Below are positions 1 to 64,000 of a stretch of 64,000 bases of DNA, piece after piece. Origin of the DNA: Mariniflexile litorale (lineage in GTDB: Bacteria > Bacteroidota > Bacteroidia > Flavobacteriales > Flavobacteriaceae); the NCBI RefSeq assembly GCF_031128465.2, contig NZ_CP155618.1:4392501-4456500 (forward strand). The letters are read 5' to 3'. Under the pieces are notes generated by a model, which was not told the DNA's origin, searched no databases, and saw nothing but the letters and a program-made list of their open reading frames with translations. Each line of letters starts with the position of its first letter. Position 1 is the first letter of the stretch. The translations under genes and the position numbers were made by a program.

Positions 1-111
1 TATAGCTTATTAAGAATAAAACAGCCTCTTTCTTCTTGAACCAAGTAAGTCACTGAACCTCCTGTTTTCTGGAAAAATAGATTATATTTGGGCTTCAACT
101 AATAAACTATT

Positions 112-2613
112 ATGGAAGGTTTTCTATTTTTAATTATCTTAGTATTACTTGTAATAATTCTTTCAAAGAACAGTTCACATAACAAAGACATTAAAAGTTC
201 CATTGAGGATATAAATGAAAAGCTAAATCAATTAAAAAAGAGCTTATCTTCCCCTGAAAACATAACAGCAAGACCTACGGTAGATGTGAAGCCAACTCCA
301 AAAGTTGAGCCCGTAATAATAAAACCGGTTGAACAAAAACCAATTATTATTGAACCTAAGCCTATTGTTGCAGATGCTATTTCTAAGCCTATTGCTGTAC
401 CAAAACCGGTTCATATTACTGAACCAATAAAACCAAAAACTCCTGTAATTCCTCAAAAATCATGGTTTGAAACTTTTAAAGAAAAGAATCCCGATTTAGA
501 AAAATTTATTGGTGAGAATCTTATTAATAAAATTGGGATTCTAATTTTAGTTTTAGGGATCAGTTTTTTTGTGAAATACGCTATTGATAAAAACTGGATT
601 AACGAATACGCTCGTGTTGGAATCGGTATTTTATGTGGATCGCTGGTAATGGGAATTGCCCACAAACTCAAAAAAAACTATGCTGCATTTAGTTCGGTCA
701 TGGTTGCTGGCGCTATCAGTATCTTTTATTTCACCATTGCCATTGCGTTTCATGAATACCAGTTGTTCAACCAAACCGTGGCGTTTATTATCATGGTTGT
801 TATTACCGCATTTAGTGTTTTAATTTCGGTCGCTTATAATAGACAAGAGCTCGCTGTTCTATCCCTAATTGGTGGTTTTGCTGTGCCTTTTATGGTAAGT
901 ACAGGAAGTGGTAATTACATGGTGCTATTCACATATATTGCCATTTTAAATATAGGAATTTTAGCTATTTCGTATTTCAAAAAATGGAAAGTTGTTACTA
1001 TATTGTCTTTCATTTTTACCACCTTACTTTTCTTTTCATGGGTTGTAAAAGAATTATTTAGCAACACCTTACCACATGCTGGTGCGCTTGCCTTTGCAAC
1101 ATTGTTTTATTTTATATTTAATATCACCATTGTATTAAATAATCTTAGAAACAAAGGTACTTTCTCCATTATTGAATATGGAATTCTAATAGCAAACACC
1201 TTCTTTTTCTTCGGAATTGGATTAACTATTATTCACGATTGGGAACTTCAAATTAAAGGTGTTTTCACACTTTCACTTGCGCTATACAACCTTGTTTATG
1301 CTATTATTCTTTATAAAAAATTCGGATTAGATAAAAACTCCATTTATCTATTAATAGGCTTAACATTAACCTTCGTAACCTTGACGATTCCCATCCAATT
1401 TAAAGGAAATTACATCACAGTGTTTTGGGCTGCCGAAGCGGTTTTATTGTTCTGGTTATCACAAAAATCAAAGATCAATGGTTTTAAATATGGTGCTATT
1501 GCAGTACAAGGTTTAAGTATAATTAGCTTGATGATTGATTGGGTACAGGCCTACGATATGTATAATGAACCCTCATTACAGCTTATTTTAAATCCTATAT
1601 TTATTACAGGTATTGTTGTATTGACGGCATTAATAGCCACCTATTTTATTATTAAAAAGGAAACTGTCAATTTTAAAGTTTTAGGTTTTGATTTAGACCT
1701 TTCACTTTACAAAAATTTGCTTTTAATTGCAGCAGTTGGTATTGGTTATTTAGTTGGTATTCTAGAAATTATTTATCAATCAAATCAATATATTTCCAAC
1801 CAAGCTTCTGCCCTTTCATTTGCAATCACTTATCATTTTATATTTAGTGCTGCGTTAGTATTCTTTGGTTTAAAAAACAAAAGCAATCGCTTCAAAAAGT
1901 TTGTTTTGTTATTGGCTCTAGTAAATATTGCACTCTATTGTGTTATATTTTACCGACTTTCTTCAAACGAAATGGCTGTAAATTATAATTTACAATTAAC
2001 ATACAATTATGCCTTTTTGTTTCATTATATTATTTTGGCGTGCATGGTTTACTTCGGTATTTGTTTACTAAATCATGCAAAAGAAAAACCTGTATTTGGC
2101 TTTTTACAGTCTAAAGTCGCTCTTTGGCTATTTGCTATGACATTAGTATATGTTTTTAGTAATGAAGTTATTATTCATAGTTTAAAATTAGCACCACAAT
2201 TGGTTGATGTTACTCAGTTAGAAACTAATTACCCCGCTAAAAATGTTAATGATGTTTATTATGATGACTACAATAGAACGAGTTTTATTAGTGATGAATT
2301 TAATGATGTTAAGCGTCAAGTCATTAAAATAGGGTACCCCATTTTGTGGGGTATTTTATCATTTATATTTCTAATTATAGGAATTAAAAAACAATGGAAA
2401 CAACTGCGTATTATATCGCTTTCACTTTTAGGAATCACGATTGTAAAACTATTTGCTTATGATATTAACAATGTATCAGAAACAGGAAAAATAATTGCAT
2501 TCATTCTTTTAGGGGTTCTTGTTTTAGTAATCTCTTTTGTATATCAAAAAATAAAAAAATTAGTTGTAGAAGAAGATGTAGATCATTCTAAAAACCCAGA
2601 CACCCATGTATAA
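112..2613 (+). CDS. DUF2339 multi-pass membrane protein
   Basis: This 833 aa protein looks like a DUF2339 predicted membrane protein; the biochemical role of the family is not known. An N-terminal hydrophobic segment (about residues 3-18) is followed by a short charged coiled-coil-like stretch and a proline/lysine-rich linker (about 50-125). From about residue 130 to the end there are many hydrophobic segments, roughly twenty, consistent with an inner-membrane protein. The first transmembrane block carries a conserved-looking G-NLINKIGILILVLG pattern. The gene overlaps the following DUF3999 gene by 8 bp, so the two are translationally coupled. A TATATTTG box at 83-90 upstream resembles a Bacteroidota -7 element, but I see no clean -33 element. 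Confidence 0.8.
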   Translation: MEGFLFLIILVLLVIILSKNSSHNKDIKSSIEDINEKLNQLKKSLSSPENITARPTVDVKPTPKVEPVIIKPVEQKPIIIEPKPIVADAISKPIAVPKPVHITEPIKPKTPVIPQKSWFETFKEKNPDLEKFIGENLINKIGILILVLGISFFVKYAIDKNWINEYARVGIGILCGSLVMGIAHKLKKNYAAFSSVMVAGAISIFYFTIAIAFHEYQLFNQTVAFIIMVVITAFSVLISVAYNRQELAVLSLIGGFAVPFMVSTGSGNYMVLFTYIAILNIGILAISYFKKWKVVTILSFIFTTLLFFSWVVKELFSNTLPHAGALAFATLFYFIFNITIVLNNLRNKGTFSIIEYGILIANTFFFFGIGLTIIHDWELQIKGVFTLSLALYNLVYAIILYKKFGLDKNSIYLLIGLTLTFVTLTIPIQFKGNYITVFWAAEAVLLFWLSQKSKINGFKYGAIAVQGLSIISLMIDWVQAYDMYNEPSLQLILNPIFITGIVVLTALIATYFIIKKETVNFKVLGFDLDLSLYKNLLLIAAVGIGYLVGILEIIYQSNQYISNQASALSFAITYHFIFSAALVFFGLKNKSNRFKKFVLLLALVNIALYCVIFYRLSSNEMAVNYNLQLTYNYAFLFHYIILACMVYFGICLLNHAKEKPVFGFLQSKVALWLFAMTLVYVFSNEVIIHSLKLAPQLVDVTQLETNYPAKNVNDVYYDDYNRTSFISDEFNDVKRQVIKIGYPILWGILSFIFLIIGIKKQWKQLRIISLSLLGITIVKLFAYDINNVSETGKIIAFILLGVLVLVISFVYQKIKKLVVEEDVDHSKNPDTHV

Positions 2614-3826
2614 ACAGTTACTTAATATATTTATATTACTTTCAACAGTTACCATGTTTTCTCAAAACTACAGAGGAACCATTTCTGAAATTAATCAAAG
2701 TGGATTTCACAAAATATTGCTTTCTCCTGAAATTCGTTCGGCAAGTGCATCGAATACCAATTATTTTAGAATTATAGATGGTAACACAAATGAAGTGCCT
2801 TATGTACTGTTAAATGATAAAAGTACTGTACAATCTTCATACAAACCGTTCACTTTCGATGCTGTAAATAATACAAAAGATTCTATTTCTTCTATTATTA
2901 TTGAAAATAAAAACAAGTTAAAACTTGATCATTTTACCTTCAAAATCGCCAATACAAAAGTTAAAAAAACCTATACAATAAGCGGTAGCAATGATAAAAA
3001 TGAATGGTATGGTTTAGCTACGAATCAGGTATTTTATGGTTTAAATGAAGCTGAAAAAACAACGGTAGAACAGACGTTTTCATTTCCGCTAACCGATTAT
3101 GCATTTATAAAATTTGAATTCAATAACAAAGAATCACTACCACTTCAAATTCTAAATATTGGTACTTATGAAAATCAGTTATCAACGGTTGAACAAGTAG
3201 AGATTACCGATTTTAAAATAAAGAACAAAACTAATAAAGAAAAGAAAACTTCACAATTAACTGTCACTTTCACTATGCCGCAACACCTTGAAAGTATGGT
3301 TTTTGATATTGAAAATGATGTGTTTCTACGTGAAGCAAAAATTTTAGTAAATAGAACCAGAGCTATCAAAAAAAGAACAGAAAACTACCAAGAAAATATT
3401 TTTAATTTTGAATTGCATTCTGGTACTCATAATACTTTTGAATTACCTTATGTTTTTGAAAAAGAGATCGTTATTGAAATTGAAAACAATGATAATCCGC
3501 CATTAAATATTAAGCATATAAAATTCTATCAAAAGCCACTTTATGTTATTTGTAATTTTAAAAATGGTGAAACTTACGAAGCTATTATAGACACCACATT
3601 ACAAAAACCCATTTACGATTTGGTTAATTTTAAGGCTTCTTTTAATACCGATTTACCTGAGGCAACAATTACTAATTTCAGTAAAATAAAAACTCAAAAT
3701 AAAGCTTCTGAAAATAAATCATTTTGGGAAACTAATGCTTTTATGTGGCTTTGCATTATATTGGCAATAGTGGTTATTAGCTATTTTGCTTTGGGTTTAC
3801 TTAAGGATTTAAAGAAACAAAATTAA
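2606..3826 (+). CDS. DUF3999-like exported, membrane-anchored protein
   Basis: 406 aa with an N-terminal signal peptide (residues 1 to about 20, ending FSQ) and one C-terminal transmembrane helix (about 377-397) followed by a short Lys-rich tail. This is the layout of DUF3999 proteins: a periplasmic beta-rich body held by a C-terminal helix. Its start lies inside the end of the DUF2339 gene (8 bp overlap). DUF2339 and DUF3999 genes are commonly adjacent, so the two products probably act together in the envelope. No catalytic motif is recognisable. The family call rests on neighbourhood plus overall pattern, so the coordinates are more certain than the name. Confidence 0.72.
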   Translation: MYKQLLNIFILLSTVTMFSQNYRGTISEINQSGFHKILLSPEIRSASASNTNYFRIIDGNTNEVPYVLLNDKSTVQSSYKPFTFDAVNNTKDSISSIIIENKNKLKLDHFTFKIANTKVKKTYTISGSNDKNEWYGLATNQVFYGLNEAEKTTVEQTFSFPLTDYAFIKFEFNNKESLPLQILNIGTYENQLSTVEQVEITDFKIKNKTNKEKKTSQLTVTFTMPQHLESMVFDIENDVFLREAKILVNRTRAIKKRTENYQENIFNFELHSGTHNTFELPYVFEKEIVIEIENNDNPPLNIKHIKFYQKPLYVICNFKNGETYEAIIDTTLQKPIYDLVNFKASFNTDLPEATITNFSKIKTQNKASENKSFWETNAFMWLCIILAIVVISYFALGLLKDLKKQN

Positions 3827-3884
3827 TTTCATTCAGCTCTTATCAACAAGAAAGACAACAAAACCTTACTTTAAGTAAATTTTA

Positions 3885-3916
3885 TTTGTCCATATGTAAA
3901 GTTTGTTTTACTTTTG
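3885..3916 (+). promoter_or_regulatory. Bacteroidota-type promoter
   Basis: TTTG at 3885-3888 and TACTTTTG at 3909-3916 are separated by 20 bp, matching the TTTG/TAnnTTTG consensus. Initiation would be near 3922, about 34 nt before the ATG at 3956 of the small membrane protein gene. Confidence 0.6.
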
Positions 3917-3955
3917 ATTTATCAATCATATAAATCAATCTTAAAACGAATCATT

Positions 3956-4420
3956 ATGAAAACAAATTATTTATTACCTCACAAGTATAAAAAACTTGGT
4001 TGGACATTATTATCATTAGGAATTATTTCTTTTATAATATTAGGCAGTACACAATATGAGGGCGGTTTTTTTGAAATAAAAGTATTGTCTATATTTAATT
4101 ATGACTATACTAACAAGACCTTTTTTAAAATAATAAAAGATGATATACGTAATGAAGTCATATCAATTTTAATAATCGTAGGAGGTCTACTTGTCGGTTT
4201 TACTAAAGAAAAAATTGAAGATGAGTTCATTTACAAATTGAGAAATGATTCTTTAGTATGGGCTTTTATTCTCAATTATACAATTCTGTTAATTACAATT
4301 CTTTTTATTTACGGTGGAGATTTTTTTGAAGTAATGATGTATAACATATTCACACCTTTAATTTTCTTTATTATTCGCTTCAATTTTTTAAAATATAAAT
4401 CGAGAAGTCATGAAGAATAA
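3956..4420 (+). CDS. small four-helix membrane protein, function unknown
   Basis: 154 aa from the ATG at 3956. An upstream in-frame TTG at 3914 is rejected because it lies inside the -7 promoter box. About four hydrophobic segments are visible, starting near residues 15, 60, 95 and 120, with a charged loop (about 75-92) between the second and third. I do not recognise a family with certainty. The gene overlaps the next gene, an XRE regulator, by 11 bp. A small membrane protein coupled to a compact XRE repressor is a recurring two-gene arrangement, and the membrane protein may be the regulator's target or partner; that is inference. Confidence 0.7.
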   Translation: MKTNYLLPHKYKKLGWTLLSLGIISFIILGSTQYEGGFFEIKVLSIFNYDYTNKTFFKIIKDDIRNEVISILIIVGGLLVGFTKEKIEDEFIYKLRNDSLVWAFILNYTILLITILFIYGGDFFEVMMYNIFTPLIFFIIRFNFLKYKSRSHEE

Positions 4421-4610
4421 TATAAAAGTACAACGCGCCATTCATGATATGACCCAAGCGGATTTAGCCGATAAAATTGGTGTGAGTAGACAAACCATAA
4501 ATGCTATGGAGAAAAACAAGTACGTGCCTTCCACAGTGTTATCTTTAAAAATTGCAAAGCTATTCGAAGTCCCACTTGAAGGTATTTTCTTTTTAGAGGA
4601 TGAAGACTAA
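4410..4610 (+). CDS. compact XRE-family transcriptional regulator
   Basis: 66 aa and essentially only a Cro/C1-type helix-turn-helix domain. The recognition region around residues 14-34 (QADLADKIGVSRQTINAMEK) and the closing ALKIAKLFEVPLE-like helix are typical of short YgzD/YozG-type regulators. There is no effector domain. It starts inside the preceding membrane-protein gene (11 bp overlap), so expression is coupled and autoregulation of the promoter at 3885-3916 is plausible. A strong hairpin follows at 4616-4653. Confidence 0.88.
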   Translation: MKNNIKVQRAIHDMTQADLADKIGVSRQTINAMEKNKYVPSTVLSLKIAKLFEVPLEGIFFLEDED

Positions 4611-4615
4611 AAACT

Positions 4616-4653
4616 AACAAACCTCACAGATTTTAAAACCTGTGAGGTTTGTT
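4616..4653. terminator. bidirectional hairpin terminator
   Basis: Perfect 14-bp inverted repeat (AACAAACCTCACAG at 4616-4629, its complement at 4640-4653) around a 10-nt loop. It lies between the plus-strand XRE gene and the minus-strand DUF2911 gene and could terminate both. Confidence 0.8.
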
Positions 4654-4687
4654 TAAAATATTAAGATATAATCCAAAACCAATTAAA

Positions 4688-5545
4688 TTACATCGATCCC
4701 CATTCTTTTAAAGAGTCTTGATTCATTTTTACATAATCGGCATTTCCAGCTTTTTCCGCCGCTGCTAATGATTTTTTTGCAGCAGCAATAGCACCTTTTT
4801 TGTCTCCAGCTTTGGCATATATTAACGATTGTTTTCTTAATTGCCAAAAAGCAACCTTATCGCCTGCCATGCTTATAGCCTTATCAACCCACTCTTTTGC
4901 TTGTTTAATATCTTTTCCTTCTTCTAAATAATAAACCGCAGCAGCATAATAATCGTTGCCTGTAGGGGTTCCATTCATGACATCATTAATACTAGTAAGC
5001 ACCATTTCATCTGTTGGAACTTCAATTTTAACCCCAACATATATACTTTCCCACATCATCCCTAAAACAGCAGAACCACTAGTTAAATCATCAAAGGTCA
5101 TAGTGAAAGTTTCTATTTTAACTGGCAAAGGGTAAAGCTCTGCAGTTACTCTAGCAGCCACTTTAGACTCATCCCATTCTTTTGGTGTTCCACCATTTGA
5201 CGCGTCAGTATAAAATACCACATTCCAAGAAGTTTCGTTTGGTGTTGCGTAAATAGCATAACTTCCGGCTTTTAAGGTATTGCCTCCTATGGTTACATCT
5301 GTACTAAATGTAATTTTAGTATTGGCATTAGCTCCCAAACGCCAAAGTTTACCATAAGGCACTAAATTACCAAAAATAACACGATCTCTCATAGATGGTC
5401 TAGAGTATTCTAAGGTCACATCGGTCAAACCTACCTTTTGTTCTAATTTACTAAAAGGACTTGGTTGAGGTGTTGCAATTTGTGCATTAACAGAAAATGT
5501 GGCTGTTATTGCTAATAAAATTAATAGTAGTTTTTTCATTTTCAA
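4688..5545 (-). CDS. DUF2911 exported protein with C-terminal helical repeat
   Basis: 285 aa. A signal peptide (residues 1 to about 21, ending VNA) precedes a DUF2911 domain at about 28-175, recognised by the SPxSKLEQKVGLTDVTLEYSRPSMRDR opening pattern and the LWRLGANANT segment. The C-terminal part (about 195-285) is alpha-helical with TPR-like spacing (YYLEEGKDIKQAKEWVDKA, then AKKSLAAAEKAG). The role of DUF2911 is unknown; it is common in Bacteroidota and presumably periplasmic or outer-membrane associated. The gene is monocistronic and converges on the XRE gene across the hairpin at 4616-4653. Confidence 0.85.
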   Translation of the reverse strand: MKMKKLLLILLAITATFSVNAQIATPQPSPFSKLEQKVGLTDVTLEYSRPSMRDRVIFGNLVPYGKLWRLGANANTKITFSTDVTIGGNTLKAGSYAIYATPNETSWNVVFYTDASNGGTPKEWDESKVAARVTAELYPLPVKIETFTMTFDDLTSGSAVLGMMWESIYVGVKIEVPTDEMVLTSINDVMNGTPTGNDYYAAAVYYLEEGKDIKQAKEWVDKAISMAGDKVAFWQLRKQSLIYAKAGDKKGAIAAAKKSLAAAEKAGNADYVKMNQDSLKEWGSM

Positions 5546-5649
5546 ATATTTTATTTATGTTTTTTATATATGATATAAATTTAATCAATACATAGCCCTG
5601 AAATGTTAATAAAAGCTTAAATTAAGATGATTGGAGTTCATTTTATTAC

Positions 5650-6351
5650 TTATTTGCCTTTTAACTGCCTCATAATGTCTTCCATCATTTCAACTTGTAC
5701 TTGTTGAATAGTTAGTAGTTCTTGCTGCTGGTGAACAATTAAATGGTCAATTTTTTCGTGTAACATCCTTATTTCTAATTCCGATTTTAAATTTACCATA
5801 TAATCTTGTTTAGACCGCTCTCTATCTTTAACTTCTTGTCTGTTTTGACTCATCATAATTACAGGCGCTTGCAAGGCTGCTAAACAGGACAGTATTAAAT
5901 TTAATAATATAAATGGATACGGATCGAAAGCTTTACCAGCTAAAAAAATGATGTTAACCAGCATCCAAACAAAAATAAAGATTCCGAAAATACTTATAAA
6001 CTTCCAGCTCCCGCCAAAAGAAGCCATTTTATCTGCCAGTTTTTGTCCAAAAGTAAAGTTAGAAATATCAGATTCAATTTCAATTTTACTAGAAATGGTT
6101 TCTTGGTTTTGTAATGTTTTTAAAACATCGGCTTCTAACTCATTTAATTCGCCTACTTCTTTCATTAAATATGCTGCAATATATTTTTGCCTGTATTGAT
6201 TTAACTCCACTAAAGCGATAGTACCTTTTGAATTGAATTCGGGATGTTCTTTTTTTATTAAGTCAAAAATTGACTTTCGTATTGTTTTTGCATGAACCTT
6301 TTCACTCTCTTGAAATTCTGTTTTAGAAATACTACTTATAAATGTTTTCAT
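5650..6351 (-). CDS. DUF1003 membrane protein
   Basis: 233 aa. The DUF1003 core is at about 105-190: two transmembrane helices separated by the hallmark FDPYPFILLNL segment and followed by LQAPVIMMSQNRQ and a basic, Arg/Asp-rich stretch (KDRERSKQDY). A charged N-terminal cytoplasmic region (1-100) precedes it, and a Gln-rich coiled-coil tail (about 195-233) ends it. The function of DUF1003 is not established. The gene is transcribed divergently from the hydrolase gene at 6438, with 86 bp between the start codons. Confidence 0.85.
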   Translation of the reverse strand: MKTFISSISKTEFQESEKVHAKTIRKSIFDLIKKEHPEFNSKGTIALVELNQYRQKYIAAYLMKEVGELNELEADVLKTLQNQETISSKIEIESDISNFTFGQKLADKMASFGGSWKFISIFGIFIFVWMLVNIIFLAGKAFDPYPFILLNLILSCLAALQAPVIMMSQNRQEVKDRERSKQDYMVNLKSELEIRMLHEKIDHLIVHQQQELLTIQQVQVEMMEDIMRQLKGK

Positions 6352-6364
6352 CTTTAAATATTAG

Positions 6365-6394
6365 TTGGGTATTATAATTTAACACTTACTTTTG
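6365..6394 (+). promoter_or_regulatory. Bacteroidota-type promoter for the hydrolase gene
   Basis: TTG at 6365-6367 and TACTTTTG at 6387-6394 with a 19-bp spacer match the TTG/TAnnTTTG consensus. The start codon at 6438 lies 43 nt after the -7 box. Confidence 0.6.
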
Positions 6395-6437
6395 CACAAA
6401 TTTTGAACACTATCAAATTATATATTTTTTAGACAAT

Positions 6438-7337
6438 ATGAATCAAAAAATCATTACAATTTTTATATTATTTTCATCATTTATAACGATGGCACAGAGT
6501 CGATATATAGATAGAGTTTTTGATAGTATTTCCTCTAAAACATTTACATATTCTATAAGAGATAAAGATACTTTAAAATTAGATATTTATCAACCAGTAA
6601 ATGATTCGATACTTAGCAGACCTCTTTTTGTTATCATACATGGAGGCGGATTTACTTCTGGAGAAAGAAACGATAATTCTTTAATTTATTTGGCCGAAAA
6701 TATTGCTAAAAAAGGATTTGTTGTAGCCTCAGTTGATTATAGATTAGTAAAAAACAAACCCATTAATTGTAGTTATCCAGCAACTGATAAAGTAAAAGCA
6801 TTCTCTAACGCTGCTGAAGATTTACTAAACGCCTTACAATATCTTGTTAAACGAAAAAACACATTTCTAATAGATGATAGTAAAATAATTTTATTTGGAG
6901 TTAGTGCAGGTGGTGAAACTGCTTTAAACATTATTTACAATAGAGAAGTTGTTGTAAAGAATAAAGAACTTTATAAAGATATTAGGCCAGCTGGAGTTAT
7001 TTCACTTTCTGGCGCCATATTTAAACCAGATTTAATAACTAAAGAAAACGCCGTACCAACAGTATTATATCATGGAATTAACGATAAAGTTGTTCCATAC
7101 AATACAAGTTCTCACCAATCTTGCTTACCTACTTCGCCTGGTTTTTTATTGTTAAGTGGTTCTAAAAATATTTCTGAGAAATTAGAAATCAATAACACTA
7201 GTTTTCTCCTTTATAGCTATTTAAACAAAGGACACGACATTTTTAATCTACCAATTGACGATTTTTACCAAGCTTTCATATTTATGAATAAAACAGTCTT
7301 TAATAAAAAATTCTACCAAGCTAAAATCACACAATAG
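6438..7337 (+). CDS. exported alpha/beta hydrolase (BD-FAE/carboxylesterase-like)
   Basis: 299 aa with a signal peptide (1-20, ending MAQ). It has the features of an esterase of the alpha/beta-hydrolase fold: an oxyanion HGGGF motif at 68-72, a nucleophile elbow GVSAGG with Ser156, a probable catalytic Asp216 (in GINDKVVPY) and His266 (in NKGHDIF). This resembles the BD-FAE/COG0657 esterases. The substrate cannot be read from the sequence. It is a single gene with its own promoter at 6365-6394 and is not linked to the pectin genes 20 kb away. Confidence 0.82.
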   Translation: MNQKIITIFILFSSFITMAQSRYIDRVFDSISSKTFTYSIRDKDTLKLDIYQPVNDSILSRPLFVIIHGGGFTSGERNDNSLIYLAENIAKKGFVVASVDYRLVKNKPINCSYPATDKVKAFSNAAEDLLNALQYLVKRKNTFLIDDSKIILFGVSAGGETALNIIYNREVVVKNKELYKDIRPAGVISLSGAIFKPDLITKENAVPTVLYHGINDKVVPYNTSSHQSCLPTSPGFLLLSGSKNISEKLEINNTSFLLYSYLNKGHDIFNLPIDDFYQAFIFMNKTVFNKKFYQAKITQ

Positions 7338-7400
7338 TACTTCTTTTTCTAAACGCCACATGGTTTTACCTTGTAACTAATCATGTACTTTGTTAAATTT

Positions 7401-7430
7401 TGTTTAATCTTTACATTGCAAGGTTAAACA
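7401..7430 (+). promoter_or_regulatory. candidate operator, TGTTTAA-N16-TTAAACA (copy 1)
   Basis: TGTTTAA at 7401-7407 and its inverse TTAAACA at 7424-7430 are separated by exactly 16 bp. It lies just upstream of a TATATTTG -7 box at 7436-7443 in front of the TetR-like gene. The same element with the same spacing occurs at 11012-11041, in front of the second transcription unit of this cluster. The binding protein is unknown; the adjacent TetR-like regulator is the obvious candidate. Confidence 0.6.
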
Positions 7431-7443
7431 TTTTGTATATTTG
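7416..7443 (+). promoter_or_regulatory. promoter of the regulator/kinase unit
   Basis: TATATTTG at 7436-7443 is a perfect TAnnTTTG -7 box. The best -33 match is TTG at 7416-7418 with a 17-bp spacer, so it overlaps the inverted repeat at 7401-7430. A protein bound to that repeat would block or remodel this promoter. Confidence 0.55.
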
Positions 7444-7460
7444 CTAAACAATTAGAAATC

Positions 7461-8117
7461 ATGGCAAAAAAGAAAGCAATTTTAGAAAATGACATCATCT
7501 CATTTTACATGGATTATGTTTTAGAAAAGAATGAAAATCCAAAATCAGTTTATGCATTTGCAAAAACAAACAATTTCGAAGAAGCTAAATTCTACGAATA
7601 TTTTGGTTCATTTGAAGCTATTGAAAAAATAATTTTTAAAAAATTTTTCGATAACACACTTTCAGCTTTAAATAAAAGTGATGAGTACATAGCGTTTGAT
7701 GCGAGAAATAAGCTCTTAAGTTTTTACTTTACTTTTTTTGAGACTTTAACAGCCAATAGAAGCTACGTTATATACGCACTGCACAAACATAAAAACACCT
7801 TAAAAAATTTAGCCTTACTCTCCGATTTAAAAAAGAGTTTTACAGACTTTATAAGCAATTTAAATATTGAAACCTTAGATATTAAGCAAGAACAACTTGA
7901 AAAAATCAAAAAGAGAGCATTGGAAGAATCGGCTTGGATACAATTACTTCTTACAATGAAATTCTGGATAGACGATACGTCGGCCTCTTTTGAAAAGACC
8001 GATATTTTTATAGAAAAATCGGTAAACACAAGTTTTGATGTTTTAAATATTGTCCCTTTAAAAAGCATCATTGACTTCGGGAAATTTATTTATAAGGAAA
8101 AAATACACAGAAGCTAA
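7461..8117 (+). CDS. TetR/AcrR-like transcriptional regulator
   Basis: 218 aa. The N-terminal 50 residues fit a degenerate TetR DNA-binding domain (helix 1 about 9-20, helix-turn-helix ending in the FYEYFGSFEAIEKIIFKKFF pattern typical of TetR helix 4 entry). The remainder is an all-helical ligand/dimerisation domain. It is 5 bp upstream of an AarF/ADCK kinase gene, so the two are co-transcribed. It heads a group of genes of photo-oxidative stress and photorepair type and is the only regulator in that group. Its promoter carries the inverted repeat at 7401-7430, which recurs upstream of 11123, so autoregulation and control of the second unit are plausible (inference). Confidence 0.78.
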   Translation: MAKKKAILENDIISFYMDYVLEKNENPKSVYAFAKTNNFEEAKFYEYFGSFEAIEKIIFKKFFDNTLSALNKSDEYIAFDARNKLLSFYFTFFETLTANRSYVIYALHKHKNTLKNLALLSDLKKSFTDFISNLNIETLDIKQEQLEKIKKRALEESAWIQLLLTMKFWIDDTSASFEKTDIFIEKSVNTSFDVLNIVPLKSIIDFGKFIYKEKIHRS

Positions 8118-8122
8118 AGCAT

Positions 8123-9433
8123 ATGAAAACTATAGATTCTATTCCTATTTCTAAAATACAACGTGCTTCTAAATTAGTTTCAACAGGAGCAAAAGTTGGG
8201 GTTAATTATTTAAAATATTACGGCGATAAATTAACCAAAACCGAAATCGAAGCAAGAGCGACATTAAATGAAAACAATGCAGAGGATATTTACGATAGCC
8301 TCAAACAACTTAAAGGTAGTGCCTTAAAAGTTGCACAAATGTTAAGCATGGATAAAAGCATCATGCCGCAGGCTTACGTGGAGAAGTTTTCGTTAGCACA
8401 ATTTTCAGTACCACCATTGTCTCCACCACTGGTATTAAAAACATTTAAAAATTATTTTGGTAAACTACCAAATGAATTATATGATTCCTTCAACACAACT
8501 TCTGTTAATGCTGCCAGTATCGGTCAGGTACATATTGCAACAAAAAATGGGAAAAAACTTGCTGTGAAAATCCAATATCCAGGAGTTGCACAAAGTATTG
8601 CATCCGATTTAGCTTTAGTAAAACCTATCGCTATGAAAATGTTTAATATCAAAGGAAAAGACTCGGATAAGTACTTTAAAGAAGTTGAAGGAAAGTTAAT
8701 TGAGGAAACAAATTATGTATTGGAAATGGAACAAAGTAAAGAAATATCTTCTGCTTGTTCACACATTCCAAATCTATTCTTTCCTCAATATTATGAGGAA
8801 TTATCATCCGATAGAATTATTACCATGGATTATATGGAAGGTGAGCATCTTTCCGAATTTACGACACACAACAAAAATCAAGAAATTGCTAATAAATTAG
8901 GACAAGCACTTTGGGATTTTTACATGTTTCAAATTCATAAACTACAAAAAGTTCATGCCGATCCACATCCTGGAAATTTTCTTGTTTCAAGAGATAACGA
9001 GTTAATTGCTTTAGATTTTGGTTGTATGAAAACAATCCCTAATGAGTTTTACATCCCTTATTTTGAATTAGCAAAGCCTGAAAACATAACCAATAAAAAA
9101 TACTTTGTAGCTAAATTATATGAATTAGAAATACTTCGTGAAGACGATTCCCAAGAAGAATTAAAATTTTTCACAAACATGTTTCATGAATTATTAAGCT
9201 TATTCACCCAACCTTTTCAAGCAGAAACTTTTGATTTTTCAAACGCAGATTTCTTTGGAAAGATAACAGAATTAGGACAGCGCTATTCCAAAAATACCGA
9301 ATTACGTAAAATGAATGGAAATCGTGGTTCCAAACATTTTATTTATATGAACCGAACGTTTTTTGGTTTATATAATTTGATGTTTGATTTAAAAGCAAAA
9401 GATATAAAAATCAACAATTATAAAAATTTATAA
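8123..9433 (+). CDS. ABC1/ADCK (AarF/UbiB) atypical kinase family protein
   Basis: 436 aa. It shows the atypical kinase hallmarks of the UbiB/ADCK family: a KxGQ-like N-terminal motif (here KVAQM near residue 73, Gly replaced by Ala), an Ala-rich nucleotide loop NAASIGQVH (about 133-141), the VAIK-type Lys in AVKIQYPG, the catalytic-loop signature HADPHPGNF and the metal-binding ALDFG. Family members support isoprenoid-quinone or lipid homeostasis through ATPase rather than protein-kinase activity. It lies 5 bp after the TetR-like gene and about 125 bp before an SDR-DUF2867 gene. In this context a role in membrane quinone or lipid protection under oxidative stress is likely but unproven. Confidence 0.9.
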   Translation: MKTIDSIPISKIQRASKLVSTGAKVGVNYLKYYGDKLTKTEIEARATLNENNAEDIYDSLKQLKGSALKVAQMLSMDKSIMPQAYVEKFSLAQFSVPPLSPPLVLKTFKNYFGKLPNELYDSFNTTSVNAASIGQVHIATKNGKKLAVKIQYPGVAQSIASDLALVKPIAMKMFNIKGKDSDKYFKEVEGKLIEETNYVLEMEQSKEISSACSHIPNLFFPQYYEELSSDRIITMDYMEGEHLSEFTTHNKNQEIANKLGQALWDFYMFQIHKLQKVHADPHPGNFLVSRDNELIALDFGCMKTIPNEFYIPYFELAKPENITNKKYFVAKLYELEILREDDSQEELKFFTNMFHELLSLFTQPFQAETFDFSNADFFGKITELGQRYSKNTELRKMNGNRGSKHFIYMNRTFFGLYNLMFDLKAKDIKINNYKNL

Positions 9434-9558
9434 TGATTCATTTTAATCAAAAACAAATATTGTAACCAAAAATGGATTAGATGGCTATTTAATTCCTAAA
9501 TTTAAAACAAGATTAACCTATCAAAGACTAAAAAAATTATCTGAAACAAACTCATAAA

Positions 9559-10989
9559 ATGAAAATCCTAGTTACAGGTTCAACAGGCTATATCGGTAAA
9601 CGTTTAATACCTATTTTAATTAACGAAGGCCACCACGTAGTTTGTGCTGTAAGAGATAGGTTGCGTACAGAAAAAACCTATTTAGAAGAGCCTCTAATTG
9701 AAATTATTGAAGCCGATTTTTTAAAACCCGAAACTTTAAACTCTATTCCAAAAGATGTTGATGTTGCCTACTACCTTATTCACTCGATGTCTAATACTTC
9801 CAAAGATTTTGAAGCGTTAGAATCACAATGCGCTAAAAATTTTAAAGCTTATTTTGAAGATGCAACATTAAAACAAGTTATTTATTTAAGTGGTATAACC
9901 AATGAAGCTAACCTTTCAAAACATTTACAATCTAGAAAAAATGTTGAAGAAATTTTAGCCTCTAAAAGCTATGCTTTAACTGTTTTTAAAGCAGGTATTA
10001 TTGTTGGTTCTGGTAGTTCTTCTTTTGAAATTATCCGCGATTTAGTTGAAAAACTGCCTGTAATGATTGCCCCTAAATGGCTGAATACAAAAACACAACC
10101 TCTAGCTGTTAGAGATGTTATGTCATTTCTTTCGAAAGCAAAAGGAAACCAGGAACTTTTTAATAAAAGCTTCGATATTTTTGGTCCAGAAATTATGACT
10201 TACAAACAAATGCTGTTGGAGTTTGCTAAAATAAGAGGACTAAAACGCTACATTTTAACAGTACCTGTAATGACACCTAAATTATCTTCATATTGGCTGT
10301 ACTTCGTTACTTCAACATCCTATAAACTTGCCTCAACATTGGTAGATAGTATGGGTGTAGAAATTGTTGGTAAGCCAAGTCATATAAATGCCATTCTAAA
10401 TGTACAACCTATAGCATACAAGGAAGCAGTATTGTTAGCATTTGAAAAAATTGAGCAAAACAGTATCATTTCTAGTTGGAAGGATTCTATCATAAGTAGT
10501 GGACGCCTAAAAAACAGTTTACATAAATACATAAACGTCCCTAAATATGGTTGTTTTAAAGATTATAAAGAGCTAAAGGTTATAGATGAAGCAGCTACAA
10601 TTAATAAAATATGGTCTATTGGTGGATCAACGGGTTGGTATTATGGTAATTATTTATGGAAAGTAAGAGGTTATTTAGATAAATTAGTTGGTGGCATTGG
10701 ACTTAGACGAGGAAGAACTCATGTATCAGAGTTAAATGCAGGGGATGCTTTGGATTTTTGGCGTGTTATATTTAGCGATAAAAAAGAAAAAAAACTTTTG
10801 CTTTATGCTGAAATGAAATTACCAGGTGAAGCTTGGCTCGAGTTTAAAATTGAAGAAGGCATTTTAAAACAGACAGCAACCTTTAGACCTCGTGGTTTAG
10901 CTGGTAGGTTATATTGGTATAGTGTATGGTTATTTCATGGCTTTATCTTTCAAGGCATGATTAATAAATTAGTTGAAACTAATCATTAA
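9559..10989 (+). CDS. SDR (atypical) fused to DUF2867
   Basis: 476 aa. The N-terminal half is an extended/atypical SDR NAD(P)-binding fold (TGSTGYIGKRL at about 6-16, a conserved YYLIHSM strand, YLSGI-type third strand). The C-terminal part (about 325-470) matches DUF2867, with the IGGSTGWYYGNYLWKVRG and LRRGR segments and the closing RGLAGRLYWYSVWLFH pattern. Proteins with this architecture are often encoded beside photolyase, TspO and SRPBCC genes, as here. The substrate is unknown, possibly an isoprenoid or carotenoid-like compound. It probably belongs to the transcription unit starting at 7461, despite the 125-bp gap. Confidence 0.86.
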   Translation: MKILVTGSTGYIGKRLIPILINEGHHVVCAVRDRLRTEKTYLEEPLIEIIEADFLKPETLNSIPKDVDVAYYLIHSMSNTSKDFEALESQCAKNFKAYFEDATLKQVIYLSGITNEANLSKHLQSRKNVEEILASKSYALTVFKAGIIVGSGSSSFEIIRDLVEKLPVMIAPKWLNTKTQPLAVRDVMSFLSKAKGNQELFNKSFDIFGPEIMTYKQMLLEFAKIRGLKRYILTVPVMTPKLSSYWLYFVTSTSYKLASTLVDSMGVEIVGKPSHINAILNVQPIAYKEAVLLAFEKIEQNSIISSWKDSIISSGRLKNSLHKYINVPKYGCFKDYKELKVIDEAATINKIWSIGGSTGWYYGNYLWKVRGYLDKLVGGIGLRRGRTHVSELNAGDALDFWRVIFSDKKEKKLLLYAEMKLPGEAWLEFKIEEGILKQTATFRPRGLAGRLYWYSVWLFHGFIFQGMINKLVETNH

Positions 10990-11011
10990 AAAAATTTGTT
11001 ATGTTAATTTT

Positions 11012-11062
11012 TGTTTAATTTAAATAATAAATTGTTAAACAAAAGTTTTTTTACTATATTTA
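11012..11062 (+). promoter_or_regulatory. promoter with candidate operator (copy 2 of TGTTTAA-N16-TTAAACA)
   Basis: The inverted repeat TGTTTAA (11012-11018) / TTAAACA (11035-11041) has the same 16-bp spacing as at 7401-7430. TTG at 11032-11034 and TATATTTA at 11055-11062 (20-bp spacer) form a near-consensus promoter, so the right arm overlaps the -33 region. The unit beginning at 11123 is downstream. Confidence 0.6.
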
Positions 11063-11122
11063 GGGTATGTTGATATTATATAATGTACTTAAAGTACCAA
11101 AAACAACATTAAAATTTAGATT

Positions 11123-11353
11123 ATGGATATAATAAATGAAGCCCTCGAATTTGAGCAAGTAAAACTAAGGTCACTTTCAACAAGTGACAGAATAGAAATT
11201 TCAAGAAAAGCAAAAACGTTGATTTTAGGTTTAAATGAAATTTACAAACGTAAAAAAGATGAGCAAATTATGGATATCATGAAACGATTAACAGCTATTA
11301 AAAGAAAGGTCGAAAAACGTTTGAATGGAAAGCATTTGGTAGCAAATATATAA
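11123..11353 (+). CDS. small conserved helical protein (paralogue A)
   Basis: 76 aa, no signal peptide, charged and mostly helical. It is clearly paralogous to the 71 aa product at 15208-15423: both begin M[DE]II..ALEFEQ, share a SERIE/SDRIE-AS-R-K-LIL-LN segment and end with IMD[IL]MKRLT[AS]IK-K[IV]EKRL. The pair brackets the photolyase transcription unit. I do not recognise a named family. It starts the second unit of the photo-oxidative cluster, 5 bp before an SDR gene and downstream of the shared operator, so it is likely co-regulated with photorepair. Confidence 0.75.
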   Translation: MDIINEALEFEQVKLRSLSTSDRIEISRKAKTLILGLNEIYKRKKDEQIMDIMKRLTAIKRKVEKRLNGKHLVANI

Positions 11354-11358
11354 TTGTT

Positions 11359-12042
11359 ATGAAAACCATAGTCGTTATTGGTGGCAGCAAAGGCATAGGA
11401 AATGCTATTGTAAATACCTTAGTAGAAACCTATAAAGTTATAAACATAAGTAGAACAATGCCATTACCAACCCATCCTAACTTAACTCATAATTGTTGTG
11501 ATGTATTAGTAGATGAATTACCTGAAATTGAAACAATGGATGCCTTAATTTATTGTCCTGGAAGCATTAACCTTAAACCTATATCAAGACTTAGCTTAGA
11601 AGATTTTAGAGAAGATTTTGAAATTAATGTAATTGGTGCTGTAAAAACAATTAAAAAGTATTTAAATACACTTAAAAACGGGAACAGCCCATCCATATTA
11701 CTTTTTAGCACAGTCGCTTCAAAGTTAGGTATGCCCTATCATGCAAGTATTGCCACTGCAAAATCGGGAATTGAAGGATTGGTAAAATCTTTAGGAGCTG
11801 AACTTGCTCCAACTATTAGAATAAATGCCATTGCACCAACCGTTACAAATACAGAATTAGCATCAAAATTACTCAGAAATAGCCAAATGATTGACAATAT
11901 GGTAGAACGTCATCCACTTAAGAAATTCTTGAATCCAGATGAAGTTGCTAGTATGGCTAAATTTTTGATATCGAATGAAGCGGCATCTATGTCTGGGCAA
12001 ATATTTGAAATGGATTGTGGTATCGTTTCTTTTAAAATATAA
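11359..12042 (+). CDS. SDR-family protein lacking the canonical catalytic Tyr
   Basis: 227 aa with a classical SDR Rossmann start (VVIGGSKGIG at 5-14) and SDR end (MSGQIFEMDCG). In classical SDRs a YxxxK motif supplies catalysis. Here Lys135 is preceded at -4 by Ile131 (segment HASIATAKSG), so the usual Tyr is missing, although a Tyr sits nearby at 127. SDRs of this kind, with an H-A-x-I-x-A-A-K pattern, occur in light-responsive photolyase clusters of other bacteria as far as I recall. It may be a non-classical reductase or an NAD(P)-binding accessory protein. It is tightly packed: 5 bp after paralogue A and 4 bp before the peroxidase. Confidence 0.85.
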   Translation: MKTIVVIGGSKGIGNAIVNTLVETYKVINISRTMPLPTHPNLTHNCCDVLVDELPEIETMDALIYCPGSINLKPISRLSLEDFREDFEINVIGAVKTIKKYLNTLKNGNSPSILLFSTVASKLGMPYHASIATAKSGIEGLVKSLGAELAPTIRINAIAPTVTNTELASKLLRNSQMIDNMVERHPLKKFLNPDEVASMAKFLISNEAASMSGQIFEMDCGIVSFKI

Positions 12043-12046
12043 ACAC

Positions 12047-12592
12047 ATGAAAAACCTAATTATATTAAGTCTTATGCTATCCATATTCACAAAATCAAAA
12101 GCGCAAACAAATCCTATAGAGTCTATCTATAATATCAAAATAAATAATTTACAAGAAAAGTCAATCGATTTATCTTTGTTTAAAGGTAAATACATTTTAT
12201 TCGTAAATGTAGCTTCAAAGTGTGGTTTTACTAATCAATATAAAGATTTACAAAAATTACACGAAACTTATCAAGATGAATTAGTAGTTATTGGAGTTCC
12301 TTGCAATCAATTCGGTGGTCAAGAACCAGGAACTTTTAAAGAAATCCAAACATTTTGTGAAGCTAATTATGGTGTTACATTTTTAATGACTGAAAAAGTA
12401 GATGTAAAAGGCAAACACCAACACCCCCTCTACCAATGGTTAACTCAACAAGAAAAGAATGGAAGTTCTAGTTCGTCAGTGAAATGGAATTTTCAAAAAT
12501 ATTTAGTGGGTAAAAAAGGCGAATTTATAGATTATTATTTCTCGGCTACCAATCCGCTAAGTGATAAAATTACGAATCATATAAAAAAATAA
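12047..12592 (+). CDS. glutathione peroxidase family protein, exported
   Basis: 181 aa from the ATG at 12047. A longer in-frame extension back to 11975 overlaps the SDR gene and hides the signal peptide, so it is rejected. The signal peptide is residues 1-20 (ending SKAQ). The peroxidase core has the peroxidatic Cys59 (NVASKCGFT), Gln92 (NQFGGQEPG) and Trp147 (VKWNFQKYL), the usual Cys/Gln/Trp catalytic set. It is a cysteine enzyme, not a selenoenzyme, and probably thioredoxin-dependent and periplasmic. It reduces lipid or other hydroperoxides, which fits a photo-oxidative stress operon. Confidence 0.9.
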   Translation: MKNLIILSLMLSIFTKSKAQTNPIESIYNIKINNLQEKSIDLSLFKGKYILFVNVASKCGFTNQYKDLQKLHETYQDELVVIGVPCNQFGGQEPGTFKEIQTFCEANYGVTFLMTEKVDVKGKHQHPLYQWLTQQEKNGSSSSSVKWNFQKYLVGKKGEFIDYYFSATNPLSDKITNHIKK

Positions 12593-12594
12593 CG

Positions 12595-12777
12595 ATGTTT
12601 AAATTATTTAGAAAAAAATCGGAAGTCGAAAAACTAGAATCAACTTTCAAAAAATTAATGAAGGAATGGCACGAATTGTCTAGCGTGAATAGAAAGCTTA
12701 GTGATGACAAATATGCGATGGCTCAAGCTTTAGTACCAAGAATTGAACAATTAAAAAGAAATCATGAAACTCATTAA
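12595..12777 (+). CDS. 60 aa helical protein, Lacal_2735-like
   Basis: A 60 aa, highly charged, all-helical protein (MFKLFRKKSEVEKLE start, long heptad-like helix). It resembles the small Lacal_2735-type family of flavobacteria, known to me only as conserved hypotheticals. It starts 2 bp after the peroxidase stop and overlaps the TspO gene by 14 bp, so it is embedded in the operon and translationally coupled. No catalytic residues are apparent; a coiled-coil partner role is possible. Confidence 0.7.
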   Translation: MFKLFRKKSEVEKLESTFKKLMKEWHELSSVNRKLSDDKYAMAQALVPRIEQLKRNHETH

Positions 12778-13225
12778 ATTAATAATTACATTTCTAATTA
12801 TAAATTTTTCAGCTTTAGGAATAGGCAGCTGGTTAATGAATAATGGGCCACAGAGCGACTGGTATACTTCATTAAACCAAGCGCCTTGGACGCCACCAGG
12901 TTGGGTTTTTGGAGCCGCATGGACAACCATTATGGTTTGTTTTTCTATTTATATGGCATACCTATATTTAAAAATCCCAACTAGTAAAGTTATTATACTA
13001 TTTAGTATACAATTTGTTTTAAATGTCATCTGGAATTATATATTTTTCAATAAACATTTAGTTGGTTTAGGTTTAGTCGTGATTATAGGATTAACTATTG
13101 TGATTGGTATCTTTTTAATTTTATTTAAAGACGATTTAAAATTAAAAACACTTTTAATAGTACCCTATTTTATTTGGCTATGCGTAGCAACTTCTTTGAA
13201 TGCTTATATTTTAATTAATAATTAG
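12764..13225 (+). CDS. TspO/MBR family membrane protein
   Basis: 153 aa with five hydrophobic segments and the TspO signature in the first loop: WYTSLNQAPWTPPGWVFGAAWT (Trp/Pro-rich, about residues 30-50). Bacterial TspO proteins bind tetrapyrroles and take part in light- and oxygen-dependent regulation or porphyrin breakdown. A role in handling photosensitising porphyrins fits its neighbours, peroxidase and photolyase. The start codon lies within the end of the preceding 60 aa gene (14 bp overlap). Confidence 0.93.
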   Translation: MKLIKLIITFLIINFSALGIGSWLMNNGPQSDWYTSLNQAPWTPPGWVFGAAWTTIMVCFSIYMAYLYLKIPTSKVIILFSIQFVLNVIWNYIFFNKHLVGLGLVVIIGLTIVIGIFLILFKDDLKLKTLLIVPYFIWLCVATSLNAYILINN

Positions 13226-13248
13226 ATTCCCTTCATTTTTTAATATCT

Positions 13249-13710
13249 ATGAAAATATATACGCTTCATAAAAAACAAAATTTACCTATAACGTTACAAC
13301 AAGCTTGGGACTTTTTATCGAACCCTAAAAATTTGAAAGTAATAACGCCAGATTATATGGGTTTTCATATTTTGTCTGGAGCTGATAGACCTATGTTTGC
13401 AGGTCAAATCATTCAGTATATAGTCACACCTGTTTTGGGTATTAAAACAAAATGGGTTACTGAAATAACTCATGTTAATAACAAACATTACTTTGTAGAC
13501 GAACAACGCTTTGGCCCCTATGCACTATGGCATCACAAACATTTTATAAAAGAAATTGATGGCGGCGTAGAAATGGAAGATATAATTGATTATAAAGTCC
13601 CTTTTGGTTTTCTTGGGCAACTAGTCCACCCTATTTTAGTAAAACCTAAATTGGAAGAAATATTCAATTACAGAACTAAAAAGTTAGAAGCATTATTTGG
13701 AAAATATTAG
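13249..13710 (+). CDS. SRPBCC (START/Bet v1-like) protein
   Basis: 153 aa. The SRPBCC fold is indicated by the LPITLQQAWDFLSNPKNLKVITP opening (first strand and helix), the central WVTEITHV and FVDEQRFGPYALWHHKHF strands and a long C-terminal helix ending in RTKKLEALF. This subtype (COG4276-like) is frequently next to photolyase genes. It probably binds a hydrophobic ligand; no enzymatic function can be assigned. The stop codon abuts the photolyase start with no spacer. Confidence 0.88.
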   Translation: MKIYTLHKKQNLPITLQQAWDFLSNPKNLKVITPDYMGFHILSGADRPMFAGQIIQYIVTPVLGIKTKWVTEITHVNNKHYFVDEQRFGPYALWHHKHFIKEIDGGVEMEDIIDYKVPFGFLGQLVHPILVKPKLEEIFNYRTKKLEALFGKY

Positions 13711-15015
13711 ATGAAACAAGCCATTAACATATTTTGGTTTCGTCGTGATTTACGATTAGACGATAACCACGGATTATTTGAAGCTTTAAGTGGAAACCAA
13801 CCAGTACTACCCATTTTTATTTTTGATACAGAGATTTTAGACAAGCTTCCAAAAGAGGATGCACGGGTAACATTTATTTATGAATCATTACAAAATATTA
13901 GAAAAACACTACAAAATAAATATAGTAGCAGTCTTGCCATGTATCATGGAAAACCGTTAAATATTTTTAAACAACTAATTGAAACGTATGCTGTTGAAAC
14001 TGTATATACCAATCATGATTATGAACCGTATGCTAAAGCACGTGATGTTGAAATTAAGACTTTTTTAACTGAAAATGATATCGCATTTAAAACCTTTAAA
14101 GACCAAGTTATATTTGAAAAGAACCAAGTTGTTAAAGCTGATGGCACACCTTATATGGTGTATACACCATATATGAAAACTTGGAAATCAAATTTTAAAC
14201 AGAATGATTTAGAAATATTTGATACCAAACCGCTTCTGAATAAGCTCATTAAAAATAAAGATTTACCCAATTTGAGTTTGTTGGATATGGGTTTTACAAT
14301 GTCCAATCAAAAAATACCTGATTATACCGTTACCCCAAACCTAATACAAAATTACGAAGCCACTCGAAATTTTCCGGCAAAAGACACGACATCTAGATTA
14401 GGTCCTCATTTACGTTTTGGAACTGTAAGTATTCGTAAAATGATGCAAAAAGCCATTACCGAACCAAATGAAATATTTTGGCAAGAACTTATTTGGCGCG
14501 AGTTTTTTATGATGATACTTTGGCACTTTCCACATACAATAACAGAAAGTTTTAAACCTCAATACGACAGAATAGTATGGAGAAATAATGAAGAAGAATT
14601 TAAATTATGGTGTAAAGGTAGCACTGGATACCCATTAGTAGATGCTGGTATGCGACAACTCAATGAAACAGGTTTTATGCATAACCGTGTACGTATGTTG
14701 GTTGGTAGTTTTTTATGCAAACATTTACTTATTGATTGGCGTTGGGGTGAAGCTTATTTTGCCGAAAAATTACACGATTATGAGCTTGCAAGCAATGTTG
14801 GTAATTGGCAATGGGTTGCTGGTTGTGGTGTAGATGCAGCGCCCTACTTTAGAATTTTTAATCCAACTACACAAATAGATAAGTTTGATAAAAACTTAGG
14901 ATATATTAAACAATGGTGTCCCGATTTTCAAGAGTTAACATACCCAACACCAATAGTTGATCATAAATTTGCTAGAGAACGGTGTTTACAGGTTTATAAA
15001 GCGGCTTTACAATAA
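13711..15015 (+). CDS. deoxyribodipyrimidine photolyase (class I / cryptochrome family)
   Basis: 434 aa. The N-terminal photolyase alpha/beta antenna domain begins FWFRRDLRLDDNHGL. The C-terminal FAD-binding domain contains the TSRLGPHLRFGTVS, WQELIWREF and HNRVRMLVGSF segments. A conserved GNWQWVAGCG / DAAPYFRIFNP stretch near residues 370-395 is diagnostic of CPD photolyases. It repairs UV-induced cyclobutane pyrimidine dimers with light. The gene immediately follows the SRPBCC gene (TAG-ATG junction) as the last gene of the unit beginning at 11123. Confidence 0.95.
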   Translation: MKQAINIFWFRRDLRLDDNHGLFEALSGNQPVLPIFIFDTEILDKLPKEDARVTFIYESLQNIRKTLQNKYSSSLAMYHGKPLNIFKQLIETYAVETVYTNHDYEPYAKARDVEIKTFLTENDIAFKTFKDQVIFEKNQVVKADGTPYMVYTPYMKTWKSNFKQNDLEIFDTKPLLNKLIKNKDLPNLSLLDMGFTMSNQKIPDYTVTPNLIQNYEATRNFPAKDTTSRLGPHLRFGTVSIRKMMQKAITEPNEIFWQELIWREFFMMILWHFPHTITESFKPQYDRIVWRNNEEEFKLWCKGSTGYPLVDAGMRQLNETGFMHNRVRMLVGSFLCKHLLIDWRWGEAYFAEKLHDYELASNVGNWQWVAGCGVDAAPYFRIFNPTTQIDKFDKNLGYIKQWCPDFQELTYPTPIVDHKFARERCLQVYKAALQ

Positions 15016-15063
15016 TTTTAATTCTTTTGAGATCATAAAACACATCAAAAAATTAAATTTACT

Positions 15064-15084
15064 ATAATATAGTTACTATATTAT
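15064..15084. promoter_or_regulatory. perfect 10-bp palindrome downstream of the photolyase gene
   Basis: ATAATATAGT (15064-15073), one central T, then ACTATATTAT (15075-15084) form an exact inverted repeat. It sits 49 bp after the photolyase stop and 124 bp before paralogue B. There is no T-run after it, so it looks more like a protein-binding site than a terminator; an AT-rich stem cannot be excluded. Confidence 0.45.
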
Positions 15085-15207
15085 CCGTTAATTGTTAATA
15101 TTTCTTTAATAATACGGGTTAAAACCATATAAAATTATTAGCTTTAGTACCTTGCGAACTTATGATAATTAACGTTATTACAAGTTTATTAAAATAAAAT
15201 AAAATTC

Positions 15208-15423
15208 ATGGAAATTATTGGCACCGCTTTAGAGTTCGAACAAAGAAAACAAACTTTTAAAACAACAAGCGAACGCATAGAAGCATCAAGAGAAGTAAAA
15301 GAACTTATATTAAATTTGAACACACTTTACAAAAAAGAACAAGACCCAAAAATCATGGATCTTATGAAAAGACTGACAAGCATTAAACAGAAGATTGAAA
15401 AACGATTAAAAGGGAGACCTTAA
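15208..15423 (+). CDS. small conserved helical protein (paralogue B)
   Basis: 71 aa, the second copy of the family represented at 11123-11353. Conserved blocks are the N-terminal ALEFEQ, central ER-IE-SRE-K-LILNLN-LYKK and C-terminal IMDLMKRLTSIK-KIEKRL. It is separated from the photolyase gene by 192 bp and has its own leader, so it may be controlled separately. Its leader lacks a clean copy of the TGTTTAA-N16-TTAAACA element. Function unknown; its location suggests a link with light or oxidative stress. Confidence 0.75.
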   Translation: MEIIGTALEFEQRKQTFKTTSERIEASREVKELILNLNTLYKKEQDPKIMDLMKRLTSIKQKIEKRLKGRP

Positions 15424-15467
15424 CTATCGGTTATTTTTTTAAATCACCACTGAAATATATTCTTTTT

Positions 15468-15562
15468 TTACTAGAAATTAAATTGTTTTATGAACAAGTC
15501 ACATTTATCTAAAATAAATGAGCTTGAACTTATTCATATTTCAAGATTTATATTTCTAGTAA
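15468..15562. repeat. 95-bp imperfect palindrome (long hairpin)
   Basis: Within a gene-free stretch (15424-15770), the outer 11 bp TTACTAGAAAT (15468-15478) is exactly inverted at 15552-15562. The inner parts pair imperfectly, and the centre is a perfect CATTTAT (15502-15508) / ATAAATG (15514-15520) stem with a 5-nt loop. It could be a structured small RNA, a MITE-like relic with terminal inverted repeats, or a regulatory fold. I see no obvious target-site duplication. The rest of this gene-free stretch holds only the terminator-like hairpin at 15692-15717. Confidence 0.55.
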
Positions 15563-15691
15563 CAATGCATAACTTTGTTTTATAACATATTCAATATTGA
15601 AACAAAAGATTCATGTCAAATGATGTAAAATTAAACATGCATTCATATATTTATAAGTTACTGAAACCCTTTCCGTATATTACTAAGCATC

Positions 15692-15717
15692 AAAAATACG
15701 TACATGTGCGTATTTTT
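15692..15717 (+). terminator. hairpin with T-tract
   Basis: AAAAATACG (15692-15700) pairs with CGTATTTTT (15709-15717) across an 8-nt loop, followed by more T. This resembles an intrinsic terminator and ends just before the small gene at 15771. It may end a transcript that includes the palindrome at 15468-15562. Confidence 0.5.
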
Positions 15718-15770
15718 TTTGACTATTTTTAACACTACATTTGACGTATCAGATTAAAAATCAACAAACT

Positions 15771-16004
15771 ATGATACGTTTACATCTAAACCCTGCTATA
15801 CTAAAAAGTTTAAATTTTAATAAAAAAGATGAAACTTTAGAAATAGAATTTAAAGACGACATTAAAACAACCGACTGTATAGACATACCAATCTCTATAT
15901 TACAAGATTATGTGGATTCAATAAAACAAAGTGGTATGTTAGATACAGACGAAACACACTGCTCCAATTTAAGAATTGTACACTCTAACTTTAAAGCGTC
16001 CTAA
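15771..16004 (+). CDS. 77 aa hypothetical protein
   Basis: 77 aa from the ATG at 15771. An in-frame TTG ten codons earlier overlaps a TACATTTG promoter-like box (15736-15743) and is rejected. The product is acidic and soluble, with no signal peptide; a beta-rich middle (ETLEIEFKDD) is followed by an Ile-rich helix. I do not recognise a family. It converges on murA with only 3 bp between stop codons. The coding call is moderately secure: the frame is open and codon use is like its neighbours. Confidence 0.55.
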   Translation: MIRLHLNPAILKSLNFNKKDETLEIEFKDDIKTTDCIDIPISILQDYVDSIKQSGMLDTDETHCSNLRIVHSNFKAS

Positions 16005-16007
16005 AAA

Positions 16008-17315
16008 CTAAAGACGCTCAATTCTAGCTCCAATAGCGCGTAAACGTTCGTCAATACGCTCGTATCCTCTATCAATCTGTTCTATGTTTTGAATCGTCGA
16101 TGTACCTTTGGCAGATAAAGCTGCAATAAGTAAGGACACACCCGCACGAATATCTGGAGACGTCATGTTAGTGGCTTTTAAAGTTGATTTAAAATCATGC
16201 CCAATTACAGTGGCACGGTGCGGGTCACAAAGAATAATTTTAGCCCCCATATCAATCAATTTATCAACGAAAAACAAGCGACTTTCAAACATTTTTTGAT
16301 GAATAAGTACACTACCTCTAGCTTGTGTGGCTACAACCAAAATAATACTTAATAAATCGGGCGTAAATCCTGGCCAAGGTGCATCAGAAATAGTTAAAAT
16401 AGAACCATCAATAAAACTTTGTATTTCATAACCATCGTTATGTGCAGGTATATGAATATCATCGCCACGTTTTTCAACCGTAATCCCTAATTTTCTAAAA
16501 ACTGCAGGTATTACTCCTAGATCGTCCCAAGAAACATTCGTAATGGTAAGTTCACTTTTAGTCATAGCAGCTAGACCGATCCAGCTACCAATTTCAATCA
16601 TATCGGGTAACATGGTATGCTCGGTACCTCCTAAAGCATCAACACCATCAATAATTAATAAATTAGAGCCTACACCACTAATTTTGGCGCCCATGCGGTT
16701 TAACATTTTACATAATTGTTGTAAATACGGCTCGCAAGCAGCATTATAAATAGTTGTACGGCCTTCTGCTAATACAGCAGCCATTACGATATTGGCAGTT
16801 CCAGTTACCGAAGCTTCTTCTAGCAGCATATAAGCTCCTTTGAGTCTTTTAGCTTCTACACCATAAAACTGTTCTTCTTTACTGTATCTAAATGTAGCAC
16901 CTAAATTAATAAGACCTTCAAAATGAGTATCTAACCTACGACGACCAATTTTATCACCGCCAGGTTTAGGAATATAACCTCTTCCAAAGCGAGCTAATAA
17001 CGGACCTACAATCATAATAGACCCACGTAAACCGCGACCATCAACTTTAAATTCGTCCGATTCTAAGTATTTTAAATTAACATCATCCGCTTGAAACGTA
17101 TATGTACCATGTGCTAATTTTTCTATTTTAACACCTAATTTTCTTAGTAAGTTAATCAGCTTATTAACATCTACAATGTCTGGGATATTATTAATAGTAA
17201 CCAATTCTGGTGTTAATAAAACCGCACATAAAATTTGTAATGCCTCATTTTTTGCACCTTGTGGTTGTATGCTACCTTTTAATTGGTGACCACCTTCAAT
17301 TTTAAATGTTCCCAT
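16008..17315 (-). CDS. murA: UDP-N-acetylglucosamine 1-carboxyvinyltransferase
   Basis: 435 aa. MurA catalyses the first committed step of peptidoglycan synthesis, transferring enolpyruvate from PEP to UDP-GlcNAc in the cytoplasm. The catalytic Lys22 (QGAKNEALQ), the two EPSP-synthase-like inside-out barrels and the DIRAGVSLLIAALSAKG and RGYERIDERLRAIGA C-terminal segments are all present. The active-site loop reads PGGDKIGRR with Asp121 where E. coli MurA has Cys115, the residue alkylated by fosfomycin. Such Cys-to-Asp enzymes are known to be active and intrinsically fosfomycin-insensitive. The gene is followed on the same strand (upstream in transcription) by DUF4290 with a 6-bp gap. Confidence 0.97.
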   Translation of the reverse strand: MGTFKIEGGHQLKGSIQPQGAKNEALQILCAVLLTPELVTINNIPDIVDVNKLINLLRKLGVKIEKLAHGTYTFQADDVNLKYLESDEFKVDGRGLRGSIMIVGPLLARFGRGYIPKPGGDKIGRRRLDTHFEGLINLGATFRYSKEEQFYGVEAKRLKGAYMLLEEASVTGTANIVMAAVLAEGRTTIYNAACEPYLQQLCKMLNRMGAKISGVGSNLLIIDGVDALGGTEHTMLPDMIEIGSWIGLAAMTKSELTITNVSWDDLGVIPAVFRKLGITVEKRGDDIHIPAHNDGYEIQSFIDGSILTISDAPWPGFTPDLLSIILVVATQARGSVLIHQKMFESRLFFVDKLIDMGAKIILCDPHRATVIGHDFKSTLKATNMTSPDIRAGVSLLIAALSAKGTSTIQNIEQIDRGYERIDERLRAIGARIERL

Positions 17316-17321
17316 ATATAT

Positions 17322-18035
17322 TTAGAAGCGTTTTCTTTTATGATTTGAAGCGCCTTTTTTGTTATAAGCGCCTTTTTTGGTTGTATTGTTCGAAGCAAAT
17401 TTAGTTTTGGTGCGCAGTAAACTTGTAGCATCGGATAAATCTTCATCTGAATTTTTCAAATTTATTTTACCTTCTGAAAGCTCATACAAATGCTGATAAA
17501 TCACATCATCTTCCACCGTGTCTTTATTCCAATTCAAAAAACACTTTTTCATGTGATTTGCAATAGTATAAGTCAATGCTTCTTTTAGATCCCCATCTTC
17601 CCATGTATTAGCAACATCTATCATGGTTTTAATATTGTTTCCGTAAAAACGGTATTTGGGGAAATTTTGTGGATATTCTAAAGGTTCTGGATGCTCTTCT
17701 AAAAGTTCTTTAGTAGGCTTTTCGTATGGTGAATCCACATCCAATTCAAAATTGGCCATTATAAAAAGCTGATCCCATAATTTATGCTGAAAATCGGGGA
17801 CATCTCTTAAATGCGGTTGCATATTACCCATTACCGAAATAATGGCTTTAGCAACTTTATTGCGTTCTTCTTTAGTTTCAAGGGTTTTTGCGTAATTAAT
17901 CATTTTCTGCATGTGACGCCCGTATTCGGGTATGATTAAATGTTCACGCTCTGTGTTGTATTCTAAATCTTCTATTATCAAAATAAATTGTGTAGAGTTA
18001 TGGGTTAAAGGCATGTAGTTGTTATGCCAGTGCAA
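17322..18035 (-). CDS. DUF4290 protein
   Basis: Up to 237 aa. It is recognised by the EYNTEREHLIIPEYGRHMQKMI start and the RFYGNNIKTMIDVA and NHMKKCFLNWN segments of the Bacteroidota-specific DUF4290 family, whose function is unknown. The C-terminus is Lys/Asn-rich and ends in basic residues (KRKRF), perhaps nucleic-acid contacting. The true start is uncertain: alternatives are the ATG at 18014 or a TTG at 17981 just before IIEDLEYN, where homologues usually begin. It lies 6 bp upstream of murA and is presumably co-transcribed with it. Confidence 0.85.
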   Translation of the reverse strand: MHWHNNYMPLTHNSTQFILIIEDLEYNTEREHLIIPEYGRHMQKMINYAKTLETKEERNKVAKAIISVMGNMQPHLRDVPDFQHKLWDQLFIMANFELDVDSPYEKPTKELLEEHPEPLEYPQNFPKYRFYGNNIKTMIDVANTWEDGDLKEALTYTIANHMKKCFLNWNKDTVEDDVIYQHLYELSEGKINLKNSDEDLSDATSLLRTKTKFASNNTTKKGAYNKKGASNHKRKRF

Positions 18036-18049
18036 AATACAAAAAAAAA

Positions 18050-18343
18050 CTAAAGACTTATGACGCCTTCCACTTTTTCTGCCACTTCTTTGTACTTTTC
18101 TATAACCGTTTCGGGGTTTTTCAACAAAACATGTATAGAAATGCTAGTATATTTACCGTTTTTAGATTCTGTCGTTTGTATTACAGCCCCCATATTATCA
18201 AATATAGATTCTACTTTAGCGATGCTAGATGAGTTGGACTTAACAATAAATTTATACAAATACTCCGAAGGCCAAGTAGTGGTATCGTACAATTGTGTTT
18301 TTAACTTTTCGTAAAATTCATCCGAATTTGGAGGTGTACTCAT
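18050..18343 (-). CDS. DUF493 (YbeD-like) family protein
   Basis: 97 aa from the ATG at 18343. A longer reading frame up to 18490 runs through a GC-rich repeat element and is not credible as protein. The small ferredoxin-like DUF493 fold is suggested by WPSEYLYKFIVKSNSSSIAKVESIF and the KNGKYTSISI strand. The E. coli homologue YbeD is a small protein of uncertain, possibly regulatory, function. A TATATTTG -7-like box reads on the minus strand at 18361-18368, 17 bp before the start, supporting the shorter start. It is followed 14 bp later by DUF4290 and murA in the same direction. Confidence 0.85.
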   Translation of the reverse strand: MSTPPNSDEFYEKLKTQLYDTTTWPSEYLYKFIVKSNSSSIAKVESIFDNMGAVIQTTESKNGKYTSISIHVLLKNPETVIEKYKEVAEKVEGVISL

Positions 18344-18410
18344 AGTATTTTTATATACTGCAAATATACATTTAGTAAGTACATTATAAAAATAAACGTA
18401 TTTAAAATTT

Positions 18411-18500
18411 GGGCGTTTCCCTCCTACCGTCGGGTCGGGCTTTCTGTTGCAAGTCCTCGCTCGTACCTCGCTGTGGGCTTTCCACGTCAATCCCTAACGC
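18411..18500. repeat. GC-rich dispersed repeat element
   Basis: A 90-bp island far richer in G+C than its surroundings, bounded by GGGCGTTTCCC and TCCCTAACGC, with internal GTCGGGTCGGGCTTTC and GTGGGCTTTCC repeats. From memory, elements with GGGCGTT...AATCCCTAACGC ends are scattered through many Flavobacteriaceae genomes. It lies between the divergent DUF493 and NTPase genes and is non-coding here. Confidence 0.6.
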
Positions 18501-18562
18501 ACCACCATTAGTAACTGGGTCAGTCGCAGTTGCTGTATTCACTAATCTTATTTTATCCATCA

Positions 18563-18590
18563 TTAATTGTTAATTATCAATTGTTAATTA
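18563..18590. repeat. 14-bp AT-rich tandem duplication
   Basis: TTAATTGTTAATTA (18563-18576) is followed directly by TCAATTGTTAATTA (18577-18590), in the leader of the NTPase gene. It may be part of its promoter region, or simple AT-rich drift. Confidence 0.4.
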
Positions 18591-18616
18591 TTAATTTTAC
18601 AACTAAATTTTCACTT

Positions 18617-19156
18617 TTGAACACAAGAAAAATTGTAATAACTGGGGGTCCTGGCACAGGAAAATCGACTTTAATAAACGAATTGATAAAAAGAGGGCAT
18701 ACCTGTCTTGAAGAAATTTCACGTCAAGTAACCTTAGATGCCAAAAAAGAAGGTATTCACCAGCTCTTTTTAACCAACCCCTTATTATTTAGCGAACTGC
18801 TTTTAAAAGGTAGACAACAACAATTTGAAGCCGCCAATAAATTACAATCAGATCTTATTTTTTTCGATAGAGGCCTCCCCGATGTTCTTGCCTATATGAA
18901 TTATATTGGAGATACCTATCCGCAATCGTTTATAGATAGCTGTAAAAATGCGGTGTACGACACCGTTTTTATTTTAAAACCTTGGGAAAGCATTTACACC
19001 AGCGACAACGAACGCTACGAAAGTTTTGATCAAGCCTTAGAAATTCACGACCATTTGCTTAATACCTATCAACAGTTTAATTACAATCTAATTGACGTGC
19101 CTTTTGGCACCGTAGAAAACCGAACCGATTACATTTTAAAAGCGTTGAACCTATAA
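18617..19156 (+). CDS. AAA_28-type P-loop NTPase (COG3911-like)
   Basis: 179 aa if started at the TTG at 18617. There is no usable ATG before the P-loop, and the upstream in-frame region to 18530 is AT-rich leader with repeats. Walker A is TGGPGTGKST, about residues 8-17. The FFDRGLPDVLAYM segment and CLEEISRQV motif identify the AAA_28/COG3911 predicted ATPases, small kinase-like NTPases of unknown substrate. The stop is 1 bp before the RecQ start codon, so the pair is co-translated. A TTG start is unusual but is the simplest reading. Confidence 0.8.
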   Translation: MNTRKIVITGGPGTGKSTLINELIKRGHTCLEEISRQVTLDAKKEGIHQLFLTNPLLFSELLLKGRQQQFEAANKLQSDLIFFDRGLPDVLAYMNYIGDTYPQSFIDSCKNAVYDTVFILKPWESIYTSDNERYESFDQALEIHDHLLNTYQQFNYNLIDVPFGTVENRTDYILKALNL

Positions 19157-19157
19157 A

Positions 19158-21062
19158 ATGGAACAACCCATAAACATATTAGAACGCTATTGGAATTTTA
19201 CCGAATTCCGCCCCGAGCAAGAAGCCATCATCAATGCGGTTATTAAAGGGGAAGATACGTTTGTACTGCTTCCCACCGGTGGTGGAAAATCGCTATGTTT
19301 TCAAATACCTGCTTTAGCCAAAGAAGGTATTTGTGTGGTTATTTCTCCATTGATAGCCTTAATGAAAGACCAAGTACAGCAGCTTAATGATAAAGGTATC
19401 AAAGCCATGGCACTTACAAGTGGCATCACGTACAGCCAATTAGATACGCTTTTAGATAATTGTATTTATGGTAATTATAAGTTTTTATATCTGTCGCCCG
19501 AACGTTTACAACAAGAACTTGTGCAAGAACGCATCAAGCAAATGCATGTGAATTTAATTGCGGTAGATGAAGCACATTGTATTTCACAATGGGGTAGTGA
19601 TTTTAGACCTGCATATAAAAATATCGTTTTACTGCGCCAATTACAACCCACCATTAATGTCGTGGCCTTAACAGCATCCGCAACTCCTGAAGTGGTAGAC
19701 GATATTATTAAAGAACTTGATTTTATTCAACCCAAAGTATTTAAACAGTCGTTTTACAGACCTAATTTAGGGTATATGGTATATCATGAAAATGATAAAT
19801 ACTATCGTATTGAAACCATTTTAAAAAAATATAAAGCATCTTCTATTATTTACGTTCGAAACAGAAAATCCACTTTAGAAGTTAGTTCCTTTTTAAATTC
19901 TAAAAGCATTTTAGCAACTTATTATCATGGTGGTTTAACCAATGTAGAAAAAGACACAAACATGACGCTTTGGCTACAAAACCAAAAACAAGTGATGGTG
20001 GCCACAAACGCATTTGGAATGGGTATTGACAAGCCCGATGTTAAAACGGTTATCCATCTAAATTTACCTGAAAGTATTGAAAGTTATTTTCAAGAAGCGG
20101 GTCGTGTAGGACGTAATGGAGACAAAGCTTTTGCTGTTATTTTAAAAAATAATAGTGACGAAGTCTCTGTTAAAAATCAGTTTTTGAGTGTTTTACCAAC
20201 TGTAGATTTTGTAAAGCAAGTCTACAGAAAACTATGTAGTTATTTTCAAATATCATACGGTGAAGGTGAATATGTTACATCTGATTTTGATTTTAATTCT
20301 TTTTGTAAAACCTACAGCTTTAATTCAGTTTTATCATATAATGCCTTATTATTATTAGATAGAAATAGTGTAATTACGCTTTCAAAACAATTCAAAAATA
20401 AAGTATCGGCGCAATTTATAATATCGAGTGGGTCGCTTTTTAATTATTTAGAAAGTCATTCAAATTTTAACCTAATAGTTAAATCAATCTTAAGAATGTA
20501 TGGTGGTATTTTCGACCAGAATACAAAAATAGATCTCGTTAAAATTGCAGAAAAAGCATCTACAAACGAAAATGAAGTAACAAAAACACTGCTTCAATTG
20601 GAAAAAGACGAAATCATCACCTTAAATTTAGCAAAAACGGATGCACAAGTTACTTTTATCGAGCCACGTGAAGATGATAAAACCATCAACCGCATTGCAT
20701 CTATCATAGAACAACAAAACGAATTAAAGCAGTTTCAAGTAAAAGAGATGCTTAAGTATATTGAAAACGAATCGGTATGTAAAAGCATGCAACTACTCGC
20801 CTATTTTGGCGAGAAAGATGCTAAACCCTGCGGCATTTGTTCCGTATGTACAAATACTAAAAAAACAATAAAACCACCAGACCTAACTATCATTAGAAAA
20901 CAGGTGATAGAGTTGTTGGAAACAGGCGACAAATCTTCAAGAAACATGGTTGCAGCCTTAAACTGCTCGGAAACCGATTTAAAAACAGTTTTAAAATTAC
21001 TTTTAGAACACCATATTATTTCTATAACACCAAGAAACACATATAAATTAAGTCATTTGTAA
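19158..21062 (+). CDS. recQ: RecQ-family ATP-dependent DNA helicase
   Basis: 634 aa. Superfamily 2 helicase motifs are clear: Walker A GGGKS (41-45), DEAH box (137-140) within VDEAHCISQWGSDFRP, and motif VI QEAGRVGRNG. A RecQ zinc-binding module with clustered Cys (KPCGICSVC) lies near 550-575 and is followed by a short winged-helix-like end. No HRDC domain is visible, so this is the shorter RecQ form common in Bacteroidota, often as a second paralogue. It acts in recombination and replication-fork repair. It is coupled to the upstream NTPase gene. Confidence 0.93.
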   Translation: MEQPINILERYWNFTEFRPEQEAIINAVIKGEDTFVLLPTGGGKSLCFQIPALAKEGICVVISPLIALMKDQVQQLNDKGIKAMALTSGITYSQLDTLLDNCIYGNYKFLYLSPERLQQELVQERIKQMHVNLIAVDEAHCISQWGSDFRPAYKNIVLLRQLQPTINVVALTASATPEVVDDIIKELDFIQPKVFKQSFYRPNLGYMVYHENDKYYRIETILKKYKASSIIYVRNRKSTLEVSSFLNSKSILATYYHGGLTNVEKDTNMTLWLQNQKQVMVATNAFGMGIDKPDVKTVIHLNLPESIESYFQEAGRVGRNGDKAFAVILKNNSDEVSVKNQFLSVLPTVDFVKQVYRKLCSYFQISYGEGEYVTSDFDFNSFCKTYSFNSVLSYNALLLLDRNSVITLSKQFKNKVSAQFIISSGSLFNYLESHSNFNLIVKSILRMYGGIFDQNTKIDLVKIAEKASTNENEVTKTLLQLEKDEIITLNLAKTDAQVTFIEPREDDKTINRIASIIEQQNELKQFQVKEMLKYIENESVCKSMQLLAYFGEKDAKPCGICSVCTNTKKTIKPPDLTIIRKQVIELLETGDKSSRNMVAALNCSETDLKTVLKLLLEHHIISITPRNTYKLSHL

Positions 21063-21114
21063 AACAATTATGCTGGTTTCAAATGATCCATTAAAAAATA
21101 AGAAACATTAACAA

Positions 21115-22062
21115 ATGAGAGATTTAAGAATTGTATTTATGGGTACGCCCGATTTTGCCGTAAACACATTAAAAACATTAGTAGCGGCCAATTATAATAT
21201 TGTGGGGGTTATTACAGCACCCGATAAACCTGCGGGACGCGGACAAAAACTAAACGAAAGTGCCGTAAAACAATATGCTGTTTCTCAAAATTTGACTGTA
21301 TTACAACCTACTAACTTAAAAAATGATGCTTTTTTAAATGATTTAAAGTCACTTAACGCAAATCTTCAAATTGTTGTCGCTTTTAGAATGTTACCAAAAA
21401 CTGTTTGGCAAATACCCAAATATGGTACTTTTAATTTACATGCTTCCTTACTACCAAACTACCGTGGAGCAGCACCTATTAATTGGGCTATTATTAATGG
21501 TGAAACAAAATCGGGTGTTTCAACCTTTTTTATTGATGAAAAAATTGACACAGGCGATATGATTCTTCAAGAGTCTATTGATATAAACCCAGAAGAAAAT
21601 GCAGGCAATTTACACGATAAATTAATGCACTTAGGTAGTCAATTGGTCTTAAAAACAGTTGCATTAATACAACAAGGTTCGGTTAAAACCATTCCTCAAA
21701 CAGAATCGTCTGATATAAAAACCGCTTATAAATTAGATAGAGACAACTGTAAAATAGATTGGAATGATTCTTTAGAAAATATTTATAACTTAATTCGTGG
21801 ACTAAGTCCTTATCCTGCGGCTTGGAGTACTCTCATTAATGGTGATGATAGCTTAGATGTAAAAATTTATGCTGCAGACAAAGAATTTGAGATACATAAC
21901 CAAAGTAATGGAACGATTATTTCTACAAAAAAAGAATTAAAAGTTGCTGTATCAAATGGTTATATTATTATTAAAGAAATTAAGCTCCCAGGAAAGCGTA
22001 ACATGGATGTGAAATCGCTTTTAAATGGTTATGATTTTCAAGCCCATGCGAAAATGCGCTAA
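21115..22062 (+). CDS. fmt: methionyl-tRNA formyltransferase
   Basis: 315 aa. It formylates initiator Met-tRNA with 10-formyl-tetrahydrofolate. The FMGTPDFAV start, the catalytic Asn and His in NLHASLLPNYRGAAPINWAI, the Asp in IDTGD, and the C-terminal OB-like domain (GLSPYPAAWSTL) are all present. Length is as expected. It lies 52 bp after recQ on the same strand. Confidence 0.97.
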   Translation: MRDLRIVFMGTPDFAVNTLKTLVAANYNIVGVITAPDKPAGRGQKLNESAVKQYAVSQNLTVLQPTNLKNDAFLNDLKSLNANLQIVVAFRMLPKTVWQIPKYGTFNLHASLLPNYRGAAPINWAIINGETKSGVSTFFIDEKIDTGDMILQESIDINPEENAGNLHDKLMHLGSQLVLKTVALIQQGSVKTIPQTESSDIKTAYKLDRDNCKIDWNDSLENIYNLIRGLSPYPAAWSTLINGDDSLDVKIYAADKEFEIHNQSNGTIISTKKELKVAVSNGYIIIKEIKLPGKRNMDVKSLLNGYDFQAHAKMR

Positions 22063-22168
22063 ACCCTCATTCTCATTGATATTCTTTAATTTCATCGATA
22101 AAACAGATATCCTTTATCAACAAAAGAACTAAGTTATCAACAAAACAGTGCTTTTCCCTTGCTATTAC

Positions 22169-22198
22169 TTGCGTGATTGCATAATCCGTATAAATTTG
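22169..22198 (+). promoter_or_regulatory. promoter of the HU gene
   Basis: TTG at 22169-22171 and TAAATTTG at 22191-22198 with a 19-bp spacer match the Bacteroidota consensus. The ATG of the HU gene is at 22253. Two TTATCAACA motifs lie upstream at 22114-22122 and 22134-22142, 20 bp apart. Confidence 0.6.
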
Positions 22199-22252
22199 TA
22201 ATAGGATTTAACAAAATGTTTAACCAATTTTATTAATATTAAATTTTTTATT

Positions 22253-22525
22253 ATGAACAAAACAGATTTAATCGATGCAATGGCAGAACACGCTGGAATT
22301 ACTAAAGCAGCTGCAAAAAAAGCATTAGAAGGTGCCCTTAGCGAAATTGAAGGTGCTTTGAAAAAAGGTAACCGCGTTTCTTTAGTAGGATTTGGCTCTT
22401 GGTCAGTTTCTAAAAGAGCTGCAAGAGAAGGTAGAAACCCACAAACTGGAGCTACCATCAAAATTAAAGCTAAAAAAGTTGTTAAGTTTAAAGCTGGATC
22501 AGATTTATCAAACGCTGTAAACTAA
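22253..22525 (+). CDS. hup: HU-type histone-like DNA-binding protein
   Basis: 90 aa, full-length HU/IHF fold. It has the MNKTDLIDAMAEHAGITKAAAKKAL dimerisation helices, the GFGSWSVSKRAAREGRNPQTG beta-arm entry and the KKVVKFKAGSDLSNAVN end. It is a nucleoid architecture protein, monocistronic with its own promoter and a strong terminator at 22548-22577. Confidence 0.96.
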   Translation: MNKTDLIDAMAEHAGITKAAAKKALEGALSEIEGALKKGNRVSLVGFGSWSVSKRAAREGRNPQTGATIKIKAKKVVKFKAGSDLSNAVN

Positions 22526-22547
22526 TTATTTACGTCTTTTTATATTA

Positions 22548-22577
22548 AAAATGCCTTCAAAAATTTGAAGGCATTTT
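22548..22577 (+). terminator. intrinsic terminator after the HU gene
   Basis: A 13-bp stem containing AATGCCTTCAA / TTGAAGGCATT with a 4-nt loop is followed by a T-run. It ends the monocistronic HU transcript. Confidence 0.85.
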
Positions 22578-22648
22578 TTTATATTTCCATAAAACAGTTG
22601 TTTTTTTAATAAAAAAATATTAGATTTAGTTACTAATTCCTATATTGT

Positions 22649-23209
22649 ATGGTAACAACAACACCAAAAAAAGGTAATTTGTTAATCGCCGAACCTACCA
22701 TTATTGGTGATATTTCTTTTAACCGATCTATTATTTTACTAGCGGATCATTCACCCGACGGCTCCATAGGTTTTATATTAAACAAACCGCTAGACTACAC
22801 CATTAACGACTTGGTTCCAGAAGTAGAAGCTACTTTTAAAGTGTATAATGGCGGTCCTGTTGAACAGGATAATTTATACTTTATCCATAAAGTGCCACAT
22901 TTAGTTCCTAATAGTATTGAAATTTCTTTGGGTATTTATTGGGGAGGTGATTTTAGTAATGTTGCAGAACTTATTGCTAAACAAATTATAAATGAAAACG
23001 ATATTAAATTCTTTTTGGGATACTCTGGATGGGATGCTAGTCAGTTAGAAAATGAATTAAAATCTAATTCGTGGTTAGTAACCGAGAATATTTATAAAAA
23101 TCAAATTCTTGAAAAGGACTATGAAACGTTTTGGAAAGAAAAAATGTTAGAATTCGGAGACGAGTATAGCATTTGGAGTAACGCACCAGAAAACCCTAAC
23201 TATAATTAG
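22649..23209 (+). CDS. YqgE/AlgH family protein
   Basis: 186 aa. It has the family signature GNLLIAEPTIIGDISFNRSIILL, then GSIGFILNKPL, YNGGPVEQDNLYFIH and FFLGYSGWDASQLENEL. Its molecular role is not settled (named AlgH from Pseudomonas). It is convergent with the aminotransferase gene, with the last 4 bp overlapping. Confidence 0.95.
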   Translation: MVTTTPKKGNLLIAEPTIIGDISFNRSIILLADHSPDGSIGFILNKPLDYTINDLVPEVEATFKVYNGGPVEQDNLYFIHKVPHLVPNSIEISLGIYWGGDFSNVAELIAKQIINENDIKFFLGYSGWDASQLENELKSNSWLVTENIYKNQILEKDYETFWKEKMLEFGDEYSIWSNAPENPNYN

Positions 23210-24048
23210 CTTAAGCGTAATTTTACATTCAATTTTTGTAGAATAATTTTTGATATATCTGCATTAAACAGCTTCTTACGATATTTAGTTACAGGTTGAA
23301 TACCTACAATAACGTTGGTAATAAAAATTTCATCGGCTTTTTGAAGTTCGAAAGGAGAGACTGATTCTTCAATAAATTCATACTCTGGCAAAGTTTTTAA
23401 AACTTCTGTAATTTGTTTACGCATAATACCTTTTAAACAACCATCAATAATAGGTGGTGTTTTTATTATATTTCCCTTAACAACAAAAATATTACCATTT
23501 AATGCTTCTATAACATGCTTGTTGGTATTTAAAATTAAACAATTGGATAAATTATTTTCTTTAGCATAAATACTTCCAACTGTATTAAGAGCCTTATTAT
23601 TAGTTTTTAAAGTAGATAATAAACTGGGGGATACATAATAATCTTTAAACAAATCCACTTCATAAAAATCATTTTTAAAGACATAAAAATCATTATCAAT
23701 TTGTTTTACAGATATCATAAAACTCACATCATTCGTAGTTGGCAAATAAAGTCCTCCTTCATTTCTATGTACCATTAATTTAACTCTCGCCGAAGCATTG
23801 TTTAAATTGTTAGCTTTTAATGTGTTTTGAATTTGTTCTTCAAGGAATTCCATAGTAAAGCTCATCGGGATTTCCATACGCATAATACGCATAGAAGCCA
23901 TAAGTCTAAAATAATGATCTTCCCAAAAAAACAATTTGCCGTGTGATGATTTTATGGTTTCAAAAAGAGCATCGCCATAAGCATATCCTCGATTGTTTAT
24001 TGATATTAATTGCTCTTCTGTTGTGATAGTTCCGTTAAAATTCGTCAT
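23206..24048 (-). CDS. PLP-dependent class IV aminotransferase
   Basis: 280 aa. A class IV (fold-type IV) aminotransferase of the IlvE/PabC/D-amino-acid transaminase group: GYAYGDALFETIK near the N-terminus, the PLP Lys in LKTNNKALN (about 165), and the EALNGNIFVV and EIFITNVIVGIQPV segments. The substrate cannot be fixed. PabC-like 4-amino-4-deoxychorismate lyase or a branched-chain enzyme are both possible; the length fits PabC. A terminator-like hairpin with T6 directly abuts the start codon (24049-24075). Confidence 0.88.
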   Translation of the reverse strand: MTNFNGTITTEEQLISINNRGYAYGDALFETIKSSHGKLFFWEDHYFRLMASMRIMRMEIPMSFTMEFLEEQIQNTLKANNLNNASARVKLMVHRNEGGLYLPTTNDVSFMISVKQIDNDFYVFKNDFYEVDLFKDYYVSPSLLSTLKTNNKALNTVGSIYAKENNLSNCLILNTNKHVIEALNGNIFVVKGNIIKTPPIIDGCLKGIMRKQITEVLKTLPEYEFIEESVSPFELQKADEIFITNVIVGIQPVTKYRKKLFNADISKIILQKLNVKLRLS

Positions 24049-24075
24049 AAAAAAGTCCCGAAGTAAATTCGGGAC
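24049..24075 (-). terminator. hairpin and T-tract adjoining the aminotransferase start
   Basis: GTCCCGAA / TTCGGGAC with a 5-nt loop (24055-24075), read on the minus strand, is followed by six T and then immediately the ATG at 24048. It probably terminates the START-like transcript. Its position also allows attenuation of the aminotransferase gene. Confidence 0.7.
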
Positions 24076-24103
24076 AAATATAATTTAAATATCCTGTTTT
24101 TAA

Positions 24104-24493
24104 TTAAGCAGAGCCTAATACTTGTTTTAAACTGGAAATTTGGTTTTCCCAAAGCATTTTAGATTCTTCCACTTCATCTGCTTCTGCAAAATCGGTAATT
24201 ATTAGCGATACATCTTTAGTTATTTCATCTACCTGTATTTTAATTTCAAAATAAGAAGTATTGTCATCGTCATCATTTAACCATCTAAACCTAATGCGCT
24301 CATTCGTTTTTTTACTTATTAATTTTGCTTTTTCCTCGCTATCATCCCAAATAAATGTAAATAACTCGCCTCTAGAATTCACATTATCAGAAAACCATTC
24401 GGATAAACCAGAAGGTGTCGAGATATATTGATAAATTAATTGAGGGGAAGCTTGTATAGTAAATTCAATTTCAAATTTGATTTTTTCATCCAT
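24104..24493 (-). CDS. START-like / SRPBCC domain protein
   Basis: 129 aa. A small Bet v1-like fold (IEFTIQASPQLIYQYISTPSGLSEWFSDNV at the start, with helix-grip pattern and acidic C-terminal helix). It matches the START-like domain proteins conserved in Bacteroidota; the ligand is unknown. It ends before a hairpin terminator that separates it from the aminotransferase gene, and is divergent from the tRNA-Met promoter. Confidence 0.85.
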   Translation of the reverse strand: MDEKIKFEIEFTIQASPQLIYQYISTPSGLSEWFSDNVNSRGELFTFIWDDSEEKAKLISKKTNERIRFRWLNDDDDNTSYFEIKIQVDEITKDVSLIITDFAEADEVEESKMLWENQISSLKQVLGSA

Positions 24494-24580
24494 AAGTACT
24501 GTAAAAATTTTAAGTTCCCAATATATACATTAATTAATAAGAACCGTAATTATTTTTAATAATAATTTACTTAAGTAATG

Positions 24581-24611
24581 TTTGTAGACAACAATAATGT
24601 TTTTATATTTG
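24581..24611 (+). promoter_or_regulatory. promoter of tRNA-Met
   Basis: TTTG at 24581-24584, 19 bp, then TATATTTG at 24604-24611: a perfect Bacteroidota promoter. Initiation would be about 7 nt before the tRNA 5' end. Confidence 0.75.
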
Positions 24612-24624
24612 CAGCCTTAAATTA

Positions 24625-24698
24625 GGCGAGGTAGCTCAGTTGGTTAGAGCGTCGGATTCATAACCCGGAGGTCGGGGGATCGTGCCCCCCTCTCGCTA
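24625..24698 (+). tRNA. tRNA-Met (CAT), elongator
   Basis: 74 nt cloverleaf. Acceptor GGCGAGG pairs with TCTCGCT (G-U at both ends), the D-arm is GCTC/GAGC, the anticodon loop is TTCATAA with a weak A-C closing pair, and the T-stem is GGGGG/CCCCC. CCA is not encoded. The T-loop reads ATCGTGC, so the usual T54 and A58 are swapped to A54 and T58. The paired acceptor position 1-72 (G-U) argues against initiator tRNA, which has a mismatch there. Confidence 0.92.
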
Positions 24699-24713
24699 CA
24701 AGGTAAATAAAGG

Positions 24714-24741
24714 AAAAGCTGAAGATGAGTCTTCAGCTTTT
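24714..24741 (+). terminator. intrinsic terminator after tRNA-Met
   Basis: AAAAGCTGAAG (24714-24724) pairs with CTTCAGCTTTT (24731-24741) around a 6-nt loop, with T-rich sequence following. Confidence 0.8.
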
Positions 24742-24817
24742 TATTTCAGTACAACAAATGGGATCAACTCTAAAACTTGTGGAATTTAGTATTGAATACA
24801 CATCTAAAAGAATTGGA

Positions 24818-25444
24818 TCATTGAAAATTTTTTGTAATATCTTTTATGATACCTTCATGATTTGTTACAATAAAATTAATGGGTTTAAAATAGCCTCCAT
24901 TACTATCTTCAGCTGAACAAGCAGTTAAACCTACTATTAAGTCCATTTCAGCTTTAAAACGAATCAAATCACCTTGCTTAGAAGTCGGTGGCAATACTTT
25001 AAGTTTTCCTGTAGCATCAAATTGAACATTCATAAAAATATTGAAAGCAGTTGGTATTTCGTCAATTTCAATATCATATCTCATCAAATTCTTATATAAG
25101 TTTTCCAAACAACTGGGGTGGTAAGAAGGATTATTATACATAATTTTAAATGTTTCTGGACTACAAGGTGCTAATAGGAAATCATTTCTGCCGTTGCTAT
25201 CCTCTTTAATTTCCATCATTTTTTGGGAGCGATTACTCCATAAAAAATTTCCTTTGGTTAATAAGATGGTTTCTTCAAAATCCATGGTCTTTCCTGACGA
25301 AATTCTTTCTTTTTTATCTGCTCGGTTAAAAAGAACCATATCGCTCACTTGCTTTCCAAGAGGATCGATAACCGTAAGCGTGTCTCCCTTATCCATTTCA
25401 AACGCTGCACCCGATTGAGGTGCGATAATATTTACTCCCTCCAT
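24818..25444 (-). CDS. DUF1989 (urea-carboxylase-associated) family protein
   Basis: 208 aa. It shows DUF1989 landmarks: GAAFEMDKGDTLTVIDPLGKQVSDMVLFN near the start, the KGNFLWSN segment, a CSPETF motif, HPSCLENL, and a C-terminal GLTACSAEDSNGG with conserved Cys. Related proteins are the UAAP1/2 proteins, shown in some bacteria to be carboxyguanidine deiminase subunits. Only one such gene is present, with no carboxylase beside it, so the reaction may differ. It is the last gene of a leftward operon, 5 bp after a YqcI/YcgG gene. Confidence 0.85.
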   Translation of the reverse strand: MEGVNIIAPQSGAAFEMDKGDTLTVIDPLGKQVSDMVLFNRADKKERISSGKTMDFEETILLTKGNFLWSNRSQKMMEIKEDSNGRNDFLLAPCSPETFKIMYNNPSYHPSCLENLYKNLMRYDIEIDEIPTAFNIFMNVQFDATGKLKVLPPTSKQGDLIRFKAEMDLIVGLTACSAEDSNGGYFKPINFIVTNHEGIIKDITKNFQ

Positions 25445-25449
25445 AAATT

Positions 25450-26109
25450 TTAGTTTTTAGGGTGAAAAGGACATTTCCAATCCTTGGAAACTTCCCTTCC
25501 ACTATATTGTTTAGTCTCTGTTTCTGAGCCAAAATCAGATAAAACTGGGTTTATAAACCCTTGTAATTCCTCATCTCGACTACGGATTCTTTTTTTAACA
25601 GTTTGATAAATCCCCATCTCTCTTAATTTTTCAAATTGCCAATGTAAATTAAAAACCATGGTACAATAAGGTGCTTTTCGAGCTATTCTGGAGCTTTCTG
25701 GATGCATTCCAATAATATAAAAAGCCTTACCCTTAATACTAAAACTAAAATTTGGATTATTGGGGTCTTGACTAACACTAGAATCCCAAGCTTTATTATC
25801 ATGATCGTGAAGTTGTTGTAAAAAATTCCACATGGCTTTTTCAAACTGTAACTCCGATGTGAATTTATTGTTTTTAAAACAAATAATTAAAGATTCGAAT
25901 TCGTTAGATTCATAATTATAGTTATTTAAATAATGTTCAATATCCGACAAAATGGGTAATATTATTTCATCAGAAGTAATGTCATCATAAATTTTCAAAT
26001 TATAATTATTCATTGCAAAAACGGTATTGGCCATGACACATGGGTGCTTTTTTTCAATGATGAAATTTCTATATTCAAGTTGAATTGAATTTGACTCTTG
26101 TTGATTCAT
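25450..26109 (-). CDS. YqcI/YcgG family protein (GntA-like)
   Basis: 219 aa. The family is recognised by the HPCVMANTVF segment near the N-terminus, GMHPESSRIARKAPYCTMVFNLHWQFEKLR (about 130-160) and the closing WKCPFHP. A member, GntA of guanitoxin biosynthesis, is a haem-dependent N-hydroxylase acting on a guanidino group. Most relatives are uncharacterised. It is 5 bp from a DUF1989 gene, a family also linked to guanidine chemistry, so both may act on one guanidino-type compound (inference). Confidence 0.88.
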   Translation of the reverse strand: MNQQESNSIQLEYRNFIIEKKHPCVMANTVFAMNNYNLKIYDDITSDEIILPILSDIEHYLNNYNYESNEFESLIICFKNNKFTSELQFEKAMWNFLQQLHDHDNKAWDSSVSQDPNNPNFSFSIKGKAFYIIGMHPESSRIARKAPYCTMVFNLHWQFEKLREMGIYQTVKKRIRSRDEELQGFINPVLSDFGSETETKQYSGREVSKDWKCPFHPKN

Positions 26110-26151
26110 AAAAGTTGTTATTACTATTTTATGTTCATTTCAAAATACATA

Positions 26152-26703
26152 TCATCTTTTGACATCTTTCAAAATCCAATCGTCAACTGGATGATTGTTT
26201 TCTTTATGTAGAACTACTAAATCTCCTGTAGTTTCAAATACTACAGCTTTAACTTCTGAAAGTCTGGTTACATTAGATTCTCGTAATTTTGACCTTAAGT
26301 CTCCCTCTGTTACTCTTACTGCCTTCATATTATCCCTTAAGATGATATCTCCATCCATTAATAGGGTTGGCTGATTGTCTATAATGTATCTAAACCACTT
26401 ATAGCGACGTAAAAATGCAGCAATTAATTGAAGGAGATAAACCATAAAAAGTCCTATGGCACCTTCTAAAAGACTAACAGATTTAGAAAGAATGGTTGTT
26501 GCAATCATGGATCCAACAGCCACAGTCATTGCAAAATCGAAACTAGACATTTTAGAAAAACTCCTTTTTCCTGCTATTCGTGTGTAAATAATAATTGCTA
26601 AATAAATGCCACAACTAGTAAGAAGTATTAGTAATAAAGATTTTTCTGTTAAATCAAAAAGATTGTTCCAAACCTGAGTAAAAATATAATCAGAGTATTC
26701 CAT
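26152..26703 (-). CDS. DUF421 (YetF-like) membrane protein
   Basis: 183 aa with three N-terminal transmembrane helices (about 20-40, 55-75, 78-98) and a cytoplasmic C-terminal domain. The RIAGKRSFSKMSSFDFAMTVAVGSMIAT segment and QPTLLMDGDIILRDNMKAVRVTEGDL are the DUF421 hallmarks. The function is not established; relatives are linked to envelope or germination phenotypes in Bacillus. It lies between a 51 aa YqaE-like gene and the YqcI/YcgG gene in the same direction. Confidence 0.9.
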   Translation of the reverse strand: MEYSDYIFTQVWNNLFDLTEKSLLLILLTSCGIYLAIIIYTRIAGKRSFSKMSSFDFAMTVAVGSMIATTILSKSVSLLEGAIGLFMVYLLQLIAAFLRRYKWFRYIIDNQPTLLMDGDIILRDNMKAVRVTEGDLRSKLRESNVTRLSEVKAVVFETTGDLVVLHKENNHPVDDWILKDVKR

Positions 26704-26744
26704 GGTAAAAGTTTTATTAATAAAATAAAAGAAGAATTATTTGA

Positions 26745-26900
26745 TTATTTCCCATTAACCAGAAAGGCATGAATTACTCCTGGAATCCAACCAATTAGTG
26801 TAAGTAAAATACTTATAACCAAGGTAGTACCAACACCATGTTTCATAAATACAGCTAACGGTGGTAATAAAATATTAAGTATAATGATGATTAAAGACAT
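26745..26900 (-). CDS. YqaE/Pmp3 family small membrane protein
   Basis: 51 aa, ATG at 26898-26900, stop at 26745-26747. Translation gives two transmembrane segments: ILNILLPPLAVFM then LVISILLTLIGWIPGVIHAF. The LPPLAVF and IGWIPGVIHA motifs identify the Pmp3/UPF0057/YqaE family, small stress-responsive inner-membrane proteins. It would be the first gene of the leftward unit with DUF421, YqcI/YcgG and DUF1989 (41-bp gap to DUF421). Confidence 0.9.
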   Translation of the reverse strand: MSLIIIILNILLPPLAVFMKHGVGTTLVISILLTLIGWIPGVIHAFLVNGK

Positions 26901-27275
26901 AATTATTTGTTTTAAATTTTGAATAAATAATTAAGTATAACATGTTAAAATTCAGCTTATTTTTATTTCAAAAAAAAGACTTGAATTGTATTTCTATATT
27001 TCTGTTATGAACTTTTATTTATATAATTATTTTAGTCAAAATTATAAATAACCGCATAATTAAAGGAACTCAAATGGTTAAATAAAGAACTCAAACAAGT
27101 AAATGCCATTGGACTTCGCTAGGTCTTTTGAAGTGTTTTCCAACACATCTAAACTTAACAATTAACTATTATTTGATATATTTACTACCAAACCTGTAGC
27201 CATACCTTAGAACGATACAAAATCTACAACTTATAATAAATGTAATAACAAAATAAGATTTATGTTTTTTTATGT
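26901..27275. other. AT-rich intergenic region, no gene seen
   Basis: Between the divergent YqaE gene and the pectin locus. All frames are short. A fragment at 27058-27117 could encode about 19 charged residues before a stop, and a weak GTGTT/AACAC hairpin lies at 27133-27146, but neither supports a gene. This spacer marks the left boundary of the pectin locus. Confidence 0.6.
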
Positions 27276-27310
27276 TTTGCTTCGTTTATTTTCTTTTTTT
27301 TGTACATTTG
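27276..27310 (+). promoter_or_regulatory. candidate promoter heading the pectin locus
   Basis: TTTG at 27276-27279 and TACATTTG at 27303-27310, with a spacer of 23 bp at the upper end of the accepted range. The first pectin-locus ATG is at 27382, leaving a leader of about 65 nt. Confidence 0.55.
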
Positions 27311-27381
27311 AAAATTATCAATCATATTTTATAACAAAAGTCTTATTCAATTTAAATAAACTTATTAAATGAGAACATATT

Positions 27382-28680
27382 ATGATAATTAATATAAAAA
27401 AGGTAATCGATTATTTCATCTTGATGTTTCTATGTGTATTTTTAATTCAATGTGGCAATTCTCAGCAAAAAAAAGCAAAACCTCGCATACTAATAAGTAG
27501 TGACATAGGAGGAACTGACGATGATGATTTCCAATCAGCGATACATTTATTTATGTATTCCGATTTATTTAACATCGAAGGACTTATTTCATCACCCTTT
27601 GGAAATGGTAGAAAAAAAGATTTTCTTGATATGATAAATCTTTATGAACAAGATTTTCAACAATTAACAAACCACAACAAAAATTTACTAAAGCCTAATT
27701 ATTTAAGAAGTATCTGTAAACAAGGAGCTATCCCAAGTGCTCCTTTCAAAGGGTATGATTTACCAACTGAAGGTTCAGAATGGATTATAAAATGTGCAAA
27801 AATAAAAAGCGACCAACCATTATGGGTTTTAGTTTGGGGTGGTATCGAAGATGTTGCCCAAGCATTACACGATGCTCCTGAAATTGAAAAAAACATTAAA
27901 GTGTACTGGATTGGTGGTCCTAACAAAAAATGGTGTATAAATGCATATGCCTATATAGCAGAAAATCATCCAAATCTATACATCATTGAAGCCAATGCCA
28001 CTTACCGTGGGTGGTTTATGGATAATGAGTCTCCTGAAGATATAAAAGGAGATCAATATTATGATAATTTTATTCAAGGAAGAGGTGCTATGGGTAAAGC
28101 TTTTAAAAATTATTACAACGGTAATATTAAAATGGGAGACACTCCTTCCCTAGCCTATTTAATGAATGGTGAACCTAATGACCCAAAAAGTGAAAGTTGG
28201 GGAGGTAGTTTTACGTCAATAAATAGAAGTTCGAGAAATGTTTTTGAAAGAAATACAACAACTTCCGATACGGTAGCTGCTTATGCTGTTCTAGAGTGGA
28301 GGTTTAAAGGTCCAAAATTAGAAATCCCTCAAGATTCTGCATGTTTTACATTAGAAATTTCAAAACAAATTTGGCCAGGGTATTATCTTGGAAATGGTGT
28401 TTATGGTGTAAGGTATTCATCTAAAAAACCTGAAATTTGCTCCTATATAACTGCAAGTAATATCTCAGAATTAAACGGGCAAACTGGACAATTTGTAAGT
28501 ACAACACCATGGCCCGGGCAACCAAACGCACATGATTACCAATTAGGACCTAATTGGTTTGGTGATAAAATAGAACCTGAATTTTTCCTAAAAGACCAAC
28601 AAGGAGCAAAAACAATATCTAAACATCGTAAAACCTTCTTAATGGATTGGGCTAAAAGATGGGAATGGCTTAAAAAATAA
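27382..28680 (+). CDS. DUF1593 (Sde182-type, nucleoside-hydrolase-like) lipoprotein, short form
   Basis: 432 aa lipoprotein (lipobox ...FLIQC, Cys24). The DUF1593 domain starts with a strand and metal-site motif SSDIGGTDDDD (Asp41, Asp46-49), equivalent to the DxDxGxDD calcium site of nucleoside hydrolases. The PLWVLVWGGIEDVAQAL segment also matches. It lacks the Sde182 C-terminal beta domain present in the other four copies of this window, and its GGWGGR motif is reduced to WGGSF. It probably faces the periplasm or cell surface. It is the first gene of the locus, 45 bp before a multidomain PL10 lyase. The true substrate of the family is unknown. Confidence 0.85.
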   Translation: MIINIKKVIDYFILMFLCVFLIQCGNSQQKKAKPRILISSDIGGTDDDDFQSAIHLFMYSDLFNIEGLISSPFGNGRKKDFLDMINLYEQDFQQLTNHNKNLLKPNYLRSICKQGAIPSAPFKGYDLPTEGSEWIIKCAKIKSDQPLWVLVWGGIEDVAQALHDAPEIEKNIKVYWIGGPNKKWCINAYAYIAENHPNLYIIEANATYRGWFMDNESPEDIKGDQYYDNFIQGRGAMGKAFKNYYNGNIKMGDTPSLAYLMNGEPNDPKSESWGGSFTSINRSSRNVFERNTTTSDTVAAYAVLEWRFKGPKLEIPQDSACFTLEISKQIWPGYYLGNGVYGVRYSSKKPEICSYITASNISELNGQTGQFVSTTPWPGQPNAHDYQLGPNWFGDKIEPEFFLKDQQGAKTISKHRKTFLMDWAKRWEWLKK

Positions 28681-28725
28681 GACTCTTTGTAAGTAAGTTT
28701 TTAAATTTAAAACAAATTAATAAAC

Positions 28726-31563
28726 ATGAAATTTCACCTTAAATTATTGGTCATACTCTTTTTTATTTCCAATGCATCTGAAATAAACTCTCAAGAAAAA
28801 AAGAACAACAAAAATTCACCTACACACAAACCTTCTGCTGTAAAACTTACTGAAGTTTCATGGCATGATATGGGTTGTTATAAAATTGAAATGGAAATGG
28901 GTACCGTCTATTTTGAAAAAGACAATGGGGTATCTGGATTTAAAAGTTTTATAGATACAGAAGGAAACGATTGGGTAGCATCCTATTTAGAACCTGGGCC
29001 TAATGGTGATTTTCGTGGGTTTCCTAATAGTGTTGGAAATTTTGGGCATGCGGGTCGCGATAGCGGTTCTACAACAACTATTGTTAACGGGATAACAGAA
29101 GGAGACCAAGTAATTTTAGAATCCACCAATGGGAAATTCACCTTTCAATATTGGTTTTTTGCAGATCGGGTAGCTATAAAAGTTTTAAAATCTGAAGGTG
29201 AATATAATTTCTTGTTAGAGTGTGTTGCTGGTGGAACTGCAGATGCAGAAGATTATTTTGTAACTGCCGATGGAAAAAAACATATTCCCACAAACGATGG
29301 CGAATTTGATGATTTTACACCAGAATGGTTTTATTTAGGCGATGCAAAATCAAAAAACGTTCTTTTCTTAGCTAAAACTCCAGAAGATGATGCTCCAAAC
29401 GAAAATCATCGTCAAATTCGTCCTAATGGTCAGCACAATATGGATCTTTACAGCTTCGGACGTACGGGTAAAGAAGAAAAATATCAGGTACGCGGGATGA
29501 GTGGTAATGAGCATATCTGTATCATTGGGTTTGCACCCGTAACGACATCTCACAACGAAATTGCAGCCATGGTTGAAGGTTTTCTTTCAGATCCCTTTAA
29601 AAGTAGAGTTAAACCAATAAAGATATGGACCAGTGCTATTTTAAATAAAAAAAAGGAATGGTATGGTTCAGATGAAGCTTTAGCTATTGCTAAAAACGTA
29701 ATTCAGTACCAATCAACGCAAGGTGGGTTCCCTAAAAGCACCGATTTAGCTCGTGCACCACTTACACCCGGAGACATTCCTCCTGAAGGACGCGGACGGG
29801 CAAACAGTATAGATAATGATGCCACTTCGGTTCCCATGGAGTTTCTAGCTAAGGTAATAAGTGCAACTGGTGATGAAAAACTTAAAGCATCCTTTGCTCG
29901 CGGCTTAGACTACCTATTCGCAGCACAATATCCTAACGGTGGATGGCCACAATTTTGGCCACTGAGAGGTGATGAATACTATTCACGAATAACCTATAAC
30001 GATGCCGCAATGATTCAGGTAATGAATTTATTAAGTGGCGTTGTAAATGGCAAACCTCCATACAATTTTGTAGACGCTAACCGCAAAGCCAAAGCTACTA
30101 TTGCCATTGAGCGGGGTTTAGATTGTATTCTTAAAACTCAAGTGAAACAAAATGGAAAACTCACGGCGTGGTGTGCTCAATATGATGAAAAAACACTACA
30201 ACCAGCTTGGGCTCGTAAATACGAACCACCTTCCTTATCAGGTGGTGAAACTGTAGGTATTATAGAATACTTAATGTCCATAGAAAATCCAACTCCCGAA
30301 ATAATTAATGCAGTAAATGCTGCGGTTACTTGGTTGAGAGATGTGGCGATAAAAGGCGTACAACTTAATAAAGTTCGCAACCCTGACGGAAGAATGGAAA
30401 GAATTTTAGTAAAAGATCCCAAAGCACCTCTTTTATGGGCTCGTTTTTATGAACTTAACACCAACCGTCCTATATATTTAGATCGTGATTCTGTTTTTCA
30501 TTATGATTTTTCAGAGGTTGGCTATGAACGTAGAAGTGGTTACGATTATCATGGGTTTTGGGCTACAGATTTGTTAGAAAAAGAATATCCAATTTGGATC
30601 GCTAAATATGGGAAAATTAATGCTTCAAAAACTAAAAAAAAAGAAAAAACTAAAACTAAAAAACTAGACAAAGTAATTAAAGAAAAGGTAAAAACAGAGA
30701 TTATTGAAGCCGAAAACGGAAAATTCTCAGGTATTATTGATCGACATAGCTGTTGGCATCATGTTATGCTTACCGATGCCCCACACTCAACACACTCTGG
30801 TCGTGGGGTTGTAGATACAAAAAATGAAATCGGGAGTTATATTGAAGTTAATTATACCGCCGCATGGACTGGATTACATCGTATTACAGTCCGATACACA
30901 CACATAAAGGAGGATCCTCGTCCAGGGGAATTGCTAATAAATGGCATTCGAGTTGGAACACTTGCCATGCCACAAACCGAAGCGTTACCTGCATGGAAAA
31001 CTCAATCCATGGAAGTTAATTTACAAGCTGGGTTAAACATTATAAAGCTTGAAGCCCTTAATGAAGGGGGGTTACCAAATATGGATTATATTAAAGTGGC
31101 AGAAATTAGAGATATTGCAGAAGGCTCCCTTCCTAATATACACATTTTAGAAGCTGAAGATGGAAATTTTACAGGAAAAGAAGACCATCATAGCTGTTGG
31201 AACTTTATAGCTCAGATACCCGCTGAACATAGTGGTTTTACTGGAGAAGGCTATGTTGATACACATAATGAAGTTGGAAGTTTTATTGAAGTACAGTACA
31301 ATGCTCCAAATACAGGTAAATATGAGCTAGGAATTCGATATGTACATGGAAAAACAGATGTTAGACCAGCAGAAATTCAAGTTAATGGTATTATTTCAAA
31401 TCCATCACTAGCATTTCTTCCTACAAATGCATGGACTGCTTGGACAACTATTACAACACCTATCGATTTAAAAAAAGGAAATAACACCATACGATTTTCG
31501 GCTATAAGTATAGAAGGATTGGCAAATATTGATCATTTTGCTTTTACGCCTAGCATCCAATAA
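28726..31563 (+). CDS. multidomain PL10 pectate lyase with two carbohydrate-binding modules
   Basis: 945 aa. Signal peptide about 1-23; an N-terminal domain of unassigned beta-type (about 35-300); a PL10 pectate lyase (about 305-640) with EWYGSDEALAIAKNV, the DNDAT metal/active-site segment, NGGWPQFWPL, the AWCAQYDE motif and the LSGGETVG segment. A Lys/Thr-rich linker (about 642-665) leads to two similar CBM6/35-type beta-sandwich modules (about 667-795 and 800-945), each starting IIEAENG/ILEAEDG and containing HSCW and ...VDTxNEIGSxIEV. PL10 enzymes cleave homogalacturonan by beta-elimination with calcium. The two modules suggest binding to insoluble or cell-wall pectin. Confidence 0.9.
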   Translation: MKFHLKLLVILFFISNASEINSQEKKNNKNSPTHKPSAVKLTEVSWHDMGCYKIEMEMGTVYFEKDNGVSGFKSFIDTEGNDWVASYLEPGPNGDFRGFPNSVGNFGHAGRDSGSTTTIVNGITEGDQVILESTNGKFTFQYWFFADRVAIKVLKSEGEYNFLLECVAGGTADAEDYFVTADGKKHIPTNDGEFDDFTPEWFYLGDAKSKNVLFLAKTPEDDAPNENHRQIRPNGQHNMDLYSFGRTGKEEKYQVRGMSGNEHICIIGFAPVTTSHNEIAAMVEGFLSDPFKSRVKPIKIWTSAILNKKKEWYGSDEALAIAKNVIQYQSTQGGFPKSTDLARAPLTPGDIPPEGRGRANSIDNDATSVPMEFLAKVISATGDEKLKASFARGLDYLFAAQYPNGGWPQFWPLRGDEYYSRITYNDAAMIQVMNLLSGVVNGKPPYNFVDANRKAKATIAIERGLDCILKTQVKQNGKLTAWCAQYDEKTLQPAWARKYEPPSLSGGETVGIIEYLMSIENPTPEIINAVNAAVTWLRDVAIKGVQLNKVRNPDGRMERILVKDPKAPLLWARFYELNTNRPIYLDRDSVFHYDFSEVGYERRSGYDYHGFWATDLLEKEYPIWIAKYGKINASKTKKKEKTKTKKLDKVIKEKVKTEIIEAENGKFSGIIDRHSCWHHVMLTDAPHSTHSGRGVVDTKNEIGSYIEVNYTAAWTGLHRITVRYTHIKEDPRPGELLINGIRVGTLAMPQTEALPAWKTQSMEVNLQAGLNIIKLEALNEGGLPNMDYIKVAEIRDIAEGSLPNIHILEAEDGNFTGKEDHHSCWNFIAQIPAEHSGFTGEGYVDTHNEVGSFIEVQYNAPNTGKYELGIRYVHGKTDVRPAEIQVNGIISNPSLAFLPTNAWTAWTTITTPIDLKKGNNTIRFSAISIEGLANIDHFAFTPSIQ

Positions 31564-31669
31564 ACACCCAAACTACATACAAACAGCTTAAAATAATTTC
31601 ATGAGACTAGACCAGATGAAGCTGTCTTAAAAAAGTAAATCAAAATTGATAGTATAATAATTTAACAAA

Positions 31670-32347
31670 ATGAAAATACTTGTAATAGAAGACGAACCTG
31701 AAATGCAAGGATTGATAAAACAATTCCTTGAAGATGAAAATTATGTAGTAGAAATAGCCGGTAATTTTCAATCAGGACTGAATAAAATCGTATCTTATGA
31801 TTACGATTGCATCCTGCTTGATATTACACTTCCCGATGGAAACGGACTTGATTTATTGCAAAAATTGAAAAACTTAAATAAAGCGGACAGTGTTATTATT
31901 ATTTCAGCAAAAGATTCTATTGATGATAAAGTTAAAGGCTTAGACCTAGGTGCAGATGATTATCTCACTAAACCTTTTCACATTACAGAATTAAATGCCA
32001 GAATAAAATCTGTAATCCGTCGAAAAAAAACAGATGGACGCAAATTACTAGAATTAGAAAATGTAAAGATTAATATTGAAGAACGCCTTGTTCTTATTAA
32101 CAACCAATTGGTAGAATTAAACCGTAAGGAGTTCGATATTCTCGTTTTTTTCGGCATGAACAAATCCAGAATTGTAAGCAAATCTGCTATTGCTGAAAAT
32201 ATCTGGGGAGATTACATAGACCAATCAAACGACTTTGATTTTATTTATTCCCAAATTAAAAATTTACGTAAAAAGCTTCGCAACCATAATGCAGAAATAG
32301 ATATCAATTCAGTATATGGAATGGGTTATAAATTAGCTTTAAAATGA
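31670..32347 (+). CDS. OmpR-family response regulator
   Basis: 225 aa. The receiver domain has the acidic pocket (Glu7, Asp8), phospho-acceptor Asp51 (LLDITLPDGNG), and Lys101 in TKPF. The C-terminal winged helix (about 128-225) is of trans_reg_C type, ending SVYGMGYKLALK. It overlaps the histidine kinase gene by 4 bp. Its position inside the pectin locus suggests it controls these genes. It is an ordinary OmpR pair, not the hybrid (HTCS) or SusR type usual for polysaccharide loci. Confidence 0.95.
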   Translation: MKILVIEDEPEMQGLIKQFLEDENYVVEIAGNFQSGLNKIVSYDYDCILLDITLPDGNGLDLLQKLKNLNKADSVIIISAKDSIDDKVKGLDLGADDYLTKPFHITELNARIKSVIRRKKTDGRKLLELENVKINIEERLVLINNQLVELNRKEFDILVFFGMNKSRIVSKSAIAENIWGDYIDQSNDFDFIYSQIKNLRKKLRNHNAEIDINSVYGMGYKLALK

Positions 32348-33618
32348 AACTCATAAACCATACGTTGTGGATTCTCTCTGTAATAATATTTACAACGGTT
32401 GGTTTATGGGCTTTTCTTTTTTATTCTCAACTTTTAAGTCAGGTTAAATCCACTATAGATGAAGGTCTTACAAATCATAAAATAGCAATTATAGATAATC
32501 TAAAAGATGACAACAATATTGTCGAACAGTTGGATTTTTTAGATAAAAGCTACATTATTAAAAATGTAAGCGAAGATTATGCACTAGAAGTAAGAGATTC
32601 TTATAAAGATACTTTGATTTTTTCTAGCTTAAAACACAGAAATTACGAAGCGCGTTTACTTACTACGGCTTTCATTTCTTCTGACGGTAGGTATTTTGAA
32701 ATGAAAGTCCTTTCGCATGAATTAAATAAAGGTAAATTAATAAAAAAGATCATAACATCACTACTATGGTTGTTTTTATTTCTATTCATTAGTGCTGTTT
32801 TAGTAAATAGATTTGTTTTAAAAAAGACATGGAAACCTTTCTATAAATTACTTGAATATCTTAATGATTTTAGATTAGACAAATATAATTCTCAAGAATT
32901 ATCTAAAACCAATATCAAGGAATTCACCTTGTTAAATGAATCTGTTCAAAAGCTATTAAATACAAATGTTGATATTTTTAATAGCCAAAAACAATTCATT
33001 GAAAATGCATCACATGAATTACAAACACCTCTAGCAATAGGTATCAACAAACTTGAATTATTAACTGAAGACCCCGATTTATCTGCTGAACAAATCAAAA
33101 AAATCGGTAACATTATTGAATCATTTCAACGTTTGTCTGGTTTAAACAAATCTTTACTACTACTTTCAAAAATAGAAAACAAACAATTTATTTCTACTGA
33201 AACATTAAATTTTGATAAAATTATTAGCAGAATTATTGAAGATTTTTCAGATTATGCTGAATTCCAAAAAATCAAAATAACCTATTTAAAAGAAGATGAA
33301 TGGGAATTTAGCATGAATAAAAACCTTGCGGATATGCTTGTGATGAATTTAATAAAGAACGCCATTATTCATAATCAAAAAGAAGGAGACATTATCATTC
33401 ATTTAACATCTACCTCTTTCTCTATTGAAAATTCAAGTAATTTACCACAAATACAAGCCAATAAATTATTTACACGATTCAATAAAAATTCAAATAATAA
33501 CAATTCTACAGGATTGGGGCTCGCTATAATAAAAGCCATTGTAGATATATCTGATTTATCCATTATTTACTCGTACAACAATAAGCATGTTTTTACAGTA
33601 AAAAGAAAAACTTTATAA
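32344..33618 (+). CDS. sensor histidine kinase
   Basis: 424 aa. Two transmembrane helices (about 8-28 and 136-157) frame a short periplasmic sensor of about 105 residues. The dimerisation helix has His224 (NASHELQTPL). The ATPase domain has the N-box (NLIKNAIIHN, Asn335 and Asn339) and G-box (TGLGLAII, 389-396). There is no HAMP of clear type. It is cognate to the regulator at 31670 (4-bp overlap). A PepSY-like exported protein gene lies 2.7 kb downstream and may supply a periplasmic partner. The signal is unknown. Confidence 0.94.
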   Translation: MKLINHTLWILSVIIFTTVGLWAFLFYSQLLSQVKSTIDEGLTNHKIAIIDNLKDDNNIVEQLDFLDKSYIIKNVSEDYALEVRDSYKDTLIFSSLKHRNYEARLLTTAFISSDGRYFEMKVLSHELNKGKLIKKIITSLLWLFLFLFISAVLVNRFVLKKTWKPFYKLLEYLNDFRLDKYNSQELSKTNIKEFTLLNESVQKLLNTNVDIFNSQKQFIENASHELQTPLAIGINKLELLTEDPDLSAEQIKKIGNIIESFQRLSGLNKSLLLLSKIENKQFISTETLNFDKIISRIIEDFSDYAEFQKIKITYLKEDEWEFSMNKNLADMLVMNLIKNAIIHNQKEGDIIIHLTSTSFSIENSSNLPQIQANKLFTRFNKNSNNNNSTGLGLAIIKAIVDISDLSIIYSYNNKHVFTVKRKTL

Positions 33619-33752
33619 ACCTTTTATTTTATACAATGGGTAACAACAATTATTCGATTTTAAAATTCCTAATTTTTTACAGGTTAGTATCTTTTATTTG
33701 GATTTAATAAATTAAGATAAGTAGATATATACATTTCAAAAAATCAACAATT

Positions 33753-35417
33753 ATGATGAGCAAAAAACACAAAACCTTACTTCTAATAATTATAACTTCA
33801 ATATCTTTTGCCAATGCTCAATCAGTTACTAATGTTGGTCTTTATAAAACTTTTGAACGATCTATAATAAATAACAACTCTTACTCAAACAAGTTTACTG
33901 ATGTCGATTTAACATGTACTTATATTTCCCCTTCGGGTAAAACAATTAATTTTTATGGTTTTTTTGATGGTGATGGACTGGGCGGAGGCGACACACTTAC
34001 AGGAAATGTTTGGAAAATTCGGTTCTTACCAGAAGAAGCAGGAAAATGGAAATACAAATGGAAGTGGAGTGATGCGACTCCTGGTGGGGAAGGAACTTTT
34101 TTTTGTGACTCGAAAAATGCTGGAAAAGGTGTTTTACGTGCTTATAATGAGAATCCGCGTTGGTTTGCCTATAATGGAACCGAACCAGTATTTTTAAAAT
34201 CTTACTATGATTCTAGCATGAGACCCTTTGCTCAACCTTGGGATTGTGTGCAGAATTACTACCAAACTTTTATAGATAACGGGTATAACCACCTACAAGT
34301 AAACTGGCTTCTCCCTTCTGTTACAGGTATTGATATTGCCGACTGTTCTCCCCCATCATTAACGAAGGCTATTTATGAAGAAAAAGGCAAGGCTTCATCC
34401 ACTATGAACTTGGATGTCTGGAACAAAATGGAAGTCCTTTTAAGCTGGCTGAATGACAAAAACGTAAACTTATTTATGTTTTTAGGTTTCGATGGTGGCA
34501 GAAACGGCAAACCACAAGCTTGGGCTAGCCTTAGCGAGAAAGAACAAGATTTCTTAGTACGCTATGTAGTAGCTCGCATTGCACCTTATTCAAACATCAT
34601 GTGGAATTACGTGTGGGAAGTAGAAGGAAATACCGAAAATGGCGAATTAGGTTGCATGAGGCTCGTTCAAAAATATGATGTCTTTAACCACTTGCGAACC
34701 TATGAAGATGAAAAACCCAATTCTCATGAATGGAATCGTCCAGAATATACGTTTGCTGGTACAGAGAACCATAGGATTCATTCAGATAATAGGGAACCTG
34801 AATTCTGGGCAGCACCTTGGACGCACCATGAAGCTTGTTTAATGAGTTATGTACAAGGCAAACCGGTTTATATGGTAGAAGGTAATGCACTTTGGCGCCA
34901 CTATTGGGCTGCTACACTAATTCGAAAATCAAACCATATTCTTACCCAGTCCGATGTTCGTCAATCTGCTTGGGGGTGTGCTACGGCAGCCAGTTCTTTT
35001 ACATGGTGCGGTCATACATCACTATCGTTTAAAGGTAGTGAGGGCATCCCCTTTTTCGATGGTCAAGATAACCCCTATAGGTCTGCATCCAAATCCATCG
35101 ATATTCTAAACCATATTATGAATAATGAAGTTGTTTTTCATCGTATGACCCCACAGGATAGCCTGCTTTCTGGAAACAACAAACATGATGTTTGGTGCCT
35201 TGCGGAACCAGGACAACAATACCTCGTATTTTCAACTAATGATCAACCTTTCAAACTGAAATTATCAAAAGGTAAATATAACAACAACAAATGGGTAAAT
35301 TCCATGACCGGAGAAAGCATAAATGTTCCTGCTTTAACTGCTTCCAAAGATGAAATAGTGCCTTTTACCCAACCGAATCCCACTATTGATTGGGTGCTTC
35401 TAATTCGTAAGGATTAG
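33753..35417 (+). CDS. DUF5060-type exported glycoside hydrolase
   Basis: 554 aa. Signal peptide about 1-23 (ANA). An N-terminal immunoglobulin-like DUF5060 domain (about 28-115) has FTDVDLTCTYISPSG, GFFDGDG and the WKIRFLPEEAGKWKYKW pattern. A TIM-barrel catalytic region follows (about 125-450) with the NIMWNYVWEVEGN segment carrying a probable acid/base Glu. The end (about 470-554) resembles the putative collagen-binding/beta domain seen in GH140-like proteins. The family acts on plant-type glycans, but the linkage is unknown. It opens the sub-cluster after the two-component system. Confidence 0.78.
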   Translation: MMSKKHKTLLLIIITSISFANAQSVTNVGLYKTFERSIINNNSYSNKFTDVDLTCTYISPSGKTINFYGFFDGDGLGGGDTLTGNVWKIRFLPEEAGKWKYKWKWSDATPGGEGTFFCDSKNAGKGVLRAYNENPRWFAYNGTEPVFLKSYYDSSMRPFAQPWDCVQNYYQTFIDNGYNHLQVNWLLPSVTGIDIADCSPPSLTKAIYEEKGKASSTMNLDVWNKMEVLLSWLNDKNVNLFMFLGFDGGRNGKPQAWASLSEKEQDFLVRYVVARIAPYSNIMWNYVWEVEGNTENGELGCMRLVQKYDVFNHLRTYEDEKPNSHEWNRPEYTFAGTENHRIHSDNREPEFWAAPWTHHEACLMSYVQGKPVYMVEGNALWRHYWAATLIRKSNHILTQSDVRQSAWGCATAASSFTWCGHTSLSFKGSEGIPFFDGQDNPYRSASKSIDILNHIMNNEVVFHRMTPQDSLLSGNNKHDVWCLAEPGQQYLVFSTNDQPFKLKLSKGKYNNNKWVNSMTGESINVPALTASKDEIVPFTQPNPTIDWVLLIRKD

Positions 35418-35460
35418 AGCCAATAATAATTAAATAAACTAATTTTTAAAACACTAACAA

Positions 35461-36090
35461 ATGAAAAATTTAAATATATTAAGATTTATACTCATTTTAT
35501 CAATCACGACCTATTCTCTATCTGCCCAAATTAAAGTTGTTTGTATCGGAAACAGTATTACTGAAGGGTGGCATGGTAATCCATCATATGTTCCAACACT
35601 TCAAAAACTGCTTGGTACAGATTATATAGTTGAAAATAATGGAAAAAGTGGTGCAACACTTTTGAAAAAGGGTAACAAACCTTATTATATGCAAGACGCT
35701 TTCTCACGAGCACTTAAATCTAATGCAGATATAATTACGATTATGCTTGGTACTAATGATACCAAATCACAAAACTGGGATAATTATAAAAGTGAATTTA
35801 AATCAGATTACGAATCATTGATTGATACTCTACAATCAACAAATAAAAATGCCAAAATATTTCTAGTTATTCCGGTTCCCGTTTGTAAAGATAATTATGG
35901 AATAAGAAACGATATTCTTAATTTAGAAATTCCAATTATCAACGAAATAGCTGATGAAAAAGGACTATCTGTTATCGATGCGAATACACCACTGCTTTCA
36001 TCTTGCAACTATTTTAATGACGGTGTCCATCCGAATGATTTAGGTGCAAAAGCCATCGCAAAGATGATTTATCAAAACATATCTAAATAA
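35461..36090 (+). CDS. SGNH/GDSL esterase, exported
   Basis: 209 aa with a signal peptide (1 to about 22, LSAQ). SGNH blocks: GNSIT with Ser32 (block I), Gly in GKSGAT (block II), GTND with Asn99 (block III), and DGVHPND with Asp187 and His190 (block V). It probably removes acetyl groups from pectin, such as rhamnogalacturonan or galacturonan O-acetyl esters, given its neighbours; a sialate or xylan role is less likely here. No extra binding module. Confidence 0.85.
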   Translation: MKNLNILRFILILSITTYSLSAQIKVVCIGNSITEGWHGNPSYVPTLQKLLGTDYIVENNGKSGATLLKKGNKPYYMQDAFSRALKSNADIITIMLGTNDTKSQNWDNYKSEFKSDYESLIDTLQSTNKNAKIFLVIPVPVCKDNYGIRNDILNLEIPIINEIADEKGLSVIDANTPLLSSCNYFNDGVHPNDLGAKAIAKMIYQNISK

Positions 36091-36291
36091 AGTCCATGAG
36101 TTTGATTTTTAGGATTAAAGAAATATTTTATTGTTCCAGATTCCTTACAGAATCATTCCCATTTGTTTCCAAATTCATGTTATTTATTTGTATCAAATTA
36201 TAAATGAAATGAGCCTAAATAATTTCAAGATATCCCGAAATTATAATTGGCAAATGACATCTGACTTTATTAAAAAAATTAAAACAAACAG

Positions 36292-37107
36292 ATGAAACGA
36301 ATTATAGTAATCATTGTACTTATTCTTTTTACAAAAAACACTTTTGCTCAAAATATCGATCAAAGCAAGGTACCTGCAGTTGTACTTAATACTTTTCAAT
36401 TAAAATTTCCAAATGCAGAAGATGTTAAATGGAAAAAAGATAAAAAAGACTACCACATCCATTTTAAGGTAAACAATAAAGACAACAAATTAGAATTAAA
36501 CTATAAAGGAAATATTCTAGAATTTTCTCAAGATTTATATATTAGTGAAATTCCAAAAACTGTTTTAGAGACCATTAAAACTAGAGTTGACTATTTTGAT
36601 ATCCTTGATGCTGATAAAAAGGAAAAAGGAAAAAAAACAACATACGAAATCAAATTTAAAATTGAGGGAAAATACCACTATTTCTGGATAAATGAAAAAG
36701 GTGAATTACTAAAATATAGACAAGAATTAAAAGACAGCGAAATACCTTCTTCTATTAGAGATCTTATTGTTAATAGATATGGGCGAATAGATATTGATTA
36801 TTCTAAATATGTAGAAGAAGGAGACAGAATAATTTATATAATTAAAGGCGAAATCAAAGATGATGACCACCATTTTACATTTGATAAAAAGGCAAACATC
36901 ATTAAACACATACATGATATTAAAAATTCTGAAATACCCTCTCCTATTCTGAAAACTATAGCTTCAGAATACAAAGACTATGAGATTAAAGATGCTGATT
37001 TTATAGAGGAAAAAGGAAAAACATATTATTATTTAAGAATGAAAAAATCAAGAAACCAAGTATATATAACCTTTAATCAGAATGGAAAAATTCTGAATTC
37101 TAAATAA
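36292..37107 (+). CDS. PepSY-like exported protein with three repeats
   Basis: 271 aa with a signal peptide (1-19, ending FAQ). Three similar units of 70-85 residues follow (about 22-100, 101-178, 180-271), each with a SEIP helix followed by a KxGK-YYF/HYHF beta segment and a basic strand. This is the PepSY-like (DUF2874) pattern; Lys is abundant. Such proteins are often neighbours of OmpR-type two-component systems in Bacteroidota, as here. It could be a ligand- or metal-binding periplasmic partner of the kinase; no enzyme role is evident. The 201-bp upstream gap may hold its own promoter, although I see no consensus. Confidence 0.78.
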   Translation: MKRIIVIIVLILFTKNTFAQNIDQSKVPAVVLNTFQLKFPNAEDVKWKKDKKDYHIHFKVNNKDNKLELNYKGNILEFSQDLYISEIPKTVLETIKTRVDYFDILDADKKEKGKKTTYEIKFKIEGKYHYFWINEKGELLKYRQELKDSEIPSSIRDLIVNRYGRIDIDYSKYVEEGDRIIYIIKGEIKDDDHHFTFDKKANIIKHIHDIKNSEIPSPILKTIASEYKDYEIKDADFIEEKGKTYYYLRMKKSRNQVYITFNQNGKILNSK

Positions 37108-37142
37108 GCTATAAAAATACTTAAAAGACTAAAAGTAATATC

Positions 37143-38240
37143 ATGAAAATAGCCCACCTTATAACTTTACTAACAATAACCGTAGTAACGATTTTCGCAT
37201 CTGCCCAAGAAAAACCTACAGACTATTTATCTAAAAAATGGAAAGAAGTGGCTACTAAAATGCCATCTCAATGGTATGGCTCTCATGAGGCCCAATTGAT
37301 TGCAGAAAATGTTTTATTAGCACAAAAAGAAATTGGAGGCTGGGAGAAAAACAAATCATATCACCATAAATTCAATGAAAAGGACCAAGAGCATTACTTA
37401 AAAGACAAATCAGAAATTGGAGCAACATTTGACAATGATGCAACAATTACTGAATTAAGATTTCTTGCCAAAGTATTTTCACATACTAAAAACGAAAGCT
37501 ACAAAAAAGCATTTGAAAAAGGATTGAATTACATTTTTAATGCACAATATGAAAATGGTGGATGGCCTCAGTTTTTTCCTATACGTAAAGGCAACGTATC
37601 GTATTCGGCACATATTACATATAATGATAATGCTATGGTTAACACCATGAAATTTCTAAAAGAAATTTATTTAGACAACAAAGAATATGCTTCTCTTCAA
37701 ATTCAAAATGATATTAAAACAAAAGCTCAAAAAGCATATAACAAAGGTATTGAGTGCTTACTAAAAACCCAAATAGTTGTAAATGGAAATCCAACTGTAT
37801 GGTGTGCACAACATGATGAAATTACACTTGCCCCAGCTAACGCTAGAAGTTATGAATTGGCATCGTTTAGCGGTGGTGAATCAGTTGGTATTGTATTGTT
37901 ATTAATGGAAGTCGAAAAACCCTCCAAAGAAATTATAGCTTCAATTAATGGTGCTATAAAGTGGTTTGAATCTCATAAAATTGAAGGCATAAAATTAGAA
38001 CGTGTTACTAATGCAGAAGGACTGAATGACAGAATAGTTGTTAAAGATAAAAATGCCTCAACATTATGGGCACGTTTTTACGATTTAGACACAGAAAAAC
38101 CTTATTTCTGCGACCGTGATGGTATTAAAAAAAATACGTTTGCTGAAATTGGTCATAATCGCAGAAACGGTTATAGTTGGTTTACAAACGGCCCTGAAAA
38201 AGCCCTGAAAGAATATTCAGAATGGAAACTAAGCCATTAA
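37143..38240 (+). CDS. pelA: PL10 pectate lyase
   Basis: 365 aa, secreted (signal peptide 1-21, FASAQ). A single-domain PL10 pectate lyase: MPSQWYGSHEAQLIAENVLLAQKEIGGWEKN, then TFDNDATITEL, NGGWPQFFP, VWCAQHDE, ARSYELASFSGGESVG and the C-terminal FCDRDGIKKN and IGHNRRNGYSW. It cleaves de-esterified homogalacturonan to unsaturated oligogalacturonides. It is closely related to the PL10 at 39954, and the two flank a DUF5060 hydrolase, indicating local duplication. Confidence 0.94.
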   Translation: MKIAHLITLLTITVVTIFASAQEKPTDYLSKKWKEVATKMPSQWYGSHEAQLIAENVLLAQKEIGGWEKNKSYHHKFNEKDQEHYLKDKSEIGATFDNDATITELRFLAKVFSHTKNESYKKAFEKGLNYIFNAQYENGGWPQFFPIRKGNVSYSAHITYNDNAMVNTMKFLKEIYLDNKEYASLQIQNDIKTKAQKAYNKGIECLLKTQIVVNGNPTVWCAQHDEITLAPANARSYELASFSGGESVGIVLLLMEVEKPSKEIIASINGAIKWFESHKIEGIKLERVTNAEGLNDRIVVKDKNASTLWARFYDLDTEKPYFCDRDGIKKNTFAEIGHNRRNGYSWFTNGPEKALKEYSEWKLSH

Positions 38241-38278
38241 TGTTCTCAATAAATTATGAGAAAATAATATATACATAC

Positions 38279-39886
38279 ATGAAAAAATTAATAATAGCCT
38301 GTTTATTTTTAGTATTACTAAATAGTGATTTGGTAGCACAAAGCAAGATTCCGAAATGGGACATGTTTGAAATAACACTAAAAGGCCCTTCTAAAGGCAA
38401 CCCTTTTATAGGAACTACTTTAACTGCTCGTTTCACAAACGGAAATAACGTTATTGATCAAGAAGGTTTTTATGATGGAAATGGCACTTACATCATCCGG
38501 TTTATGCCAACTGAAGAAGGTATTTGGAATTATGTTACTAGCAGTAACAAAAACGAACTGAGTGGTAAGAAAGGAAGTTTAGAATGTATAAAACCCGCTT
38601 CAAACAATCATGGTCCAGTAAGAGTGAGCAATAAATATCATTTTAAATACGAAGACGGAACACCTTATTATCCTTTTGGCACTACTATTTACGAATGGCC
38701 TTTTCAGGATGAAAACACCAAACAACAAACTATAGATTATTTAAAAACCAGCCCATTTAACAAAGCGCGCTTTTTAGCTGTCCCTCCTTACAAGGACAGG
38801 TATATTGATGGCCCAAATAAATTAACTCTTTTCCCTTTTGAAGGAAACAATAAAGACAATTGGGATTTTTCAAAATTCAATCCAGAGTATTTTAAAAATC
38901 TCGATGCATGTGTTTTACAATTAAAAAACTTGGGTATTGAAGCTGATATTATTTTGTTTCGCCCCTATGACAAAGGCAAATGGGGATTTGACACAGCAGG
39001 ACAAGAAGTGAACAGACAATTTGCACGCTACATGGTGGCACGATATGCTGCTTTCAGCAATATATGGTGGAGTCTTGCCAACGAAAATAGTTTTATAAAA
39101 AACATGAGTGATGAAGACTGGGACGATCTTTTTAAATTAGTGCAAGAAAAAGACCCATACCACCATTTACGTTCCATACATAATGCAGACAGGATATATG
39201 ATTATACTAAACCATGGGTAACCCACGTAAGTTACCAATATTACAATGTGGTTAAATCGCCTATTGGAACCTCTATTTTAAGAGATATTTACAACAAACC
39301 CATCGTGAACGATGAAATAAATTATGAAGGTGATATAGATAGCCGATGGGGACAATTAACTGGAGAAGAAATGACATTCCGTTTCTGGAATGCTGTAATT
39401 GGCGGTGGCTACGCAACCCATGGAGAATCTTACAAAACCAGTCCTTGGATATCTTATGGCGGTCGCTTAACAGGTTCAAGTCCATCAAGAATTGAATTTC
39501 TAAGAAAGCTTATTGAAAACAATCCAATAGGTTATTTAGAACCCATCGACCATTTTTATGAAAATAATATGCTAGGTAAAGAAGGGGAATATTACCTTAT
39601 TTACTTTGGAAAAGACAAACTAAAAAAATGGGATTTTGTGCTTCCTAAAAGAGGCCTCGCTAGAGGTGTGAAATTCAAAGTAGATATCATAGACACCTGG
39701 AACATGACCATCACCCCACTTAACAAGACGTTTGAAATAATTCCTATGCCAGAGAACAATTATAAATTTACTGATAAAGATAATTCATCAATAAAATTAC
39801 CATCAAAACAATTCATGGCATTGCGTATTTATAAAGTGAGCGATGGCGGAAAAGTTGAAAATGACGGTAAAAATGAACTTGAGTAA
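38279..39886 (+). CDS. DUF5060 / DUF5605-like glycoside hydrolase
   Basis: 535 aa from the ATG at 38279; a longer frame from 38222 overlaps the preceding gene and hides the signal peptide (residues 1-20, VAQ). DUF5060 N-terminal domain (about 25-110), then a TIM-barrel region with FSNIWWSLANEN (probable catalytic Glu) and VNDEINYEGD (probable second Glu), followed by a C-terminal beta region (DUF5605-like, about 450-520). It is secreted; the substrate is probably a pectin side chain. Inserted between two PL10 copies. Confidence 0.8.
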   Translation: MKKLIIACLFLVLLNSDLVAQSKIPKWDMFEITLKGPSKGNPFIGTTLTARFTNGNNVIDQEGFYDGNGTYIIRFMPTEEGIWNYVTSSNKNELSGKKGSLECIKPASNNHGPVRVSNKYHFKYEDGTPYYPFGTTIYEWPFQDENTKQQTIDYLKTSPFNKARFLAVPPYKDRYIDGPNKLTLFPFEGNNKDNWDFSKFNPEYFKNLDACVLQLKNLGIEADIILFRPYDKGKWGFDTAGQEVNRQFARYMVARYAAFSNIWWSLANENSFIKNMSDEDWDDLFKLVQEKDPYHHLRSIHNADRIYDYTKPWVTHVSYQYYNVVKSPIGTSILRDIYNKPIVNDEINYEGDIDSRWGQLTGEEMTFRFWNAVIGGGYATHGESYKTSPWISYGGRLTGSSPSRIEFLRKLIENNPIGYLEPIDHFYENNMLGKEGEYYLIYFGKDKLKKWDFVLPKRGLARGVKFKVDIIDTWNMTITPLNKTFEIIPMPENNYKFTDKDNSSIKLPSKQFMALRIYKVSDGGKVENDGKNELE

Positions 39887-39953
39887 ATACTTCAATAAAG
39901 AATTGTAGTTAAAAACATATCATGAAAACAAAAATCCTTAAAAAAATTATATC

Positions 39954-41123
39954 ATGAAAATTGAAAAACTCATTTCAACAATAGTCTTGACCTTAACAAT
40001 ATCATTAGCTTTTGCACAAGATATAAATGAAAAACATTCGACCAAAATTAATAAAAAATGGTCACATGTAGCTACTAAAATGCCTACCGAATGGTATGGG
40101 TCTAAAGAAGCTAAATTGATTGCAGAAAATGTATTGCTTGCCCAAAAGGAAATTGGAGGATGGGAAAAAAACACGGCCTATCATTTGGAGTTTTCTGAAT
40201 CTGAAAAAGCTAAATATTTATTAAAGAAAAAAGAAAAAGGAGGAACTTTTGACAATGGTGCTACTATAACAGAATTAAAATTCCTTGCTAAAGTATATTC
40301 GAACTCTAAAGATGAACGCTACAAAGAAGCCTTCATTAAAGGAGTAAACTATATCTTCAAAGCACAATACAAAAATGGCGGATGGCCACAATTCTTTCCT
40401 GTTAAAGATGCTGCAGATGAGATTGCTCTAGATAATACAGAACCATACTCAATGCACATCACCTATAATGATGATGCCATGGTGAACACCATGCAATTTT
40501 TAAAAAACATTTTTACATCTAACAAAGAATTCAACACTTTAAAGTTAGATGATAATATAAAATTAAAAGCAAAGAACGCATTTAACATGGGTATTGAATG
40601 CATTCTCAACACACAAATAATTGTAGATAATCAACCAACCATTTGGTGTGCCCAACACAATGAGAATACACTTGCTCCTGCCAATGCTAGAAGCTATGAA
40701 CTCGCTTCATTCAGCGGCTCTGAATCTGTTGGAATACTGCTTTTACTAATGGATATAGAAAAACCTTCTAAAAAAATTATTGCTTCCATAAATGGTGCTA
40801 TAAAATGGTTTGAAACTCATAAAATAGAGGGTATTAAAATAGAAACAGAAACACAAGTAGATGGCAAGCGAAACAGAATTGTTGTAAAAGATGAAAATGC
40901 TCCAATATTATGGGCGCGTTTTTATGATTTAGAAACTGAAAAACCTTATTTCTGTGATCGTGATGGTATTAAGAAAAATTCGCTGGCAGAAATAGGTCAT
41001 AACCGTCGAAATGGATATAGTTGGTATACCAACAGACCAGAAGAAGCATTAAAAAAACATAAAGAATGGTTGTGGAAAAGAATATGTTATTCTGATTTAC
41101 TTGATTATTTCATAGTAAACTAA
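39954..41123 (+). CDS. pelA: PL10 pectate lyase (paralogue)
   Basis: 389 aa with a signal peptide (1-22, AFAQ). Very similar to the PL10 at 37143 over its whole length, with the same WYGS-EA, NGGWPQFFPV, WCAQH-E, ARSYELASFSG and FCDRDGIKKN blocks. Differences: the DNDAT motif is DNGAT, GGES is GSES, and an eight-residue longer insertion lies before MHITYND. The C-terminus carries an extra tail of about 16 residues rich in aromatics (ending LLDYFIVN) not seen in its paralogue, suggesting drift or a late frameshift. Probably active on homogalacturonan. Confidence 0.92.
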   Translation: MKIEKLISTIVLTLTISLAFAQDINEKHSTKINKKWSHVATKMPTEWYGSKEAKLIAENVLLAQKEIGGWEKNTAYHLEFSESEKAKYLLKKKEKGGTFDNGATITELKFLAKVYSNSKDERYKEAFIKGVNYIFKAQYKNGGWPQFFPVKDAADEIALDNTEPYSMHITYNDDAMVNTMQFLKNIFTSNKEFNTLKLDDNIKLKAKNAFNMGIECILNTQIIVDNQPTIWCAQHNENTLAPANARSYELASFSGSESVGILLLLMDIEKPSKKIIASINGAIKWFETHKIEGIKIETETQVDGKRNRIVVKDENAPILWARFYDLETEKPYFCDRDGIKKNSLAEIGHNRRNGYSWYTNRPEEALKKHKEWLWKRICYSDLLDYFIVN

Positions 41124-41180
41124 ATCCTAAATATAAAATACAAATTTTTAAAAAATTAAACTAACCAAAATTAATTCAAA

Positions 41181-42608
41181 ATGAAAAACATAATTTTCAG
41201 TATCATTTTAATATTTATTATATCATGTGGTACAAGTAAGAAAACTATAAAACCTGTAGTTTTTAGTAACACTAATCTGCAACTAGCATTTCCTACCGCT
41301 GAAGGATATGGCAAATATTCAAAAGGAGGACGAGGTGGCGTAGTTTATGAAGTCACTAATTTAAATGATAGTGGAGAAGGAAGTTTAAGGGCAGCGGTAG
41401 AAGCATCGGGTCCTAGAACTGTAGTTTTTAAAATATCAGGAACTATAGAGCTTGAAAAATCTTTAACAATTAAAAATCCATACATCACTATTGCAGGTCA
41501 AACAGCGCCTGGTGATGGTATTTGCCTTAAGAAAAACCCATTAGTTATTGGAGCAGATCATGTTATAATAAGATATTTAAGAGTACGATTAGGGAATGAA
41601 TCAGGTGATGATTCTGACGCTATATCAAGCAGATATAACAAGCATTTAATTTTAGACCATATCTCTGCCAGTTGGAGTGTTGATGAAACGATGTCCATAT
41701 ATCACAATGACAGTATCACTGTACAATGGAGCATAATTGCCGAAAGTATGTTCGATTCAAACCATGTAAAAGGATCACATGGTTTTGGAGGTATTTGGGG
41801 TTCAAATTATAGTACTTACCACCACAACCTTTTAGCACATCATGGAAGCCGTAATCCGCGTATGGCATCTGGCTCTGGCTTTACTGATTATAGAAACAAT
41901 GTTATATACAATTGGGGTTACAACAGTTCTTATGGTGGCGAGAATAAACAAGGTGATAATCCTAAATTCTCATTTTCAAAGTTTAATATAGTTGCTAATT
42001 ATTACAAACCAGGACCAGCAACCCAGCCTGGTGCCATTTCTTATAGAATTGTCAACCCCTCTATGCGTAAAGAAGTGACTGATTTTGGAAAATGGTATGT
42101 CTCTGACAATGTAGTAGAAGGAAATAACACAGTAACAGCCAACAACTGGAATGGAGGTGTTCAGCCTTCAGGTGGCGATTCTAACATACAATTTGTTAAG
42201 ATGGAAGAAGCCTGGTCTTCAATGCCTATAAATCAACAAACTGCCGAAGACGCTTTTAGTTTAGTACTCGAAAATGCTGGAGCCATTTTACCAAAAAGAG
42301 ATACTATTGATACCAGAATTACTAAAGAAGCTAAAGAAGGATATGCTACATATGAAGGTAGTTCTTATAAAGAAAAAAAATCTGTACCAGATACATCAAA
42401 GAAAACCGGAATTATTGATACACAAAATGATGTAGGCGGTTGGCCAGAATTAAAAAGCACCCCTGCTCCTACTGATACCGATCATGATGGAATGCCAGAT
42501 GCATGGGAAAAGAAAAACAACCTGAATCCTAAAGACGCCTCAGACAGAAATAAAGTTGCTGTTGATGGATATACTATGTTAGAAAAATATTTGAATTCTT
42601 TAGATTAA
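41181..42608 (+). CDS. PL1 pectate lyase lipoprotein
   Basis: 475 aa. Lipoprotein signal with Cys16 (FIISCGTS). The PL1 right-handed beta-helix opens with AFPTAEGYGKYSKGGRGG and has AGQTAPGDGICL, the calcium-site LDHISASWSVDE and the catalytic-Arg segment SRNPRMASG, followed by DYRNNVIYNWG. A C-terminal calcium-type motif (DTDHDGMPDAWE..LNP..DG-TMLE-YLN) is shared by all five PL1 proteins here. It is the only lipid-anchored PL1 of the set, so it is probably surface- or periplasm-tethered while the others may be soluble. Confidence 0.92.
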   Translation: MKNIIFSIILIFIISCGTSKKTIKPVVFSNTNLQLAFPTAEGYGKYSKGGRGGVVYEVTNLNDSGEGSLRAAVEASGPRTVVFKISGTIELEKSLTIKNPYITIAGQTAPGDGICLKKNPLVIGADHVIIRYLRVRLGNESGDDSDAISSRYNKHLILDHISASWSVDETMSIYHNDSITVQWSIIAESMFDSNHVKGSHGFGGIWGSNYSTYHHNLLAHHGSRNPRMASGSGFTDYRNNVIYNWGYNSSYGGENKQGDNPKFSFSKFNIVANYYKPGPATQPGAISYRIVNPSMRKEVTDFGKWYVSDNVVEGNNTVTANNWNGGVQPSGGDSNIQFVKMEEAWSSMPINQQTAEDAFSLVLENAGAILPKRDTIDTRITKEAKEGYATYEGSSYKEKKSVPDTSKKTGIIDTQNDVGGWPELKSTPAPTDTDHDGMPDAWEKKNNLNPKDASDRNKVAVDGYTMLEKYLNSLD

Positions 42609-42644
42609 TTCCAATGAATTTATATTGACTAAAACGTAACTATT

Positions 42645-44060
42645 ATGAATAAAATAATTCAAACAATAATTTATTTGCTGTTTTTTGGAGTTAACCTTAT
42701 TTCAGCCCAAGAAAAACCAAGATTATTTGTTCTTACTGACATTGGTGGTGATCCCGATGACCAGATGTCAATGGTACGCTTAATGACTTATGCTAACCAA
42801 ATAGATATTGAAGGACTTGTTGCCACAGAGGTGAAAGATCAAGTTAACCCTGATCGTATTCAACAAATAGTTGAAGCTTATGGTAAAGTACGTAACAACC
42901 TGGAATTACATGAATCTGGATTCCCTAAAGCCGAGTATTTACAGAAATACATCTCAAAAGGAAGTCCTGTTGGTGGAATGGATGGAATAGGTATAGGAAA
43001 AGATTCTCCAGGATCGGAACTACTAATTAACACGGTAGATAAAAAAGATACAAGACCTTTATGGGTGAATGTTTGGGGAGGACCAAGTGTTTTAGCTCAA
43101 GCATTGTGGAAAGTACGTAACACCCGTTCAAAACAAGAACTTGCCAAATTTGTTGCTAAACTTCGTGTGTATGCTATTTCAGATCAGGATAATAGCGGAC
43201 CATGGATTCGTAAAGAATTCCCAGAGCTTTTCTATATAGTTACACCTGGTGCCAATGCAGGAGGTGGTTTCCATCATTCAACTTGGATTGGTATTGGTGG
43301 AGATAAGTTCCATGGCCGTTTTGGTGGAGCAGATTTTGAATTGGTTACTAATGAATGGCTAGAACGAAACATCCGTAAAAAAGGCTTCCTAGGCAAAATG
43401 TATCCACATTGGGAATTCATGATGGAAGGGGATACGCCTGCTTTTCTTTATCTCGTTAATAATGGTCTTAATAACCCCGAACATCCTAATTGGGGCGGCT
43501 GGGGTGGTCGCTACGAATTGTATACTCCAAAAACCGAAAAGTGGTTCTATCAACCCGAGACGCATCCTATTTGGACAAATGCCGATGATGAAGTATTAGG
43601 TACAGATGGCGAATGGCATGAGACAAATCAAGCAACCATATGGAGATGGCGCGAAGCTTATCAAAATGACTTTGCGGCTCGTATGGACTGGACAATTGTG
43701 CCCTATGATAAAGCCAATCATCCTCCTGTGGTGAAGCTCGATCACCCAGCCTATATCAAAGCTAAAAAAGGTGATCGTATTGAACTTAGCGCCATTAGTA
43801 CAACCGATCCAGATGGCGACCCACTTTCATACGAATGGTTTTGCTATGAAGAGGCAGGTACCCGAGCCATGTCCAATTCTCGAACAGGTATCAAACATGA
43901 CATCATTGGTTTCGATCAACCTAAAGCCACTATCATAGTCAAAAGCAGTCGTGTGATGCCTCCTGGCATTGGAACTATGCATATTATTCTTGCTGTTACC
44001 GACCATGGATCACCACGTTTAACGAGATATCAACGAGTTATCATTGATGTTATTGAATAA
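42645..44060 (+). CDS. DUF1593 (Sde182-type) nucleoside-hydrolase-like protein
   Basis: 471 aa, secreted (signal peptide 1-22, ISAQ). DUF1593 domain with metal motif TDIGGDPDD (Asp32, Asp36, Asp38, Asp39), PLWVNVWGGPSVLAQAL, the [17 protein letters not shown] segment and GDTPAFLYLVNNGL with [12 protein letters not shown]. The C-terminal domain (about 350-471) is the beta-sandwich Sde182 C-terminal type, with STTDPDGDPLSYEWF and a closing RYQRVIIDV. Very similar to the product at 58208. Named after a cellulose-binding protein; no reaction is known for it. Confidence 0.9.
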   Translation: MNKIIQTIIYLLFFGVNLISAQEKPRLFVLTDIGGDPDDQMSMVRLMTYANQIDIEGLVATEVKDQVNPDRIQQIVEAYGKVRNNLELHESGFPKAEYLQKYISKGSPVGGMDGIGIGKDSPGSELLINTVDKKDTRPLWVNVWGGPSVLAQALWKVRNTRSKQELAKFVAKLRVYAISDQDNSGPWIRKEFPELFYIVTPGANAGGGFHHSTWIGIGGDKFHGRFGGADFELVTNEWLERNIRKKGFLGKMYPHWEFMMEGDTPAFLYLVNNGLNNPEHPNWGGWGGRYELYTPKTEKWFYQPETHPIWTNADDEVLGTDGEWHETNQATIWRWREAYQNDFAARMDWTIVPYDKANHPPVVKLDHPAYIKAKKGDRIELSAISTTDPDGDPLSYEWFCYEEAGTRAMSNSRTGIKHDIIGFDQPKATIIVKSSRVMPPGIGTMHIILAVTDHGSPRLTRYQRVIIDVIE

Positions 44061-44159
44061 ACAGACACTCATAAAATATAAATTGGAAATTAAAATAAAC
44101 TCTATACTAAGGATTGTTAAATACAGAAATAAAACAGATTTTTTTCTAAATACTTATCG

Positions 44160-45203
44160 ATGAAATCAAAAACAACAACAAAGAACATATTACAATACAA
44201 ACTTATATTAGTATTGCTGTGTGTTTTTGGGACACTATCAATAAGGGCTCAGGATAAAACCTCAATTTACAACATAGTTGTAGCACAGGATGGCAGCGGA
44301 GATTACACCAAAATTCAAGATGCTATAAATGCCGTACCTAATAACAGTTCTGAACGAACCGTTATCTTTATTAAACCTGGCATTTATAAAGAAAAATTGT
44401 TGGTTCCTTCTGAAAAGAAAAAAGTAACTTTTTTAGGTGAATCCTATAAAACAACAATTCTTACCTACGATGATCATGGAAAGATAACTTCAGATTATGC
44501 CAGCACAAAAATACTAGCAGAAGATTTTTTCGCAAAAAACATTACATTTCAAAATACCATCGATAGCAGGAAAGGTGGATCGCAAGCCGCAGCCTTGAGG
44601 ATAGATGCCGATAGAGCCATATTATACAAATGCAATATTACAGGGTTTCAGGACACATTTTATTTAAAAACTAACACTAGGTCATATATAAAAGACTGTA
44701 TTATTGATGGTACTACCGACTTTATATATGGCGCAGGAATTGCACTTTTTGAAAATTGTATTATTCGAAATAGAAAAGACTCGCACATCACTGCATCAAA
44801 TCAAGAACTAGGAAAAAGTAAATTCGGATTTATCTTCAAGAATTGTTCAATCATTAAATACCCTGGGGAAGACGTATCCAACGCAAGCTTAGGAAGACCA
44901 TGGGGAAATGGCGCCCACACAGTATATTTAAATTGTAGTATAGGCAATCATATTAAACCTGAAGGGTTTGCTCCTTGGTCTACTAAACCAGATCACAAAT
45001 ATTTCAATAACATAAATACGGCTTATTATGGCGTATACAGAGGATCTGGTTATCATCCAGAAAATTTACTTTCTGTGGTACATATATTAGATGATACACT
45101 TGCCGCAAAATATACCAAAAAAAACATTTTTGCAGCTAATAGTACCACTGCAAATAAACTTATTGGGGATTGGAACCCTATAATTGAAAAGACGAACAAA
45201 TAA
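44160..45203 (+). CDS. pectin methylesterase (CE8)
   Basis: 347 aa, secreted (signal peptide to about residue 31, IRAQ; a charged N-region of 13 residues precedes it). Right-handed beta-helix CE8 with the expected active-site set: Gln142 (GSQAAALRI), Gln164 and catalytic Asp165 (GFQDTFY), catalytic Asp187 (TTDFIYGAG), and Arg246 and Trp248 (LGRPWG). It removes methyl esters from homogalacturonan, generating the substrate for the PL1 and PL10 lyases around it. Confidence 0.95.
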   Translation: MKSKTTTKNILQYKLILVLLCVFGTLSIRAQDKTSIYNIVVAQDGSGDYTKIQDAINAVPNNSSERTVIFIKPGIYKEKLLVPSEKKKVTFLGESYKTTILTYDDHGKITSDYASTKILAEDFFAKNITFQNTIDSRKGGSQAAALRIDADRAILYKCNITGFQDTFYLKTNTRSYIKDCIIDGTTDFIYGAGIALFENCIIRNRKDSHITASNQELGKSKFGFIFKNCSIIKYPGEDVSNASLGRPWGNGAHTVYLNCSIGNHIKPEGFAPWSTKPDHKYFNNINTAYYGVYRGSGYHPENLLSVVHILDDTLAAKYTKKNIFAANSTTANKLIGDWNPIIEKTNK

Positions 45204-45227
45204 ATGAAGGTTAAATAAATATATCAC

Positions 45228-46694
45228 ATGAGATATCGTATTTTATTATTCCCCATTTTGCTTTTAGCATACTCGTGTTCAAAAACAACCGATAAAACAA
45301 GTAGCAATTTGAGCCCAGTTGCATTTGGAGATACAATCACTATCTCTCATTTAAACATGGTAATGCTTCCAATACCTTCGGGAAGTATTACGCTTAAAAA
45401 CACTGATTTCGAGACAAGTGATGAAAAGTTAACTCAAGTATCACTTTCAAATTTTTGGCTTGCAAAAACAGAAGTCACCCAGGCACAATATGAAAAAATC
45501 ATGGGAAATAATCCATCGTATTTTAAAGGCGCTAATTTACCAATTGAACAAGTTAGTTGGGAAGATGCCATGAACTTCTGTCATAAATTAACTGATCAAG
45601 AACATGCTGCAGGTCGTATACCTATTGGTTACACTTACACCTTACCAGCAGAAGCACAATGGGAATATGCATGTCGTGCAGGAACTACAGGAGATTATGC
45701 AGGTAATTTAGATGACATGGGGTGGTATGTTAATAATTCCGAAGATAAAAGTCACCCCGTTGGTTTGAAAAAAGCGAATGCATGGGGCTTATATGATATG
45801 CATGGTAACATAAGAGAATGGTGTTTGGATTGGTATGGCGACTATCCTGGCGGATCAAAAACAAATTATTCTGGTCCGGCATCTGGTACCCATCGAGTTA
45901 GCCGTGGTGGTAATTGGCATAGAGGCGCTGAGGCTAGTACTGCTTCAAAAAGAAGTAAAGAGACACAAGGCCGTTGTGACGATTTAAATGGTTTTCGGAT
46001 TGCTCTTAGCCCAATTCCTGAAATAAAAATTGTTATGGTACCAATTCCTGAAGGAACATTTACTTTGAGAAATACAGGAAATAATAAAGAAAAAAGCCTA
46101 ACTGAGGTAACACTTTCTAAATTTTGGTTGGGAGAAACTGAAATAACTCAAGCCCAATATAAAAGCATAATGGGAATAGGTTCTCCTCATTTTCAAGGAC
46201 CAAATTTACCAATGGAACATGCTAGTTGGGAAAATGCCATGGACTTTTGTAAAAAATTAAATGACATAGAACGTGCAGCTGGCCGCCTTCATGATGGGTA
46301 TGAATATACGCTACCAACAGAAGCTCAATGGGAATACGCTAGTCTCGCTGGTACATCAGGAGATTACACGAAAGAAATAGATTCGATGGCATGGTATAAA
46401 AACAACAGTGAAAGAGAAACACACCCAGTTGGAACAAAAAAGCCAAATAATTGGGGGTTGTATGATATGCAAGGAAATGTAAGAGAGTTATGCTATGACT
46501 GGTATACTGAAAGTTATCCAGGTGGTAGTGTAAAAGATTACAAAGGACCTTTATCAGGAAACTATCGTGTTCTAAAAGGTGGTAGTTGGGCAGATTCTGC
46601 TGAAAATTGTAATCCTACAAACCGAGGGTATCGTTCAGAAGGCAGAAAAGGTGAACTCTTAGGTTTTAGAATTGCGCTTAGTTCCATTAGATGA
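45228..46694 (+). CDS. tandem formylglycine-enzyme-like (SUMF1-fold) lipoprotein
   Basis: 488 aa. Lipoprotein (Cys17 in LLLAYSCSK) with two FGE-sulfatase/SUMF1 domains in tandem (about 45-263 and 265-488). Each has the TEVTQAQYEKIMGNNPSYF-like entry, LPxEAQWEYA, NxWGLYDMxGNVRE and a GG-W...GFRIALS end. The paired active-site Cys of true formylglycine-generating enzymes near the C-terminus is not present: the first domain has one Cys (GRCDD) and the second has Cys upstream (AENCNP) but no CR..R pair. So a sulfatase-activating role is unlikely, and no sulfatase is nearby. It may be a carbohydrate-binding or scaffolding protein. Confidence 0.85.
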   Translation: MRYRILLFPILLLAYSCSKTTDKTSSNLSPVAFGDTITISHLNMVMLPIPSGSITLKNTDFETSDEKLTQVSLSNFWLAKTEVTQAQYEKIMGNNPSYFKGANLPIEQVSWEDAMNFCHKLTDQEHAAGRIPIGYTYTLPAEAQWEYACRAGTTGDYAGNLDDMGWYVNNSEDKSHPVGLKKANAWGLYDMHGNIREWCLDWYGDYPGGSKTNYSGPASGTHRVSRGGNWHRGAEASTASKRSKETQGRCDDLNGFRIALSPIPEIKIVMVPIPEGTFTLRNTGNNKEKSLTEVTLSKFWLGETEITQAQYKSIMGIGSPHFQGPNLPMEHASWENAMDFCKKLNDIERAAGRLHDGYEYTLPTEAQWEYASLAGTSGDYTKEIDSMAWYKNNSERETHPVGTKKPNNWGLYDMQGNVRELCYDWYTESYPGGSVKDYKGPLSGNYRVLKGGSWADSAENCNPTNRGYRSEGRKGELLGFRIALSSIR

Positions 46695-46720
46695 TTTATA
46701 AAATATAAACGAATAAACAT

Positions 46721-48121
46721 ATGAAAAAATATTTTTTAACCACTGTATTAGTTACAGTATTTACATCACTGTCATGGGCGCAACAACTAGCATTTCCAAC
46801 TGCTGAAGGTTATGGTAAATTTACTACCGGAGGTCGTGGTGGTGAGGTATTCGAAGTTACAAACTTAAACGATTCTGGAGAAGGAAGTTTACGTGCCGCC
46901 GTTGAAGCATCTGGACCAAGAACTGTTGTATTCCGAGTTTCTGGAACCATAAATCTTAAAAGTAATTTAGAAATTAAAAAACCATTTATTACCATAGCTG
47001 GACAAACAGCTCCTGGAGATGGTATAACGCTGAGAGCACGCCCCCTTATAATCCGCGCAGATGATGTTATTGTTCGTTACATTAGAGTGCGTTTGGGTGA
47101 CGAATCTGGAGATGCTACGGATGGTGTTACAAGCAGATTTACAAACAATCTTATCTTAGATCATCTTTCTGTAAGTTGGAGTATAGATGAAACCATGTCG
47201 GTTTACCAAGGAACCAATACCACAGTGCAATGGTGTATCGTAGCTGAAAGTTTATATATGTCGAATCATACCAAAGGTAGCGATCATGGGTATGGGGGTA
47301 TTTGGGGATCCAACTACAGTACGTTTCACCACAATTTACTAGCGCATCATTCCAGCCGAAATCCACGATTTGTTTCAGGAGCTGGTAATACCGACTACCG
47401 AAATAATGTAGTATATAATTGGGGGTTCCATGCTTCCTATGGTGGTGAAGTTGTTCAACCAAAAAAAGAAGATAAATATAATTTCACCAATATCAATATG
47501 GTGGCTAATTACTATAAGCCAGGACCTGCAACAGTTCCTGGTAAAAGAACCAATAGATTCGTTGCGCCATGGTCTCGAAACAAAGCTGAAGATTATGGAA
47601 AATGGTATCTTTCTGATAATTTTCTTGTAGGAAATCCTGAAATATCCGCAAATAACTGGAAAGGTGGTGTGCAACCACAAGATGGTGATGACTATATTGA
47701 GGGGCTTAAATTAAGTGAACCTTGGCCTGCCATGCCAATCAATCAACAAACGGCAGAAAATGCTTATCATTCTGTTCTTGAAAATGCAGGAACGAGCCTT
47801 CCTAAACGAGATACTGTAGACCTTCGTATTATTGATGAAGTTAGAAATGGATATGCCACCTTTGAAGGTTCTGCGTACAAAACCAAACATGAAGTTAAAG
47901 ATCTATCTAAGAAAACGGGGATTATTGATTCTCAGGAAAACGTAGGTGGTTGGCCAGAACTAAAAAGCACTCCCGCCCCACTCGATACAGATCATGATGG
48001 TATGCCTGATGCTTGGGAAATTAAGAACAAACTAAATCCAAAAAATGCTAACGACAGAAATAATATTGGTAAAGATGGGTATACCATGCTAGAACTATAT
48101 TTAAACAGTATAAAAAACTAA
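46721..48121 (+). CDS. PL1 pectate lyase
   Basis: 466 aa with a signal peptide (1-20, SWAQ). PL1 beta-helix with PTAEGYGKFTTGGRGG, AGQTAPGDGITL, LDHLSVSWSIDETM (calcium site) and SRNPRFVSG (catalytic Arg segment), followed by DYRNNVVYNWG. The C-terminal DTDHDGMPDAWE motif ends in DGYTMLELYLN. Very similar to the next gene, including long stretches of near-identical DNA around 47300-47345 and 48745-48790, so one is a duplicate of the other. Cleaves homogalacturonan by beta-elimination. Confidence 0.93.
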   Translation: MKKYFLTTVLVTVFTSLSWAQQLAFPTAEGYGKFTTGGRGGEVFEVTNLNDSGEGSLRAAVEASGPRTVVFRVSGTINLKSNLEIKKPFITIAGQTAPGDGITLRARPLIIRADDVIVRYIRVRLGDESGDATDGVTSRFTNNLILDHLSVSWSIDETMSVYQGTNTTVQWCIVAESLYMSNHTKGSDHGYGGIWGSNYSTFHHNLLAHHSSRNPRFVSGAGNTDYRNNVVYNWGFHASYGGEVVQPKKEDKYNFTNINMVANYYKPGPATVPGKRTNRFVAPWSRNKAEDYGKWYLSDNFLVGNPEISANNWKGGVQPQDGDDYIEGLKLSEPWPAMPINQQTAENAYHSVLENAGTSLPKRDTVDLRIIDEVRNGYATFEGSAYKTKHEVKDLSKKTGIIDSQENVGGWPELKSTPAPLDTDHDGMPDAWEIKNKLNPKNANDRNNIGKDGYTMLELYLNSIKN

Positions 48122-48165
48122 AAACATATTACTCGACATCACATAATTTATAAATATATATTCTA

Positions 48166-49596
48166 ATGAAAAAATATTTTTTTACTATACTAGTTATTAC
48201 ATTGTGTTTATCACCTTCATGGTCTCAGCAATTATCATTTCCAACTGCTGAAGGTTATGGTAAATACACTGTTGGAGGGCGCGGTGGCGACGTTTACGAA
48301 GTTACCAATCTCAACGATTCTGGCGAAGGAAGTTTACGTAATGCCATTGAAGCTTCTGGGCCAAGAACCGTTATATTCAAAACTTCTGGAACAATAATTC
48401 TTAAAAGTGATTTAAGAATTAAAAATCCTAATATCACCATTGCTGGTCAAACAGCTCCAGGAGATGGTATTACATTACGTGCCTACCCGCTACTCATTGA
48501 TGCAGATGAGGTCATTATCCGATACATAAGAGTAAGACTCGGTAATGAATCAGGTGATGATACAGATGCCATAACCAGTCGATATAAGAAGAACATTATC
48601 CTTGACCATGTATCAGCTAGTTGGAGTATTGATGAAACCATGTCAGTTTATCATGGTGAAAATGTAACTATACAATGGTGTATCATTTCAGAAAGCCTAT
48701 ACATGTCTAACCATAAAAAAGGTAGTGATCATGGTTATGGAGGTATTTGGGGTTCCAACTACAGTACGTTTCACCACAATTTAATAGCAAATCACTCAAG
48801 CCGAAATGTGCGTTTTGCTTCAGGTTGTCAAAATGTAGATTATAGAAATAATGTCGTGTATAACTGGGGTTATAAAAGTACTTATGGTGGTGAAGTAGTG
48901 CAATTAAAAGCAGAAGATCGTTTTAATTTTACCAATATCAATATGGTAGCTAACTATTATAAACCAGGCCCTGCGACTGAACCAGGAGACGTTTCACACC
49001 AGTTAGCAAATCCTTGGTCACGTAACGGAGATAGTGACTATGGTAAATGGTATATTGCTAATAATGTCATGGTAGGTAGCCCCGAAGTAACTACAGATAA
49101 CTGGAAAGGTGTTGTACCTTCATTAACAGCTATTAAAGATGTACAAGAATATAAATTAAGTAATTTAGGGGCACTTCCAAGTTTAAAACTTGATAAGCCT
49201 TGGCCTGCAATGGCAATAAATCAGCAATCAGCTGAACAAGCCTATCAAGAAGTTCTAAAAAAAGCAGGAGCTATTTTACCTAAAAGAGATGCTGTAGATT
49301 CTCGTATTATTGAAGAAGCTAAAAACGGATATGCTACTTATGAAGGTGTAACCTATAAAAAGCAACACAAAGTGGCCGATATCTCTAAAAAAACAGGAAT
49401 TATCGATTCACAAGAAGAAGTAGGTGGTTGGCCAGAATTAAAAAGCACTCCTGCTCCTAAAGATACAGACCATGATGGTATGCCAGATGCTTGGGAAAAG
49501 AAAAATAAACTGAATCCAAAAAACGCCAGTGATAGAAACAAAATTGGTGCAGATGGCTACACCATGTTAGAAATATATTTAAATAACATAAAGTAA
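48166..49596 (+). CDS. PL1 pectate lyase (duplicate)
   Basis: 476 aa with a signal peptide (1-20, SWSQ). Same architecture as the preceding PL1: GRGGDVYEVTNLND, AGQTAPGDGITL, LDHVSASWSIDETM and SRNVRFASG before DYRNNVVYNWG. It has a short insertion near 315-340 (IKDVQEYKLSNLG) absent from its neighbour. The Pro of RNPR is replaced by Val in the Arg segment, a small difference that may affect specificity. It shares the calcium-type C-terminal motif. Presumed homogalacturonan lyase. Confidence 0.93.
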   Translation: MKKYFFTILVITLCLSPSWSQQLSFPTAEGYGKYTVGGRGGDVYEVTNLNDSGEGSLRNAIEASGPRTVIFKTSGTIILKSDLRIKNPNITIAGQTAPGDGITLRAYPLLIDADEVIIRYIRVRLGNESGDDTDAITSRYKKNIILDHVSASWSIDETMSVYHGENVTIQWCIISESLYMSNHKKGSDHGYGGIWGSNYSTFHHNLIANHSSRNVRFASGCQNVDYRNNVVYNWGYKSTYGGEVVQLKAEDRFNFTNINMVANYYKPGPATEPGDVSHQLANPWSRNGDSDYGKWYIANNVMVGSPEVTTDNWKGVVPSLTAIKDVQEYKLSNLGALPSLKLDKPWPAMAINQQSAEQAYQEVLKKAGAILPKRDAVDSRIIEEAKNGYATYEGVTYKKQHKVADISKKTGIIDSQEEVGGWPELKSTPAPKDTDHDGMPDAWEKKNKLNPKNASDRNKIGADGYTMLEIYLNNIK

Positions 49597-49620
49597 AAAC
49601 AACAAATTAAAGAAACATTC

Positions 49621-51096
49621 ATGAATAAGCATTTTACAGCTTTACTCGTTTTTATACTAATATTTTCTGTTTCAAATTCGCAACAACTGGCATTTCCAGG
49701 TGCTGAAGGGTTTGGTGCGTATTCTAAAGGCGGACGAGGTGGACAAGTAATTGAAGTAACGAATTTACTTGATGACCTAGACGGATCTATCGAAGGTAGT
49801 TTACGTTGGGCATTTAAAAAGAGTACATCTGAACCTACAACTATTGTTTTCAGAGTTTCTGGTATTATTAATTTGAAAACACAATTAAGAGGGAAGTTTA
49901 CTAAAGGTTTAACACTTGCTGGTCAAACAGCTCCTGGCGATGGTATTTGTATTAGTGGAAACAAAGTTAACCTCGGTGGAAGTTCAAATCTAATTATTCG
50001 TCATATTCGATTTAGAATTGGACTGGATGAAGATGATAAATTTATCGAAGGTGGCTCTTTAGGTCTCGAAAATGCGAACCATGTTATTATTGATCATTGC
50101 ACATTCGGGTGGTCTAGTGAAGAAAACATGACCATGTATGATAATGATTTCACAACCGTTCAATGGTGTATTGTACACGAAGGCCTTTTCGCTTCGGGCC
50201 ATGCCAAAGGTGCTCGCAGTTATGGGGCACAGTGGGGCGGACAAAATGCAACCTATCACCATAATCTACTAGCACATAACTATAGCAGAAGTCCAAGATT
50301 TAATGGTAGCAAGCATCATGATAAAAATGTAAAATACGAGTATGTAAACAATGTTAATTATAACTGGGGAAAAACAAATGCTGCTTATGGTGCTTATATT
50401 GAAATAGCAGATGGTACTTATAACTGCAATTTCATTAATAACTATTATAAACCAGGCCCTGCACATCCTGGTAGTGAAACTTCATTTTTCGCTGAATCTT
50501 TACATCATGGTATTCAAGGAGATTCACTAATTGCTAAATGGTATATGCATGGAAATATAATGGAAGGCGTTGCTAATAAAGCACTAAATAAAGATAATTC
50601 TCTTGGATTAAATGCTGAACGTTATGAAGCAGTTAATGTTCCTAGATCTGCATTAATAGCTAAAGCCCCCTTTAAAATGCCACATACACTTCATGTAGAA
50701 TCAGCAAAAGATGCCTACAAAAGTGTCCTTGAAGAAGCTGGAGCATTTCCTAGAGATATCGTTGACGAGCGTATTGTAAGCGAAGTGAAGAGTGGAACTG
50801 CTTCTGGAAAAGGAACAACTGAAAAATATCAAGATAAAAGAAAAGATAACGGTTACATAGACAATCCTTTTTATGGTAAAACTAAGGGTATCATTGACAA
50901 CCCTGCTTTAGCTTTTGGTGATAATGCTTTTCCAGAATATAAAACTTATAAAGTTCCTATGGATACAGACCATGATGGTATGCCTGATGCTTGGGAAAAT
51001 AAAAATGGACTGAATCCAAATAATTCTGATGATAGAAACCACATAGGTAAAGACGGATATACCATGTTGGAAATATATCTCAATCAAATATTATAA
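49621..51096 (+). CDS. PL1 pectate lyase, divergent
   Basis: 491 aa, secreted (signal peptide to about residue 20, SNSQ). It keeps AFPGAEGFGAYSKGGRGG, AGQTAPGDGICI, IDHCTFGWSSEENM and YNYSRSPRF before YNWG, so the calcium site and catalytic Arg are retained. The sequence differs much more than the tandem pair, with an extended N-terminal strand (DDLDGSIEGSLRWAFKKS), extra loops and SEENM replacing the usual VDETM. Probably a different pectin specificity (methyl pattern or apiose/xylose substitution). It has the same C-terminal DTDHDGMPDAWE motif. Confidence 0.88.
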   Translation: MNKHFTALLVFILIFSVSNSQQLAFPGAEGFGAYSKGGRGGQVIEVTNLLDDLDGSIEGSLRWAFKKSTSEPTTIVFRVSGIINLKTQLRGKFTKGLTLAGQTAPGDGICISGNKVNLGGSSNLIIRHIRFRIGLDEDDKFIEGGSLGLENANHVIIDHCTFGWSSEENMTMYDNDFTTVQWCIVHEGLFASGHAKGARSYGAQWGGQNATYHHNLLAHNYSRSPRFNGSKHHDKNVKYEYVNNVNYNWGKTNAAYGAYIEIADGTYNCNFINNYYKPGPAHPGSETSFFAESLHHGIQGDSLIAKWYMHGNIMEGVANKALNKDNSLGLNAERYEAVNVPRSALIAKAPFKMPHTLHVESAKDAYKSVLEEAGAFPRDIVDERIVSEVKSGTASGKGTTEKYQDKRKDNGYIDNPFYGKTKGIIDNPALAFGDNAFPEYKTYKVPMDTDHDGMPDAWENKNGLNPNNSDDRNHIGKDGYTMLEIYLNQIL

Positions 51097-51132
51097 GAGT
51101 CATCAATTTAAACTAAAAATTAAATTAACACT

Positions 51133-52470
51133 ATGAAAAATTACTTTTTAACATTGCTCCTTTTGGTATTAAGCTCAAATATTTCAATATCTCAACAATT
51201 AGCCTTCCCAACAGCAGAAGGCTTTGGAGCTTATTCTAAAGGCGGACGCGGCGGACAAGTACTTTATGTTACTAACCTTAATGATGAAGGCCAAGGAAGC
51301 TTACGTTGGGCGGTAGAACAACAAGGGCCGCGTACAGTGGTATTTGCAGTTTCAGGAACTATTGAACTAAAGAAAAGATTGAACATAGAAAATCCTTATT
51401 TAACTATTGCAGGGCAAACCGCTCCTGGAGATGGCATTTGTTTAAAAGGTGAAACCGTAAAAATACTTACTCATGATATTATTATCCGTTATATCCGTGT
51501 ACGATTGGGTGATGGAAAACACGGTGAAGGAAGTAAACAAGGTAAAGATGCCATAGATATATCCATTGGTGAGAATATTATCATTGATCATTGTTCGGCT
51601 GGTTGGAGCTTAGATGAAGCACTGTCTACCTCAACAAAAAACCCTACGCTCACTAATGTTACTGTACAATGGTGTTTTATAACAGAAGCCTTAAACCCAG
51701 ACAATCATGGTTATGGGTCATTAATTCGTGGTACACGAGGCGCCAAATACAGTTATTTACACAACCTGTATGCTCATAACCGTGGCCGTAATCCACGCCC
51801 AGGAAACTACGATACAAATCCACATGATGAAGATCCTGAAGGTTTATTATTGGATTTCAGAAATAACGTTTTATATAACTGGGGTGGTGGTTATGCTGGT
51901 TATAATGCCGATAAAAAAAGTGTTACTCGACTTAATTACGTTGGCAACTATCTTATTCCTGGAGCAGATTCAAATCCAACAGGAATTGCATACTCAACAG
52001 GATCACCCTACAATAGCTCTTATTTTTTTGATAATTACTATAATGACAAACTCTCTGTTAATCCTTGGGATGTTGTAAAATTTGATGAAAGTTGGACTGA
52101 AAAAAACATTCAAGATTATAAGCAAACAAAACCTTTTGAAACAGGTCCTGTAAAAACAGAAGATGCTACTATAGCTTACCAACGTGTTTTAAAAGAAGCT
52201 GGTGCTATTTTACCAAAACGTGATGCAGTAGATACTAGAATTGTGGATGGTATCAAAAACCGTACAGGTAAAATCATCAAAAGTCAAGATGAAATTGGAG
52301 GATGGCCAGAATTAAAAAGCACCTCTACTCCTATTGATTCTGATCAAGATGGTATGCCAGATGCATGGGAAAAGAAAAACAAACTGAACCCCAGAAATGC
52401 AGAAGACAGAAACAAAGTAGGTACCGACGGATACACCATGTTGGAAATTTATTTAAACAGTATTAATTGA
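51133..52470 (+). CDS. PL1 pectate lyase, shorter variant
   Basis: 445 aa with a signal peptide (1-20, SISQ). PL1 with AFPTAEGFGAYSKGGRGG, AGQTAPGDGICL, IDHCSAGWSLDEAL (calcium site) and NRGRNPRPGN (Arg segment) followed by LDFRNNVLYNWGGGYAG. The C-terminal motif reads DSDQDGMPDAWE. Together with the 49621 product it represents a second PL1 subgroup. Fifth PL1 of the locus. Confidence 0.9.
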   Translation: MKNYFLTLLLLVLSSNISISQQLAFPTAEGFGAYSKGGRGGQVLYVTNLNDEGQGSLRWAVEQQGPRTVVFAVSGTIELKKRLNIENPYLTIAGQTAPGDGICLKGETVKILTHDIIIRYIRVRLGDGKHGEGSKQGKDAIDISIGENIIIDHCSAGWSLDEALSTSTKNPTLTNVTVQWCFITEALNPDNHGYGSLIRGTRGAKYSYLHNLYAHNRGRNPRPGNYDTNPHDEDPEGLLLDFRNNVLYNWGGGYAGYNADKKSVTRLNYVGNYLIPGADSNPTGIAYSTGSPYNSSYFFDNYYNDKLSVNPWDVVKFDESWTEKNIQDYKQTKPFETGPVKTEDATIAYQRVLKEAGAILPKRDAVDTRIVDGIKNRTGKIIKSQDEIGGWPELKSTSTPIDSDQDGMPDAWEKKNKLNPRNAEDRNKVGTDGYTMLEIYLNSIN

Positions 52471-52529
52471 TTTAAAAAAAATGACGAAAGCAAATTCTTA
52501 AAACCATAATTAATTACAACTAAACCAAT

Positions 52530-54485
52530 ATGGAATATCTAATAAAATTAAGCAGATTAAAATTACTCCGTTTTACTTTTAGTTTAGTGATAACAGTAAT
52601 TAGTACTACCGGGTTTTCACAAACAACTAATTCAAAAAAAGCAAATGGTAATGGCAATGTAACAATTTCAGGAGAACTTCGTCAATGGCATAATATAACT
52701 TTAAACCTTGCAGGGCCTTTTACCAACGAAGCCGACAAAGTTATAAATCCATTTACCGATTATCGCTTTAATGTGATTTTTAAACATGAATCTGGATCAC
52801 CTAAATATACGGTTCCTGGATATTTTGCAGCCGATGGAAATGCAGCTGAATCAGGTGCTACATCGGGTGAAATCTGGCGAGCTCACCTTTCTCCTGATCG
52901 GATAGGGAAATGGACCTATACCATTTTATTTGTTAGCGGTTCAGGAGTTGCCATTTCAGATTTATCAGGTAAAACCGTTGCCCCATACCATGGAGTTACA
53001 GGTTCTTTTGAAATAAAACCAACTGATAAAAGCGGACGAGATTTCCGTGGAAAAGGACGTTTACAATATGTGGGACGTCATTATTTACAGTTTGCAGGTA
53101 ATGGTGAGTATTTTCTAAAAGCAGGACCCGATTCACCTGAAACATTATTGGGTTCAGTAGATTTCGACAATACCATTGCTCGTAAAAAAAATGTACCACT
53201 TAAAACTTGGACATCACATGTTAAAGATTGGAATAATAATGATCCCGTTTGGCATAATAATAAAGGAAAAGGACTTATTGGTGCTCTTAATTATTTAGCT
53301 AGCAAAGGTGTTAATTCAATCTCTTTTCTACCATACAATGCAGGTGGCGATGGTGATAATGTTTGGCCTTTTGTGGAACGTAACGACAAATTTCATTACG
53401 ATTGCTCTAAACTAGACCAGTGGGAAATCGTTTTTGCCCATGCTCAGAAACTTGGATTACACTTGCATTTTAAATTACAAGAAACAGAAATTGATGACAA
53501 TAGAAAACGGAACGGTGCAAATATTATAGATATTCCACTAAAATCTGGAGAAATCGTTGCTGTACCAGAATCTCTTGACGGTGGTAAATTAGGTCCAGAG
53601 CGCAAACTCTATTTGCGTGAACTTATCGCTCGTTATGGTCATCATCTTGCATTAAACTGGAATCTTGGCGAAGAAAACACACAAACACCTGAAGAACAAC
53701 GTGCCATGGCGTTGTATATCAAAGAAACAAACCCTTATAATCACAACATCGTTATTCACTCTTATCCTAATATGCAAGATCGTGTTTACACACCGCTTCT
53801 TGGAAACGGATCAGTATTAACCGGTGCATCACTGCAAAACATGTGGAATGAAACCCATGCCAAAACATTGCAGTGGGTAAAAGCTTCCGATTTAAGCGGT
53901 AAAGCATGGGTTGTGGCTAATGATGAACAAGGTTCTGCAAATCTTGGAGTCCCACCAGACCCTAATTACGATGGATTTAACGGCACCGCTGGTGAAGGAA
54001 ATGATGCGTATGATTTAAATGATGTGCGCCGTTACACGCTTTGGGGAAATCTTATGGCAGGTGGTGCTGGTGTTGAATATTATTTTGGATATAAATTGAC
54101 TCAAAACGACATCATCGCTGAAGATTTCAGAAGTCGTGATAAATCATGGGAATATTGCAAAATAGCCTTAGATTTTTTTAAAGACAATAACATCCCGTTT
54201 TGGGAAATGAAAAATGAAAATGAATTGGTAGGCAATTTTTCTGCTGATAATTCTATATATTGTTTTGCTAGCAAGAATGAACTCTATCTTGTTTACCTCC
54301 CACTTGGTGGTAAAGCTAATTTAGACATGACTTTAGCATCAGGTGAATTTACGCTGTCATGGTTTAATCCTCGAACTGGTGGTTCACTTTCACCAGAAAC
54401 CATTATAGGAGGTGGTCAATCAGTATTACTTTCTGCACCATCTGAAAAAGAGGATTGGCTTGCTGTTGTTAAACGCAAGAAATAA
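52530..54485 (+). CDS. large DUF5060-type glycoside hydrolase
   Basis: 651 aa with a signal peptide (to about residue 32, GFSQ). DUF5060 N-terminal domain (about 45-170: WHNITLNLAGP, GYFAADGNA, WRAHLSPDRIGKWTY). A TIM-barrel catalytic region (about 185-545) has LALNWNLGEENTQ (probable acid/base Glu) and WVVANDEQGSAN (probable second carboxylate), and a C-terminal beta domain (about 570-651) is of the putative collagen-binding type. The two other DUF5060 proteins of this window are shorter. Function within pectin breakdown is likely; the target linkage is unknown. Confidence 0.8.
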   Translation: MEYLIKLSRLKLLRFTFSLVITVISTTGFSQTTNSKKANGNGNVTISGELRQWHNITLNLAGPFTNEADKVINPFTDYRFNVIFKHESGSPKYTVPGYFAADGNAAESGATSGEIWRAHLSPDRIGKWTYTILFVSGSGVAISDLSGKTVAPYHGVTGSFEIKPTDKSGRDFRGKGRLQYVGRHYLQFAGNGEYFLKAGPDSPETLLGSVDFDNTIARKKNVPLKTWTSHVKDWNNNDPVWHNNKGKGLIGALNYLASKGVNSISFLPYNAGGDGDNVWPFVERNDKFHYDCSKLDQWEIVFAHAQKLGLHLHFKLQETEIDDNRKRNGANIIDIPLKSGEIVAVPESLDGGKLGPERKLYLRELIARYGHHLALNWNLGEENTQTPEEQRAMALYIKETNPYNHNIVIHSYPNMQDRVYTPLLGNGSVLTGASLQNMWNETHAKTLQWVKASDLSGKAWVVANDEQGSANLGVPPDPNYDGFNGTAGEGNDAYDLNDVRRYTLWGNLMAGGAGVEYYFGYKLTQNDIIAEDFRSRDKSWEYCKIALDFFKDNNIPFWEMKNENELVGNFSADNSIYCFASKNELYLVYLPLGGKANLDMTLASGEFTLSWFNPRTGGSLSPETIIGGGQSVLLSAPSEKEDWLAVVKRKK

Positions 54486-54510
54486 AAATTAATTAATTAA
54501 AATTGAAAAA

Positions 54511-55341
54511 ATGAAGGATAATTTAAATAGCTATACAACATTAAATAACGGACTTAAAATGCCATGGTTGGGCTTTGGTGTTTATCAAATTGAAGATGGA
54601 AATGAAGTTCAAAATGCCGTAAGTAGTGCTTTAAAATTAGGTTATAGAAGTATTGATACAGCTACTGTTTATGGCAATGAAATAGGTGTTGGAAAAGCAA
54701 TAAAAGAGAGCGGAATTCCAAGAGAAGATATCTTTTTAACTACTAAAGTATGGAATGATGACCAACGTAAAAATCGAACTTTAGCTGCATTTCAAGAAAG
54801 TCTAAAACGTCTTGATACCGATTATGTTGATTTGTATTTAATACATTGGCCTGTGGCTGGTTGCTATCAAAAAACTTGGAAAGTCATGGAAGAAATTTAT
54901 AAAAGTGGACGTGCTAAAGCTATTGGAGTGAGTAATTTCCTTGTTCCTCATCTTCAAGATATTTTAAATTTAAATACTATAGTGCCAAGTATTAATCAAA
55001 TGGAATTCCACCCATATCTTGTACAACCGGAGTTATTAAATTTCTGCCAGAACCATCATATTCAAATGGAAGCTTGGAGTCCTTTAATGCAAGGTCATAT
55101 TGTAGATGTTCCAACTGTTCAAAACATTGCTAAAAAATATAAGAAAACACCTGCTCAGATTGTTTTACGCTGGGATTTACAACATGAAGTTATAACCATT
55201 CCTAAATCAGCTAATCCCAATCGTATTATTGAGAATACTCAAATTTTTGACTTTGAGCTCTCTCAAACTGAAATGGAAGAATTAGATGCATTAGACCAGA
55301 GTAAACGTTTTGGTCCCGATCCTGCAAATTTTGATTTTTAA
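54511..55341 (+). CDS. aldo/keto reductase
   Basis: 276 aa without signal peptide, so cytoplasmic among mostly secreted neighbours. The catalytic tetrad is intact: Asp49, Tyr54, Lys79 and His112 (SIDTATVYGNE, TTKVW, LIHWP). The NADPH-binding IPKSANPNRIIEN segment is present. It may reduce a carbonyl sugar released by the locus, such as a uronate derivative or apiose, but the substrate is unknown. It lies 16 bp before a DUF1593 gene. Confidence 0.93.
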   Translation: MKDNLNSYTTLNNGLKMPWLGFGVYQIEDGNEVQNAVSSALKLGYRSIDTATVYGNEIGVGKAIKESGIPREDIFLTTKVWNDDQRKNRTLAAFQESLKRLDTDYVDLYLIHWPVAGCYQKTWKVMEEIYKSGRAKAIGVSNFLVPHLQDILNLNTIVPSINQMEFHPYLVQPELLNFCQNHHIQMEAWSPLMQGHIVDVPTVQNIAKKYKKTPAQIVLRWDLQHEVITIPKSANPNRIIENTQIFDFELSQTEMEELDALDQSKRFGPDPANFDF

Positions 55342-55357
55342 ATAAGCATATTCTATT

Positions 55358-56707
55358 ATGAAAAAAATAAAGATTATCACAAATATTATATTGATTTTTC
55401 TCTATCTATTTTTAAATTCAGAGCATATAGCTGCTCAAAACAAAGATTTAAAACCCAGAGTAATCGTCATGACCGATGGAGAGGTAGATGATCATAGCTC
55501 TATGATTCGGTTTTTACTTTACTCTTGTGATGTAGATTTACTTGCCATTATTGAAACCAATTCCATTTTTCAAAGAAATGGACATAGTGATGAGGATTGG
55601 TATGAAAAACAATTGGAAGCCTACAAGCAAGTGTATCCTAATCTCATTAAACACAATTCAAACTACCCTACCTATGAAAAGCTTAAAAGCATTAGTTATA
55701 TAGGTGATGAAGACATTGAACATTTAAAAGATTTACGGGCTAAAAGATGGGAATTGATACCAGGAGGCGACATTAAGTTTACACCTGAAAAATGGTCTGA
55801 CACTCCTGGATCAGACAAGATTGTTGAGATATTACTAGAAAAAAATCCAGCTCCAGTGTACATACAAGCATGGGGCGGTGGAAATACCGCTGCACGCGCG
55901 TTCTATAAATTAAAAACGGAGTATCCAGACCAATATGACCAAGCGATATCCAAAGTTATCATGTATAATATTTGGTATCAAGATGGTGCTGGAAACTATA
56001 TTGAAAACAAACATCCGAAAGTAACTATGCTTTATTGTGGTTCTTTTGCAGGTACTTGGAATTATAGAAGTCAGAAAAACACCTATGATCTTATAAAAAA
56101 TGATATTAAAAACAATCATGGGCCACTAGGTGCTTTATACCCACAAGATTATGTTAGTGAAGGAGATTCTCCAGCGTTTCTTTACTTTGTTGAAAATGGT
56201 CTTAGAAATCATGAAAATCCAGCTTATGGTGGTTGGGGTGGTAGGTTTACAAAATCTGATAAATTTGAGAATGTATATGTCGATGCAAAAGATGATGGCG
56301 ATATAAAAAAATCTCTTGGTAGATGGGTAGACGATGCCAACAGAGATTTTGAAGCACGTATGACGTGGTGCATTGCTGAAAATTATAAAGATGCCAACCA
56401 TGTACCAATTGTTAAACTAAAAAACACAGAAACTATAACTGTTAAGAGCGGAAAAAAAGTAAAATTGGACGCTAGTAAATCTTATGACCCAGATGGAAAT
56501 AACATCACTTTTAACTGGTGGATATACAAAGATGCTGGGAGTTATGATGGATTGGTAAAACTTCAAGATTCAGACAAAGGAGTTTCATCTTTTGTTGCAC
56601 CTAAAGTAAATAAAGCAGAAAACATTCATATTATTTTGGAAGTTAGAGACAACGGAGACCCTGCTCTAGTGTCTTATAAAAGAATGATCATAACTGTAAA
56701 ACCATAA
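55358..56707 (+). CDS. DUF1593 (Sde182-type) protein
   Basis: 449 aa, secreted (signal peptide to about residue 27, IAAQ). Metal motif MTDGEVDDHSSM (Asp40, Asp44, Asp45), PVYIQAWGGGNTAARAF, GDSPAFLYFVENGL and NPAYGGWGGRF, followed by a Sde182-type C-terminal domain with ASKSYDPDGNNITFNWW. It belongs with the 59706 product to a subgroup having D-G-E-x-D-D in the metal site, whereas the 42645 and 58208 products have the longer loop. Located between the aldo/keto reductase and a GH140-like gene. Confidence 0.9.
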   Translation: MKKIKIITNIILIFLYLFLNSEHIAAQNKDLKPRVIVMTDGEVDDHSSMIRFLLYSCDVDLLAIIETNSIFQRNGHSDEDWYEKQLEAYKQVYPNLIKHNSNYPTYEKLKSISYIGDEDIEHLKDLRAKRWELIPGGDIKFTPEKWSDTPGSDKIVEILLEKNPAPVYIQAWGGGNTAARAFYKLKTEYPDQYDQAISKVIMYNIWYQDGAGNYIENKHPKVTMLYCGSFAGTWNYRSQKNTYDLIKNDIKNNHGPLGALYPQDYVSEGDSPAFLYFVENGLRNHENPAYGGWGGRFTKSDKFENVYVDAKDDGDIKKSLGRWVDDANRDFEARMTWCIAENYKDANHVPIVKLKNTETITVKSGKKVKLDASKSYDPDGNNITFNWWIYKDAGSYDGLVKLQDSDKGVSSFVAPKVNKAENIHIILEVRDNGDPALVSYKRMIITVKP

Positions 56708-56733
56708 AACTAAACTAACTAAAAACTAAACAT

Positions 56734-58149
56734 ATGACAAAAAATGTATTAATTATTGCATTTATAACCTTTTCAATTTGCGTAAAAGGTCAAGCGCCAT
56801 GGGATAATGGAAATTTAAAAGTGTCCGAGAATGAGCGTTATTTACAACATGCCAATGGCAAACCATTTTTTTGGTTGGGCGATACGTCTTGGTTATTACC
56901 AATAAGATTAAACAGAGACGAAGTGAAACTATACTTTGAAAATCGCAAAGAAAAAGGTTTTAACGTGGTACAGTGCATTTTTGTTCAAAATTACGATCAT
57001 AAAAATTCTTATGATGATTACCCTTATGCAAATGATGATGTTTCGCAACCTATTCAAACTCCTGGCAATAACCCAAACAATTCAGATGAATATGATTATT
57101 TTGATCATCTAGACTACATCGTGGAAGTTGCTGCTCAAAATGGAATTTATATAGCTTTAACACCGACTTGGAGAGATTTGGTAAAAAAAGATACCAACCT
57201 CACCATTGAAAAAGCAGAATTATTTGCAGCCCATTTAGGGAATCACTTTAAAAATAAACCCAACATCATATGGGTAAATGGAGGCAGTACTAAAGGAGAT
57301 ACCTTTACTGAAATTTGGCAAACTATTGGTGCTACTATCAAAAAAACCGATCCAAACCATTTAATTACATTTCATCCTTTTGGTAGAATGCAATCGAGTA
57401 CATGGTTTAATAATGATTCTTGGCTAGATGTAAACATGTTTGTTTCAGGGCACAGAACGTATGCTCAAGATGAAACTGGTTATGGAGAAGATAGTTGGCG
57501 TTATGTTTTAGACGATTTATCTAAAAAGCCACTTAGACCAACCTTAGATGGCGAAGCCTCCTATGAATCGCTTCCACAAGGCATTCATGACCATTCACAA
57601 CCTTATTGGAAAGCAAATGATATAAGACGTTATGCATATTGGTCTGTTTTTGCAGGATCTTGTGGTCACGTATACGGTGAAAACACTGTACGTCAAGTAT
57701 ATAAAGAAGGAGAAAATGCTCCTGAAAGCGGCGCAAAATTATCTTTTGTTGAAGCTTTAGATGTTGAAGGTGCTTTTGAACTACAATACTTAAAAAATCT
57801 TATTTTATCTCGCCCTTACTTTGAACGAATGAATGATCAATCGGTTGTTGCTGGTGATGAAGGTGAAAAATACAATCGCATTTTGGTATCAAAAGGAAAA
57901 GACTATCTAATGGCTTATAATTATACAGGACGCAATTTTACAATTCAAATGGGTAAAATTTCTGGAGAAAAAGTAATTGCCTGGTGGTACGATACCCGAA
58001 CCGGTTCGTCACAAAAAATTGGTGAATTTGAAAATAAAGGCAAGCTTACTTTTAATCCGCCTGGTACAAAATTTAACGGAAACGACTGGGTATTGCTTCT
58101 TGATAATAAATCAAAAAAATTCAATACTCCAGGTATTGTAATTCAGTAG
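56734..58149 (+). CDS. GH140-like (DUF4038) apiosidase-family protein with altered acid residue
   Basis: 471 aa, secreted (signal peptide 1-20, VKGQ). DUF4038/GH140 family: LQHANGKPFFWLGDTSWLL opening, a TIM-barrel, and a C-terminal putative collagen-binding domain (about 385-465). GH140 enzymes release apiose-linked side chains from rhamnogalacturonan II. Glu274 (LDGEASYE) fits the nucleophile-type carboxylate. The other position, normally Asp in a GGD motif (Asp203 in the 61173 product), is Ser185 here (NIIWVNGGST), so catalysis or specificity may be changed. Confidence 0.82.
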   Translation: MTKNVLIIAFITFSICVKGQAPWDNGNLKVSENERYLQHANGKPFFWLGDTSWLLPIRLNRDEVKLYFENRKEKGFNVVQCIFVQNYDHKNSYDDYPYANDDVSQPIQTPGNNPNNSDEYDYFDHLDYIVEVAAQNGIYIALTPTWRDLVKKDTNLTIEKAELFAAHLGNHFKNKPNIIWVNGGSTKGDTFTEIWQTIGATIKKTDPNHLITFHPFGRMQSSTWFNNDSWLDVNMFVSGHRTYAQDETGYGEDSWRYVLDDLSKKPLRPTLDGEASYESLPQGIHDHSQPYWKANDIRRYAYWSVFAGSCGHVYGENTVRQVYKEGENAPESGAKLSFVEALDVEGAFELQYLKNLILSRPYFERMNDQSVVAGDEGEKYNRILVSKGKDYLMAYNYTGRNFTIQMGKISGEKVIAWWYDTRTGSSQKIGEFENKGKLTFNPPGTKFNGNDWVLLLDNKSKKFNTPGIVIQ

Positions 58150-58207
58150 TTTACTGTCAAAAAATGACTAAATTTATAAAATTATTAAAATTTAAATACT
58201 AATAAAA

Positions 58208-59683
58208 ATGACTAAATTAAACACCGACAGAAATACACTAAAATTTAATAAACGCTTTCAGGTAAAGATTATTAAAGCATTAATTATTTTCTTGTTTTTT
58301 GGAACAAGTGTCATTTTAGCACAAGAAAAACCAAGAGTTTTTGTATTGACTGATATTGAAAATGAACCTGATGATGCTATGTCACTGGTTCGCTTCTTAG
58401 TGTATGCTAATAATTATGATATAGAAGGGTTGGCTGCCACCACTTCTATTCATCAACAGCATGAAATCGCAACCTATCGCGTCAAAGAAATCGTGGAAGC
58501 TTATAGTAAAGTAAGGGATAATCTAGAAAAGCATGAATCAGGTTTCCCAACAGGAGACTACTTAAAATCTATAATTACAGAAGGGCTATCTGAATATGGT
58601 GTAAAAGCCGTTGGTAAAGGGAAAGATTCTAATGCCTCTGAATTGCTAATAAAAACGGTTGATAAAAACGATCCAAGACCATTATGGGTAACTGTTTGGG
58701 GCGGACCAAATGTTTTAGGACAAGCGCTATGGAAAGTAAAACAAACGCGATCTGCTAAGGAACTTCAGAAATTTGTTTCAAAACTTCGTGTATATGCTAT
58801 TTCAGATCAAGACGATAGTGGCCCATGGATCCGTAAAGAATTCCCAGAATTATTTTACGTTATAAGCCCAGGGTTTAATCAAGGAGGTGCTTATCATCAT
58901 GCCACTTGGAGTGGTATTAGTGGCGACTTTTTTCATGCGCGATGTGAAGGCGGTGATTTTAGTACGGTTACTAACGAATGGCTTGAAAAAAATATAAGAA
59001 AAAAAGGACCTTTAGGTGCTGAATACCCGCTATGGGAATACTTAATGGAAGGTGATACACCTTCATTTTTATCACTAATCAACAATGGATTAAACAACCC
59101 TGAACATCCTGAATATGGTGGCTGGGGAGGTCGTTATGAATTATATACACCAAGAATGCAAAAATGGCATCTTTATCCAGAAAGCAGACCAATCTACTCG
59201 GATGCTGATGATGAAGTATTAGGTGTTGATGGACGTTGGCACGATGGAAATCATGAAACCATTTGGAGATGGAGAAATGCGTTTCAATACGATTTTGCAG
59301 CGAGAATGGATTGGACAATTAAAGATTATGATGAAGCCAACCACCCACCTATCGCTAAACTAGGTCACGATAATAATTTAGTGGCTAAAAAAGGGGATAA
59401 AGTGATGCTAAGTGCAAAAGGTTCTAACGACCCTGATGGTGACGCACTTTCATATGAGTGGTTTTTATATTCAGAGGCTGGAACATTTCCGCTTTCAAGT
59501 GCCCGTAGTGGACAACCTTTAGAAATTCAGAATTTTGACCAACAAGAAGCTTCTTTCGTAGTTCCTACAAAACGTATTATGGAACCTGGAATTGGAACTA
59601 TGCACATTATTTTAGCAGTTACAGATCATGGAACGCCAAGGTTAACTCGCTATCAACGTATTATTGTTACTATTAAAGAATAA
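58208..59683 (+). CDS. DUF1593 (Sde182-type) protein
   Basis: 491 aa with a long charged N-region before the signal-peptide core (about 20-39, ILAQ). Metal motif TDIENEPDD (Asp49, Asp55, Asp56), [48 protein letters not shown] and [13 protein letters not shown]-terminal domain with [13 protein letters not shown], ending RYQRIIVTI. Closely related to the 42645 product. Separated from the GH140-like gene by 58 bp and from the next DUF1593 by 22 bp. Confidence 0.9.
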
Positions 59684-59705
59684 TAAATAAGTTAAATATT
59701 AAAAA

Positions 59706-61160
59706 ATGAAAAAAATACCATTTTTAAGTTTTATACTTCTGTTTTTAACAGTACAAACTGAGGTTAATAGTCAAAATCAAAAAACAAGAGTTATTGTCAC
59801 TTCAGACGGAGAAATAGATGATGAATGTTCTATGGTAAGATTCCTACTGTATGCGAACGAATGGGATGTTGAAGGTATTATTACCTCTAGTTCTCAATAT
59901 CACTGGCAAGGACATAAATGGGCGGGCGATGATTGGATTAATCCTTATCTTGATGCCTATGAAAACGTCTATCCTAATTTAATAAAGCACAGCCAAGATT
60001 ATCCTACTCCTGAATATTTAAAATCTATTAATTTTTTAGGCAATGTTGAAGCCCAAGGCGAAATGAACGCCATCACCCCTGGTTCAGAACATATTGCGAA
60101 AGTATTACTAGATGAATCGGATAATAGGCACATCTGGATTCAAGCATGGGGAGGTACAAACACTATTGCAAGAGCCTTAAAAACCATTGAAGAAGAGCAT
60201 CCTGATAAAATGGAATACGTAGCTAATAAACTTCGCTTTTTCTTCATTTGGGAACAAGATGATACGTATCAAAAGTACATTCGTCCGCATTGGGGTAAGT
60301 ATAATATTCAAACCATTATATGCGATCAATTTTGGGCCGTTGCTTACCAATGGGATAAGATAATCCCAGAAGATAAAATAAGCTATTTTAGAAATGATTG
60401 GATGAAATCTAACATTCTAGAAAATCATGGGTCGCTTTGTTCTTTATATGAAGCCTATAAAGGTGATGGTGATAACGAAGGATTTAGAGCCGAAAACCAT
60501 AAAAAGAAAGGCGATTTTAGATCTGAAGGAGATTCTCCTGCTTTTATATATGCAATTCCAACAGGACTGCGCTCTTTAGAATCACCAAATTATGGTGGTT
60601 GGGGTGGTCGCTATGTGAATGTTAGAGAAAACACTTGGTTAGATCCAGTACCTGAAGCCAACTACACCTACCCAGAAGGACGCTGGTTTACACAAACAGC
60701 ATGGGGACGAAACTATATGCGTAATATATATCCTGAAAATCAGGATTTAATGAATGCCTATTTTAATCCTATAACGAGATGGGTAGATGCTTTACAGAAT
60801 GATTTTGCAGCTCGTGCAGATTGGTGTGTTAAATCTTATGAAGAAGCCAACCACCCACCCATTGTAAAACTTAAAAATGCCATAGATATTTATGCAAAAC
60901 CTGGCGACAAAATTAAACTTGATGGTAAAGGAACAATTGATCCTGATGGTGATAAACTTAAATATGCTTGGTGGCAACATAATGAAGCTGGAACTTATAT
61001 TCATAGTATTTCTATAATAAATTCTACCGAACAAAAGGCTTCATTTACAGTTCCAAAAAATGCAGAAAAAGGACAAACTATTCATATTATTTATGAAGTA
61101 AAAGATAGTGGAACTCCCCAGCTAACTAGATATCAACGTATTATTATAACTATAAAGTAA
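59706..61160 (+). CDS. DUF1593 (Sde182-type) protein
   Basis: 484 aa with a signal peptide (to about residue 23, VNSQ). Metal motif TSDGEIDDECSM (Asp34, Asp38, Asp39), HIWIQAWGGTNTIARAL, GDSPAFIYAIPTGL and [12 protein letters not shown]. It has extra loops in the middle (about 245-330) and a Sde182-type C-terminal domain with TIDPDGDKLKYAWW. It is the fifth copy in the window, and three of the five are clustered around the two GH140-like genes. Confidence 0.9.
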   Translation: MKKIPFLSFILLFLTVQTEVNSQNQKTRVIVTSDGEIDDECSMVRFLLYANEWDVEGIITSSSQYHWQGHKWAGDDWINPYLDAYENVYPNLIKHSQDYPTPEYLKSINFLGNVEAQGEMNAITPGSEHIAKVLLDESDNRHIWIQAWGGTNTIARALKTIEEEHPDKMEYVANKLRFFFIWEQDDTYQKYIRPHWGKYNIQTIICDQFWAVAYQWDKIIPEDKISYFRNDWMKSNILENHGSLCSLYEAYKGDGDNEGFRAENHKKKGDFRSEGDSPAFIYAIPTGLRSLESPNYGGWGGRYVNVRENTWLDPVPEANYTYPEGRWFTQTAWGRNYMRNIYPENQDLMNAYFNPITRWVDALQNDFAARADWCVKSYEEANHPPIVKLKNAIDIYAKPGDKIKLDGKGTIDPDGDKLKYAWWQHNEAGTYIHSISIINSTEQKASFTVPKNAEKGQTIHIIYEVKDSGTPQLTRYQRIIITIK

Positions 61161-61172
61161 TAAATAAGCACT

Positions 61173-62639
61173 ATGTATAAACAGTTTAGCATTACATTAA
61201 TCTTGTGCATAATATTTCTATTTTCTTTTAAAATGATAGCACAATCACCATGGCAACAACATGGTAAACTGGAAGTATCCACAAACGGTCATTATATTCA
61301 ACATAAAGATAAAAACCCTTTTCTATGGATTGGAGACACTGGTTGGGGAATGATTCAACAGTTAACAAGAGAAGAAATTGACCAATATTTAGATAGTCGT
61401 CAGGCACTAGGTTTTACAGTAATTCAAACTGTAGCTCATTGGTCACCTCATGGTGGAGGTATTAATAGAAGTCCGGATAACGCTGTAAATGCATATGGAC
61501 ATAGACCTTTTACTGGAGATGAAAAATCACCAAACACATCAGAACCTCTAGTAGTTAAAGGTGGTTCTTCAACATCCCCTAACGACTATTGGGATCATGT
61601 TGATTATGCCATTGAAGCAGTAAAAAAACGAAACATGTATATAGCACTTTTACCATGTTGGGCTTCTGAACTAGTTACTGGTACAGGACAATATACAACA
61701 GAGGAAGCCAAAACTTATGGTGAATTTATTGGGAAAAGATACGGAAAAGAACCACATGTTATTTGGGTACTTGGTGGTGATACCAAAGCACAATTTGATG
61801 GGTATGACAAGAATCAAAAATACAGCCAATACGATTACCGTGATATTTATAGAGCAATGGCAGAAGGGATTGTTAAAGGAGCGACTAATAAAACCCCTGC
61901 TTGGAATGAAAAACATTCCGCTTGGGACGAGGTTTTTTTAACTTACCATCCTAATGGAGATTATCCTTACGGATCATCACAATGGTTTCATGAAGATACT
62001 TGGCAAGATGTAAATGGTGTGGAAGTTTGGAAAGAAGTAAATGATGTATATAGAGCTATGCTAAATGATTATCAATTAAAAAACCCTGTTAAACCAAGCT
62101 TGTTCTTAGAAGGTTCTTATGAATATGGCACCTATCGTCATGAATGTGGATGGGTAACGCCAGTTAGAGTTCGCAGACAATTTTATCAAACATTTTTTGC
62201 TGGTGGGGCTGGACATACCTATGGAGCTGCTCCTATTTGGGCCATGAGAGGCAATGAAGGTGATTATAATTGTGGCTATACTTGGCAAGAAGCCTTAAAT
62301 TTCCCTGGGGCAATTCAAATAGCAAAAATTGGGAAACCATTTTTAATAGACCACAAGTGGAATGAATGGATTCCAAACGGGAATGTTATTTCTGGAGTTG
62401 GTGAAAATGAAAGTTTAAAAACTGCCGTTACTACAAAATCAGGAGATATGGCATTGATTTATTTCTCTAACAACTCTAGTTGTCGTGTAAACAATGTTTT
62501 GAATAAAGATGCTGAAGCATACTGGTTTTATCCTAGAAATGGAGAAATAGAGAAAGTCTCTTCTTTTAAAGATAATGAATCGAAAGCTATGGTACCTCCA
62601 TCAAATTGGGAAGATGCTATATTAGTATTGAAAAATTAA
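61173..62639 (+). CDS. GH140-like (DUF4038) glycoside hydrolase
   Basis: 488 aa, secreted (signal peptide to about residue 24, MIAQ). Opening LQ/IQHKDKNPFLWIGDTGWG, TIM-barrel with Asp203 in WVLGGDTK and Glu313 in FLEGSYEYG as the likely catalytic pair, and a C-terminal putative collagen-binding domain ending in VPPSNWEDAILVLKN. The intact catalytic pair makes this the better candidate for an active apiosidase-type enzyme in the window. It lies 12 bp after a DUF1593 gene. Confidence 0.86.
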   Translation: MYKQFSITLILCIIFLFSFKMIAQSPWQQHGKLEVSTNGHYIQHKDKNPFLWIGDTGWGMIQQLTREEIDQYLDSRQALGFTVIQTVAHWSPHGGGINRSPDNAVNAYGHRPFTGDEKSPNTSEPLVVKGGSSTSPNDYWDHVDYAIEAVKKRNMYIALLPCWASELVTGTGQYTTEEAKTYGEFIGKRYGKEPHVIWVLGGDTKAQFDGYDKNQKYSQYDYRDIYRAMAEGIVKGATNKTPAWNEKHSAWDEVFLTYHPNGDYPYGSSQWFHEDTWQDVNGVEVWKEVNDVYRAMLNDYQLKNPVKPSLFLEGSYEYGTYRHECGWVTPVRVRRQFYQTFFAGGAGHTYGAAPIWAMRGNEGDYNCGYTWQEALNFPGAIQIAKIGKPFLIDHKWNEWIPNGNVISGVGENESLKTAVTTKSGDMALIYFSNNSSCRVNNVLNKDAEAYWFYPRNGEIEKVSSFKDNESKAMVPPSNWEDAILVLKN

Positions 62640-62667
62640 AATCATAAAATAAAACTTAAATTCCAAT

Positions 62668-64000
62668 ATGAATACATTTAAATACATATTAATTGTACTT
62701 TTTATAGTACCTCAAATACATTTACTTAATGCTCAAGAAAACAGCTCTAGTAGAATTCCGGAATATGAAATTCCATATGAATTCCCTGAAGTTGATAACA
62801 TCAAGGAGGTTTTAAATAGAATTCGTGTTTATTATGAAGCTTCGAGTCCTCAAACTATAGTGGATGGTCAAACAGGAAAAGAAATAACCAACTTTAAAAC
62901 ATTCAATTTAAATGCTGAACCATCCAAAGGTTTTTCAAGCGAATTCTCTTATACTCATGGTGTTGTACTTTCAGCTTTTGATTATATAGAGGATGTAACA
63001 GGAGATAAAGCCTTTTTCTCTAATAACATTAAATTTTATGATTATGTGCTTAAAAATTTACCATATTTTCAAAAAAATTCAAAAAAAATAACCAAAGAAA
63101 AAATTGGAAGTTGGGGCAGAATTCTAAATTTTCATGCACTTGACGACTGTGGTTCTATTAGCGCAGCAATGATTAAAACTTATTTAAAAAATAAAAATGA
63201 AAATTATTTAAAATTAATCAATCAAGCTGCCGATCATATTTCAAATAACCAATTTCGTTTAGAAAATGGCACATTAGCAAGAAACCGTCCACAATACGAA
63301 TCGGTATGGGCAGATGATATGTACATGAGTGTTCCTTTTCTAGCGAATATGGGTGTATTGACTGGTGACAACAAATATTTTGATGATGCTGTAAAACAAG
63401 TGCTTCAAATGGGCGATAAATTATATATAAAAGATAAGGAATTGTTTGACCATGGTTGGAATGTTACTTCAGGTGATTATGACCCACATTTTTACTGGGG
63501 ACGCGCAAATGGATGGGTTTTAATGTCCATGGCTGAATTGCTGAGTGTTTTACCTGATGATTACAAAGGGAGAGATGAAATTCTGCACTTATACCGTTCG
63601 ATGGTGCGTTCCTTAGCAAATTTGCAAGACGGAACAGGATTCTGGCATAATCTGTTGGATAAAAGTGATACCTATACAGAAACATCTTGTACAGCCATGT
63701 TTACTTTTGCTATTGCTAAAGGTATTAATGAAGGTTGGGTTAGTCATGTTTACGGTCCTGTGGCCCTAACAGGTTGGAACGCAACTAAAACACGCGTACT
63801 TGAAAATGGTGCCGTAGATGGTACTTGTGAAGGTACAACGTTCGCACACGACAACACTTACTATTATAATAGAGGAAAAAGCATTTATGCGACTCATGGC
63901 TATGGCCCTGTGCTTTATGCGGGTGCGGAAATGATTAAGCTATTACAAAATGACACCCTTGAAATTCAAAAAGCAAAAGATAACTCTGTGAATAGCACGT
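62668..64000 (+). CDS. GH88/GH105 unsaturated uronyl hydrolase (partial, cut by window end)
   Basis: At least 444 aa, open at the right edge. The start at 62668 gives a signal peptide (1-23, NAQ). GH88/GH105 six-hairpin fold: catalytic-type Asp in SVWADDMYM (Asp216 or Asp217), HALDDCGS (Asp159/160), the WGRANGWVLMSMAELL segment and the TETSCTAMFTFAIAKG helix are all typical. These enzymes remove the unsaturated uronic acid left by lyases at the end of oligosaccharides, so it completes the pathway. The reading frame continues beyond base 64000. Confidence 0.92.
   Translation, partial: MNTFKYILIVLFIVPQIHLLNAQENSSSRIPEYEIPYEFPEVDNIKEVLNRIRVYYEASSPQTIVDGQTGKEITNFKTFNLNAEPSKGFSSEFSYTHGVVLSAFDYIEDVTGDKAFFSNNIKFYDYVLKNLPYFQKNSKKITKEKIGSWGRILNFHALDDCGSISAAMIKTYLKNKNENYLKLINQAADHISNNQFRLENGTLARNRPQYESVWADDMYMSVPFLANMGVLTGDNKYFDDAVKQVLQMGDKLYIKDKELFDHGWNVTSGDYDPHFYWGRANGWVLMSMAELLSVLPDDYKGRDEILHLYRSMVRSLANLQDGTGFWHNLLDKSDTYTETSCTAMFTFAIAKGINEGWVSHVYGPVALTGWNATKTRVLENGAVDGTCEGTTFAHDNTYYYNRGKSIYATHGYGPVLYAGAEMIKLLQNDTLEIQKAKDNSVNST

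Follow-up and report, generated by a model that had tools for sequence, protein, structure and literature searches.

The window analyzed here is a stretch of 64,000 nucleotides from Mariniflexile litorale (contig NZ_CP155618.1, positions 4,392,501 to 4,456,500), which holds a pectin locus with five genes of the family PF07632 (DUF1593, Sde182_NH-like). We found no reaction assigned to this family in the literature, and its structure paper dates from 2011 (cited in PMC8910321). What, then, do five such proteins do in one pectin locus? An earlier note on this DNA had connected them with apiose through neighbouring GH140-type genes.

The five genes and their locus

All five proteins passed the curated Pfam cut-off for PF07632 (26.8 bits). 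They are encoded at 27382..28680 (432 amino acids, 175.7 bits), 42645..44060 (471 amino acids, 358.9 bits), 55358..56707 (449 amino acids, 210.7 bits), 58208..59683 (491 amino acids, 377.7 bits; our reference for residue numbering) and 59706..61160 (484 amino acids, 246 bits), and each is named below by its start. The genes lie where the earlier note had placed them, together with two GH140-type genes in a unidirectional locus, as every listed open reading frame of at least 150 amino acids from 27382 to 62639 is on the plus strand. Three of them surround the GH140-type genes, with 55358 and 58208 flanking 56734 and 59706 preceding 61173. The C-terminal domain PF21027 (Pfam) was identified in four of the proteins. 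It is absent from 27382, a protein of the ~430-residue type, which has a weak DUF5060 match at its C-terminus and a lipoprotein-like start, where Cys falls at a lipobox-like site by a crude pattern alone. The metal loops of 55358 and 59706 are short.

The family had also been described as co-expanded in this locus. The five genes are real, but "expansion" is an overstatement. Identity to 27382 was 22-25% for the other four proteins, and identities to 58208, with 27382 set apart, were 65, 38 and 39%. In a tree of 151 proteins the five occupied five separate places. Members of the major clade of 27382 sit inside apiose-type operons (L116, L120); 42645 is 71% identical to a protein of locus L013 (17428-18912); 55358 is an isolated lineage that pairs only with L026 13034; and members of the 59706 clade adjoin the operon in three loci (L012, L016, L061). 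Judged by the tree and the identities, they represent distinct lineages of old origin and did not arise by recent copying. A sixth PF07632 gene is located on the same contig (position 449,498), in a GH67/GH3/GH43/GH2 locus.

The assignment of both neighbours to GH140 is based on PF13204 (Apiosidase) matches and on similarity to solved apiosidases. The protein at 56734..58149 (+) scored 340.5 bits with PF13204 and 434 bits with 3kzs/5msy, and that at 61173..62639 (+) scored 244 bits with PF13204 and 161 bits with 8t9w, named "Apiosidase". We take 3kzs/5msy to be BT1012, a GH140 apiosidase, with Asp187 and Glu284 presumably as its catalytic residues. At the position of this Asp, 56734 has Ser (GGS in place of GGD) and keeps the Glu, and 61173 keeps both.

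The remaining genes, all on the plus strand, include three PL10-type pectate lyases (28726..31563, with CBM35/CBM6, PF09492 329.5 bits; 37143..38240, 375 bits; 39954..41123, 367 bits), a CE8-type pectin methylesterase (44160..45203, PF01095 215 bits) and a GDSL-type esterase (35461..36090, PF13472 89 bits). A pectate-lyase-like protein (41181..42608) forms one sequence cluster of five related proteins with 46721, 48166, 49621 and 51133; the last gave an NCBIfam PelZ match of 173 bits, below its cut-off of 840. A DUF5060/DUF5605 protein (38222..39886) matched PF16586 (78 bits) and, with a low score, PF13204 (61.9 bits), and further DUF5060 proteins are encoded at 33753 and 52530. The two-component response regulator and histidine kinase (31670..33618, Pfam) share 89% and 71% identity with their counterparts in locus L013. 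The end of the window cuts a GH88/105-type unsaturated-uronyl hydrolase (62668..64000; Glyco_hydro_88 253 bits, whole gene L007 168-1541), and beyond it the locus goes on with an apiose-type operon.

The operon and its linkage to PF07632

The operon encodes a fucose-isomerase-like protein, a split transketolase, an RbsB-like importer, DUF2291 and an FGGY kinase, and homologues of the importer, DUF2291, the kinase and the AptA/AptB halves were all present in L007. We compared it with the D-apiose transketolase-pathway cluster of E. coli SE15, which shares the importer, DUF2291, kinase and split transketolase; PMC13001218 states, in its passages on this type of cluster, that the strains carrying it grew on D-apiose. 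Identity to the E. coli counterparts was 43% for the permease, 41% for the ATPase, 36% each for the binding protein and the kinase, and 46 and 40% for the transketolase halves; DUF2291 matched by profile. The E. coli cluster differs in its regulator, which is of another type, and in two SDR oxidoreductases that replace the isomerase according to the same passages (PMC13001218). A like cluster of Rahnella includes the isomerase (52% identical to the one of the operon, a candidate counterpart of the D-apiose isomerase ApsI), and in the kinase and the two transketolase halves it shares 72-79% identity with E. coli. Neither of these two clusters has an annotated PF07632 gene in the stretches shown. 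From this gene content, the operon looks built for the import and digestion of apiose.

At least two operon families were detected within 10 kb in 33 of 80 relatives' loci, while GH140 was present in 9 and PL10 in 15 of the 80. The 33 operon loci came from six phyla, and 31 of them had no GH140 in the locus. In 18 of them, from four phyla, a PF07632 gene directly adjoined a same-strand operon gene, and in seven loci it had operon genes to its left and right. This adjacency was specific: 19 of the 64 PF07632 genes in operon loci touched an operon gene, whereas no other protein cluster did so more than twice and unclustered proteins together did so in 6 of 122 cases. For 90 of the 165 labelled PF07632 proteins there was no operon in the DNA covered; this number includes the five proteins of the window, which stops short of the operon. 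The operon was also absent from the incomplete gene tables of seven PF07632 stretches on plasmids (of 11 hits).

We also performed a survey that started from the isomerase and not from PF07632, in 121 genomes of Dyadobacter's family. The isomerase was found in 43 genomes, three of which were seeds. PF07632 lay within 20 kb of it in at least 38 of the 43 genomes (0.9 expected) and within 5 kb in at least 30, and the map of G302 adds a 39th genome to the former. GH140 was within 20 kb in at least 6 of the 43 (0.5 expected). The presence of any PF07632 gene in the genome was weakly associated with the isomerase (41/43 with and 60/78 without it, p = 0.01), and the result for GH140 was similar (p = 0.03). 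The remaining two isomerase genomes, in which PF07632 had no match at all, carried a DUF5060 gene and, after SusC/SusD, a GH140 gene behind the operon, as if either family could supply the sugar.

In a sample of the class (n = 197), PF07632 was present in 12 genomes. A strong isomerase match was obtained in four genomes, one of them the window's own, and all four had PF07632, in two cases with their PF07632 gene far from the isomerase. The isomerase also overlapped with GH140 and PL10 in three of the four, and strong PL10 matches overlapped with PF07632 in 5 of the 12. In Caulobacteraceae, PF07632 was found in 13 of 119 genomes, and AptA-like matches above 400 bits occurred in the two seeds only.

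The proposed co-occurrence of PF07632 with GH140 was seen at the genome level (PF13204 genes of at least 100 bits in 8 of the 12 PF07632 genomes of this sample and in 5 of the 185 others), but in the loci GH140 was not the close partner that the operon is. By the refuting condition set in the earlier note, a PF07632 expansion that does not depend on GH140 and pectin lyases, the proposed tie to GH140 fails: in genome G030 one PF07632 gene adjoins the operon and three more lie within ~21 kb, with a PF13204 match of only 22 bits and no PL10 match. The idea that PF07632 deals with apiose was supported, and the strongest evidence for it is the operon, not GH140.

The metal site and a candidate reaction

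Each of the five proteins had been said to carry an Asp-rich metal motif like the calcium site of nucleoside hydrolases. We confirmed Asp49, Asp55, Asp56 and Asp283 in each of them and, without a single loss, in the 63 relatives that were aligned. Likeness to nucleoside hydrolases (PF01156; E. coli RihA and RihC) was detected by profile-profile comparison (hhalign, 94% probability, E = 1.3e-7), in which Asp49 aligned with Asp10 and Asp55/56 with Asp14/15 of RihC; none of the five matched PF01156 at E 0.001 (Pfam). There were also clear differences. Of the DxDxxxDD fingerprint, the leading Asp was found in 0 of 63 relatives, and in 50 of 63 the loop was longer by two residues. The last calcium Asp is preceded by Gly282 in 63 of 63, and not by His, Trp or Cys as in nucleoside hydrolases, for which PMC8910321, where it deals with this residue, also gives exceptions without His or Trp. 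In addition, the window proteins have a signal-like N-terminus, and most have the C-terminal domain.

Sde_0182 of Saccharophagus degradans (PDB 2yhg; PF07632/PF21027) belongs to the same family. It was matched by 58208 with 303 bits (phmmer, E = 4.4e-89) and by the family profile with 443 bits over most of the chain, and the metal Asp, WGG and EGDTP motifs were aligned. The passages of PMC8910321 on this protein attribute to it three additional carbohydrate-binding domains, none of which was found in the five window proteins (Pfam). In the same passages Sde_0182 contains calcium, does not hydrolyse nucleosides and is called catalytically inactive, a furanose-interacting module is hypothesised, and the description makes no link to apiose (PMC8910321).

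We think that the five proteins are probably secreted calcium-dependent D-apiofuranosidases with a nucleoside-hydrolase fold, most likely acting on pectin branches. The invariant Asp49, Asp56 and Asp283 would hold a calcium ion. Like the calcium that binds ribose in nucleoside hydrolases, this ion would chelate the adjacent hydroxyls at positions 2 and 3 of apiofuranose and would position water for attack on C1. The nucleobase-activating residue is missing, and the sugar oxygen that leaves would receive its proton from a different residue. The backbone would be cut by the pectin lyases, the methylesterase, the GDSL esterase and the GH88/105 enzyme, and apiose would be stripped by the proteins of PF07632 and of the GH140 type, which may differ in the linkage or chain position that they attack. 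It would then be imported by the ribose-type ABC importer and routed into central metabolism by the isomerase, the kinase and the split transketolase. We infer apiose as the sugar, catalysis and these chemical steps, and likewise the substrate, apiogalacturonan of the seagrass or duckweed type or RG-II. The GH140 apiosidase BT1012 probably has the same substrate class, and GH140 shares loci with PF07632, but GH140 (PF13204) is of the TIM-barrel type and unrelated to PF07632.

It is unlikely, in our opinion, that the proteins keep calcium but only bind a furanose, apiose or another, to help in its capture or presentation, and leave the cutting to GH140 and other enzymes. The reported inactivity of Sde_0182, its hypothesised furanose-interacting module and the Gly before the last metal Asp would agree with such a role. 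The inactivity, however, is named for nucleosides and not for apiosides in those passages (PMC8910321), and invariant metal Asps across very different lineages suit catalysis at least equally. A binding protein is also no obvious substitute for a hydrolase, and 11 of 29 genomes with the operon and PF07632 had no PF13204 match above 100 bits (weaker matches in 9 of the 11).

The sugar and the meaning for the family

We regard it as quite unlikely that the proteins are furanosidases acting on a sugar other than apiose (a riboside, an arabinofuranoside, or several depending on lineage) and that the operon serves that sugar. The operon binding protein is most similar to ribose-binding proteins. 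In NCBIfam the kinase bears the name glycerol kinase, and the isomerase gave only a sub-threshold match, to sulfoquinovose isomerase. Several members are found in xylan-type or other glycoside contexts, namely the sixth copy (GH67, GH43, GH3) and those of Catenovulum (GH115), Croceicoccus (glucuronate genes) and Selenomonas (rhamnosidase, GH1), and one adjoins a GH127 beta-L-arabinofuranosidase (L017). Against this, the transketolase halves, kinase, importer and DUF2291 together match the cluster whose carriers, in the passages cited above, grew on D-apiose (PMC13001218). In a Listeria record, an isomerase (only 26% identical to that of the window's genome), the two halves of transketolase and a gene like glycerol kinase follow one another, with DUF4038 (GH140-type) one gene beyond. 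From known stereochemistry, a 2,3-trans arabinofuranoside would also be ill-suited to calcium chelation of a cis-diol.

It is very improbable that the apiose link is incidental and PF07632 a general plant-polysaccharide family sharing loci with many sugar-utilisation genes: the members without the operon, the Caulobacteraceae with no association beyond the seeds and the frequent pectin neighbours would fit, but the specific adjacency and the isomerase-started survey argue against it.

In summary, we give about even chances to the broader view that PF07632 is a family of glycoside hydrolases that has so far gone unrecognised. In this family, the nucleoside-hydrolase fold would have shifted to sugar-sugar bonds, with calcium gripping the cis-diol of apiose. 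The family would be the secreted partner of a widespread operon for apiose import and catabolism, with or without GH140, and each of the five lineages would take a share of the apiose linkages in pectin, such as apiogalacturonan or RG-II. A specific candidate substrate makes the function of PF07632 directly testable. If the proposal is true, PF07632 would be a second apiose-releasing enzyme family besides GH140, the nucleoside-hydrolase fold would gain a role on O-glycosides, and the family would provide a genomic marker for degraders of apiose-rich pectins, including those of seagrass and duckweed.

The PF07632 genes of the pectin locus

We confirmed the five open reading frames that the earlier note had assigned to PF07632 (DUF1593) at the positions it named (27382, 42645, 55358, 58208 and 59706; genes are called by their start in the window), and each of them scored above the Pfam cut-off for this family. 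They belong to a run of genes on one strand (27382-62639), together with two GH140-type genes (PF13204; 56734 and 61173), three PL10-type lyases, a CE8-type esterase, five related pectate-lyase-like proteins, a GDSL esterase and three DUF5060 proteins. By a crude hydrophobicity count, all five PF07632 proteins have an N-terminal hydrophobic stretch and 27382 has a lipobox-like Cys. The 27382 protein (27382-28680) carries a C-terminal DUF5060 match (36.7 bits) where the others have a PF21027 domain.

The GH140-type protein at 56734-58149 has Ser at the position of the catalytic Asp187 of BT1012; Ser, Gly or Ala was found there in 4 of 14 GH140-type proteins of the loci (window and the relatives' loci L034, L035 and L083). 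A protein with an FGE-sulfatase-type (formylglycine-generating-like) domain is encoded at 45228-46694, between the methylesterase and the lyases. The five pectate-lyase-like proteins (41181, 46721, 48166, 49621 and 51133) were almost without Pfam matches, and 51133 matched NCBIfam PelZ under the cut-off. One PelZ-type PL1_2 enzyme is reported to cut apiogalacturonan (PMC11229556). The sixth PF07632 gene of the genome (G000:C1:449498; 9418-10851 of its own stretch, L008) has as neighbours GH67, GH3, GH43, GH2 and an acetylesterase-type gene, and these surroundings look like glucuronoxylan rather than pectin.

We built a tree from 151 of 165 family proteins, filtered by length. The window's five proteins occupy five separate places in it, and their recent tandem duplication was rejected on the basis of pairwise identities and this tree. 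In a locus of Aurantibacter crassamenti (L013) four of the five types are kept, in the order 27382-, 58208- and 59706-type, GH140, two-component pair, 42645-type, with 71-89% identity for most genes and the operon described below divergent alongside. Judged by this order and identity, the PF07632 set seems to be a conserved cassette of old origin. The response regulator and histidine kinase (31670-33618) and the PepSY-like protein (36292-37107) were 89, 71 and 56% identical to their counterparts in this locus, suggesting that they may sense the substrate of the cassette.

An apiose-type operon beyond the window end

The forward run ends just beyond the window with a GH88/105-type gene. The opposite strand then encodes an FGGY kinase, an Rbs-type permease and ATPase, a 207-aa protein (DUF2291 by profile, 62 bits) and an RbsB-type binding protein, followed on the same strand by a transketolase split into two genes (the C-terminal half, then the N-terminal one), a fucose-isomerase-like protein and a DeoR-type regulator. 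After the regulator, a SusC/SusD pair lies on the forward strand.

In a study of E. coli the D-apiose cluster of strain SE15 served as the reference; other Escherichia strains with the cluster are reported to have grown on D-apiose, and the names aptA, aptB, aplK and apsI come from the same source (PMC13001218). Identities to this cluster were 43% for the permease, 41% for the ATPase, 36% each for the binding protein and the kinase, 46% for AptA and 40% for AptB (the transketolase halves). Unlike the operon, the SE15 cluster has no isomerase, and its regulator is of another type. A Rahnella plasmid cluster, whose kinase and transketolase halves share 72-79% identity with those of E. coli, has an isomerase 52% identical to that of the operon. 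A Listeria record lines up an isomerase (26% identical to that of the operon), the two halves of a transketolase (55% and 45%) and a gene for a glycerol-kinase-like protein (42%) with a PTS and a DUF4038 gene. From its likeness to these three clusters we read the operon as one that would serve apiose import and catabolism. Gene names aside, the background to this reading is the D-apiose pathway reportedly described by Carter in 2018. An isomerase homologue (53% identity) was also seen in a Klebsiella plasmid record of 11.6 kb (CP110761.1).

Linkage of PF07632 to the operon in relatives

We scanned 84,980 species genomes with an alignment led by 58208 and obtained at least 564 confirmed relatives. 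The best 80 of the 564 confirmed matches, with flanks of up to 10 kb to either side (some contigs were short) and mechanically called open reading frames, formed the locus set; neighbour families were clustered over 83 sources (these 80 loci, the window, the operon stretch L007 and L008), and loci were counted over the 80. The commonest neighbour families were parts of the operon, present in 16 to 27 of the 83 sources. At least two operon families occurred in 33 of these best 80 loci, which come from six phyla, and at least four in 26. In 18/80 loci, from four phyla, a PF07632 gene adjoined a co-directional operon gene at a distance of at most 300 bp. Operon genes flanked it on both sides in seven loci, in six of them between transketolase and binding protein. 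Among the operon loci, 19/64 PF07632 genes touched an operon gene; other protein clusters did so at most twice each, and unclustered proteins together in 6/122 cases. Operon-adjacent members were scattered across the main clades of the tree, with at least 26 changes forced by well-supported branches. We labelled 165 family proteins: 43 adjoin the operon, 32 share its locus and 90 are without it in the DNA examined; the 90 include the window's five, since the operon lies past the window end.

DUF5060 proteins were observed in or beside the operon in five loci (L117, L121, L113, L115 and L081). This looks as though a number of hydrolase families were rivals for one slot at the operon.

Since the 80 loci had been picked by PF07632, we added a survey with the isomerase as its starting point. 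Among the 197 genomes of a class sample, PF07632 was above the cut-off in 12 and a strong isomerase was found in four, all within the 12 (Fisher 8e-6; G158, a genome with an isomerase match of 64 bits, was excluded from this count). The window's own genome is among these four; two of them have PF07632 far from the isomerase. The isomerase coincided with GH140 and with PL10 in three of the four genomes each.

In the family of Dyadobacter fermentans (121 genomes) the isomerase was present in 43 genomes, three of them (G022, G024 and G028) seeds. The isomerase had PF07632 as a neighbour at up to 20 kb in at least 38/43 genomes and at up to 5 kb in at least 30/43, against 0.9 and 0.3 expected by chance under uniform placement. 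For GH140 within 20 kb the count was at least 6/43 (0.5 expected on the same assumption). The maps place two PF07632 genes within the operon of one genome (G302) and a DUF5060 gene within that of another (G290); in G284 and G307, both without a PF07632 match, the operon is followed by a DUF5060 gene, SusC/SusD and a GH140 gene. Presence in the genome was a weak contrast in this family, as PF07632 (101/121) and GH140 (103/121) are both nearly universal; for the presence of the isomerase we obtained p = 0.01 with any PF07632 and p = 0.03 with GH140. PF07632 of at least 345 bits was found in 32/43 genomes with the isomerase versus 24/78 without it (p = 4e-6).

The earlier note had proposed that PF07632 and GH140 expanded together. 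Their association held at the level of genomes: in the class sample, PF13204 of at least 100 bits was present in 8/12 PF07632 genomes (odds ratio 72) and PL10 of at least 200 bits in 5/12 (odds ratio 21), both thresholds having been set after the scores were known; at Pfam's cut-off the two match 15 and 18 of the 197 genomes. It did not hold as a close partnership, as GH140 was present in only 9 of the best 80 loci, and 31 of the 33 operon loci had none in the locus (the genome-wide search for GH140 covered 29 of the 33, leaving out L020, L027, L036 and L052). PL10 was present in 15/80 loci. We therefore rejected co-expansion with GH140 as the main explanation, in view of these locus counts and the few GH140 genes near the isomerase.

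The link to the operon also has limits. In Caulobacteraceae PF07632 was present in 13/119 genomes, and AptA-like proteins above 400 bits were found among the 119 in two seeds only, the next scores (330 and 322) coming from genomes without PF07632. This group is thus no independent replicate, and the result counts against the generality of the link. Of the 11 plasmid matches to PF07632, seven were inspected as stretches, and their incomplete gene tables list no such operon; the surroundings of PF07632 on plasmids include a rhamnosidase with GH1, GH115, glucuronate genes and GH127. The family extends beyond the operon, through other apiose routes, other substrates or both.

Active site and substrate

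The assignment of the fold rests on the match to Sde_0182 (PDB 2yhg), a family member, and on a profile comparison. The latter, with RihC, RihA and three more PF01156 proteins, aligned 133 columns (within residues 40-201, numbered as in 58208) with 94% probability. In the 63 rows of the active-site alignment, part of 93 diverse rows, Arg43, Asp49, Asp55, Asp56, Ser59, Tyr99, Leu106, Trp164, Gly165, Gly282, Asp283, Trp306, Gly307, Gly308 and Gly475 were invariant. In the profile alignment Asp49 coincides with the third position of the DxDxxxDD fingerprint and Asp55 and Asp56 with its last two; the first Asp of the fingerprint is absent in all 63 members. We infer that Asp283, before which the alignment to PF01156 stops short, is the distant calcium ligand.

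In nucleoside hydrolases calcium binds the O2' and O3' hydroxyls and the nucleophile at C1' is a bound water; the last Asp is preceded by His or Trp, or in a third group by Cys, and some active enzymes are without this residue (PMC8910321). The same source reports that Sde_0182 kept calcium and did not cleave nucleosides, and cites Hehemann 2011 for the furanose-binding idea. The residue before the last Asp, the candidate leaving-group activator, is Gly in all 63 rows, and the nucleosidase reading was therefore dropped. Judging by these residues, the half of the site for a cis-diol and water is kept, and the nucleobase-handling residue is not. A cis-2,3-diol is present in apiofuranose and ribofuranose and absent from arabinofuranose.

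In the open-licence literature, where longer listings were covered in part, we found no paper on DUF1593 or on apiose together with nucleoside hydrolases, and no tie of PF07632 to apiose catabolism. In RG-II the apiose of side chain A is described as carrying the borate ester (PMC12168206), and Zostera apiogalacturonan as a galacturonan that bears apiose singly or in short chains (PMC7644952, PMC11229556). Given many homogalacturonan-type lyases, two GH140-type and five PF07632 proteins, apiogalacturonan would fit the locus better than RG-II alone. In summary, these results suggest that the PF07632 proteins probably have a role in apiose use, and, with less confidence, we lean towards their being catalytic apiofuranosidases.
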